From: Coriobacteriaceae bacterium AF08-21
GTDB lineage: Bacteria > Actinomycetota > Coriobacteriia > Coriobacteriales > Coriobacteriaceae
Reading direction: 5' to 3'
Length of the DNA stretch: 39,420 bases
Assembly (NCBI GenBank): GCA_027687465.1
Contig: JAQCQR010000022.1
Span: forward strand, 359-39,778
Part shown: positions 1-39,420 of the stretch, one piece after another
How positions within the stretch are numbered: position 1 is the first letter of the stretch
How the letters are laid out: each line of letters opens with the position of its first letter
Notes under the pieces: generated by a model
Seen by the model: the letters and a program-made list of their open reading frames with translations, nothing else
Told to the model about the DNA's origin: nothing
Database searches by the model: none
Position numbers and translations under genes: made by a program

Positions 1-79
1 TCTCGTAGAGCGCCTTGCCGTCCTCGAGATAGCCCTCCTGGTCGAAATGCATGATCTCGATCTTCTCGGTTTCCTTCAT
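1..79 (-). CDS. 5' end of a gene cut by the window edge, possibly a second SIS-domain protein
   Basis: Only the first 26 residues are visible (start MKETEKIEIMHFDQEGYLED). The ATG at 79-77 follows a strong ribosome binding site (AAAGGAGA, about 5 bases upstream). It lies 60 bases downstream of the SIS-domain gene on the same strand, with no terminator between, so the two are probably one operon. The HFDQEGYL-like start resembles the N-terminus of SIS-type sugar-phosphate isomerases/deglycases, but this is a weak impression from a short stretch. Function is not assigned. Confidence 0.6.
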   Translation of the reverse strand, partial: MKETEKIEIMHFDQEGYLEDGKALYE

Positions 80-139
80 TTGTCTCTCCTTTCTGGGGTT
101 GTTTCCACATCCCCCATGCCAACGGGCATCAAAACCCGC

Positions 140-1255
140 TTACATTCCGTAACACTCAGCCGCTTTGGCCTTAAGCGCATTGACTGACTCTTCGTAGCCC
201 TCTGCCTTGACCTCCATTTGCTTGGAGACAGCATCGAGATACGGGTGCACGTCCCATGACTTCAGACGCTCGGCGATCATGGCCGCAATCGTCTGGAAGA
301 ACACAAGATTGGGAATTGCGCTGAGCAGCGGAGCCACCTGAGGCACCGCAACCTCGTGAGCCCTATCCTTGGGATGGGCCGTGAGCAGCACCGTTTTTGT
401 CGTAACGTTCGATAGCGCATCAGCGATATTCGCAAGACGCTCCGACCCCTGCGGATCGTCGACGATAAACACCAGATAGCCCGGAACGATCTGCATCTCG
501 GGACCGTGGACGAACTCCTCGCCTTCGTGATGCATGGCAGGAATCTTGATGGTCTCGCTCAGCTTGAGGGCCGCCTCTTCGGCAACGCCATAGTTGGGGC
601 CGTTGCCGACGACCATGGCGGGCATGTGCTCAGAAAGCTCGAGCATGTGGTCTTGGACATATGCCTCGGCGGTCTTGCACATCACGGCATTGGCCTGGAT
701 GGCCTCGCGCAGGTCGTCAAGACGCTGGGCAACGCCCTTGGCGTCAATCGTTCCGCGCGCCTGACCGCCGTAAATACCAAAGAGCACCAGGTACTCAACG
801 AGCACCTCGACGCCCAGAGTCACAAAGTCCACCGACTCGACGCCCACACCGTAGTCAAGAACGATGTCAGCGTGCTCCTTGATGGGTGCCTCGACGTTTG
901 CCGTGAGCGCAATTGCAGCCATATCGTGGGCGCGCATGTAATCGAGCGCCGCAATCGTATTGGTCGAATAGCCGCTCTGCGAGACGGCGATGTTGAGCGC
1001 ACGCTGCGGATAGGTGTGTTCAAAATCGACGAAGGCCTCGGGCGTCACAACGGACACCTGCATCTGCAGGGCATCTTGCAGGAAATCGCGGGCGCAATCG
1101 GCAGCATGGCGCGACGAACCCGAAGCAACGATGCGCAGCGCGTTAAAAGAACCGGACTGGAAAATATCAACGAGCTGCGCTACCAGCTCAGACGAACGCT
1201 CGAGGTTCTCTCCCATACGCACATGGGCGAGTTGAACGTAATCGAGCATCTTCAT
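140..1255 (-). CDS. SIS-domain sugar-phosphate isomerase/deglycase-like protein
   Basis: 371 residues. The protein has two SIS (sugar isomerase) folds, as in the isomerase half of GlmS, FrlB and AgaS. Visible features are VASGSSRHAADCA and SQSGYSTNTIAAL (phosphosugar-binding Ser-rich loops) in the first half, and KIPAMHHEGEEFVHGPEM in the second, where the Glu-Glu-Phe-x-His-Gly motif matches the catalytic/ligand region of the family. The likely substrate is an amino-sugar or fructosamine 6-phosphate, but the exact sugar cannot be read. The start chosen is ATG at 1255, because GCGAGGTG lies 5 bases upstream; an upstream ATG at 1294 has no such site. Two GntR genes lie directly upstream on the same strand and probably regulate it. 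A further gene follows downstream at 79. Confidence 0.88.
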   Translation of the reverse strand: MKMLDYVQLAHVRMGENLERSSELVAQLVDIFQSGSFNALRIVASGSSRHAADCARDFLQDALQMQVSVVTPEAFVDFEHTYPQRALNIAVSQSGYSTNTIAALDYMRAHDMAAIALTANVEAPIKEHADIVLDYGVGVESVDFVTLGVEVLVEYLVLFGIYGGQARGTIDAKGVAQRLDDLREAIQANAVMCKTAEAYVQDHMLELSEHMPAMVVGNGPNYGVAEEAALKLSETIKIPAMHHEGEEFVHGPEMQIVPGYLVFIVDDPQGSERLANIADALSNVTTKTVLLTAHPKDRAHEVAVPQVAPLLSAIPNLVFFQTIAAMIAERLKSWDVHPYLDAVSKQMEVKAEGYEESVNALKAKAAECYGM

Positions 1256-1280
1256 CGTCTCACCTCGCAACAAATCATTA

Positions 1281-1392
1281 GTATTTGATACCAATCACAT
1301 TTACAGGTTACGGCTTTTTGATATCTCTTTGTCGATTAATTTATACCCTTCGGTGAACGGTCGATTTTGAGCCATGTAAGGTTGTATATACA
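1281..1392 (-). promoter_or_regulatory. Candidate GntR operators and promoter region of the SIS-domain operon
   Basis: The 193-base gap between the GntR gene and the SIS gene holds GTATTTGATAC (1281-1291), read leftward as TTGGTATCAAATAC, which resembles NagR/HutC-type GntR sites. It also holds the perfect 10-base palindrome TGTATATACA (1383-1392). Between them, at 1348-1361, lies CTTCGGTGAACGGT, a 14-mer that recurs in the ABC-transporter promoter. A TATAAA-like box sits next to that motif. Operator function is inferred from symmetry and position. Confidence 0.45.
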
Positions 1393-1448
1393 GCTGACCC
1401 AACGATCAAAACTGGTTAGTTTCCCAGCCGTTATTCACAAAATACCAG

Positions 1449-2162
1449 CTAGTACGTATAGGTGTAGCCGCCCGCATCGCCACGATTGAAGGACTTTACA
1501 TACTCGATAGCCTGACCGCTCGCGTCATAGCTCACGCATTCCAAAAGCAAAACAAGATCCCCTTGTTCCAGTCCAAGGAGGCCGGCATCTCGTGCGCCCA
1601 GCGCTTCGATATCGAGCTTTTCCTGTGCCATGACTGGCTTTCGGCCCAGCATCTCATAGGTCTCGTACAAACTGAAGACCGACACGTCAATATCTTCGAT
1701 GGTTGGGAACAGCAGGCAGGGAATCAGCGCCGTCTCAATCGATACGGGGCTACCGTTTATGCAGTTCAGGCGTCGAACGGAATAGAGCAGGTCGTCCTCG
1801 GCGATGCCAAACAGGTCGGCGTAATATGGCCCCGCATAACGCTTGGAACGCGCGAGAATACGGACGGACGGCTCGCCGCCCGAAGCACGGACCGATTCAC
1901 GGAAACCGACCGTGCGTTCAAAAAAAGCAGGTACTTTCTGCGCCACAAAGGCACCTTTTCCCCGAACACGGCGAATCTGCCCGCGCCGAACCAGCTCATC
2001 GACAGCGCTTCGGATGGTCAAGCGTGTCGTACCAAATTCCTCGGCGAGGTCTTTTTCGGACGGAATCATGGAACCCGTGGGATATGCACCGCGCTCGATA
2101 CGTTCCTCGATGCGGCGTCGAATGCGCATATAAACCGGGGTGGCATCTACTGTTTCAGCCAT
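1449..2162 (-). CDS. GntR/HutC-family transcriptional regulator (UTRA domain)
   Basis: 237 residues. The N-terminal winged helix (about residues 8-75) contains IPSEKDLAEEFGTTRLTIRSA and the wing RRVRGKGAFV, typical of GntR. The rest is a UTRA effector domain (about 95-235), which in this family binds a phosphorylated sugar or amino acid. The gene starts 16 bases inside the end of the preceding GntR gene, so the two are translationally coupled. It lies upstream of the SIS-domain enzyme gene, which suggests the regulator senses that pathway's sugar phosphate. The C-terminus, GGYTYTY, is aromatic-rich as in many UTRA proteins. Ligand and operator are unknown. Confidence 0.92.
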   Translation of the reverse strand: MAETVDATPVYMRIRRRIEERIERGAYPTGSMIPSEKDLAEEFGTTRLTIRSAVDELVRRGQIRRVRGKGAFVAQKVPAFFERTVGFRESVRASGGEPSVRILARSKRYAGPYYADLFGIAEDDLLYSVRRLNCINGSPVSIETALIPCLLFPTIEDIDVSVFSLYETYEMLGRKPVMAQEKLDIEALGARDAGLLGLEQGDLVLLLECVSYDASGQAIEYVKSFNRGDAGGYTYTY

Positions 2163-2914
2163 TGTTCACCTGCCACGCTCCTCATGCCGTTCTCTTCGCC
2201 GTTATCGGCAAAGCGGAACTTTGTGGGCAAAATCACCGATTTGCAATGCTCCACAAAACGCATGTCCTTATCAAATTCGATCGAGCTCTCATAGAACACC
2301 GGCGTTCCCTCTTCTTGCTGGAGCAGCTCGGCCTCTTCGGCGTTCAAACGCGAGATGGAGATATGCTCACGTCCATGCTCAACGCGCACGCCACCTTCTT
2401 TGAGCAAGACATCGTAAAGGCTCTCACACTCAAAATCGTGCTCGGGAAGCGCGGGGCACAGGGACAGGTTAACGTGAGCGGTCTCGATTGACGCCGGCTC
2501 ACCCTCTATAAGTCGAATGCGCTGCATGCGGAGTAAAGGAGCGCCCACAGCCACCCCAAGCTTGTCGGCAAGCGCCTCATCCGCCTCGATGGTCCCGGTG
2601 GAAACCAGACGAGAAGAGGGGTGTAGGCCGGCAGTCCGCACAGCATCGGAAAAGTTATACGTTTCCTGGAAGATATTCAGCGGCTTGGGAGGACACACAT
2701 ACGTACCCGATCCGCGACGGCTCTCGAGCGTTCCACACGAGATGAGCCGCGTGATACCGGCGCGCAACGCCGTACGCGAAACGCCGATCTCTTCGCACAG
2801 CACGCGCTCAGCCGGCAGGCGATCGCCGCCGGCAAGCTGGTGGTGCTGGATATACCAAAGAATTCCCTCAACAGCACGATCTTTGGGGGGAATTGCATAA
2901 GATTCGCCTGCCAT
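2147..2914 (-). CDS. GntR/HutC-family transcriptional regulator (UTRA domain), second copy
   Basis: 255 residues. The winged helix (about residues 12-75) shows LPAERVLCEEIGVSRTALRA and the wing ESRRGSGTYV. The UTRA domain follows from about 95 to 245. GAGGAG lies 8 bases before the ATG at 2914, supporting the start. It is the first of two overlapping GntR genes; the two proteins are clearly paralogous in plan but diverged in sequence, so they probably bind different ligands or operators. The hypothetical gene upstream ends only 38 bases away on the same strand and may be cotranscribed. Two regulators for one small sugar operon is uncommon and may allow heteromeric or two-signal control. Confidence 0.92.
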   Translation of the reverse strand: MAGESYAIPPKDRAVEGILWYIQHHQLAGGDRLPAERVLCEEIGVSRTALRAGITRLISCGTLESRRGSGTYVCPPKPLNIFQETYNFSDAVRTAGLHPSSRLVSTGTIEADEALADKLGVAVGAPLLRMQRIRLIEGEPASIETAHVNLSLCPALPEHDFECESLYDVLLKEGGVRVEHGREHISISRLNAEEAELLQQEEGTPVFYESSIEFDKDMRFVEHCKSVILPTKFRFADNGEENGMRSVAGEQWLKQ

Positions 2915-2952
2915 TGCACAGACTCCTCATTCAGAAACGTATGCCGCCAAAA

Positions 2953-3441
2953 TTAGACCAGCCCTCCCATGGCATCAAATTCGGCCTTGATCTTCTCGGC
3001 AACAATCCGATACGACTTATATAGACTTGAATTGCGTTTGACTTCGTCGGTCATAACGGGAATCTCTAATTTGGAAACCTCGTCTTTTCCCGTCTGAACC
3101 GCCACAACAACGCCCATACCAAGACACATATTACGCTTGGCAGCGTTTATTTTCGCCGCCTTGGCAGGATTTGCCAGGATACGCTGGGCAAATTCCTGTT
3201 TTGAGACCACTTCCTCGGCCTCCGGATCGCCCGCCTCGGCCACTTCGCACTGCAACACGTCCGCATAGTCAAAAATCTTCGGCTCGCCGCCGCGCTGATG
3301 CACGGCCCACTTGCGGCGCGTGGCATCCTGGTAAATGGCCGGCAAAAACGTAAACCGCGGCGGGTCCAAAATCGTATCCGTGATGGTAAACACATCGGGA
3401 TCAAAGGCATCCTGCGGGTTTTTCTTCTTGAACAGCCCCAT
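2953..3441 (-). CDS. Conserved-looking hypothetical protein, cytosolic
   Basis: 162 residues with no signal peptide or membrane segment. I do not recognise the family. The start at 3441 (MGLFKKKNPQDAFDPDVF) is preferred because GGGAGG lies 5 bases upstream; a longer frame starting at 3474 lacks one. The MGLFxKK start is common in small uncharacterised actinobacterial proteins that carry a short basic N-terminus. The middle (about 25-75) is strand-rich, with FTFLPAIYQDATRRKWAV and a DYADVL segment resembling domains where a short beta-sandwich is followed by helices. The C-terminal part is basic and helical. It lies 38 bases upstream of the two GntR genes on the same strand and may be in their transcript. 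Function unknown. Confidence 0.7.
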   Translation of the reverse strand: MGLFKKKNPQDAFDPDVFTITDTILDPPRFTFLPAIYQDATRRKWAVHQRGGEPKIFDYADVLQCEVAEAGDPEAEEVVSKQEFAQRILANPAKAAKINAAKRNMCLGMGVVVAVQTGKDEVSKLEIPVMTDEVKRNSSLYKSYRIVAEKIKAEFDAMGGLV

Positions 3442-3564
3442 ATCAGCCTCCCGTACTAGCATTAAACAACTCAAGCCGAATATAGCACCAATTTCAAGCC
3501 ACTGCTTTATCGCATCGGTGCGCGGCGTCTATGGCTCGCCCAGCGGAAGAGTTCACGGACGAGG

Positions 3565-3633
3565 GCCGGGGTGGGGTGCTTGGTTTTGGCAGTGGGCTTC
3601 GCGAACTTCCAAAACCAAGCACCCCACCCCGGC
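3565..3633. repeat. 25 bp perfect inverted repeat (long hairpin) downstream of xfp
   Basis: Bases 3565-3589 and 3609-3633 are exact reverse complements (GCCGGGGTGGGGTGCTTGGT... against its complement), with a 19-base loop CAGTGGGCTTCGCGAACTT. This is far longer and more perfect than a normal terminator. The loop contains TCGCGAACTTCC, which is close to the TCGCGAGTTCC that opens the 69-base core of the four long-arm elements elsewhere in the window. It may be an empty site or a decayed member of that family. It lies 155 bases beyond the xfp stop codon. Confidence 0.85.
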
Positions 3634-3731
3634 AATGTAGTCTTGGCTGACCATAGTTAGATGCACAGTTTCCAAGGCAGCGTAAGCAAAATCCCCATTA
3701 CATAAAAAAGAATCAGCCCCCGCATATCGAA

Positions 3732-3776
3732 ACGGTCGAGAGGGCCGCCTCCAGGCGGCCCCAGCGCGAGACCGTC
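3732..3776 (-). terminator. Hairpin downstream of xfp, probable terminator
   Basis: The near-perfect palindrome GGGCCGCCT-CC-AGGCGGCCC (3742-3761) sits inside an outer ACGGTC/GACCGT pair. It starts 12 bases after the xfp stop codon. The leftward transcript continues with TTTCGATATG, a poor U-tract, so termination may be incomplete. Confidence 0.6.
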
Positions 3777-3788
3777 CCGGATGCCTAC

Positions 3789-6317
3789 CTACTCGTTGTC
3801 GCCTGCGGTCATCTGCGTTGCGGAGAGCGCGCCGTCGGCAGCAGTTGCGGCTGCGGCGTCGGGCCAGACCCAGTCGGTGAAGGCCGGGTGATCGTAGCCC
3901 TCATCGCACGCGAACTCAAAGGCCTCGGTGCGGAATGCCTCCCACTCGTCAATCTGCTCGGCAAATTTATCGGCGTCAACCATGCGCAGCACGTCGGCGG
4001 CCAGTGCCCAACGGTCCATGTTGTTCAGGCGCAGCATGTCGAACGGCGTTGTCGTGGAGCCTTTCTCCTCGTAGCCGTGGACGCGGAAGGCGTCGTGGCC
4101 GGGGCGGTTCCAAATCAGACGGCGAATCGTGCCAGCATAGGCGTGGAATGCAAAGAGCACGGGCTTATCGCCGCAGCCGAACAGCTCAGTCCAGCGCTCA
4201 TCGCTGATGGCTTGGTCGTTCTCGCAGACGTTCTGGATCTTGAGCAGATCAACCACGTTGACGAGCCACACCTTAATGCCTAGCTCGCGCAGTATATCGG
4301 TTGCAGCCAGGGCCTCGAGCGTCGGCACGTCGCCGCAGGTGGCGACCACGACGTCAGCCTCGGCGAGCGAGTTGGCGGTCGATGCCCACTCCCAAGTCGC
4401 GACACCCTCGGCGAGCTCGGACTTGGCCTCGTCGACCGTCTGGAAGGTGGGGGCGGGCTGCTTGCCGCAGAAGATGGCGTTGACGCAGTCGGTGGACTGG
4501 TAGACACGCTCGGCCACAGCGAGAGCCATATTGGCGTCAGCCGGATAGTAAGCATTCACGATATGCGCGTCGTTGGCCTTGTTGAGCAGCAGGTCGATAA
4601 AGCCGGGGTCCTGGTGCGAGAAGCCGTTGTGGTCCTGGCGCCACACGTGGCTCGACAGCAAAATGTTGAGGCCGCTGATGGGAGCACGCCACGGAATCTC
4701 GCGCTTGGTGGCCTCGAGCCATTTGCAGTGCTGGTTGACCATGGAATCGACGACGTGGACAAAGCTCTCGTAGGAGCTCCACACGCCGGAGCGTCCGGTG
4801 AGCACGTAGGCTTCGAGGAAACCCTCACATTGGTGCTCGGACAGCTGCTCGACAACCTTACCGGAGCCGGCCAGCAGCTCGTCGTTGGCCTCGTCCTCGT
4901 AGAATCCGGCATCCCACTGCTTCTTGGTCACCTTGTAGGCAGCCTGCAGGCGGTTGGACGCGGTCTCGTCGGGACCGAAGATGCGGAAGTCGTCCATGTT
5001 CTTGGCCAGGACGTCGGCAGTGTACTCACCAAAGACACGGGCGGCCTCGGTGGAGCCCCAGCCGTGACCCTTGCTTGCGACGGGGATCTCGTGGGCGTGG
5101 ATATCGGGCAGCTCGAGCTCGCGGCGCACCTTGCCGCCGTTTGCGTTGGGATTGGCGCCGATGCGCAGCTCGCCGGTCGGCATAAAGGCCGTCACCTCGG
5201 GGCGCACCTGGCCCTCGGGCGTAAAGAGTTCCTCGGGCTTGTAGGAGCGCAGCCACTCGCGAAGCACGCGGAAGTGCTCGTGGGTGTCCTTGGCACTCGC
5301 CAGCGGCACCTGATGCGCGCGCCAGGAGTCCTCGGTCTTCTTGCCGTCGATGTGCTTGGGGCAAGTCCAGCCCTTGGGCGTGCGGAACACGATCATGGGA
5401 TAGGCCGGACGGACCACGGTCTCGCCCGCGGCGGCCTGGGCCTGAGCGGTGGCCTTGATATCGCAGATCTCGTCAAAGACCTGCTCAAACAGGGCGGCGA
5501 AACGCTCGTGGATGCTCACGTGGCTCTCGTCGTCAAAACCGGCGACAAAGAAGTGCGGCTTGTAGCCCATGCCCTCAAAGAACTTGGTGAGCTCCTCGTC
5601 GGACACGCGAGCAAGGATAGTGGGGTTGGCGATCTTGTAGCCGTTGAGGTGCAGGATCGGCAGGACGATACCGTCGGTTGCCGGGTTCACGAGCTTGTTG
5701 GACTGCCAAGAGGTCGCGAGCGGACCGGTCTCGGACTCGCCGTCGCCCACCACGGCCACGGCCAGCAGGCTCGGGTTGTCCATGACGGCACCGTAGGCAT
5801 GGCTGAGCGTGTAGCCGAGCTCGCCGCCCTCGTGGATGGAGCCGGGCGTCTCGGGCGCAAAGTGGCTCGGGATGCCGCCGGGATAGGAGAACTGGCGGAA
5901 GAACTTCTGCAGGCCGGCCTCGTCATTGGTGATGTCGGGACGAATCTCACGGTAGGTGCCATCGAGCAGCGACTGGGCGGTGCCGGCAGGGCCACCGTGG
6001 CCCGGTCCCATCAGAAAGATGGCGTTCTGGTTGTGATCGGCAATAAAGCGGTTGACGTGGCCGAACAGGAAGTTAATGCCGGGCGTGGTGCCCCAGTGAC
6101 CGACCAGGCGGTGCTTAACGTCCGGGCGACCAAAGTCGCGCGTCTCGCCGGTCTTCTCGTCAACAAAGTCGGGGCGCATCAGCGGGTTGGAGCGAAGGTA
6201 AATCTGGCCGACGGACAGGTAGTTCGAGGCGCGCCAATACAGGTCGACGCCCTCGAGCTCGGAAGCCGGCACCTCGTGGCCCAGCTTTTGCCACGGCGTT
6301 CCCAGAGTTTTAGCCAT
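3789..6317 (-). CDS. xfp: Xylulose-5-phosphate/fructose-6-phosphate phosphoketolase
   Basis: 842 residues, slightly longer than typical Xfp (about 790-825). It is a thiamine-diphosphate enzyme that cleaves xylulose-5-P or fructose-6-P with phosphate to acetyl-phosphate plus glyceraldehyde-3-P or erythrose-4-P, the key step of the bifid shunt. Diagnostic stretches are [18 protein letters not shown] and GPGHGGPAG near the N-terminus, the ThDP-binding [20 protein letters not shown], the HLNGYKI loop, and [18 protein letters not shown] in the C-terminal half. AGGGA lies 8 bases before the ATG. The last ~20 residues are Ala-rich and probably unstructured. The LacI-family gene just upstream and the two LacI-type palindromes in this promoter suggest repression relieved by a sugar. 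The acetyl-phosphate made here would yield ATP through acetate kinase, which is not in the window. Confidence 0.98.
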
Positions 6318-6384
6318 TGTTTATGTCCCTTCGCTGTACGGTCACCCTCCAATACGGCAACCTTTCGTTGGGACAAGTATATTT

Positions 6385-6421
6385 GCTAAAACGTTTTATC
6401 AATATGAAAAAACGTTTTAGC
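6385..6421 (-). promoter_or_regulatory. Tandem LacI-type operators in the xfp promoter
   Basis: Two perfect 10-base palindromes AAAACGTTTT lie at 6388-6397 and 6409-6418, each flanked by A/T (TAAAACGTTTTA and AAAAACGTTTTA). Their centres are 21 bp apart, two helical turns, so two dimers could bind the same face. On the leftward strand, operator 6388-6397 lies between a TTGATA and a TATACT box, a position that would block RNA polymerase. The central CG step is typical of LacI/GalR sites. The LacI-family gene next door is the obvious candidate to bind. Confidence 0.75.
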
Positions 6422-6439
6422 ATCCTGATATGCCATGTT

Positions 6440-6479
6440 GACAGGCAGAAGCAGACATTCATCTGCGGCATTGCCTGTC
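6440..6479 (-). other. Hairpin between lacI-type gene and xfp promoter
   Basis: GACAGGCA (6440-6447) pairs with TGCCTGTC (6472-6479), with an inner AGCAGA/TCTGC pairing. It lies 43 bases beyond the regulator's stop codon. There is no U-tract, so it may be a weak or Rho-assisted 3' end rather than an intrinsic terminator. Confidence 0.4.
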
Positions 6480-6521
6480 ACAGGTGCTCCACATTCAGTC
6501 TCTGCAAATTGATAAACGTGT

Positions 6522-7550
6522 TTAGCTGTGTTTAGTAAGCTCGAGCACGCTGTCCTTAACGATAAGCGCCGGCTCCAGAACGACCTCTTCGGCACGTCTA
6601 CCGCCCCTGCCGGCAAGACGCTTGGACATGCAGCCAAAAGCATGCTTCGCAAGGACACCAGGATCCTGCTCAATCGCGGTCAGCGCCGGCTCAAAGAGAA
6701 CGTCGGCCGCCGAGTTGTCATAGCTCACCACCGAGATATCGTCCGGAATGCTCTTCCCCATCTCGTGCAGGCGCTTAAGCAAACCGAGGGCAATGTTATC
6801 CGAGCTTGCGAACACGGCGGTGGCGTCGGTTGCGAGCACCGCCTCCGAGGCCTCGTAGGCACTCGGAATGTAGTACTCGCTCTCAAACTCCAAACGCGCG
6901 TCGATCGGCAGGCCAACCTCACGCAACGCGCGCTCATAGCCGGCAAGTCGCTTGCGGCCCGTATTGGAACGGCGCGCGTTAACCAAGCAGGCAATGCGAC
7001 GGTGCCCCTGTTCGATCAAGTAGCGGGTAGCCATGTAGCCACCCATCTCGTGGTCGAACATCACCTTGTCGCACTCGAGTCCCTCAATGGCACGGTCGAC
7101 CATTACCGCCGGGATAGGCAGATGGCTGACCTCTTCGCGCAGGGCGCGGTCGTCCGAGAACTCGTCGCCCACGACCAAGAACACACCATCGACGCCACGC
7201 GTCACCAGCTGGCGCAGGAGCTCCAGATCGTCCTCGGCACTTCCACCCGAGCTGGTAATAAAGAGCGCGTAGCCGTCCACGCGGCAGCGCTTTTCCAGGC
7301 TGCCGGCGAGCGAGGCAAAAAAGCGGCTCTCGATGTTGGGAACGATAAGGCCCAGCGTGCGCGACTCGCGCATGACCAGGCTGCGCGCAATCTGGTTAGG
7401 AACATAGTGGTTGCGCGCCGCGACCTCTTTGATGCGCTTGCGGTTTTCTTCCGAGATGCGACAAGGCCGATTGTTAAGGACAAGCGAGACCGATGAGGGG
7501 GAAAGCCCTACCTCCTGGGCAATCTGCTTAAGAGTAACTTTGTTACCCAT
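6522..7550 (-). CDS. LacI/GalR-family transcriptional regulator, probable xfp regulator
   Basis: 342 residues, normal for the family. The start at 7550 is set by AAGGAG 5 bases upstream and by the family-typical N-terminus NKVTLKQIAQEVGLSPSSVS, the helix-turn-helix, followed by the hinge helix NQIARSLVMRES. The remainder is a periplasmic-binding-protein-like effector domain (about 60-335) with LGLIVPNIESRFFASLAGSL, a VDGVFLVV strand, FDHEMGGYMATRYLIEQGHRRIACL and AVFASSDNIALGLLKRL. It lies just upstream of xfp on the same strand, and xfp carries two LacI-type palindromes. Regulation of xfp is therefore likely, though inferred. The window does not show whether it also controls its own gene. 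The sugar ligand is unknown. Confidence 0.94.
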   Translation of the reverse strand: MGNKVTLKQIAQEVGLSPSSVSLVLNNRPCRISEENRKRIKEVAARNHYVPNQIARSLVMRESRTLGLIVPNIESRFFASLAGSLEKRCRVDGYALFITSSGGSAEDDLELLRQLVTRGVDGVFLVVGDEFSDDRALREEVSHLPIPAVMVDRAIEGLECDKVMFDHEMGGYMATRYLIEQGHRRIACLVNARRSNTGRKRLAGYERALREVGLPIDARLEFESEYYIPSAYEASEAVLATDATAVFASSDNIALGLLKRLHEMGKSIPDDISVVSYDNSAADVLFEPALTAIEQDPGVLAKHAFGCMSKRLAGRGGRRAEEVVLEPALIVKDSVLELTKHS

Positions 7551-7658
7551 CTCGCTCCTTCCGAGTATTCGCGCAATCTCTTGAAAGTATAGCGACCGTC
7601 CCTCTACCTTGATGATAAACACTTTACCAATCCGGTAGACGGCTGTTTTATCGCCGCG

Positions 7659-7727
7659 ATTGGTGCAAAGCAACCTGACCCCTTTGCACTATGTGATGCA
7701 TTGGGGCCAGGTTACTTTGCACCAAAT
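7659..7727. repeat. Imperfect inverted repeat between the lacI-type gene and murB
   Basis: Bases 7659-7682 (ATTGGTGCAAAGCAACCTGA..) pair with 7703-7727 with about three mismatches over 24 bp, leaving a 20-base loop. The element fills the divergent gap between the two genes. It resembles a dispersed extragenic palindrome more than an operator. Its right arm overlaps a possible murB -35 box (TTGCAC, 7717-7722) followed by TATATT (7742-7747) at a long 19-base spacing. Confidence 0.6.
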
Positions 7728-7790
7728 CCATCCGGGTGGGGTATATTGCATTCGATTGATGAAAACGACCACCATAAGGCGGATATTCGT

Positions 7791-8753
7791 ATGCACGAGA
7801 ATGACTTTTTTAACGAGGACCTGCTCTGCGCGCTCGCCGGTGTTGCCGGCGAGGACAACGTGCTCATGAGCGAGCCCATGCGCGAGCACACCACGTTTAA
7901 GATCGGCGGCCCGGCCGATGTCTTTGTCACGCCCGATACCGAGCAGGGACTCGTCGCCACGCTTGACACCTGCTACCGCTGCGATCTGCCGCTCACCATC
8001 GTGGGCAACGGCTCCGACCTGCTCGTCGGTGACAAGGGTGTCCGCGGTGTCGTCGTGGCACTGGGCGAAGGCCTCTCTAATATCACCGTCGACGGCACGC
8101 ATGTTACGGCAGCAGCCGGCGCGCTACTCTCGGACGTAGCGGCCGCGGCAGCCGAGACTGGTCTTACCGGCATGGAGCCCCTCTCGGGCATCCCCGGCTC
8201 GGTCGGCGGCGCCTGCTATATGAACGCCGGTGCCTATGGCGCCTGCATGGCCGATGTTTTGGAGTCCGTGCGCGTCTATAAGCCCGCCCGCGCGCTCGAC
8301 GACGGCACCCGCGGCAGCGGCAATATCATTGAGTTCGATGTCGACGAGCTTAACCTGGGCTATCGCAAGAGCCGTATCGCCGACGACGGCCTTATCGTGC
8401 TCTCTGCCACCTTTAACCTTGCCCCGGGCAACGCCGCGATGATCAAGGCCGACATGGACGACTACCGTCAACGCCGCGAGGACAAGCAGCCGCTCGACAT
8501 GCCGAGCGCCGGCTCCACTTTCAAGCGCCCTGAGGGCCACTTTGCCGGCAAGCTCATCATGGACGCCGGACTGCGCGGCCACGCTGTCGGCGGCGCTCAG
8601 GTGAGCGAGAAGCACTGCGGCTTCATCGTCAACGCCGACCACGCCACCGCCGCCGACGTCGACGAACTCATCCGCCACATTCAAGCAACCGTCAAGGACC
8701 AATTCGGAGTAGACCTACAACCCGAAGTCCACCGAGTAGGCGAATTCCTCTAA
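7791..8753 (+). CDS. murB: UDP-N-acetylenolpyruvoylglucosamine reductase
   Basis: 320 residues. MurB is the FAD enzyme that reduces UDP-GlcNAc-enolpyruvate to UDP-MurNAc with NADPH in the cytosolic phase of peptidoglycan synthesis. The FAD domain shows TTFKIGGPADVFV and VGNGSDLLVGDKGVRG. The next part shows GMEPLSGIPGSVGGACYMNAG. The catalytic serine region is PSAGSTFKRPEG, and the end AGLRGHAVGGAQVSEKHCGF followed by PEVHRVGEF is typical. The start at 7791 (MHENDFF) is preferred over the in-frame start at 7701 because the upstream extension is coded by the inverted repeat and AAGGCGG precedes this ATG. It stands alone, divergent from the lacI-type gene. Confidence 0.97.
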   Translation: MHENDFFNEDLLCALAGVAGEDNVLMSEPMREHTTFKIGGPADVFVTPDTEQGLVATLDTCYRCDLPLTIVGNGSDLLVGDKGVRGVVVALGEGLSNITVDGTHVTAAAGALLSDVAAAAAETGLTGMEPLSGIPGSVGGACYMNAGAYGACMADVLESVRVYKPARALDDGTRGSGNIIEFDVDELNLGYRKSRIADDGLIVLSATFNLAPGNAAMIKADMDDYRQRREDKQPLDMPSAGSTFKRPEGHFAGKLIMDAGLRGHAVGGAQVSEKHCGFIVNADHATAADVDELIRHIQATVKDQFGVDLQPEVHRVGEFL

Positions 8754-8756
8754 TAA

Positions 8757-8793
8757 AAAAGAAGGCCCCGAAAGGGGGCTTCGCCATCTTTAT
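8757..8793 (+). terminator. Terminator of murB
   Basis: GAAGGCCCC-GAAA-GGGGGCTTC (8761-8783) forms a hairpin with one mismatch directly after the stop codon. It is preceded by an A-tract and followed by CATCTTTAT. It would act on murB and, through its A-tract, weakly in the opposite direction. Confidence 0.65.
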
Positions 8794-8834
8794 ATCAGGC
8801 AACCAGTCCGGTGTGTCGCGCTTTGAACCCGAAA

Positions 8835-8965
8835 GGTTCGGGACTGCGGGCGAGGCATAAGGTTGGTCGCGAGTTCCGCACGCAAAGAAGGCCACTTAAT
8901 GTGGCCTTCGTCTTGCGCAGGACTGTAGAGCAGGCAACCTTATGCCTCGCCCGCAGTCCCGGACC
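8835..8965 (-). repeat. Long-arm hairpin element A (69-base conserved core)
   Basis: The arms 8835-8865 and 8935-8965 are inverted repeats, 26 bp of them perfect (8840-8865 with 8935-8960) and 30 of 31 overall. The core is 8866-8934. It contains an inner hairpin around GGCCAC-TTAAT-GTGGCC and flanking stretches TCGCGAGTTCCGCAC and GCAGGACTGTAGAGCAGG, which recur unchanged in elements B, C and D. The arm sequence (GGACTGCGGGCGAGGCATAA) is not shared with the other copies. The element starts 19 bases beyond the stop codon of the leftward coiled-coil gene and would be transcribed as its 3' untranslated region. Confidence 0.92.
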
Positions 8966-8984
8966 AACCAGCTTCAAGCCGCAG

Positions 8985-10190
8985 TTACGACAGCGCAATA
9001 CCGCCAAGCCAGCCCCAACGCACGCCCGACCCAGTGCCATAGAAGCTAATAAACGAATCAAGCGACTTAGACGTAATGGCGCCCTCGTTGCTCATTACGA
9101 TGCCGCCGCCAACGTAGATACCCACATGACCGTAGATAAGGCCCGGAGCACCCGTGCCGCTGTGCGAGGAATCGGCCACGATCATGCCCACCTGCAGCGC
9201 CGAGCGGTCGGAGCTATAGCACCAGGCGTTGAACATGTCACACGCGTTGCCGCCAAAATAGCCCACGCCGGCATTGCGGAAGACATTGGTAACCCACGCC
9301 GCGCACCAGTTCTGACCCGGCGAAGGCGTGGAGTAGCACGCGTTGACGACGGCCTGCTGCTTGCCCGAGCCGGCATTCTGCTGCGGAGTTCCGGGCGCAT
9401 ACGATCCACCGCCCGAGCTCGAACCACCCGAGTAGGAATTGTTCTTGTTCGCGGCGGCCGCGGCAGCGGCGGCCTTCCTAGCGGCCTCCTCGGCCTGGGC
9501 GGCAGCGAGAATCTCGGAATCGCGCTGAGCCATGAGCTCCTTGACGTCGTCGGAAAGACCGTTCAGCACGGTCTGGACTTCTTGCTGCTTGGCCTGCATA
9601 TCCTGCATCTGAGCCGTCTGCTGGTCCTTGAGTTTCTCCAGGTTGGCCTTTTGTGCTTCGAGCTCGGTCTTCTGCGCGTCGAGCTCAGCCTGAATCGTCT
9701 GGATATCCTCGATGGCATCGCGGTCGCTCTTGTTGATCTTCTCAACGTAATGCGCGTTGGCGACGAGTTCCTCAAACGAGCCAGAGGCCAGCAGCAGCGA
9801 CAGGATGTTCGTACCGCCGGACTTGTAGCTGGCGGCCACGCGATCGGAAAGGTCGTTGCGCTTCTTCTTGAGCTCGGCCTTCTTTTCATCGATCTGGGCC
9901 TGCGTGTCGTCAATCTTGCCCTGGACATTCTCGATGTCGTTGAGGGTCTGGGCATTCTTGTTGGCGAGCGCCGCGTACTCATTGGCAATGCTGTCGAGCT
10001 GAGCCTGGACCTCGTCGAGCTGGGCCTGGGCGGCATTCAGTTTGTCGGTGGTTTCTTGACTGGCCTCAGCCGCATGGGCGCGGGCGGGCAGGCCAAAAAG
10101 AACAGCCGCAGAAGCGGCGCCGAAAAGAGCCTTAAGGGCAGTGCGGCGCGAAAGCTCCTGCGTAAAGATGGAATCGTTGTTTGGTGACAT
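8985..10190 (-). CDS. Secreted coiled-coil protein with C-terminal CHAP/amidase-like domain
   Basis: 401 residues. The N-terminus has a Tat-like signal: SRRTALK, a hydrophobic stretch, then a cleavage site near ARAHA-AE (about residue 40). Residues about 45-245 form a long coiled coil of the PcsB/EnvC type (QAQLDEVQAQLDSIANEYAA; NILSLLLASGSFEELVANAH is typical of that family). A low-complexity Ala then Ser/Gly linker (about 245-285) follows. The last ~115 residues look like a CHAP or NlpC/P60-type cysteine amidase, with catalytic Cys in WCAAWVTNVFRNAG and His in GHVGIYVGGG. A role in septal or lateral peptidoglycan hydrolysis is likely. The start at 10190 has CGGAG 5 bases upstream. Tat export of such a hydrolase is less usual than Sec export. 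Confidence 0.9.
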   Translation of the reverse strand: MSPNNDSIFTQELSRRTALKALFGAASAAVLFGLPARAHAAEASQETTDKLNAAQAQLDEVQAQLDSIANEYAALANKNAQTLNDIENVQGKIDDTQAQIDEKKAELKKKRNDLSDRVAASYKSGGTNILSLLLASGSFEELVANAHYVEKINKSDRDAIEDIQTIQAELDAQKTELEAQKANLEKLKDQQTAQMQDMQAKQQEVQTVLNGLSDDVKELMAQRDSEILAAAQAEEAARKAAAAAAAANKNNSYSGGSSSGGGSYAPGTPQQNAGSGKQQAVVNACYSTPSPGQNWCAAWVTNVFRNAGVGYFGGNACDMFNAWCYSSDRSALQVGMIVADSSHSGTGAPGLIYGHVGIYVGGGIVMSNEGAITSKSLDSFISFYGTGSGVRWGWLGGIALS

Positions 10191-10393
10191 ATGTACTCCG
10201 TTACATGCTTATTTATATGTCGCTCAACTCAAACATATTAACGCACATCGCGCTTGTCCCAACTATTTCCACGAACGGCTGGAAAAGCATGGTCAGCGGC
10301 TCGCAAATACGTCCCACACCAAAGGTAAGGATTATGCAAATAACACCCTATGAGTACGTTAACATCAATCCTCTGGTTTTCCTGCCCCGCGTG

Positions 10394-10421
10394 TTTTGGG
10401 CGCCCCCAGCTGCGCTATACT
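10394..10421 (+). promoter_or_regulatory. Possible galE promoter
   Basis: TATACT at 10416-10421 is a good -10 box 38 bases before the galE start. The -35 candidate, TTTTGG at 10394-10399 with a 16-base spacer, is poor. The rest of the divergent gap 10191-10393 shows no clear structure. Confidence 0.4.
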
Positions 10422-10458
10422 CCCCTCAAGAAGTGTTCCTGATTCGATAGGAGACTAC

Positions 10459-11520
10459 ATGTCCAAAGCACTCGACCCCAAAGACACCTGCGTCCTCGTT
10501 ACCGGCGGCGCCGGCTTTATCGGCTCGCACACCGTCGTTCAGCTGCTCGAGGGTGGCTACCAGGTTGTCGTCGTCGATGACCTCTCCAACTCCAGCGCCG
10601 TTGCCATCGACCGCGTCAAGACCATCGTGGGCGACGAGGCCGCCAAGAACCTCACCTTCTACGAGGCCAACGTGCTCGACCGCGATGCGATGAACAAGAT
10701 CTTCGATACCCACCAGATCGACCGCGTCATCCACTTCGCCGGCTTTAAGGCCGTTGGCGAGTCGGTGAGCAAGCCCGTCGAGTACTACCACAACAATATC
10801 GAGAACACCCTGGTGCTCATCGATGTCATGCGCAACCACGGCTGTAAGTCCATCATCTTCTCGAGCTCTTCGACCGTCTACGGCGATCCGGACAATCCGC
10901 CCGTCACCGAGGAAGACCCCAAGAAGCCCGCAACCAACCCCTATGGCTGGACCAAGTGGATGATCGAGCAGATCCTTATGGACGTCCACACCGCCGACCC
11001 CGAGTGGGACGTCGTGCTGCTCCGTTACTTCAACCCCATCGGCGCTCATCCGTCGGGCCTGATCGGCGAGGACCCCAAGGGCATCCCCAACAACCTGGTG
11101 CCCTATGTCGCCCAGGTCGCCGTGGGCAAGCTCGAGGCCGTTCAGGTCTTTGGCAACGACTACCCCACCCCCGACGGCACCGGCGTGCGCGACTACATCC
11201 ACGTGTGCGATCTGGCCTCTGGTCACGTTGCCGCCCTTAACTGGATGAACGGCAAGACCGGCGTCGAGATCTTTAACCTGGGCACCGGCACCGGCACCTC
11301 GGTACTCGAGGTCGTCGCCGCCTTCTCCAAGGCTTGTGGCAAGGAGCTGCCCTACGTGATCCGCGAGCGCCGCGCCGGCGACATCGCTGCCAACTGGTGC
11401 GATGCCTCCAAGGCCGAGCGCATGATGGGCTGGAAGGCCCAGTACGACATCGCGGACATGTGCCGCGATAGCTGGAACTGGCAGAGCCACAACCCCAATG
11501 GCTTCGCCGACGCCGAGTAG
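10459..11520 (+). CDS. galE: UDP-glucose 4-epimerase
   Basis: 353 residues. GalE interconverts UDP-galactose and UDP-glucose with a bound NAD, in the Leloir pathway and in supply of sugar nucleotides for the cell surface. The Rossmann motif is TGGAGFIGSHT near residue 15. The active-site Ser/Thr lies in FSSSSTVYGDP, and the catalytic pair is Tyr162 and Lys166 in NPYGWTK. RYFNPIGAHPSG and DYIHVCDLASGHVAAL are family-typical. The start at 10459 has ATAGGAGA upstream; an in-frame start at 10396 would run through the promoter. It is a single-gene unit with its own terminator. Other gal genes are not in the window. Confidence 0.97.
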   Translation: MSKALDPKDTCVLVTGGAGFIGSHTVVQLLEGGYQVVVVDDLSNSSAVAIDRVKTIVGDEAAKNLTFYEANVLDRDAMNKIFDTHQIDRVIHFAGFKAVGESVSKPVEYYHNNIENTLVLIDVMRNHGCKSIIFSSSSTVYGDPDNPPVTEEDPKKPATNPYGWTKWMIEQILMDVHTADPEWDVVLLRYFNPIGAHPSGLIGEDPKGIPNNLVPYVAQVAVGKLEAVQVFGNDYPTPDGTGVRDYIHVCDLASGHVAALNWMNGKTGVEIFNLGTGTGTSVLEVVAAFSKACGKELPYVIRERRAGDIAANWCDASKAERMMGWKAQYDIADMCRDSWNWQSHNPNGFADAE

Positions 11521-11542
11521 CAAAAACCTACATACCGTTCTT

Positions 11543-11577
11543 GCCCCGATCTCACGTTGTGAGGTCGGGGCTTTTTT
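11543..11577 (+). terminator. Intrinsic terminator of galE
   Basis: GCCCCGATCTCAC-GTT-GTGAGGTCGGGGC, a 13 bp stem with one G-U pair, is followed by TTTTTT. It starts 22 bases after the galE stop codon. Confidence 0.95.
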
Positions 11578-11627
11578 CATGGCATGTAGCCATTCGCCGA
11601 AAATCGACCAACTTTTTTATCTTGCCT

Positions 11628-11656
11628 GTACATGTTTAAACAACATGTTTTACAAT
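11628..11656 (+). promoter_or_regulatory. Promoter and operator upstream of malQ
   Basis: TGTACA (11628-11633), a 17-base spacer and TACAAT (11651-11656) form a plausible promoter. The spacer contains a perfect inverted repeat CATGTT-TAAAC-AACATG (11631-11647), a position expected for a repressor. The inner GTTTAAACAA is the reverse complement of TTGTTTAAAC, which occurs twice in front of the PTS gene at 21721. Confidence 0.55.
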
Positions 11657-11741
11657 AGGCGTATCGAATCAGAACATCGGAGGCGGACTGCACACCCATC
11701 GGCAGGCCGACCCCACAACAAGAAGGTTGGTGAGCGCATTC

Positions 11742-13247
11742 ATGGAGCGTGCAAGCGGCGTCCTCATGCCCGTCTCATCTCTGCCCGGACCATACGGAAT
11801 CGGCGGCTTTGGCTGGAATGCCTACGACTTCGTCGATTTTCTCGCCTCGTGCAAACAACATTACTGGCAGATTCTGCCCCTTACGACGACCAGCTATGGC
11901 GATTCGCCTTATCAGTCGTTCTCGGCCCGCGCAGGCAACCCCAACTTTATCGACTTTGCCGAGCTTATCGAGGCAGGGTATCTGGAGCAGCGCGATATCG
12001 ATGGCGTGTATCTGGGATCCGACCCCAGCAATGTCGACTACGGTGCTATCTTTGGCGGCCGCCGTCAGATTCTCGACCGCGCCGCCGAGCGCTTTGCTGC
12101 CGACAAGCCGGCCGATTTCGATGACTTTATCCAGGCCAACGAGGACTGGCTCATCCCCTACTGTGAGTTCATGACCGTCAAAGAGGAGTGCGGTCTCAAG
12201 GCGTTTTGGGAGTGGCCCGCGGAGCTCCGCACCCGCGGCGAGGCTTCCGCCAAGGTCTGCGCCGACCATCCGGCGCGTATGCTCTACCACCAGATGACGC
12301 AGTACTTCTTCGATCGCCAGTGGAGCCGCCTCAAGGCCTATGCCAACGAGCGCGACATTCTCATCATCGGCGACCTGCCCATCTATGTCTCGCGTGACTC
12401 CGTCGAGATGTGGGCGACACCTGAGCTCTTTAAGATCGACGCCGCCGGCAATCCCGTGAGCGTCGCCGGCACGCCGCCCGACCAGTTCTCGGCCACCGGC
12501 CAGTACTGGGGCAACCCCATCTACGACTGGGACGCCATGGAGGCGTGCGGCTTCTCCTGGTGGGAGGGCCGCATTTGCGCCGCCCTCGACATGTACGACG
12601 TCATCCGCCTGGATCACTTCCGCGGCTTCGAGGCCTATTGGGAGGTGCCGTTCTCCTCGCCTGATTCGTCCTACGGTTCGTGGACGCAGGGTCCCGGCCT
12701 CAAGCTCTTCAAGACACTCGAGGAAAAGCTCGGCACGCTGCCCATCATCGCCGAGGACCTGGGCTTCCTCACCCCCGGCGTCATCGATATGCGCGACAAC
12801 TCGGGCTTCCCCGGCATGAAGATCCTGCAGTTTGCCTTTGAGGGCACCAACTCGTACTACCTGCCGCATAACTACATCGCCAACACCGTCGCCTATGTGG
12901 GCACCCACGATAACGAGACGGCGCGCGGTTGGTTTGAGGGAACGGCCACCCCGCGTCAGCGCGAGCAGGCAGCCCTGTACACCCATCAGCAGGCCGGCGA
13001 ACCCATGGCAGATGCACTCAATCGCACCATCGCCGCCAGCGTAAGCGACACGTGCATCTACACCATGCAGGACCTGCTCAACTTGGGCAACGAGGCGCGC
13101 ATCAACACCCCTGCCACGCTGGGCGGCAACTGGACCTGGCGCATGCTCGACGGCGCCATCACCCGCGAGCTCGAGCACAAACTCACCGACTGGACCGAGA
13201 CCTACTTCCGCATCCCGTCGGAAGCCAAAATCGAGCTTCCTCAATAG
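11742..13247 (+). CDS. malQ: 4-alpha-glucanotransferase (amylomaltase, GH77)
   Basis: 501 residues. MalQ transfers maltodextrin segments between chains, releasing glucose and building longer chains that phosphorylase can attack. The family start MERASGVLMPVSSLPGPYGI is visible. The catalytic residues read as Asp291 (RLDHFRGF, nucleophile), Glu338 (IIAEDLG, acid/base) and Asp390 (THDNETARGW). DLPIYVSRDS and SATGQYWGNPIYDW are also diagnostic. The start at 11742 is chosen because GGTGAG lies 7 bases upstream and matches the usual N-terminus; the frame is open to 11727. glgP follows 128 bases downstream on the same strand, giving a maltodextrin-degrading pair. An inverted repeat in the promoter suggests sugar-responsive repression. 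Confidence 0.97.
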   Translation: MERASGVLMPVSSLPGPYGIGGFGWNAYDFVDFLASCKQHYWQILPLTTTSYGDSPYQSFSARAGNPNFIDFAELIEAGYLEQRDIDGVYLGSDPSNVDYGAIFGGRRQILDRAAERFAADKPADFDDFIQANEDWLIPYCEFMTVKEECGLKAFWEWPAELRTRGEASAKVCADHPARMLYHQMTQYFFDRQWSRLKAYANERDILIIGDLPIYVSRDSVEMWATPELFKIDAAGNPVSVAGTPPDQFSATGQYWGNPIYDWDAMEACGFSWWEGRICAALDMYDVIRLDHFRGFEAYWEVPFSSPDSSYGSWTQGPGLKLFKTLEEKLGTLPIIAEDLGFLTPGVIDMRDNSGFPGMKILQFAFEGTNSYYLPHNYIANTVAYVGTHDNETARGWFEGTATPRQREQAALYTHQQAGEPMADALNRTIAASVSDTCIYTMQDLLNLGNEARINTPATLGGNWTWRMLDGAITRELEHKLTDWTETYFRIPSEAKIELPQ

Positions 13248-13295
13248 GAGCTACCGCGCCCGACCCCTCCCCACCGTGCGGACGCGCTTGCTTTT

Positions 13296-13335
13296 CCCGC
13301 GCGAGGCCACCCCAATCCCCTCGCGCGGGCTTCTT
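13296..13335 (+). terminator. Hairpin between malQ and glgP, possible partial terminator
   Basis: CCCGCGCGAGG (13296-13306) pairs perfectly with CCTCGCGCGGG (13319-13329), followed by CTTCTTAT. The U-tract is weak, so it may reduce rather than end transcription into glgP, or stabilise the malQ 3' end. Confidence 0.6.
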
Positions 13336-13375
13336 ATGAATTGCAGACATGAAACAACCCATCACAGGAGAAAAC

Positions 13376-15643
<2,268 letters not shown>

Positions 15644-15671
15644 CTCATTCCCCTTACCCATCCTCTTGAGA

Positions 15672-15703
15672 AACGGAGTCGTGGCAACGCGGCTCCGTTT
15701 TTT
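15672..15703 (+). terminator. Intrinsic terminator of glgP
   Basis: AACGGAGTCG-TGGCAACG-CGGCTCCGTT, with G-U wobble, is followed by TTTT. It begins 28 bases after the glgP stop codon. Confidence 0.88.
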
Positions 15704-15784
15704 GTGCCCGCACGTTACCCTGTGATCCGACTCGGCCAAACAATCTCGATCCATAACAACTACTCAACCAAAACGGTCCCAGCT

Positions 15785-15960
15785 GTTACAGATTGAGACA
15801 TACCGGCCCCTCCCCTTGGGTTTATCTCAATCTGTAACATCTAGCAGGTGAAATTCGCCTTTGGTGTTACAGATTTAGATGAAATGGTTAGCTCAGCGGA
15901 ACCGTCTCGATCTGTAACATCTAACGTCCGAAATCGGCCCTATCCGTTACAGATCGAGAC
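15785..15960. repeat. Five-copy array of an alternating 15-base motif
   Basis: The motif GTTACAGATYGAGAY occurs at 15785-15799 (+), 15824-15838 (-), 15866-15880 (+), 15904-15918 (-) and 15946-15960 (+). Start-to-start distances are 39, 42, 38 and 42 bases. Orientation alternates strictly. The spacers after copies 2 and 4 resemble each other (ATCTAGCAGGTGAAATTCGC and ATCTAACGTCCGAAATCGGC), so the array looks like a ~80-base unit repeated twice. It occupies the gap between two convergent transcription units. No coding frame is visible. Confidence 0.9.
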
Positions 15961-15992
15961 AAACGACCGGTCAGACAGTCCCAACACAAAGA

Positions 15993-16031
15993 AAGGCTCC
16001 CCTCTCGCCCAGTGGACGGGAGGGGAGCCTT
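15993..16031 (-). terminator. Terminator of the ABC transporter operon
   Basis: AAGGCTCCCCTC (15993-16004) pairs perfectly with GAGGGGAGCCTT (16020-16031). On the leftward strand it is followed by TCTTTGTGTT and lies 68 bases beyond the ATPase stop codon. Confidence 0.85.
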
Positions 16032-16099
16032 ATATGTGACCACGGCAAAAGGATGGCAAAGCCGCAGTCGCCCAAAAGGAGGGCCTGGATGCACCGGGC

Positions 16100-17299
16100 C
16101 TAGATAAGGTTCTTGCCGGAGACCTTATCGAAGAGATGGGTCGCGTTCTTCTCGAACTTGAACCAGATGGTGTCGCCCGCCTTGAGCGCGCCCTTGGCCT
16201 CGAGGTCGACGACGGGGATAATCAGGACAAACTGGCCATCGGGAGCGGTCACGTGGACATGCTCGGTCGAGCCCATGAGCTCGGTCACCTCGACGGTGCC
16301 CTGGAGCGCACCCTCCTCGTCCTTGTCGGCAAGCAGAATCTGCTCGGGGCGCACGCCGGCCGTAATCTCCTTCACGTCGCCGCCGTCCCAGTTGAGAGCA
16401 AGCTGAGCGCAGGTCTCGGGAGCGAGCGCCACGTTCATATCCTCGGTCTTGACGGTAAAGCCGTTGCCCGAGCGCACCAGCTGGGCATCGAAGAAGTTCA
16501 TCTGCGGCACGCCGATAAAGCCGGCAACGAAGATGTTCGCGGGATGGTTGAAGACCTCCTGCGGCGTGGCGATCTGCTGGACGACGCCGTCCTTCATGAC
16601 CACGATACGATCGCCGAGGGTCATGGCCTCGGTCTGGTCGTGAGTGACGTAGATGAACGTGCCCTTGATCTCGTGGCGCAGCTTGATGAGCTCGGCACGC
16701 ATCTGGTTACGCAGCTTGGCGTCCAGGTTGGACAGTGGCTCGTCCATCAGGAAGACCTTAGGATCACGCACGATGGCGCGGCCGATAGCGACACGCTGGC
16801 GCTGACCGCCCGAAAGCGCCTTAGGCTTACGGTCGAGGTACTCGGTGATACCCAAGATCTCGGCAGCGGAGCGAACCTTGCGGTCGATCTCGTCTTTGGG
16901 GACTTTCTTGAGCTCAAGCGTAAACGCCATGTTCTCGTATACCGTCATGTTGGGGTACAGAGCGTAGCTCTGGAACACCATGGCGATGTCGCGGTCCTTG
17001 GGCGCCACGTCGTTGACGCGCTTGCCGTCGATGAGCACGTCGCCCGAGGTAATGTCCTCCAGGCCGGCGACCATGCGCATCGTCGTGGACTTACCGCAGC
17101 CAGAGGGGCCAACGAGAACGATGAACTCCTGGTCATGCACGGTGAGGTTAAAGTCCTCCACCGCGAGCACGCCGTCTTCGGTAACCTTGAGGTTGTGCTT
17201 CTTCTCCTCGGTCTTCTTCTTTTTGCCAAAGAAGCCCTTCTTTTTGGACTCGTTGTTGGGATACACCTTCTGAACATGTTTGAGAACGATCTCGGCCAT
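16100..17299 (-). CDS. ugpC: Sugar ABC transporter ATP-binding protein (MsmK/UgpC/MalK type)
   Basis: 399 residues. The ATPase powers an oligosaccharide importer at the inner face of the membrane. Walker A is GPSGCGKST (residues 64-72), the Q-loop is in VFQSYALYPNMTV, the signature is LSGGQRQR, Walker B is VFLMDEPLSNLD and the switch His is in YVTHDQTEAM. A C-terminal TOBE/OB regulatory domain (about 260-399) is typical of MalK/MsmK proteins. Unusually, a Lys-rich insert (about residues 15-37, including KKKGFFGKKKKTEEKKH) splits the first beta strands, which other family members lack. The gene ends the operon, 68 bases after the second permease. Such ATPases often serve several importers. Confidence 0.96.
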   Translation of the reverse strand: MAEIVLKHVQKVYPNNESKKKGFFGKKKKTEEKKHNLKVTEDGVLAVEDFNLTVHDQEFIVLVGPSGCGKSTTMRMVAGLEDITSGDVLIDGKRVNDVAPKDRDIAMVFQSYALYPNMTVYENMAFTLELKKVPKDEIDRKVRSAAEILGITEYLDRKPKALSGGQRQRVAIGRAIVRDPKVFLMDEPLSNLDAKLRNQMRAELIKLRHEIKGTFIYVTHDQTEAMTLGDRIVVMKDGVVQQIATPQEVFNHPANIFVAGFIGVPQMNFFDAQLVRSGNGFTVKTEDMNVALAPETCAQLALNWDGGDVKEITAGVRPEQILLADKDEEGALQGTVEVTELMGSTEHVHVTAPDGQFVLIIPVVDLEAKGALKAGDTIWFKFEKNATHLFDKVSGKNLI

Positions 17300-17367
17300 G
17301 TCTCTACCTTTCGATACGCGACGCCGCGCTGAGGGGCGCCGCTAAAACTTGCAAAACAGTTACGACA

Positions 17368-18207
17368 TCAGCCCTTGACCGCACCTGCCACCACGCCGTC
17401 AATGATGTACTTCTGGCAGAGGATGTACATGATGACGATGGGGACAACGACCATCATGATGCAGGCCATCATGGGGCCGAGCTCGACATGGCCGTAGCCG
17501 CCGCGGAAGTACTGGATCAAGATAGGAATGGTCTTGTACTTGGTGGAGTCGAGCGTAAGGTAGGGCAGCAGATAGTCGTTCCAGACCCACATGGTCTCGA
17601 GGATGCCGACCGAAAGATAGGTGGGCTTCATGATGGGGAGGACGATCTTGAAGAACACCTGGACCGGGTTGCAGCCATCAATCATGGCCGCCTCTTCGAT
17701 CTCGAGCGGGATGTTCTTTACAAAGCCGGCGAACATAAAGACCGCCAGGCCCGCGCCAAAGCCAAGGTAGATAAAGCAGATGTTGAACGGCGTGTTGAAG
17801 CCGATGCGGTCCGCCAAATTGGACAGCGTGAACATGAGCATCTGGAAGGGCACGACCATCGAGAACACGAACAGGTAATAGAAGAAGTTCGAAATCTTGC
17901 TGTTGACGCGCACTACGTACCAAGCGCACATGGAGCAGCACACCAAAATCAGAACGACCGACGTGACCGTGATGATGAGCGAGTACATAAACGCCGAGGC
18001 AAAGCCCTGCTCGTTAAGAGCGTGCACGTAGTTTGCAAGGCCGTTGAACGTCTCGGGCGTAAGCAAATCGAACGCCGTGGTGGTGCTGATTGCAGTTCCC
18101 TTTTTAAAGGAATTGAGCGCAATCATAAACACGGGGTAGATCCACGCGAGCGACAGGATCGTAAAGAAAATCGAGAGCGCGCGGTTGATAACCTTATCGC
18201 GTTTCAT
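17368..18207 (-). CDS. Sugar ABC transporter permease, MalG type
   Basis: 279 residues with six predicted membrane helices. The conserved cytoplasmic EAA loop reads EIEEAAMIDGCNPVQVFFKIVLPIMKP, the ATPase-docking site of CUT1-family permeases. The N-terminus MKRDKVINRALSIFF is basic then hydrophobic, as in MalG proteins. The ATG overlaps the stop codon of the preceding permease by one base (TAATG), so the two are translationally coupled. With its partner it forms the membrane channel for the substrate delivered by the lipoprotein. The substrate is probably a di- or oligosaccharide. Confidence 0.96.
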   Translation of the reverse strand: MKRDKVINRALSIFFTILSLAWIYPVFMIALNSFKKGTAISTTTAFDLLTPETFNGLANYVHALNEQGFASAFMYSLIITVTSVVLILVCCSMCAWYVVRVNSKISNFFYYLFVFSMVVPFQMLMFTLSNLADRIGFNTPFNICFIYLGFGAGLAVFMFAGFVKNIPLEIEEAAMIDGCNPVQVFFKIVLPIMKPTYLSVGILETMWVWNDYLLPYLTLDSTKYKTIPILIQYFRGGYGHVELGPMMACIMMVVVPIVIMYILCQKYIIDGVVAGAVKG

Positions 18208-19061
18208 TACTGCTGCACCTCCTTGGACCTCGTGGCCTTAAGCTGAATCATGGAGATGGCTACGACCAGGATGCAGAAGATAACCGCCTTGGCCTGGCCG
18301 ATGCCCTGCCATGCGATACCGGCACGCGAATAGAACGTGTTGTAGATGTTCAGGGCGAGCATCTCGGTGGAGTGTGCGGGAGCGCCGCCGGTAAGGGCGA
18401 GGTTCTGGTCGAACAGCTTAAAGCCGTTGGTGATGGACAGGAACAGGCAGATGGTGATGGTCGGCATCAGGTTAGGGATCTTAACCTTCCAAAACGTCTG
18501 CCATGCCGTGGCACCGTCGACCTTGGCGGCCTCGATGTAGTCGGACGGAATGGACTGCAGACCAGCGATGTAGATGATCATCATGTAGCCGACCTGCTGC
18601 CACAGGGTCAGGATGATAAGGCCCCAGAAGCCGGCAGCGGAGTTAAGGGCAATGAGCTGGGCGCCCACGTTGGAGAGCAGGCAGTTGATCAGGATCTGCC
18701 AGATGTAGCCCAACACGATGCCGCCGATCAGGTTAGGCATAAAGAAGATCGTACGGAAGATGTTGGTGCCCTTGAGCGCCTTGCGGGTGAGCGCCTGCGC
18801 GATGGCGAGGGCAATCACGTTGATGAGCACCGTCGACAGGAAGGCAAACGCCACCGTAAAGAAGAACGACGTGGCAAACTGCGGATCGGACAATGCGCGC
18901 ACGTAGTTCTCGATACCGACAAAGTGCGCGTTGTTGATGGTAATAAACTGGCAGAACGAGAGATAGAAACCCTGGATAAAGGGGATCACGAACCCGATCA
19001 TAAACGCCAGGCACGTGGGCAGCATAAAGAGCGGCCACCAGCGCTTGAGTGCTTTGCCCAT
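18207..19061 (-). CDS. Sugar ABC transporter permease, MalF type
   Basis: 284 residues with six predicted membrane helices. The EAA motif is IPSDYIEAAKVDGATAWQTF, followed by KVKIPNLMPT. It starts MGKALKRWWPLFMLPTCLAF, with GAAAGGACCC shortly upstream. It is shorter than E. coli MalF because it lacks the large periplasmic loop, as is usual in Gram-positive CUT1 importers. It lies 87 bases downstream of the binding protein, with a strong hairpin between, and overlaps the MalG-type gene by one base. Confidence 0.96.
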   Translation of the reverse strand: MGKALKRWWPLFMLPTCLAFMIGFVIPFIQGFYLSFCQFITINNAHFVGIENYVRALSDPQFATSFFFTVAFAFLSTVLINVIALAIAQALTRKALKGTNIFRTIFFMPNLIGGIVLGYIWQILINCLLSNVGAQLIALNSAAGFWGLIILTLWQQVGYMMIIYIAGLQSIPSDYIEAAKVDGATAWQTFWKVKIPNLMPTITICLFLSITNGFKLFDQNLALTGGAPAHSTEMLALNIYNTFYSRAGIAWQGIGQAKAVIFCILVVAISMIQLKATRSKEVQQ

Positions 19062-19081
19062 AGAAGGGTCCTTTCAATATG

Positions 19082-19117
19082 CAGGGGGCGGGCAAACCTA
19101 CGTCTGCCCGCCCCCTG
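19082..19117 (-). other. Intra-operon hairpin between binding-protein and permease genes
   Basis: CAGGGGGCGGGCA (19082-19094) pairs perfectly, 13 bp, with TGCCCGCCCCCTG (19105-19117). It lies 31 bases after the binding-protein stop codon and has no U-tract. As in malE-malF of E. coli, such a hairpin probably stabilises the binding-protein mRNA so that it exceeds the permeases. The function is inferred from position. Confidence 0.75.
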
Positions 19118-19148
19118 TCGCTAATCAGATAGCTTGGGCAGCAACTGC

Positions 19149-20465
19149 TTACTCGGAAGCAGCCTTCTCGGTCTTCCAGCCATCGACGAAGGCGTTCTTG
19201 ACGCCGTCCCACTTGGTGTTGTCGGCAGCATAAGCAATGAGAGCCTGCTTGAGGTTCTTCTTCCACTCCTCAGAGGGGATGTAGACGAAGTCCCAAGCAA
19301 CGGTCTTCTTGCCGTCCTTGGCCATGGCAACGGCCTGCTGCGAGAAGACGTTGGTGGTTTCCTTGGCGCTCTTGAACGGGGCAGTCAGACCCATCTTGTC
19401 AGCGATGATGCTGGTGGCGGTGTCAGAAGTGACGCACCAATACATGAAGTCCTCGGTGGCCTTCTGAGCATCCTCGGAAGCCTGGGAGCTCACGCACCAG
19501 TAGTTCTCGCCGCCGGAGCACAGGCCCTGGTTCTCCTCGCCGTCGACGCCGATGTAGATCGGCAGCATGCCGAGCTGGTCGTCGGTCATACCGGCCTTGG
19601 TGAGGTCAGCGTAGGCCCAAGAGCCGTTCTGATAGAAGACGGCCTTGCCGGTTGCGAACTCGTTGGTGGCGTCGTCACCGGTCTTGGAGGCAAGCTGCGA
19701 AGGATCGCAGGTGGAGTCGGTGATATACAGGTCGAAGATCTGCTTAAAGTTGTCGAGATACTCGCCCTTGATCTCGTCGTCCTCCTGGTTGTGCTCCTTC
19801 TCGAACTCGTAGTAGAGCGGGAGGTTGGCGAGGTGGGTGGTGTAACGCCAGCTGGAGGAGTCATCCATGCCGGCGGAAGTGAAGGCGCCCTCAATGCCGA
19901 GCTCGTCCTTGCGGGCCTGGATGTCGTCGGCACAAGCCTTCAGCTTGTCGAAGGAGTTGATGTCCTCGGCCTTGTAGCCAGCCTTCTCGAGCAGCTGCTT
20001 GTTGTAGATGATGCCGTAGCTCTCCTGGACCCAGTCGATACCCAGATCCTTGCCATCGGACTGCAGAGCCAGGGAGTCGTCAATGAGCTCACCGCGGAGC
20101 TTGGTATCGGACAGGTCGGCGCAGTAGTCCTTCCAGTTCTTAAGACCGGTGGGGCCGTTGACCTGGAACAGGGTCGGAGCGGAGCTCTTGGACATCTCGG
20201 ACTTAAGCTTCTCCTCGTAGGTGTTGGAGGCAGCGGTCACGATCTTGACCTCGACGCCCTTCTCCTTCTTATAGGCCTTGGCGATCTCCTTCCACTCCTT
20301 GTCGACCTCGGGCTTGAATTGGAGGAAGTAGACCTCAGCAGCGTCACCAGAAGCAGAGGAGCCGGAGCCGGCAGAACCACCGCAGCCCACGAGACCCAGA
20401 CCAAGAACCGCAGCCGCGGAACCAGCAAAGCCCAAGAACTGCCTTCTGCTCATTTCGTTCTTCAT
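19149..20465 (-). CDS. Sugar ABC transporter substrate-binding lipoprotein (Tat signal)
   Basis: 438 residues. The signal has a twin-arginine motif MSRRQFLGFAG followed by a hydrophobic core and lipobox LVGC. The mature protein would be a lipid-anchored binding protein at the outer face of the membrane. A Ser/Gly linker follows the Cys. The body has the two-lobe SBP family 1 fold, with KLKSEMSKSSAPTLFQVNGP and FATGKAVFYQNGSWAYADL. The start at 20465 has AAAGGGTGG 6 bases upstream. It resembles binding proteins of alpha-glucoside or other oligosaccharide importers, but the substrate cannot be read. It opens the four-gene transporter operon. The Tat route suggests it folds before export. Confidence 0.94.
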   Translation of the reverse strand: MKNEMSRRQFLGFAGSAAAVLGLGLVGCGGSAGSGSSASGDAAEVYFLQFKPEVDKEWKEIAKAYKKEKGVEVKIVTAASNTYEEKLKSEMSKSSAPTLFQVNGPTGLKNWKDYCADLSDTKLRGELIDDSLALQSDGKDLGIDWVQESYGIIYNKQLLEKAGYKAEDINSFDKLKACADDIQARKDELGIEGAFTSAGMDDSSSWRYTTHLANLPLYYEFEKEHNQEDDEIKGEYLDNFKQIFDLYITDSTCDPSQLASKTGDDATNEFATGKAVFYQNGSWAYADLTKAGMTDDQLGMLPIYIGVDGEENQGLCSGGENYWCVSSQASEDAQKATEDFMYWCVTSDTATSIIADKMGLTAPFKSAKETTNVFSQQAVAMAKDGKKTVAWDFVYIPSEEWKKNLKQALIAYAADNTKWDGVKNAFVDGWKTEKAASE

Positions 20466-20549
20466 TACAATCCACCCTTTCACACCGTGGCGGCACCCTT
20501 TGCCGCCGCCTTCGGAGATTGGCTCGGGGACTTTGCCCCTTTCGCTGAT

Positions 20550-20660
20550 TTGTACAATACGCTATTTGGCTAGTTGTTTGAACAAGTATTACTAGAGCGG
20601 TAGAAAAACTTCGGTGAACGGTAATTTCAACTTGATACTTGACAAGTTTTGTATAAACAA
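20550..20660 (-). promoter_or_regulatory. Promoter/operator region of the ABC transporter operon
   Basis: Several short palindromes of the TTGT-N-ACAA type lie here: TTGTACAA (20550-20557), TTGTTTGAACAA (20574-20585) and TTGTATAAACAA (20649-20660). ACTTG-A-CAAGT lies at 20637-20647. These resemble operators of GntR/HutC regulators, and a TreR-like GntR gene is next door. CTTCGGTGAACGGT at 20609-20622 is identical to a 14-mer in the SIS-operon promoter. Exact -35 and -10 boxes are not clear. Confidence 0.5.
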
Positions 20661-20679
20661 TTATTTGTTATCGAATGCA

Positions 20680-20732
20680 GAGAAAACGCCCGGTCAAGCC
20701 GATGCATCGTCGGTTTGACCGGGCGTTTTCTC
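20680..20732 (-). terminator. Strong terminator of the TreR-like gene
   Basis: GAGAAAACGCCCGGTCAAGC... (from 20680) pairs with the complementary stretch ending at 20732 over about 23 bp, with one mismatch/wobble. It begins 39 bases beyond the regulator's stop codon. The stem ends in GTTTTCTC, so the U-rich part is within the stem. It separates the regulator from the transporter operon downstream. Confidence 0.8.
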
Positions 20733-20771
20733 TTTGAGGGCATAAGCCTCGTCAGGCTGCGAGCTAGCCGG

Positions 20772-21491
20772 CTATCGCTTGGAGTTGACGCGGTAGTGGA
20801 AGATCTCAGGATGCGTACGGGCATGCGTGACCTCGAACAAGATGCCATCCGAGGTGTATGACTGGCTCTCCATGACGGCGACACAGTTGTATTTGCCAAG
20901 GTCCAAGTAGCTGCAGTCCTCATCGTTGGCGAGCTCGACACTCACCGTACGACGGCTCGCCATCACTTTGACACCGCGCTTGTGCTCCAGATAGCCGTAA
21001 ATAGAATCTGCCGCGATCTCGGGGGTCAGGCCCTTGGCGATCGACGCCAAAAAATAGCCATGGTCCACTTGGCGCGCGTTGCCGTTGAGGCTTCGGACAC
21101 GCACTACGCGAATAAGTTCCTCGCCCACCCTAAAGCCCAGGCGACGAGAGAGCTGCTCAGTGCAAATCAAATGTTCAAAAGACTTGACCTCGGTCGATGC
21201 GACGGCATTGTTGCGTTTTGCGAACTCGCCAAACGACTCAACCTCTTCGAGTGCGCCCAACATGTCGGTTTCGCCCTTAAGCCAAATAACGCGCACGCCC
21301 TTGCCGTGTATGGGCTGCACAAACATCCCGTCGGCCAGCATACCCAAGGCGCGACGGACGGTATTGCGAGTACATCCGAACTCCGCGGTCAGCTCGGCTT
21401 CGGTTGGCAGCATCTCCTGAAACGCATAGGTCCCATTAATGATGCGCGAACGGATCTCGCGGTAGATTCCTTCGTATATCGCTTTTGGCAT
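20772..21491 (-). CDS. GntR/HutC-family regulator, TreR-like
   Basis: 239 residues. The winged helix (about residues 4-70) shows LPTEAELTAEFGCTRNTVRRAL and the wing VQPIHGKGVRVIWL. The UTRA domain (about 90-235) resembles TreR, the trehalose-operon repressor that senses a sugar 6-phosphate, including the region SFGEFAKRNN that follows the wing. It is divergent from the PTS gene at 21721 and upstream of the ABC transporter operon, so it could control both. A sugar phosphate made by the PTS would be a natural ligand. This is inferred from context. It has its own strong terminator. Confidence 0.9.
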   Translation of the reverse strand: MPKAIYEGIYREIRSRIINGTYAFQEMLPTEAELTAEFGCTRNTVRRALGMLADGMFVQPIHGKGVRVIWLKGETDMLGALEEVESFGEFAKRNNAVASTEVKSFEHLICTEQLSRRLGFRVGEELIRVVRVRSLNGNARQVDHGYFLASIAKGLTPEIAADSIYGYLEHKRGVKVMASRRTVSVELANDEDCSYLDLGKYNCVAVMESQSYTSDGILFEVTHARTHPEIFHYRVNSKR

Positions 21492-21545
21492 TGTTTCACC
21501 TCTACATTATTTATTTCCGGCTAGGCACGATAGCATTTCTTAAAG

Positions 21546-21677
21546 TTGTTTAAACCGAATATCGGTAAAGCGACAGGATTTAACCGTTGACGGTTTCTGT
21601 CGTGCCCAAATCGGTTTCGCTCAAAACTGCCGGCACGACAATCGTCTGGTCCTCTACAATGAATCCATTGTTTAAAC
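21546..21677. promoter_or_regulatory. Divergent control region between TreR-like gene and PTS gene
   Basis: TTGTTTAAAC occurs as a direct repeat at 21546-21555 and 21668-21677. Its reverse complement sits in the malQ promoter. Two further inverted repeats lie between: ACCGA-ATA-TCGGT (21554-21566) and ACCGT-TG-ACGGT (21583-21594). TACAAT at 21655-21660 could be a -10 box for the PTS gene. These are candidate regulator sites only. Confidence 0.5.
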
Positions 21678-21720
21678 GTTTCCCCACGCGCAACGCGCCT
21701 CGATATTCGGAAGGCAGAAC

Positions 21721-24171
21721 ATGCTGCAAAAAATCCAACGCTTTGGCGGGGCAATGTTCGCTCCCGCCATGCTGTTTTCTATATCGGGCCTCATGGTCGG
21801 CGTCTCCGCTCTCGCAACGACTGCGGACATCGTCGGCGATCTAGCCGTATACGGAACCCCTTGGTACGTTTTTTGGGCCATCATCCAGCGCGGCTCATGG
21901 ACGGTCTTTAAACGCCTCCCGCTCCTTTTTGCCGTAGCGCTGCCTATCGGTCTTGCCCAAAAGCAACCGGCACGCTGCTGCCTCGAGGCACTCGTGGCCT
22001 ATTTTGCCTATTGCTTCTTTTTGAGCGAGATCATTAAGCTGAGCGGAGACAACCTTGGGCTTAAGTACCCGTCATCTTTGACCCCCGCCAACGGTATCAC
22101 CGTCATCGACGGCATCAAGACGCTCGACACCGGCATTATCGGCCCGCTGGCGGTATCGGCAACCGTCGTCGCCATCCATGACCGCTTCTACGATGCCAAG
22201 GTTCCCGATTGGCTCGGCACCTTCTCGGGCTCCTCGCTGGTCTACCTCATCAGCTTTTTTGCCGTGTTTGCCCTTGCCGCTATCTCGGCCGCCATCGTGC
22301 CCTTCGTATACGCTGTGACCGAAACGCTGCGCCACGCACTTGCGGGCGTCGGCCCCTTCGGCGTGGGTATCTTTGTGTTTTTGGAGCGAGCACTCGAGCC
22401 CATGGGGCTGCACCATCTGCTCTACATGCCGATCTACTACGACAACCTGGTCATTAACGACGGCATCTACGCCACGTGGAGCAGCTTGCTCCCCATCCTC
22501 TCCCATAGCACGCGCCCCCTTAATGAGCTTGCGCCGTGGGCCGGTTTTACCGCCACCGGCTGGGTCAAGCTCTTTGGCCTTCCCGCCATCGCAGCCGCAT
22601 TCTACTCCACCGCAAAACCCGAGCGCCGCGCCGGCCTCAGGGTCATCCTTGTTCCCGCCATCATCGCCTCGGTGGTTTGCGGCGTTACCGAGCCACTCGA
22701 GTTTCTCTTTATGTTCACCCACCCCGGGCTCTTTTTTCTCTACGCCGTCTTATCGTCTTGCCTTGCCACAACCATGAATCTCTTTGGCATCGTCGGCATC
22801 TTCTCGGGCGGCCTCATGGAGATGGCAGCCTTCAACTTTATTCCGCTCATGCGCATGCATGCCGGTGCCTATCTTTTGGCGCTCGGTATCGGCCTTGCCT
22901 TTAGCCTCATCTTTTTTGTGAGTTTTCGAGCACTCATCTTGATCTATGACCTTAAGACGCCGGGCCGCGAGGATCATGTCGCCAATCGCGCGGCAATCGA
23001 TCATTTAACGGGAAGCGGCTTTGCCAAAGAGCAATCTCCCAATGACGAGGTCAATAGTCAATCCGATCAAGATCACGTCCTCGCTGAGCGGGTAATTCGG
23101 CTTTTAGGTGGCGTTGGCAATATTGCGGGCGCAACCAACTGCGCCACGCGCCTGCGCGTCGAGGTCGCAGACCCTTCCATCGTTGCAGATAACGCGTCGT
23201 TTGTCGCGGCGGGCACCAAAGGCCTCATCATTACGGGCAAGACCGCCCAGGTGGTCATCGGCATCTCCGTTCCCCGCGTTAAAGAGCATTTTGACCAGAT
23301 CATGGGCCTCGAGCCGGGATTTGTGCCCACCGCCTCGGCCTCCCCTGTCGCCAGCCCAACCCACAAGCACGGCGATATCTGCTTCTTCGACATTGACGGC
23401 ACGCTCGCGTGGCAAGACCCTCGAGTGGCACAAGAGCTTCCCGAGAGCGAGCGAGACCTGTCCCCCTATCCCAACGAGGCGGTCTCGCAGGCCATCCGCG
23501 ATTTCGTTGCAAATGGCAACATGGCCTTTATCTGCACAGGGCGCACACTGAGCTGCATCCATCCCAAACTACTCGAGCTGCCCTGGGCCGGCATCGTCTG
23601 TCTTGCGGGCGGTTACGCCGAGATCAACGGACACGCAATTCGCGATCTGTCGATGACGCCCGGCATGCTGCAGCGCCTTGCCCCCTATCTTGAGCAGTCG
23701 GGCGAGGTCATCCGCTTTGAGGGCCTCAACGGCGTCGTGCGCATGAGTGCCGATGCCCCCGATGCCCCCGGATACGCGCGCACCCTGGGCGACGCAGTCA
23801 CGCAGCTGCAACATTACAGCGCCTACAAGATCTTGATGTCTACATCGCTCGCCAGCCGCATCGCTCAAGATAAGGCACTTGAGCCGCTGCTGTGCTTTAA
23901 CGAGCTCGAACTCGAGGTAACCGAAATCTCGCCCCGCGAATGCACGAAGCGCGGGGGCATCCAGTCTGTACTCGACGCCCTCGATCCCCACCACGGAACC
24001 GTATACGGCATCGGCGACGCCAGCAATGACGTCTCGCTGATGAACGCCGTCGATGTCGGTATCGCCATGGGCAATGCGCCGGACTATCTCAAAAAGCGCG
24101 CCGACTACATCACCGACTCGGTCGACAAAGATGGCGTCGTCAAGGCGCTCGAGCACTTTAGGCTTATATAA
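21721..24171 (+). CDS. PTS sugar transporter EIIC-EIIB fused to a HAD-family phosphatase
   Basis: 816 residues in three parts. Residues about 1-425 are a glucose-superfamily EIIC with many membrane helices and the motif VVCGVTEPLEFLFMFTHPG (canonical GITEP). Residues about 450-535 are EIIB, with phospho-accepting Cys474 in GATNCATRLRVEV. Residues about 550-816 are a Cof-type HAD hydrolase: FFDIDGTLA (nucleophile Asp557, acid Asp559), ICTGRTL, and GIGDASNDVSLMNA (Asp766). A short Ser/Pro-rich linker joins EIIB and HAD. A separate EIIA is not seen. The fusion suggests that the sugar phosphate made on import is dephosphorylated on the spot, which is unexpected. Alternatively the HAD part acts on another phosphate or is regulatory. 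GGAAGG lies 7 bases before the ATG. It is divergent from a TreR-like regulator. Confidence 0.95.
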   Translation: MLQKIQRFGGAMFAPAMLFSISGLMVGVSALATTADIVGDLAVYGTPWYVFWAIIQRGSWTVFKRLPLLFAVALPIGLAQKQPARCCLEALVAYFAYCFFLSEIIKLSGDNLGLKYPSSLTPANGITVIDGIKTLDTGIIGPLAVSATVVAIHDRFYDAKVPDWLGTFSGSSLVYLISFFAVFALAAISAAIVPFVYAVTETLRHALAGVGPFGVGIFVFLERALEPMGLHHLLYMPIYYDNLVINDGIYATWSSLLPILSHSTRPLNELAPWAGFTATGWVKLFGLPAIAAAFYSTAKPERRAGLRVILVPAIIASVVCGVTEPLEFLFMFTHPGLFFLYAVLSSCLATTMNLFGIVGIFSGGLMEMAAFNFIPLMRMHAGAYLLALGIGLAFSLIFFVSFRALILIYDLKTPGREDHVANRAAIDHLTGSGFAKEQSPNDEVNSQSDQDHVLAERVIRLLGGVGNIAGATNCATRLRVEVADPSIVADNASFVAAGTKGLIITGKTAQVVIGISVPRVKEHFDQIMGLEPGFVPTASASPVASPTHKHGDICFFDIDGTLAWQDPRVAQELPESERDLSPYPNEAVSQAIRDFVANGNMAFICTGRTLSCIHPKLLELPWAGIVCLAGGYAEINGHAIRDLSMTPGMLQRLAPYLEQSGEVIRFEGLNGVVRMSADAPDAPGYARTLGDAVTQLQHYSAYKILMSTSLASRIAQDKALEPLLCFNELELEVTEISPRECTKRGGIQSVLDALDPHHGTVYGIGDASNDVSLMNAVDVGIAMGNAPDYLKKRADYITDSVDKDGVVKALEHFRLI

Positions 24172-24284
24172 GCAGCCGGCACGCGCACGCGTCCCGTTTC
24201 CCCAAATCGCCAAAACAGACGCGCCAGCAACTCCAATGTGGCAATATGGTATCTGCACACCGCAACGATGCAACCTAAGAAAGA

Positions 24285-25310
24285 ATGCGAGAACCCGTGT
24301 CCAGTCCGTTTACCAGCTTTTTAGCCCAGCACTTTGGCCAGATCAACGACTATCTGGCCATGTTCTTTGACGGACAGGCGACCTCTGCCGATATCGAGCG
24401 CTACCTGTACGCGCCGCTCTCGGCTTTTACGGCCAATGCCGGCAAGCGCCACCGCCCGCTCATCTGCATGCTCGCCGCCACCGCGGTAGGTGGCAGCTTT
24501 GAGAGCGCCCGCAGCGCGGCGGCAGCTATCGAGCACTTTCAGTCGGGAGCGCTTATCCATGACGACATCGCCGACAACGGCCAGCTGCGTCGCGGCAAGC
24601 CTTGCATGCACCTTACCGAGGGCACGGGCCTTGCCATCAACTGCGGCGATCTGGCGCTCACCATGGTCACCAAGACGGTTCTCGACGACCCCACGCTGGA
24701 GTCCGGCGTGAAGCTGCGCGTGCTCCACGAGCTTACCGAGATGATCGTTCGCACCATCGAGGGCCAGGCGCTCGACCTAGGTTGGGTCCGTGACGGGCGC
24801 TTTGATATCTCAGTTGATGACTACCTGGACATGGCGACGCACAAGACCGCGTACTACAGCGGAGCCACGCCACTTGCCGCCGGAGCCATTATCGGCGGCG
24901 GCAGCGATGGGCAAATCGAAGCGCTGCGCGCCTTTGGTCTGCACACGGGCCTTGCCTTTCAGATTCAGGACGATCTACTCAACTTGATCGGCACCAAAGA
25001 GGCCGCCAACAAGGACTTCCGCACCGATATCACCGAGGGTAAGCGCACGCTCGTTGCCGTGCACGCCCTGTCTGATGAGCGCTATCACGACGAGATTGAA
25101 GCAATCCTCTCCTCGGGCACCGAGGACCCCGCGCAGCTCGCGCGCGCCGTGGAAATCTTCCAGGAGACCGGCTCTATCGATTACGCCCACGCCTACGCGC
25201 TGGACCTGACCGCCAAAGCCAAGGCCGCCATCGAGGACGTTTCGCTCGACCCGCATGCACGCGAACTGTTCCTCTCCATGGCAGATTTCTTTGTGGAGCG
25301 CCTTAACTAG
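24285..25310 (+). CDS. Polyprenyl (E-isoprenyl) diphosphate synthase
   Basis: 341 residues. The enzyme condenses isopentenyl diphosphate onto an allylic diphosphate. The first Asp-rich motif is IHDDIADN with RRGKP nearby. The second is FQIQDDLLNLIG. GKRHRPLICMLAA matches the conserved N-terminal GKR region, and NKDFRTDITEGKRTL is typical of the C-terminal part. Chain length (geranylgeranyl or longer) cannot be told by eye; Ala and Ser just before the first motif (HFQSGALIHDD) leave room for a long product. The start could be ATG 24285, or GTG 24297, which would begin SSPFTSFLAQ; both have weak ribosome sites. It lies 113 bases after the PTS fusion on the same strand. Confidence 0.93.
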   Translation: MREPVSSPFTSFLAQHFGQINDYLAMFFDGQATSADIERYLYAPLSAFTANAGKRHRPLICMLAATAVGGSFESARSAAAAIEHFQSGALIHDDIADNGQLRRGKPCMHLTEGTGLAINCGDLALTMVTKTVLDDPTLESGVKLRVLHELTEMIVRTIEGQALDLGWVRDGRFDISVDDYLDMATHKTAYYSGATPLAAGAIIGGGSDGQIEALRAFGLHTGLAFQIQDDLLNLIGTKEAANKDFRTDITEGKRTLVAVHALSDERYHDEIEAILSSGTEDPAQLARAVEIFQETGSIDYAHAYALDLTAKAKAAIEDVSLDPHARELFLSMADFFVERLN

Positions 25311-25448
25311 CGGGGGTTATAAAACCTGTCAGCAGCGTATTTGGGTACAACTTGCTACACTGTTGAGTGCATGTTTATGCATTCCTTTGCGTTGTCTATC
25401 CGACACACGCTCAAATAGTACGAATGGTACGCCGAAAGGGGTTCGTTC

Positions 25449-26354
25449 ATGGAACCTATTACAACGGGCATGCAGGGAGCAGCCGTCGAGGACGTGCAGT
25501 CTCGTCTCCTGCAGCTCGGCTACACGATTGATGCCACCGAGGTCGCCGACAAGCACTTTGGTGCTACCACCGAGCAGGCCGTTAGCACCTTTAGGCTCGA
25601 CAGCGGTCTTGCCGCTGGCTGTGCCGTCGATATCCCCTGCTGGAGCGCCCTGGTCGACGCCTCATATAAACTGGGCGACCGCACGCTCTATCTGCGCATG
25701 CCCAATTTCCATGGTGCCGACGTGCAGGCCCTGCAGAAGGCGCTCAACGTTTTGGGCTTTGCCTGCGGCGAGGACGATGGCTACTTTGGCCCGCACACCG
25801 AGGCGGCCCTTCAGCAGTTCCAGGAAAACGTCGGTCTGTTTGCCGACGGCATGGCTTTCCAGGATACCTACGCCTACATCAACCGCCTGCACCACGTATG
25901 GGAGGGTAAACCTTCGGTGACCGAGGCTGAATCGCGCATCGGCTTTGCCCGCGCTGCAAACGTGCTCGAGCGCTTCCAGATCGCCGTCATCGGCGAGGAT
26001 CCCATCGCGCGCAGTGTTGCGTCGCGCATGTGGAATATCGCCACGGCGACGACCGACAACAGCGGCATGATGCTTTGCGACTCCGAGGTTCCGACCGATG
26101 TCGACCTGGTGCTCGAGATCGCAAGCGACGAGCTGCCCGCCGACGCCGCTCCACGCGCCACGATTGCCCTCGCCGAATGCCACAACCTGGCCCAGCGCAT
26201 CCGCACTGCCAATGTCGCCGCGCAGCAGAAGCCGGCACGCATTCGCATTGAGCTCACGGGCATGACGCGCTACAACGGCACCTTCACGGCCAGCGACGCG
26301 CAGACACTCGCCGTACGCCTGCTCGACGGCGTTTGCGATGCCCTCGCAGATTAG
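25449..26354 (+). CDS. Protein with two peptidoglycan-binding-type repeats, no signal peptide
   Basis: 301 residues. Two PG_binding_1-like repeats are visible: residues about 5-65 (TGMQGAAVEDVQSRLLQLGYTI ... FGATTEQAVSTFR) and about 85-150 (ADVQALQKALNVLGFACGEDDGYFGPHTEAALQQFQ). The rest (about 165-301) is alpha/beta, begins RFQIAVIGEDPIARSVASRM and looks Rossmann-like, but I do not recognise it. There is no signal sequence or membrane helix, which is odd for a wall-binding module and hints at a cytosolic role or non-classical release. The ATG at 25449 is preceded by GAAAGGGG. tRNA-Gln follows 38 bases after its stop codon. Function unknown. Confidence 0.85.
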   Translation: MEPITTGMQGAAVEDVQSRLLQLGYTIDATEVADKHFGATTEQAVSTFRLDSGLAAGCAVDIPCWSALVDASYKLGDRTLYLRMPNFHGADVQALQKALNVLGFACGEDDGYFGPHTEAALQQFQENVGLFADGMAFQDTYAYINRLHHVWEGKPSVTEAESRIGFARAANVLERFQIAVIGEDPIARSVASRMWNIATATTDNSGMMLCDSEVPTDVDLVLEIASDELPADAAPRATIALAECHNLAQRIRTANVAAQQKPARIRIELTGMTRYNGTFTASDAQTLAVRLLDGVCDALAD

Positions 26355-26392
26355 GTAAACTAAACGAGTTGCTTTTGGGCAACACCACACAT

Positions 26393-26464
26393 TGGGACGT
26401 AGTTCAACGGTAGAACTCCGGTTTTTGGTGCCGGCTGTTGGGGGTTCGAATCCCTCCGTCCCAG
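26393..26464 (+). tRNA. tRNA-Gln (anticodon UUG)
   Basis: The acceptor stem TGGGACG/CGTCCCA, D-arm GTTC-AACGGTA-GAAC, anticodon stem CCGGT/GCCGG with loop TTTTGGT (anticodon TTG) and T-arm GGGGG-TTCGAAT-CCCTC fold completely. The discriminator base is G. CCA is not encoded. U1-A72 is typical of bacterial tRNA-Gln. Confidence 0.97.
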
Positions 26465-26477
26465 CCCTTAAGAACAC

Positions 26478-26516
26478 AGCGCTCCAGGTCCTTATGAACC
26501 TGGAGCGCTTTCTTGT
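26478..26516 (+). terminator. Terminator of tRNA-Gln
   Basis: AGCGCTCCAGGT-CCTTATGA-ACCTGGAGCGCT, a perfect 12 bp stem, is followed by TTCTTGT. It starts 13 bases after the tRNA. Confidence 0.92.
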
Positions 26517-26519
26517 GGG

Positions 26520-26770
26520 CAAGCGGAGGGATTCGAACCCGCGAGGGTGCGGAGCTGAGGAACGCGAAGCGTTTTCCAGCGCAGCACGCAAGGAGCGAAG
26601 CGACGCAGCGGGGCGCGGCCGCCGACCAGGCGGACGCGGAATCCCTCCGTCCCACACCAGCCAAGAGCCCCTCACGTCAAGCAAATCGAGCCAACGCCGC
26701 CAAGCGGAGGGATCCGAACCCGCAAGGGTGCGGAGCGACGCAGCGGCGCGCGGGCGCCGCAGGCAGACGC
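26520..26770. repeat. Two related GC-rich repeats carrying tRNA 3'-end-like sequence
   Basis: CAAGCGGAGGGATTCGAACC.. (from 26520) recurs at about 26700 with two or three changes over 35 bases, followed in both by GTGCGGAG and GCGACGCAGCGG. The second copy lacks about 45 bases present in the first. The motif is the reverse complement of a tRNA T-arm and acceptor end. Between them, AATCCCTCCGTCCCA at 26640-26654 exactly repeats the last bases of tRNA-Gln (26449-26463). No genuine protein is coded here. Confidence 0.8.
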
Positions 26771-26773
26771 GGT

Positions 26774-26805
26774 GTCGGCACTTAGGGACGTTCCTAAAGT
26801 GCCGG
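26774..26805. repeat. Short extragenic palindrome
   Basis: GTCGGCACTTAGGGA pairs with TTCCTAAAGTGCCGGC around a two-base CG centre, with one wobble and a one-base bulge. It resembles a REP-type hairpin. No U-tract follows. Confidence 0.6.
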
Positions 26806-26839
26806 CTCGGGACTATTTTCGAGGACCCTCCGAAGGACT

Positions 26840-27069
26840 GTGGCCAAAAAACGGCAAATATGAGTACTGTTACCGTTGTAGCTACATTATTTTCGTTAAT
26901 AAAAGAAGATCTTAATGAGACTTATTCGCATCAAGGTCTTCCTTTAATGAACACTTGAGGAGATACGGCAGCTTATCTGCTCGATCGACACGTCAAATCA
27001 CCTTAAATGTGGTCAAAATTACTGCTACTAAAAGAGTATCAGTACTCATATTTGATGTTTTTTGGCCAC
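26840..27069. mobile_element. MITE-like element with 34 bp terminal inverted repeats
   Basis: Bases 26840-26873 (GTGGCCAAAAAACGGCAAAT...) and 27036-27069 are inverted repeats with 31 of 34 matches. The enclosed ~160 bases are markedly AT-rich compared with the surroundings and contain no convincing gene. This plan fits a non-autonomous transposable element. No clear target-site duplication is seen. Confidence 0.65.
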
Positions 27070-27107
27070 GGCTCTTTATAGACACCCTGCACAGCGACGG
27101 CGGTAGA

Positions 27108-27140
27108 TTTCGGAACGTGTCCGTCAGCCCCGTTCCGAAA
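27108..27140. other. Hairpin in the tRNA-Gln downstream region
   Basis: TTTCGGAACG (27108-27117) pairs perfectly with CGTTCCGAAA (27131-27140), with a 13-base loop. It could be a weak bidirectional terminator. The A/T ends of the stem give short U-rich tails in both directions. Confidence 0.5.
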
Positions 27141-27172
27141 AGCGAGCCGCATGCAACGGCCAAGCCACGACA

Positions 27173-27309
27173 GGCCCCGGGAGAGCGGGGACACCGGCTT
27201 AGGTTTATCGCGAGTTCCGCACGAACAGGAGGCCACTCAATGTGGCCTCCGTCGTGAGCAGGACTGTAGAGCAGGAAACCTAAGCCGGTGTCCCCGCTCT
27301 CCCGGGGCC
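27173..27309 (-). repeat. Long-arm hairpin element B (69-base conserved core)
   Basis: The arms 27173-27206 and 27276-27309 are perfect inverted repeats of 34 bp. The core 27207-27275 has the invariant TCGCGAGTTCCGCAC and AGCAGGACTGTAGAGCAGG, and an inner stem GAGGCCAC-TCAAT-GTGGCCTC. Relative to A and D, the stem carries an A-T to G-C paired change. The arm sequence is unlike A, C and D apart from AGGTTT next to the core. The element begins 8 bases beyond the stop codon of the leftward JetD-like gene. Confidence 0.95.
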
Positions 27310-27317
27310 GGCGGAAT

Positions 27318-29510
27318 TTAGTTGTTAAGCATGCGGTCGAAGCTTCCCGAGTCGCCATCCCGATAGTCGGCGGTCATCAGAATCTCCTGCGGAATGCGCC
27401 CGCCCTCGCGCAGCACATTGCGGAACTGCACGCGCGTGACCATGGGCAGATCCTTGATCGTCGCCGCCAAGTTCTGCGGCACGCCCTGGTTGGCAGCCGC
27501 GGGCTCGCACTCGCCGCCGGCCTTCACGCGACGCTTATGCTCGGCGAGCATGGCGCGGTACATGCCGGCATGCAGGCGAATCTCAACCACATTGGCATTG
27601 CGAGCCTGCTCGACGATGCGCGCGCCCTCGCGGTCGATATCGCCCACGTAGTAGACGTAGTTAAAGCGATAGCCGATCTCGGCCAGATAATCGTCCAGGG
27701 CATGCGAGACGCTCGCCTTGCATCCGCCGCCAAAAATCACGCCGCCCACCTTGATGCCAAAGAGCTTGGCGTGCTTGCGGCCACGCAGCAGCCTGACGAT
27801 CTCGTCGTAGGTGTCCAGGTTCTCGACCATAATGAACGGCTTATCGGCGCCCAGCGTAAAGAAACCCGTAAAGTGCACGGGGCGGTTGGGGGCGACCTTG
27901 ATCGCCTGCATGCTGATGCCCTTTTCGGTCATGCGCCTTATCAGGCGCTCACCGTGCTTGCCGTCAAAAGCCTTCTCGTCGTTAAAAATCTGGTAGGCAC
28001 GCTGGCGGCGCGAGGCAACCGGCGTATCGGCACCTCGGTTTTGCTCGATCCAAGCCTGGATGATTGCGATTTCCTCGGCAATCTTGCGGTTGGACATCTC
28101 GTTGTGCTGAGTGCGCTGCGGCGCCTTTTTGCCGTCCTTGCCCTCGACCTTAACAATTTGAGTCTGCTGTTCCTTGATCTTAGAGAGCGCCGTAGGCGTA
28201 GGGACAACTTTGAGCAGCTGCCTGCCCAAAACGCGGGCAAGGGCAAACGCCGATACCTCGCCGTGGACGGCCGACTCGGGCTGCTGGGTAGCACTATCAG
28301 CCGCGGCAGGCTCAGCCTGTGCATGAGGCTTACGCTTGGAATCTGCCCGGGTATTACGTTCCTGCTTGGGCGCAGACGAGCGCTTTTGTGGACGATCGGA
28401 CTTGGCCTCCTTCGCCGGCTGGCGCTTGACCTGATCCACCGGAGTCTCGGCCTTCTCATCTCCGTTTTGTGTCGCTGTCTTCTCGGCCGCGGCCTCGGCA
28501 TTTGAGCCACGACCGCCGCGGTGACGACGACGGCGGGGCTTGCCTGAGGCGCTCTCCCCCGCCTGCTTATCAGCGGTCTGTTGAGCTTTGACCTCAGTGT
28601 CAGCCGCAGGCTGCGACTCGGAAGGTTGCTGCTCGCGAGCCGCCGGCTCAACGGTTTTCTCGGTTTGTTCGGCCTTCTCGGCCTGAGCGGTCGGAGCCGG
28701 CTCGCCCTTCTCCTGACGCCTTACGGGATACGCGCGCCTCGCAAAACCACGTCCGGGACGACATGAGCCCGGGGCCTTCTTGGCAGACTCCTCAACATCG
28801 TCTGCGGCCTCGGAAAGCTCTTCAACCTCATGCGCGACATCCTGCTGCGCAGCCTTAAAGTGGGCACCACGGCGACGCTGGGGCTCCTGGGCCTCCACGG
28901 GCTTTTGCTCCTTCGCGGGCCTCTGCGACTCGGCAGCAACCTCGTTCTCAACAGCCTCGGCATCCGTCTCACCCTTTCGAGCAACGGCGCGACGGAAGCG
29001 CTCCTGCTGGGCGCGACGCTGCGCATCGCGCTTGCCACCCCCGCCAAAACCGCCGCGCCCTGCCTTGGCCGTAAAGGCACGCACGACGTTCTCATCGAGC
29101 AACTCATCGGTATCAACATGCTCACGCGGAGCAACTTCTTCCACAGCAGGCACGTCAGCGGAATCCTCGACGACAAAATCTTCGACGGACTCGGCAGGCT
29201 GCTCCTGGGCATCGCGGATCTCGACATTGATGGTATAGAACGCCGGGCGCCCGTTAATGCCGCTGCCCTCGATCTTGGTCACGATATTTGCCGCGATAAG
29301 CTCATCGCGCATCGCCTTGGTATCGCATTCCTTATCGACGGAGCGGAAAATCTGCGCCAGCGCGCTCGACTTAATCTTGAGCGCCTTGCGGCAGAGCAGG
29401 TCGTAGGCAACCAGCTTGGCGCGCTCGGCAGAAAGCGACGTCTGGCTGCTCAGACGCTCAGCCAGAGCATCGACATTGTTTTGATTATCGGAATATACCG
29501 TCTTGGCCAC
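27318..29510 (-). CDS. Winged-helix / disordered / Toprim-like protein resembling the JetD C-terminal domain
   Basis: 730 residues from a GTG start at 29510 (AAAGGGG 4 bases upstream; begins MAKTVYSDNQNNVDALAERL). Residues about 10-110 look like a winged helix (LAQIFRSVDKECDTKAMRDE). Residues about 110-450 are low-complexity, rich in Glu, Lys, Arg, Ala and Gln, with patches such as RRRRHRGGRG, probably disordered and nucleic-acid binding. The end (about 480-730) resembles the Toprim-like domain of JetD/DUF2220 and topoisomerase VI A: VENLDTYDEI (Glu563) and GDIDREG (623-629, Asp pair). In Wadjet defence JetD is the nuclease, but no JetABC genes are here. A role on DNA or RNA is likely; defence is unproven. 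Confidence 0.75.
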   Translation of the reverse strand: MAKTVYSDNQNNVDALAERLSSQTSLSAERAKLVAYDLLCRKALKIKSSALAQIFRSVDKECDTKAMRDELIAANIVTKIEGSGINGRPAFYTINVEIRDAQEQPAESVEDFVVEDSADVPAVEEVAPREHVDTDELLDENVVRAFTAKAGRGGFGGGGKRDAQRRAQQERFRRAVARKGETDAEAVENEVAAESQRPAKEQKPVEAQEPQRRRGAHFKAAQQDVAHEVEELSEAADDVEESAKKAPGSCRPGRGFARRAYPVRRQEKGEPAPTAQAEKAEQTEKTVEPAAREQQPSESQPAADTEVKAQQTADKQAGESASGKPRRRRHRGGRGSNAEAAAEKTATQNGDEKAETPVDQVKRQPAKEAKSDRPQKRSSAPKQERNTRADSKRKPHAQAEPAAADSATQQPESAVHGEVSAFALARVLGRQLLKVVPTPTALSKIKEQQTQIVKVEGKDGKKAPQRTQHNEMSNRKIAEEIAIIQAWIEQNRGADTPVASRRQRAYQIFNDEKAFDGKHGERLIRRMTEKGISMQAIKVAPNRPVHFTGFFTLGADKPFIMVENLDTYDEIVRLLRGRKHAKLFGIKVGGVIFGGGCKASVSHALDDYLAEIGYRFNYVYYVGDIDREGARIVEQARNANVVEIRLHAGMYRAMLAEHKRRVKAGGECEPAAANQGVPQNLAATIKDLPMVTRVQFRNVLREGGRIPQEILMTADYRDGDSGSFDRMLNN

Positions 29511-29612
29511 GGGGCCCCTTTCATATGCACACATATACGTCCATATGGTACAACGCACGAGCCTATCCACGCAAAACATCTGCGAGAACGCCCTTGCACC
29601 ACCTGTTATCAC

Positions 29613-29654
29613 AAGAAAAAAGACCGGGTCCGCTTGATTGCGGACCCGGTCTTT
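29613..29654 (-). terminator. Intrinsic terminator of cstA
   Basis: AAAGACCGGGTCCGC (29619-29633) pairs perfectly with GCGGACCCGGTCTTT (29640-29654). On the leftward strand the stem is followed by TTTTTTCTTG. It starts 39 bases beyond the cstA stop codon. The rest of 29511-29612 shows only the upstream region of the JetD-like gene, with no clear promoter. Confidence 0.93.
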
Positions 29655-29693
29655 CCGAGTCAAATAGATGGGAGATTCAACCCGTCCGACCGA

Positions 29694-31583
29694 CTAGGCC
29701 TTAGCGGCCTCGGCGTCGGCAGGAGCTTCAGCGGCAGCGGCGCGACCGTACTCGGCCTTGCCCATCTCGGACCACTCGGGCTCCTCGTCGGGCATGGAGC
29801 CGGCCTCCTTGCCGAAGAACTCCTTGAGGCAGTTGACGGCGACGATGAGGCCCAGGACCATCAGCAGGACGGCGAAAACGAGCTGCAAGCCCTTGGTGGC
29901 GGCGACGGAGACGGCGGCCGTGGTGGCGGTAGCCGGGATGGTGCCGAAGAAGCCGTAAGCCTGGACAGCGGTCATGCAGCCCATGGCGCTCTGGACCAGC
30001 GAGGTGAAGGTGCAGCAGAGCAGGAAGGCGACGGGCACGTAGAGCATCCAGCCCTTGCGGCCGGTGCACTTGCAGAACACGGCGAGGGTGATCATGGTCA
30101 TGCCGCCGAGCAGCTGGTTGGAAGCACCAAAGAGCGGCCAGATGTTGGCATAGCCGCCAAAGGCGAGGGCGAGACCGGGAAGCAGGGTGACGACCGTGGC
30201 GAACCAGGGGTTGCCGAGAACCTTCATGTAGCCGGCCTTGGACTCGATGGCCAGGGCGTCGTTGGTCTGGGCAAAGAACTCGGAGAACGAGGTGCGGGCG
30301 ATGCGGGCGACGGCATCGAGCGAGGTCAGGGCCAGAGCGGAGACGTTCATGGTCATGAAGACGGTAGCGAGCGTGCCGTCAACACCGAAGGCCTGCATAC
30401 CGCGGGAGATGCCAGCGGCGAAGATCTGGAACGGGGTGGAAGCGACGCCGGCGTTGAGGGCACCGGTGCCGGCGGTGTTCATATCGGAGAACATGATGCC
30501 GGCGACGATGATGGCAAGGATGCCGACGAAGGACTCGACGATCATGGCGCCATAACCGACCTTGACGGCGTCCTGCTCCTTCTCGACCTGCTTGGAGGAG
30601 GTACCAGAAGAAACGAGGCTGTGGAAGCCGGAGAGGGCACCGCAGGCAACGGAAACAAACAGGACCGGGAACATCATGCCAGAAGCGCTGGAGAAGCCGG
30701 TAAAGGCCGGAGCGGTGATGGTGGCCTGGCCGTTAACACCCAGGACGACGATACCGAGGACAGCGCAGGCGATCATGACGATCATCATGATGGAAGTGAG
30801 GTAGTCGCGAGGGGTCTTGAGCATCTGGATGGGCATGGCGCCAGCAAAGACCAGGTAGACCATGACAACGGCGAACCACTGGAACTTGTCCAGGTAGACC
30901 GGGAACTGCATGCCGACGGCAAACATGAGAACCATGAGCACCACGCCAGTGACAAACTCGGCAGCGCCGGTGAGGTTGAACTTCTTCTGGGCCCAACCAA
31001 AGGCGATAGCGACGAAGGTGAACAGGATGGAGATGGTACCAGCGCAGCCGGCGGCATAGGACTTGGTGAAGTCGATGGCACCGGTAGCAGCACCAGAAGC
31101 GTCAACGGCCGGGGTGAACATGAACGTCTTGCAGACCATGTCGGTGAAGGCGGCGATGACGATGATGCAGAACAGCCAGCAGAACAGCAGGAACAGGCGA
31201 CGGCCGGTCTTGCCGATGTACTTCTCGATGAGCTGAGCGAGCGACTTGCCGTTGTTCTTCATCGAGGCGTACAGGGCGCCAAAGTCGTGGACGGCGCCAA
31301 AGAAGATGCCGCCGACGAGGACCCAGAGCACGACGGGCAGCCAGCCAAAGGCCATGGCGACGATCGTACCCGTGACAGGGCCAGCACCGCAGATCGAGCT
31401 GAACTGGTGCGAGAACGCGGTAAAGGCGGAGACGGGTGAGAAGCTCTTGCCGTCCTTCATGCGCTTGGCCGGCGTGAGGGCCTCTTTGTCAACGCCCCAC
31501 TTGTTGGCCAGCCAGCGGCCGTAGCCCAGATAGCCGCAGGCGAGCACCGCCGCGGCCACAACCATGAGCAAAACTCCGTTCAT
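29694..31583 (-). CDS. cstA: CstA-family carbon starvation / pyruvate or peptide transporter
   Basis: 629 residues with about 16-18 predicted membrane helices. Diagnostic stretches are FSHQFSSICGAGPVTGTIVA, GIFFGAVHDFGALYASMKNNG, VACGALSGFHSLVSSGTSSKQV and WPLFGASNQLLGGM. Family members import pyruvate (BtsT) or support peptide use (CstA) during carbon limitation. It is near the length of short CstA proteins (E. coli CstA about 700). The C-terminus is Ala/Glu-rich and cytosolic. GAGGAGG lies 7 bases before the ATG. The 235-base leader contains a strong terminator and a 14-codon Ile/Val-rich reading frame, pointing to attenuation control. It is a single-gene transcript with its own terminator. 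Confidence 0.95.
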   Translation of the reverse strand: MNGVLLMVVAAAVLACGYLGYGRWLANKWGVDKEALTPAKRMKDGKSFSPVSAFTAFSHQFSSICGAGPVTGTIVAMAFGWLPVVLWVLVGGIFFGAVHDFGALYASMKNNGKSLAQLIEKYIGKTGRRLFLLFCWLFCIIVIAAFTDMVCKTFMFTPAVDASGAATGAIDFTKSYAAGCAGTISILFTFVAIAFGWAQKKFNLTGAAEFVTGVVLMVLMFAVGMQFPVYLDKFQWFAVVMVYLVFAGAMPIQMLKTPRDYLTSIMMIVMIACAVLGIVVLGVNGQATITAPAFTGFSSASGMMFPVLFVSVACGALSGFHSLVSSGTSSKQVEKEQDAVKVGYGAMIVESFVGILAIIVAGIMFSDMNTAGTGALNAGVASTPFQIFAAGISRGMQAFGVDGTLATVFMTMNVSALALTSLDAVARIARTSFSEFFAQTNDALAIESKAGYMKVLGNPWFATVVTLLPGLALAFGGYANIWPLFGASNQLLGGMTMITLAVFCKCTGRKGWMLYVPVAFLLCCTFTSLVQSAMGCMTAVQAYGFFGTIPATATTAAVSVAATKGLQLVFAVLLMVLGLIVAVNCLKEFFGKEAGSMPDEEPEWSEMGKAEYGRAAAAEAPADAEAAKA

Positions 31584-31618
31584 TACATTTCCTCCTCTAA
31601 AAAGAACTTCCTAGACAT

Positions 31619-31657
31619 AAAAAATGAGGGCCGTCGGTTGCGCTCGACGGCCCTCAT
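31619..31657 (-). terminator. Terminator in the cstA 5' leader (attenuator)
   Basis: ATGAGGGCCGTCG (31624-31636) pairs perfectly over 13 bp with CGACGGCCCTCAT (31645-31657). On the leftward strand it is followed by TTTTTT. It ends 35 bases before the cstA ATG on the same transcript, so it must be conditional if cstA is to be expressed. Confidence 0.9.
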
Positions 31658-31660
31658 CTT

Positions 31661-31745
31661 CATCAGCCGCCCGTTATCGTACGGGCTAGCTGTATGTGCT
31701 AACCCGCATCAGATAATTACTACGCTGATAATGTTTAGCTGATGC
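31661..31745 (-). promoter_or_regulatory. Competing hairpins of the cstA leader
   Basis: Leftward, GCATCAG (31745-31739) can pair with CTGATGC (31712-31706). The overlapping CATCAGC (31744-31738) can instead pair with GCTGATG (31667-31661). GGGTTAGC/GCTAGCCC (31705-31698 with 31690-31683) competes with GCCCGT/ACGGGC (31686-31681 with 31674-31669). These mutually exclusive pairings lie between the leader peptide and the terminator, as in amino-acid attenuators. I did not find a full antiterminator that sequesters the terminator arm. Confidence 0.65.
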
Positions 31746-31753
31746 GTGAACAT
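31709..31753 (-). CDS. Leader peptide MFTHQLNIISVVII upstream of cstA
   Basis: A 14-codon frame starts at ATG 31753 and stops at TGA 31711-31709. GAAGAGGA lies about 10 bases upstream. Seven of the 14 residues are Ile, Val or Leu, with IISVVII at the end, and the stop codon falls inside the first leader hairpin. That is the plan of ilv-type leader peptides, where ribosome stalling at scarce Ile- or Val-tRNA prevents termination. A longer frame starting at 31777 is in phase but lacks a ribosome site. Confidence 0.7.
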   Translation of the reverse strand: MFTHQLNIISVVII

Positions 31754-31824
31754 GTCTAAGAAATCCTCTTCAATCATGATGCGAACGATCCGTGCGTGTT
31801 CACATCCCCCAGTGGATGAAAAGG

Positions 31825-31853
31825 AGTATGAAACTTTAGTTACCTAAAGTCAA
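31825..31853 (-). promoter_or_regulatory. cstA promoter with overlapping operator-like palindrome
   Basis: On the leftward strand TTGACT (31853-31848), a 17-base spacer and CATACT (31830-31825) form a strong promoter; transcription would start near 31818. The spacer region holds a perfect inverted repeat ACTTTAG-TTAC-CTAAAGT (31833-31850) that overlaps the -35 box, a good place for a repressor. Confidence 0.8.
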
Positions 31854-31952
31854 CGCAAATAAGTAATGAATTTTCAACTTTTTTGAATTTCTCGTTATAA
31901 AACGCCACTGACCTCGGACTTTACCGAACGACAGTTTTTGCTTAAGAGATGC

Positions 31953-32101
31953 CCCTGAGAGCCGCGGGAGCCGGGCGGCGCATTTGAACTTTCCTGCTCT
32001 ACAGTCCTGCGCAAGACGGAAAGCACATTAAGTGCTTTCCTTTGCGTGCGGAACTCGCGATAAAGTTCATATGCGCCGCCCGGCTCCCGCGGCTCTCAGG
32101 G
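31953..32101 (+). repeat. Long-arm hairpin element C (69-base core, opposite orientation)
   Basis: The arms 31953-31992 and 32062-32101 are inverted repeats of 40 bp with one mismatch. The core 31993-32061 is the reverse complement of the A/B/D core. Its inner stem carries four paired changes relative to D (GAAAGCAC/GTGCTTTC in place of AAGGCCAC/GTGGCCTT), all of which keep pairing. The GC-rich arms (CGCGGGAGCCGGGCGGCGCA) are unlike the other copies. It lies about 100 bases upstream of the cstA promoter. Unlike the others it does not directly follow a stop codon. Confidence 0.95.
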
Positions 32102-32116
32102 ATTCCCATCCCAAAT

Positions 32117-32152
32117 GTGCGGAGCAAAGCTCCGCACGCCAACTTTTTCTTT
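32117..32152 (+). terminator. Rightward terminator-like hairpin after element C
   Basis: GTGCGGAGC-AAA-GCTCCGCAC (32117-32137) is a perfect 9 bp stem followed by GCCAACTTTTTCTTT. No rightward protein gene precedes it, so it may end a non-coding transcript running through element C. The rest of 32153-32246 shows nothing recognisable. Confidence 0.5.
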
Positions 32153-32246
32153 CAGCTAAAGAACGCCGGAAATTCGACACTGGCTTGTTAACCTTGCTGG
32201 ACGTTGTCGACGCCAAACCAGCTCAGAAGCTACATCAATACAGAAA

Positions 32247-32381
32247 GGTCCCCGGCCGGAGGGGCCGGATATAAGGTTTATCGCGAGTTCCGCACGCAAA
32301 GAAGGCCACTTAATGTGGCCTTCGTCTTGCGCAGGACTGTAGAGCAGGAAACCTTATATCCGGCCCCTCCGGCCGGGGACC
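32247..32381 (-). repeat. Long-arm hairpin element D (69-base conserved core)
   Basis: The arms 32247-32279 and 32349-32381 are perfect inverted repeats of 33 bp (GGTCCCCGGCCGGAGGGGCC...). The core 32280-32348 is identical to that of element A except for its first base. The element begins 12 bases beyond the stop codon of the tsaB-rimI-tsaD gene and probably forms the 3' end of that operon's transcript. The leftward strand continues with TTTCTGTATTGATG, a partial U-tract, so it could also act as the terminator. Confidence 0.95.
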
Positions 32382-32393
32382 GCGCCGTACCAG

Positions 32394-34778
32394 CTACAGC
32401 GTCATGTTCGGATCGGCGTCGACGTCGAACGGCGAGATTTCTCCTCGGTCGAATTTACGGCGGGCGACCTCCGCGATCATGGCTGCGTTATCGGTACAGG
32501 CAGACAAGGGCGGCACCGTTACGCGGATCCCCTGACGCCCAAGCTTCTTGATCATCATCTCGCGCAGATGCGGGTTGGCCGAGACGCCGCCACCGATGCA
32601 GTATTCCTTGCATCCGGTAGCGTGCAGTGCGCTTTTGGCCTTCTTGTACTGCACGTCAAAGACAGCTGCCTCAAACGAAGCCGCCAGATCGGGCAGGTGA
32701 ATCGTGCGCCCGGCTTTGGTCTCCTGTTCAATGTAGAGCGTCACGGCCGTTTTAAGACCCGAAAGCGAGAAGCGATAGTCCCCCCTGCTGTTAAGCGCGC
32801 GAGGAAAATCGATCGCGCGGGGGTTGCCCGTCTCGGCCAGCTTGGAGATGATGGGGCCACCGGGATAGCCCAGACCCAACGCCTTGGCTACCTTGTCGAA
32901 GGCCTCGCCCACAGCATCGTCGAGTGTCTCACCAAGTACCTCGTAGTCGCCCCATGCCTTCACGTGCACGAGCATGGTATGACCGCCCGAGACGAGCGTG
33001 AAGATAAACGGCGGCCTGAGATCGGGCTGCGCCAGCAGGTTGGCGAACAGATGGCCCTCCAGATGGTTGACGCACACGAGCGGCTTGCCGGCGGCATAGG
33101 CAAAGCCCTTGGCGAAGGCGACGCCCACTACCAGAGCACCCACCAGGCCCGGACCCTGCGTCACGCCAACAGCGGCGAGTTCGCTCGGCGCGATGGCTCC
33201 ACCCTCAAGACCAAGCGATGCTGCGGCATCCTCGAGCGCCGCATCCACGACACTCACAATCACCTCAACGTGTTTGCGCGAGGCGATCTCGGGCACCACG
33301 CCGCCAAAGCGGGCGTGAAAATCAATCTGTGTCGACACCTGGTTGGCCAGCATATTGCCATCCGCATCGATAATCGCCACGGCCGTCTCGTCGCAGGAGC
33401 TCTCGATAGCGAGCACTAGGCGGCGGCGCTCAATTTCGGCACGCTCCCCCTCGGAGCGCCCAGGCGCAGGCAGCGGCCATACGCGCTGCTCTGCCGCCGT
33501 CGGCTCGGGCGAAGCATTATCGACCGGAAGCACCAGGGGCAGCGGAGCCGTCATGACGATGGCGTCCTTGCCGGCACCATAGTAGCCGCGGCGACGGCCA
33601 GCCTCGGTAAAGCCCAGAGCGTTATAAAGCGCGGTCGCTCCCTCGTTACCGTCCTCGACCTCGAGCGAAGCCGTAGTGCAGCCGAGCATCTGGGCATCAT
33701 AGCTCACATGCGACAGCAGCTTGCGGGCAATGCCCTCACGGCGATGTGCCGGGTCGACGGCGACATCCAGAATCTGCACATCACCGTCCACGACCATACC
33801 GCCGGCAAGGCCCAGCAGCTTGCCGTCGTCGTGTGCCACCCACCAACTACGCGGCGCAGCGACGTCCTCGCCCAGTTCGGACAGAAACATGCCCGGCGTC
33901 CATGCCTCGTGTCCGGCACCTTCAAAGCAGGCAGCCTCCAGCGCGCTTGCGCCCTCGGCATCCGCCGCGCCCATGGGACGGAACTGCAGATGACGACCGG
34001 CGAGCTCATCGGCAACACCCGTAATTTCGCTCTGCGCACTCTCGGCAAGACCAAGACGCTTGCGCTCGTTTTCCTCGGCATCCGAAAGGCGCGTGTAAAT
34101 CGGCAGGACGCGGGCCGGATCGCCGTCACCCGCAGCGTGCGCGAGCAGCAAGCCCTCGCCCGAAGGCCACCACAGGTCGCGCTCCACGCAGCGGGCGGCC
34201 TCGTCCTCACCCAGCAGCTTGCCATAGCGCACGAGACCGTCACCGGTCAGCTGAACCTGGCCCCAGTCCGCTGCTTGGCGCCACTCATCGAGCGCCACGG
34301 CGGCCTTGACCACGTGTTCGCGCTCAAATTGACGCTCGGGACCCTCATCGACCAGCATATACAGCGCCGGATATACCTCACCGCGCATAGCATCGGCCAA
34401 GATACCAAGCTTGCCGCGCACGCCAGCCTTCCACGCCGTCCAAGCGCAAGCGTCGAGCGTCGACACGCCCAGCAGCGGAACATTGGCACCACGCGCGAGG
34501 CCCTTGGCAGTGGAGATGCCGATGCGCACACCCGTAAAGGACCCCGGGCCGCGGCCGACCACATAGCAACCAACATCGCTGCGATCCAGACCGGCTTGAG
34601 CCAGCACGCCATCAACGGTATTCACGAGCTCAACGTTGGCGTGACGGCGACACATGTGGTCGCCACTCACGAGCTTCGTCTCACCCGTCTGCCCATCAAT
34701 CCAGCTTGCCGTGCAGGCAAGCATGTCAGTCGAGGTATCGAGCGCCACCACCAGCGCGTTGTCGTTATGCAAGCTCAT
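32394..34778 (-). CDS. tsaD: Fused TsaB-RimI-TsaD: tRNA t6A synthesis subunits with a GNAT acetyltransferase
   Basis: 794 residues with three known modules in one chain. Residues about 1-235 are TsaB (VALDTSTDMLACTA, GRGPGSFTGVRIGISTAKGL). Residues about 265-415 are a RimI-type GNAT (ILDVAVDPAHRREGIARKLL, LEVEDGNEGATALYNALGF), the N-acetyltransferase of ribosomal protein S18. Residues about 455-794 are TsaD (VLAIESSCDETAVAI, metal site NHLEGH, TLVSGGHTMLV, CIGGGVSANPHLR). TsaB, TsaD and TsaE transfer threonylcarbamoyl to A37 of ANN-decoding tRNAs. The start at 34778 overlaps tsaE by 14 bases, so translation is coupled. Fusing TsaB to TsaD fixes the heterodimer 1:1. Separate genes are the rule in most bacteria. 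Confidence 0.96.
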   Translation of the reverse strand: MSLHNDNALVVALDTSTDMLACTASWIDGQTGETKLVSGDHMCRRHANVELVNTVDGVLAQAGLDRSDVGCYVVGRGPGSFTGVRIGISTAKGLARGANVPLLGVSTLDACAWTAWKAGVRGKLGILADAMRGEVYPALYMLVDEGPERQFEREHVVKAAVALDEWRQAADWGQVQLTGDGLVRYGKLLGEDEAARCVERDLWWPSGEGLLLAHAAGDGDPARVLPIYTRLSDAEENERKRLGLAESAQSEITGVADELAGRHLQFRPMGAADAEGASALEAACFEGAGHEAWTPGMFLSELGEDVAAPRSWWVAHDDGKLLGLAGGMVVDGDVQILDVAVDPAHRREGIARKLLSHVSYDAQMLGCTTASLEVEDGNEGATALYNALGFTEAGRRRGYYGAGKDAIVMTAPLPLVLPVDNASPEPTAAEQRVWPLPAPGRSEGERAEIERRRLVLAIESSCDETAVAIIDADGNMLANQVSTQIDFHARFGGVVPEIASRKHVEVIVSVVDAALEDAAASLGLEGGAIAPSELAAVGVTQGPGLVGALVVGVAFAKGFAYAAGKPLVCVNHLEGHLFANLLAQPDLRPPFIFTLVSGGHTMLVHVKAWGDYEVLGETLDDAVGEAFDKVAKALGLGYPGGPIISKLAETGNPRAIDFPRALNSRGDYRFSLSGLKTAVTLYIEQETKAGRTIHLPDLAASFEAAVFDVQYKKAKSALHATGCKEYCIGGGVSANPHLREMMIKKLGRQGIRVTVPPLSACTDNAAMIAEVARRKFDRGEISPFDVDADPNMTL

Positions 34779-35271
34779 CTTGTACAGCCTTATCAATCAA
34801 ATGGGAAAGCTCCATTGCGCGGTCACCGTGCGCCTCAAGCGTTATCGTTCGCACGTCGCTGTCGCCCTCATCACGCCTGAGCGTCACCGAAAGATACTCA
34901 TCCGTCAGCTCGTCCTGGAATTGTTCGCCCCATTCCAGCAGGCAAGCACCCTCATAGCCCAGCACATCGAAAATGCCCGTATCCTCGAGCTCGTAGGCAT
35001 GCTCCAGGCGGTATAGATCAAAGTGAAACAGCGGAATACGACCTTGATCGTGAACGGCCATGAGGGCGAACGTAGGGCTCGTAACCATATGCCCATCGCC
35101 CAGCCCGCGCGAGACGCCCTTGGTAAAGTGAGTTTTGCCCACTCCCAGGCCACCGGTCAGGATGAGCACATCGCCGTCCTCAAGGCACGGTGCAATTAGC
35201 TCGCCAAAGTACTCCGTATCGGCAGCGCAAGTCGTTTTGTAAGTACCTACCCCCAGGCGCTCCAGGGACAT
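34765..35271 (-). CDS. tsaE: tRNA threonylcarbamoyladenosine synthesis ATPase TsaE
   Basis: 168 residues, normal length. TsaE is the P-loop ATPase that resets the TsaB-TsaD complex during t6A synthesis. The Walker A is GGLGVGKTHFTKG, followed by VTSPTFALMAVH, the Walker-B region LFHFDLYRLEHAYEL, and LLEWGEQF. AAGGAG lies 5 bases before the ATG at 35271. It lies 12 bases after the uracil-DNA glycosylase gene and overlaps the TsaB-RimI-TsaD gene by 14 bases. The C-terminal ~20 residues are helical and charged. Confidence 0.97.
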   Translation of the reverse strand: MSLERLGVGTYKTTCAADTEYFGELIAPCLEDGDVLILTGGLGVGKTHFTKGVSRGLGDGHMVTSPTFALMAVHDQGRIPLFHFDLYRLEHAYELEDTGIFDVLGYEGACLLEWGEQFQDELTDEYLSVTLRRDEGDSDVRTITLEAHGDRAMELSHLIDKAVQDELA

Positions 35272-35283
35272 ATATGCTCCTTA

Positions 35284-35904
35284 TTATTCCGAGGCGTCCT
35301 CTGGCGCGGGATGTCGCTCCAGATAGTCGCCCAGCATCTTAAAGTCTTCCTCCAGCAGCTCCTGCCACGCCGGATTGCGCAGCGCTGCTGCCGGATGGAA
35401 CGTGGGCATTACCACAAAATGCCCCATCTGGTGGAACCTGCCGCGCAGCTTAGTAATGCCAATCTCGGTCTTTAGCACAAAGTGCGTCGCGGGGTTGCCG
35501 AGCGTCACAATAATATCGGGCCAGATGCTTCGAATCTGCTCACGCAAAAATGGCGAGCAAGCCAGCACTTCCTCGGGACGCGGATTGCGGTTTCCCGGCG
35601 GGCGGCACTTAAGCACGTTGGCAATGTAGACGTCTTCGCGTTTGAGCCCCGCCAGCGACAAAATGCCGTTGAGGTCCTCGCCTGCCGCCCCCACAAAGGG
35701 CTCGCCCTGCAAATCCTCATTGCGGCCCGGCGCCTCGCCAATAAACATCACGCGAGCGTGGGGGTTTCCCACGCCAAACACGATGTTATGGCGCGACTGG
35801 TAAAGCTGGCAAAGGTGACAATCGCCCAGAACGGCCTCGATCTCCTCGAGTGCGACCTCACGCGGCGCCTGATGGCTATGGCCGGGGATGTGCATGACGC
35901 CCAT
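35284..35904 (-). CDS. Family 4 uracil-DNA glycosylase (4Fe-4S)
   Basis: 206 residues. The enzyme removes uracil from DNA at the start of base excision repair. GEAPGRNEDLQGEPFVGAAG is the family 4/5 catalytic motif, with FHPAAALRNP near the C-terminus. Four Cys suitable for a 4Fe-4S cluster are in CHLC, LKCRPPGNRNP and LACSPFL. The start at 35904 (MGVMHIPG) has GGAG 5 bases upstream; a longer frame to 35952 runs into alr. It lies 8 bases after alr and 12 before tsaE, inside the housekeeping operon. Confidence 0.95.
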   Translation of the reverse strand: MGVMHIPGHSHQAPREVALEEIEAVLGDCHLCQLYQSRHNIVFGVGNPHARVMFIGEAPGRNEDLQGEPFVGAAGEDLNGILSLAGLKREDVYIANVLKCRPPGNRNPRPEEVLACSPFLREQIRSIWPDIIVTLGNPATHFVLKTEIGITKLRGRFHQMGHFVVMPTFHPAAALRNPAWQELLEEDFKMLGDYLERHPAPEDASE

Positions 35905-35912
35905 AGCGACTC

Positions 35913-37058
35913 CTACACGTAGACCTTGTCGAGACGCATACCAAAGCCGCAAGCGACCTCGTAGTTAATCGTGCCGCGTAGGCGCGCCATCTCGTCCATG
36001 GTAATCTCGGCATCTCCATCGCGGCCGACAATGATCATCTCGTCACCATACTCGGCCTCGGGAATCTCATGCGCCGGGTTGGACTGAATGGCGACCATAA
36101 ACTGGTCCATGCAGATATTGCCCACCTGACGCACACGCTCGCCGCGATACAGCACGTCCATACGATTGGAAAGCGTACGCGAAAGGCCATCGGCATAACC
36201 GATCGGAAGGGTGCAGATCTGAACGCGCGTGCGCGGTACGCGGTAGGTAAAGCCGTAGCCCACGCCCTCGCCCATCGCAGGATGCGCCACGCGCGTCACA
36301 CGCGCGTGGACGCTCATGACGGGATCAAGCTGCATCACGCGACCACTCAGCTCACATGGCTGCAGACCATACAAACCGATGCCGGCACGAATCATGTCAA
36401 AGTGCATTGAAGAATCGAGCATCGAGGACGGCGTATTGGCACAATGCACGATACCGCATTCAAAACCTGCGTCCTTAATGGCCTGAACGGCCTCGGTAAA
36501 ACGCTGGCACTGCAGCTTGTAGTCCCAACCCGAAGGTTCATCGGCCGTGGCAAAGTGCGTAAATACGCCGTCGCACTGGATGCCGCGATGGAAACTGATG
36601 CCGCGTACAAAGTCGAGCACCTGTGTGTAGTGAACACCGATACGATTCATGCCCGTCTCGATGGCAAGATGGTACTTGCCCACCTTGCCCGCCGCGACGG
36701 CGCATTCGCCATACGCAAGAGCAAAATCGGACGTATAGACCGAGGGCATGATATCGAATTCGAGCAATGCAGGAATAGCCTCGATAGGCGGCTCACTTAG
36801 AATCAGGACGGGCTTAGTAATCCCGCCCTGACGGAGCCCAACGCCCTCGTTAACCGTCGCCACGGCAAACATGTCGGCACCGGCCGAATACATGATCTTG
36901 GCACACTCAACAGCTCCATGACCATAAGCATCGGCCTTGACCACGCAGCACAGGCGCTGACGCGGATTCAACAAGTTCTTATAGGCCCTCGTGTTGCGAC
37001 GGAGCGCCCCGCGGTCGATCTCGACCCAGGACCAGCGCGTCAAATCGGCTTTATTCAT
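35913..37058 (-). CDS. alr: Alanine racemase
   Basis: 381 residues. This PLP enzyme makes D-alanine for peptidoglycan. The PLP lysine lies in VVKADAYGHGA near the N-terminus and the second catalytic residue, Tyr, lies in GEGVGYGFTYRVP. TGMNRIGV, HCANTPSSM and NICMDQFMV are typical of the fold (TIM barrel plus C-terminal beta domain). Length is normal. It begins two bases after the nnr stop codon, so translation is coupled, and it ends 8 bases before the uracil-DNA glycosylase gene. The nnr-alr-tsaE association is common in bacteria. Confidence 0.98.
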   Translation of the reverse strand: MNKADLTRWSWVEIDRGALRRNTRAYKNLLNPRQRLCCVVKADAYGHGAVECAKIMYSAGADMFAVATVNEGVGLRQGGITKPVLILSEPPIEAIPALLEFDIMPSVYTSDFALAYGECAVAAGKVGKYHLAIETGMNRIGVHYTQVLDFVRGISFHRGIQCDGVFTHFATADEPSGWDYKLQCQRFTEAVQAIKDAGFECGIVHCANTPSSMLDSSMHFDMIRAGIGLYGLQPCELSGRVMQLDPVMSVHARVTRVAHPAMGEGVGYGFTYRVPRTRVQICTLPIGYADGLSRTLSNRMDVLYRGERVRQVGNICMDQFMVAIQSNPAHEIPEAEYGDEMIIVGRDGDAEITMDEMARLRGTINYEVACGFGMRLDKVYV

Positions 37059-37060
37059 GA

Positions 37061-38677
37061 TTAGTCATCCGACCCTTCGTCCATGATTCCCAGATCTTCG
37101 AGCGCATCCTTTGCCGCCAGCTCCATGGCAGGACCGATCAAGTCGATAAGATCGGTCGCGATGACGCTCTTCTCACCATACTCCGTCGCCGCGGCAAAAC
37201 CGGCGTAGCTGTGAAGTGCGACGGCGTACGAATACAGCAACTCCCAACGATCCATCTCGTCGCGCATGGTGGCAAGCGTGCCGGCCAAAATACCCGCGAG
37301 AACATCACCCGAACCGGCAGTTGCCAGAGAAGCCGGACCCGAGAGCGGCAGCAGCACACGCTCAACGCCACAGATAGCCGTCGTCGGCCCCTTGGCAATG
37401 ACCACCAGATTGTCGGAGCCTGCAGCCCAGACAACCTTCTGCGCGGCCGCAATCGCGGTACCAAGGTCGTTCACCTCGTCACCGGCAACCAGGCGCGAAA
37501 GCTCACGATAGTGCGGCGTCATAACCAACGGCTGCTCGCGGCGATACATCTCGGGGTTACTATCAATACCGTCAATGGCAATCTTAGCAAGGCAGTTGAG
37601 TGCGTCGGCGTCCAAAATTAGCGGTACATCAAGCTCGAGCAAGCCCGAAACCACCTGCATAGCGCCGGCAGACGTCGTCATACCGGGACCGCACAGCACG
37701 CAGCTGTACTTCTTTGCGATCTCGCACACCGTCATGCGCGCAGCGGCGCCAAAGGAGCCGCGGGAATCAGACGGAATAGCAAAGACCGGAATCGAAGGAA
37801 GTGCCATGCGAATGAGATTGGCGCAGGCGTCAGGAGCCGCGACTGCCACGTAACCAGCACCCGCGCGAGCTGCAGACTTGGCCGCCATAATGGCAGCACC
37901 AGGATATTGCGCAGATCCGGCGACAATAAGCACGGAGCCACGGGAATACTTATCGATATTCGATGGTAGCGGAGCAAAGTAATCAACTAAGTCACCGGGC
38001 TCGACAATCTCGGCGGCGTGGTCGACATCATCGATGACCTCGTCAAGACGGTCGTAAAGATTGCCGCAGATCAAATCGCCAGCATACTCAGGACCATCAG
38101 CGCTATACAGACCAATCTTGGGCGCAATCATCGTCACCGTGCGCTCGGCACGAATGCAGTCGTCATCAACAACGCCCGTCTCTGCATTCAGGCCCGAGGG
38201 GACATCAATGGATACGACACAATCGGCGCATTCATTGACCGTAGGAATCCAAATGGAGAACGGCGCACGCAGATTCCCGTGGAAACCGGTACCAAAAATG
38301 GCATCGACAACAACATCGGCCTTATCGATCAAAACCTCGAGTTCATCACGCGAGGGGCCGACGCAAACGTGCACATCGCGGCCGGCAGTACGACGAGCAA
38401 CATGACGTGCCAGAGCAGCAGGAATCTCATCCGGTTCAACCGGAGAAACGATATCCACGTCCACACCCTTATGGCTCAGGATATCGGCGGCAACCCAACC
38501 GTCGCCGCCATTATTACCAAAACCGACCAAAACGAGAACCCGATCGGGATTGAGCTTCAAGACCTCGTTAGCGGCAAACTCACCCGCTAGCTCCATAAGC
38601 TCGGCCTTCGAAGTCCCTTCGCGTTCGATGATATCCTCGAGACGAACGACTTCTTCGGTACTCAAAACCGGTTTCAT
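37061..38677 (-). CDS. nnr: Bifunctional NAD(P)HX epimerase / ADP-dependent dehydratase
   Basis: 538 residues in two domains. Residues about 1-225 are the YjeF_N epimerase (LVLVGFGNNGGDGWVAADIL; DAIFGTGFHGNLRAPF). Residues about 240-525 are the YjeF_C ribokinase-like dehydratase (VLIVAGSAQYPGAAIMAAKSA, CGPGM, LDADALN, TPHYRELSRL, SLATAGSGDVLAGILAG). Together they repair hydrated NADH and NADPH. The ATG at 38677 abuts the acpS stop codon (TAGATG), and GGAG lies inside the acpS end. acpS-nnr-alr-tsaE is a common bacterial order. Confidence 0.97.
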   Translation of the reverse strand: MKPVLSTEEVVRLEDIIEREGTSKAELMELAGEFAANEVLKLNPDRVLVLVGFGNNGGDGWVAADILSHKGVDVDIVSPVEPDEIPAALARHVARRTAGRDVHVCVGPSRDELEVLIDKADVVVDAIFGTGFHGNLRAPFSIWIPTVNECADCVVSIDVPSGLNAETGVVDDDCIRAERTVTMIAPKIGLYSADGPEYAGDLICGNLYDRLDEVIDDVDHAAEIVEPGDLVDYFAPLPSNIDKYSRGSVLIVAGSAQYPGAAIMAAKSAARAGAGYVAVAAPDACANLIRMALPSIPVFAIPSDSRGSFGAAARMTVCEIAKKYSCVLCGPGMTTSAGAMQVVSGLLELDVPLILDADALNCLAKIAIDGIDSNPEMYRREQPLVMTPHYRELSRLVAGDEVNDLGTAIAAAQKVVWAAGSDNLVVIAKGPTTAICGVERVLLPLSGPASLATAGSGDVLAGILAGTLATMRDEMDRWELLYSYAVALHSYAGFAAATEYGEKSVIATDLIDLIGPAMELAAKDALEDLGIMDEGSDD

Positions 38678-39217
38678 CTATGCTCCTAGCGTATCTTGCG
38701 AAGCATCGCCCAGGTGCTCCGTCAATGCTGAATTCTGCAGCTGCTCGAGCTCATCTAATACAGAGCGAGCCTCTTTAAATGTCTGCGCAACGCGTTTCTT
38801 GGTGCTCACCTTTTCATCTTTTGGCTTAGGCCGAGCATCTTCGGTAATCGCGATGGCATTCGCAACGGCCAAGTCTCCCGTAAGCGTAATGGAAAGAGCG
38901 ACCTCAACAACGCCCAGTTCTTGAGCGATCTCGAGAGCACGGCCCGAAAGCAGCGCCTTCGGTTTGCCGAGTTTATCACGCGTTACCGAAACATCCTTGC
39001 GACCCACGCCTCGACTAAAACCCGTGCCGAGAGCTTTAAGCACCGCCTCGCGCGAAGCAAAGCGGCTCGCATAGTGAGCAGCGGGACGCGATGATGCATC
39101 GCAATACGCACGCTCTTCTTCGGTAAACACACGCCGAGCAAACGACGGCGTCTTTTCAAGAATTGATTTCATGCGGGAAATCTCGACGATATCAACGCCG
39201 ATACCAGCTTCAGCCAT
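38678..39217 (-). CDS. acpS: Holo-[acyl-carrier-protein] synthase with C-terminal extension
   Basis: 179 residues. AcpS transfers phosphopantetheine from CoA to acyl carrier protein. GIGVDIVEISRM carries the metal-binding Asp and FASREAVLKALGTGF carries the conserved Glu; the usual Lys before that Glu (KEA) is Arg here. The normal protein ends near residue 118; about 60 additional residues follow, charged and helical (KPKDEKVSTKKRVAQTFKEA), with no known motif. The start at 39217 has GGAGGT 4 bases upstream; an in-frame ATG at 39229 is less likely. It is the first gene of a six-gene operon. Confidence 0.94.
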   Translation of the reverse strand: MAEAGIGVDIVEISRMKSILEKTPSFARRVFTEEERAYCDASSRPAAHYASRFASREAVLKALGTGFSRGVGRKDVSVTRDKLGKPKALLSGRALEIAQELGVVEVALSITLTGDLAVANAIAITEDARPKPKDEKVSTKKRVAQTFKEARSVLDELEQLQNSALTEHLGDASQDTLGA

Positions 39218-39246
39218 GTTCACCTCCATATCGCACAGACTAAGTT

Positions 39247-39276
39247 ATTGTAGCCCGTTCGCAGAAGATGCGACAA
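39247..39276 (-). promoter_or_regulatory. Promoter of the acpS-tsaD operon
   Basis: On the leftward strand TTGTCG (39276-39271), an 18-base spacer and TACAAT (39252-39247) form a reasonable promoter. Transcription would start about 25 bases before the acpS start codon. Confidence 0.65.
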
Positions 39277-39327
39277 ACGAGGGTTATAAAACACAGCTAC
39301 TATGTGAGACAAATTGCCCGAGATACA

Positions 39328-39361
39328 AAAAAGGGGGAGGCCGCGAGGCCTCCCCCTTTTT
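39328..39361. terminator. Bidirectional intrinsic terminator near the window edge
   Basis: AAAAAGGGGGAGGCC-GCGA-GGCCTCCCCCTTTTT is a perfect stem with A- and T-tracts on both sides. It most likely ends a leftward gene lying beyond 39420 and insulates the acpS promoter. Confidence 0.93.
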
Positions 39362-39420
39362 CAAGTCAAGCGTACGGCTCGGTGCCGTCCACCGGTCAGC
39401 GGCGCCCTGGCCTCCCACGG
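39361..39420 (-). CDS. Possible 3' end of a leftward gene cut by the window edge
   Basis: One leftward frame is open from the edge and ends in TGA at 39363-39361, immediately before the terminator, reading ...PWEARAPLTGGRHRAVRLT. The position fits the end of a gene, but 19 codons are too few to identify it, and it could equally be the end of an RNA gene. Confidence 0.25.
   Translation of the reverse strand, partial: PWEARAPLTGGRHRAVRLT

What the first reader, a model, noticed from the sequence alone, without database searches (positions are those of the whole stretch)
8835..32381. Family of four intergenic elements: one conserved 69-base core inside locus-specific, perfectly self-complementary 31-40 bp arms
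Elements A (8835-8965), B (27173-27309), C (31953-32101, inverted) and D (32247-32381) have cores of exactly 69 bases. The arms pair within each copy over 31, 34, 40 and 33 bp with 1, 0, 1 and 0 mismatches, yet the GC-rich arm sequences are unrelated between copies. Only about six bases beside the core (AAGGTT, AGGTTT, GAACTTT) are alike. Ordinary repeat families share their whole sequence, so this pattern needs a mechanism. Options are insertion into the loop of pre-existing palindromes such as terminators, a copying step that builds an inverted flank at each site, or arms kept identical by template switching. As RNA, each would be a long double-stranded hairpin with a conserved internal loop. 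I know of no named element with this design; the Rfam Collinsella-1 motif should be compared first.
Basis: partly seen in the sequence, partly recalled or inferred. Interest (0 to 1): 0.93.

Follow-up and report, generated by a model that had tools for sequence, protein, structure and literature searches.

The report
Constant-core hairpins with self-matching arms
Collinsella and related bacteria carry up to dozens of small intergenic hairpin elements that share one conserved core, while the long stem arms differ from site to site yet nearly always stay complementary within each copy, likely because replication copies one arm onto the other; the hairpins would act at the ends of genes.

Summary
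In detail: four elements (A-D), 69-base cores, arms of 31, 34, 40 and 33 bp. A covariance model finds the family in 40 of 43 congeners and 120 of 246 genomes drawn from the class (43 of 110 genera), about 30 copies in G040; 30 of 30 distant loci opened have a recognisable core and near-perfect arms. No Rfam 15 family reaches its cut-off. Sites are mostly shared between the two sister genomes compared (24 of 27), and the right end lies within 50 nt of the stop codon of a gene read towards it in 45 of 52 cases (left end: 7 of 56). Arms often change on both sides together; about half of these changes are transversions, and in the C. aerofaciens group G-T pairs are no commoner than A-C. So arm-to-arm template switching is the likely keeper of complementarity. 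Insertion into pre-existing palindromes is disfavoured; arms tested have no other genomic source. Function is not shown; I favour a hairpin acting in untranslated mRNA ends. New variant of a known kind (dispersed extragenic palindromes, structured RNA).

The parts
8835..8865 (+). element A, left arm (31 nt)
   Evidence: (inside I5): 31 pairs, 1 mismatch
8866..8934 (+). element A, 69-nt conserved core
   Evidence: 115.5 bits
8935..8965 (+). element A, right arm; ends 19 nt before the stop codon of the minus-strand ORF 8985-10190
27173..27206 (+). element B, left arm (34 nt)
   Evidence: (I7): 100% complementary
27207..27275 (+). element B, 69-nt conserved core
   Evidence: 115.8 bits
27276..27309 (+). 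element B, right arm; ends 8 nt before the stop codon of the minus-strand ORF 27318-29663
31953..31992 (-). element C (inverted), right arm in the core's sense (40 nt); the nearest gene on this side, minus-strand ORF 29694-31583, begins 369 nt away, so C is the exception to the gene-end rule
   Evidence: (I6)
31993..32061 (-). element C, 69-nt conserved core with the GGAAAGCAC/GTGCTTTCC inner helix
   Evidence: 107.7 bits
32062..32101 (-). element C, left arm in the core's sense (40 nt, 1 mismatch)
32247..32279 (+). element D, left arm (33 nt)
   Evidence: (I8): 100% complementary
32280..32348 (+). element D, 69-nt conserved core
   Evidence: 116.7 bits
32349..32381 (+). element D, right arm; ends 12 nt before the stop codon of the minus-strand ORF 32394-34796

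Best explanation
These are members of a class-wide family of long hairpin elements, mostly inherited at fixed places beside genes, with a conserved bulged core and arms that are likely kept complementary by replication template switching, which copies one arm onto the other; the hairpin would act in the untranslated ends of neighbouring mRNAs. Shown: the family, its spread, the conserved core, the site-specific self-complementary arms, paired changes in both arms, shared sites in the sister genomes compared, and a fixed orientation next to gene ends. Inferred: that template switching (quasipalindrome correction) rather than stepwise compensation keeps the arms matched, so that a mutation in one arm is either copied to the other or lost, and arm sequence drifts freely while complementarity does not. 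Inferred: that the arms matter only as a stem that presents the bulged core. Predicted and untested: that the working form is RNA, at most sites the strand read out of the gene whose stop codon lies beside the right arm (a 3' UTR hairpin), in a minority (for example thrB) a 5' UTR hairpin just before the ribosome-binding site; the core would be bound by an unidentified factor that sets mRNA 3' ends, stability or translation.
For: Arms strong in 119 of 131 distinct elements, 72 of the 119 perfect; 78 mismatches in 4035 pairs. Among 28 diverse copies chosen for strong arms, 99.8% of 588 cells pair, 19 of 21 pairs change on both sides, only 4 cells are G-U; cells with two-sided change 211 against 60 in shuffles. 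In orthologous alleles 44 positions changed on both arms, 21 of them transversions (11 C/G), which G-U intermediates do not give. At site D both half-converted and both fully converted states of one short change occur (L001, L005, L007, L048). Sites shared: 24 of 27 placed G040 elements are present in G015. Orientation 429 placements same, 4 flipped, one site. Right end within 50 nt of a stop codon: 45 of 52 against 7 of 56, p 2e-15; without G015 33 of 40 against 6 of 38, p 4e-9. Recurrent neighbourhoods: between clpX and valS (G040, G015, L224), after ispF (G051, L221, L018), after serC (L199, L203, L216), between thrC and thrB (G040, G015, L015, L016) (gene names by my reading of the sequences). 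PMC8794818 (abstract and passages) describes template switching creating and mending perfect stems.
Against: No transcript data. No strand bias relative to co-directional neighbours (+E+ 33, -E- 29), awkward for a one-stranded RNA. Elements do not clearly stand in for U-tract terminators (beyond the element 11 of 29, 1 of 13, 1 of 10; genes without an element 97 of 364, 26 of 121, 12 of 110), and no promoter peak. One-sided differences outnumber two-sided ones, 117 to 44, in 68 non-independent allele pairs. Template switching between arms can also invert the loop, yet flips are seen at one site only. The site D states could be recombinants between alleles rather than copying intermediates. Half of ortholog pairs have wholly different arms with few intermediates, which looks like discrete replacement or allele exchange, not steady drift. 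Outside the aerofaciens group G-U exceeds A-C (31 to 7 in G051, much of it one fixed pair near the core; 9 to 2 in four distant genomes), as RNA-level selection on the core strand would give; that strand is not the one read out of the adjacent gene at most sites. In one search the number of pair types does not exceed shuffles (44 against 43).
Confidence: 0.45

Rival explanations
1. A non-autonomous mobile DNA hairpin, like a REP/REPIN: a transposase or recombinase reads the bulged core as single-stranded DNA and spreads whole hairpins; the arms then diverge at each site.
For: About 30 copies per genome in some Collinsella, none found in 3 of 43 congeners; six G051 copies share the innermost 16-22 nt of the arms and the same mismatches, so arms move with the core; Y1 transposases are commoner in element genomes (58 of 78 against 50 of 168, clade-confounded, element list transcribed by hand at E about 1e-8); equal G-T and A-C mismatches in the aerofaciens group.
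Against: 20 of those 78 genomes have no Y1_Tnp match, among them single-contig G119 and G123. No clean insertion polymorphism or target duplication found between G040 and G015. No exact-pattern hit in the viral contigs, none in the phage collection; one record in the plasmid collection, a 0.9 Mb Collinsella replicon equal in length to contig C6 of G008.
Confidence: 0.25
2. An ordinary structured RNA whose arms stay paired by stepwise compensatory mutation through G-U intermediates.
For: Strong covariation in arms and inner helix; outside the aerofaciens group G-U exceeds A-C (9 to 2, and 31 to 7 in G051).
Against: G-U is 4 of 588 cells in A1 and 4 of 914 pairs of the inner helices; in the aerofaciens sets G-U equals A-C (13 to 11, 18 to 18); about half of two-sided changes are transversions.
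Confidence: 0.12
3. A double-stranded DNA or cruciform site for a chromosome-organising or transcription-blocking protein at gene ends.
For: Position and orientation beside gene ends on either strand; both strands can form the arm stem.
Against: A duplex-binding protein would not need 30-40 bp complementary arms; loops conserved between two variable helices suggest a folded single strand.
Confidence: 0.1
4. The core inserted into the loops of pre-existing palindromes such as terminators.
For: At some sites the outer 6-11 nt of both arms are shared while the inner arms and core differ (site D; sites 0 and 3).
Against: Core-less palindromes with unique long arms are rare: 37 non-core against 49 core palindromes of arm 18 or more in 759 kb of loci chosen around elements, the non-core ones mostly shared-sequence repeat families (by eye); outer flanks show no U-tract.
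Confidence: 0.03
5. A copying step at insertion builds an inverted copy of the target flank.
For: Arms are unique to their site in the cases tested (two arms in six genomes).
Against: Recent G051 copies share arms; the unoccupied counterparts found are deletion remnants, repeat replacements or too diverged to read, not single-arm sites.
Confidence: 0.05

Closest known systems
REP / BIME / REPIN elements with RAYT (TnpA-REP)
   Same: Dispersed intergenic palindromes in many copies, often touching gene ends (PMC3733652, one passage), in opposite orientations in BIMEs (PMC2817692, abstract start), persistent (PMC8049555, abstract start)
   Different: REPs keep the palindrome sequence; here the core is constant and the stem is free. 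Longer (131-149 bp in the window), no GTAG/CGTC tag at the base, no Y1 transposase match in 20 of 78 element genomes
Perfect hairpins made and mended by template switching (PMC8794818, abstract and passages)
   Same: Perfect Watson-Crick stems, multi-base paired changes not needing G-U intermediates
   Different: That paper treats RNA genes such as rRNA and microRNA; here a multicopy intergenic family with arms mostly of 20-45 bp
Rfam mraW RNA (RF01746)
   Same: Long GC-rich stem; sub-threshold score on element D, minus strand
   Different: Only the arms align; the core falls in an unaligned 72-nt stretch; 41.6 bits against a cut-off of 50. Long-stem miRNA families (e.g. RF04198) score likewise far below cut-off
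Collinsella-1 RNA (RF01700)
   Same: Recorded for Actinobacteria and human gut (PMC2864571 table, passage)
   Different: No match at gathering over the window, nor at relaxed E-values over A, B, C or D

Membership tests
REP/REPIN | conserved palindrome sequence shared by copies | tested here: not met
   arms unrelated between most sites; recent G051 copies are the exception
REP/REPIN | GTAG or CGTC tag at the end of the palindrome (PMC3733652) | tested here: not met
   base composition of outer flanks shows only A (about half) before the first G; no tag
REP/REPIN | cognate Y1 transposase in the genome | tested here: not met
   20 of 78 strong element genomes have no PF01797 match, including single-contig G119 and G123; presence is nevertheless associated (58 of 78 against 50 of 168)
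REP/REPIN | many dispersed intergenic copies | tested here: met
   31 in G040, 27 in G015, 33 in G051 within fetched DNA
Collinsella-1 RNA | score at or above the Rfam gathering cut-off | tested here: not met
   not listed at relaxed E-values
mraW RNA | score at or above the gathering cut-off with the loop region aligned | tested here: not met
   41.6 of 50 bits, D only, core unaligned
Structured noncoding RNA (general) | covarying helices around conserved loops | tested here: met
   copies chosen for strong arms; chosen by core only
Structured noncoding RNA (general) | is transcribed and works as RNA | not testable with these tools
   no transcript data; no promoter or terminator signal
Insertion-sequence derived MITE | target-site duplication and clean empty sites | tested here: inconclusive
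   no clean empty site among the 27 G040 elements that could be placed in G015

The most novel reading that the evidence does not exclude
A class-wide, previously unnamed family of self-correcting DNA hairpins: only the bulged core and the act of pairing are under selection, each locus writes and rewrites its own private 30-40 bp stem by copying arm to arm, and a dedicated, still unknown machine reads the hairpin at gene ends.
Probability: 0.3. Interest if true: 0.88.

Novelty: new variant of a known kind. Interest (0 to 1): 0.72.

Why it matters
It is an abundant feature (about 30 copies in some genomes) of human gut bacteria that no Rfam 15 model names at its cut-off. Because arms of many sites and strains can be compared, it turns an open question, whether long stems stay perfect by selection through G-U steps or by template switching, into a counting problem in a natural bacterial family. 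The gene-end position rule, if it reflects function, predicts a shared and unstudied step in mRNA end formation or gene insulation in this class. Such hairpins may also be why some assemblies of these genomes break where they do.

Tried and rejected
Rfam: over the window only a tRNA reaches its cut-off; over 20 distant loci only RNase P and an L31 leader, both away from the element. Relaxed hits to MIR1144, MIR8670, MIR2118, MIR1846 and mraW are below cut-off and follow the long stem.

Mobile by phage or plasmid: no support. REP-type transposase: associated with element genomes but missing from 20 of 78.

Intrinsic terminator or own promoter: no clear signal. A k-turn reading of the internal loop was considered and dropped because the GCAG subtype lacks the second G-A step (by eye, no call).

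A loose first regular expression gave 796 mostly false contexts and was replaced. Model hit counts per genome include weak hits of the opposite strand of the same hairpin, so copy numbers are taken, where I kept 112 of the 179 listed matches. In one search one G040 element (index 55) was printed EMPTY although the gap begins inside a core; I count it as occupied. G015 stretches were first fetched round its own elements, then round places of G040-only elements, so the 24 of 27 is not a random sample. In one search the 23 pairs were picked by me: one (30/53) was unplaced and was paired partly by its arms; two occupied elements (51, with a short-core counterpart, and 85, a hybrid) were left out; pair 26/37 has a stem cut short by mismatches and is counted as alike by eye; pair 9/22 has poor flank identity and is the flipped site.

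Arms as captured sequence: two arms looked for in six genomes, found only at their own site except two 3-mismatch hits, one each in G015 and G054.

Papers: the rows listed by searches named no such element; the library lacks most subscription journals. PMC8040213 predicts thousands of gut RNAs and names one in Collinsella before the L7/L12 gene (passage); its tables could not be opened here, so an unnamed listing of this family there is not excluded.
Full report
WHAT IS THERE. The window holds four elements with a 69-nt core between self-complementary arms, as described, and no fifth. Each folds into one long hairpin: arms, an internal loop (GCGAGTTCCGCA... / ...GGACTGTAGAGC), an inner 9-bp helix and a small loop. 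The inner helix differs between copies with both sides changed (GAAGGCCAC, GGAGGCCAC, GGAAAGCAC and their partners), so the conserved part is the loops between two variable helices.

HOW WIDE. The 77-nt core region matches 18 of 39 relatives, all 18 in the same genus. An exact pattern in the collection of 84,980 named species genomes gave 94 stretches; 80 titles were printed and all read Collinsella. A covariance model from 28 copies matches 40 of 43 congeners and 120 of 246 genomes drawn from the class, 43 of 110 genera, in other families and orders, at E up to 0.001 (genomes there are unnamed; that the class is Coriobacteriia is my inference from the Collinsella titles). I opened 30 distant loci from 23 of these genomes: 30 of 30 show a recognisable core and arms of 19-37 bp with 0-3 mismatches, including the three from other orders, where the core is most changed. 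Weak hits include the opposite strand of the same hairpin, so per-genome counts there are inflated. In stretches fetched around hits I count 112 elements: 31 in G040, 27 in G015, 33 in G051, 21 in four more distant genomes.

ARMS. In 131 distinct elements found mainly through the core, 119 have strong arms, 72 of them perfect; 78 of 4035 pairs mismatch (G-T 22, A-C 26, other 30). The 12 without strong arms are mostly copies cut by contig ends or hybrids whose left arm belongs to one element and right arm to another. Choosing cores by sequence alone, 74 of 81 have arms, against 13 of 20,000 random positions. Left arms are G-rich and begin with G in 94 of 130, with A before it in about half.

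HOW ARMS CHANGE. At one site many strains share arms. Differences are often present on both arms: 44 two-sided and 117 one-sided positions in 68 allele pairs that are not independent; 21 of the 44 are transversions. At site D the old and new forms of a short change occur as old/old, new/new, new/old and old/new arm pairs in different genomes; recombination between alleles could also give the mixed ones. In the C. aerofaciens group G-T and A-C mismatches are equal (13 to 11; 18 to 18); in G051 and four distant genomes G-T is commoner (31 to 7, much of it one fixed pair near the core; 9 to 2). Some sites carry two allele types that share the outer 6-11 nt of both arms but have unrelated inner arms and a different core subtype. 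Of 23 ortholog pairs between G040 and G015 that I compared, 12 have alike arms and 11 have different ones, with few in between (how they were picked is told under tried and rejected). Two homologous thrB leaders, in G023 and G017, keep an identical core with unrelated arms beside nearly identical coding sequence. Two arms looked for in six whole genomes occur only at their own site, apart from two 3-mismatch hits.

MOVEMENT. Of 31 G040 elements, 27 could be placed in fetched G015 DNA: 24 sites occupied; the other three are a collapsed pair that left an arm remnant and one site holding another repeat; four could not be placed. Unoccupied counterparts elsewhere are deletion remnants, other sequence, or too diverged to read. 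So in this comparison elements are mostly inherited in place. New copies do arise: six copies in G051 share the 16-22 innermost arm nucleotides, including the same mismatches, with different neighbours and partly different inner helices. At the der gene G051 and the genome nearest to it there, G055, both have an element with different arms; in three further relatives I see none. Copy number varies by lineage, with no model hit in 3 of 43 congeners.

PLACE. With gene calls from my own codon-usage script, 92 of 112 elements lie between genes; 20 that overlapped a called reading frame were left out. The right end of the core strand is within 50 nt of the stop codon of a gene read towards it in 45 of 52 cases (median 17 nt); the left end in 7 of 56 (median 162 nt); Fisher p 2e-15, and 33 of 40 against 6 of 38 (p 4e-9) without G015, which shares sites with G040. 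In the 11 close pairs that I read off both right ends point outwards. A minority lie just before a start codon, for example of thrB, valS, leuS, cysS and serA homologues (names from my reading of the sequences), and some neighbourhoods recur: between clpX and valS in G040, G015 and L224 (another family), after ispF in G051, L221 and L018, after serC in L199, L203 and L216. Orientation at orthologous sites is kept in 429 placements and flipped in 4, all one site. In the window A, B and D follow the rule (19, 8 and 12 nt from a stop codon); C does not.

MECHANISM. Complementarity without sequence conservation, at near-perfect Watson-Crick level, with two-sided transversions and both half-converted states, is what copying of one arm onto the other during replication predicts; PMC8794818 (abstract and passages) reports such events for RNA stems. 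Steady selection through G-U steps predicts G-U pairs and transitions, which are not in excess in the best-sampled group, though G-U is in excess in G051 and the distant genomes. What the hairpin does is not shown. The position rule, the kept orientation and the wide conservation of the core argue for function. I favour a hairpin in untranslated mRNA ends; a mobile single-stranded DNA hairpin is the main rival. Tests for U-tract terminators, promoters and a Y1 transposase did not explain the family.

STANDING. No Rfam 15 family reaches its cut-off on the elements; sub-threshold hits follow the stem. The rows listed by my literature searches show no such element in the held library; supplementary tables of large RNA surveys could not be opened. 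It resembles a dispersed extragenic palindrome but fails three REP-defining features tested here. I call it a new variant of a known kind.

Noticed in passing
window 15744-15959: Three tandem 55-nt units about 80 nt apart with matching ends (TCTCGATCTGTAACA ... TGTTACAGATCGAGA) and variable centres, between ORF 13349-15643 and ORF 16100-17299; they look like repeated operator palindromes ((D2)).
   Followed up: no
window 3565-3633: A 29-bp, 97% complementary palindrome with an 11-nt loop and no core (I9).
   Followed up: partly
window 26520-26555 and 26701-26736: Two near-identical stretches resembling the 3' part of a tRNA on the minus strand (recalled resemblance); ARAGORN calls only tRNA-Gln at 26392-26467.
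   Followed up: partly
window 26833-26893 and 27016-27076: A 61-nt inverted pair, 77% complementary, just left of element B (I4).
   Followed up: no
L254 (G015) and L140, at the site of the G040 element in L235: A short-core variant (CGCGCAG, small hairpin, CTGTTTGAGCA) inside long arms; model R1 did not list it, so true copy numbers are probably higher (also near L284).
   Followed up: partly
L115 761-860: A different palindrome (28-nt arms, 44-nt centre holding GGCGGCGC/GCGCCGCC) beside a truncated copy of element B; possibly a second family of this plan.
   Followed up: no
L269-L284 (G051): An ordinary palindromic repeat AAAATGCGTCATTTAGGGTCTGACCCTAAATGACGCATTTT in many copies, several directly beside the elements.
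   Followed up: partly
L061-L154: Other shared-sequence palindromic repeats (ATTGGGGACAGACTTAAATG; TTGCGGTGAAATAGGGACTG) in these loci.
   Followed up: no
L069, L076, L107, L111, L134: The stored stretches, which reach contig ends, stop inside or right beside these elements, as expected if the hairpins break short-read assemblies.
   Followed up: no
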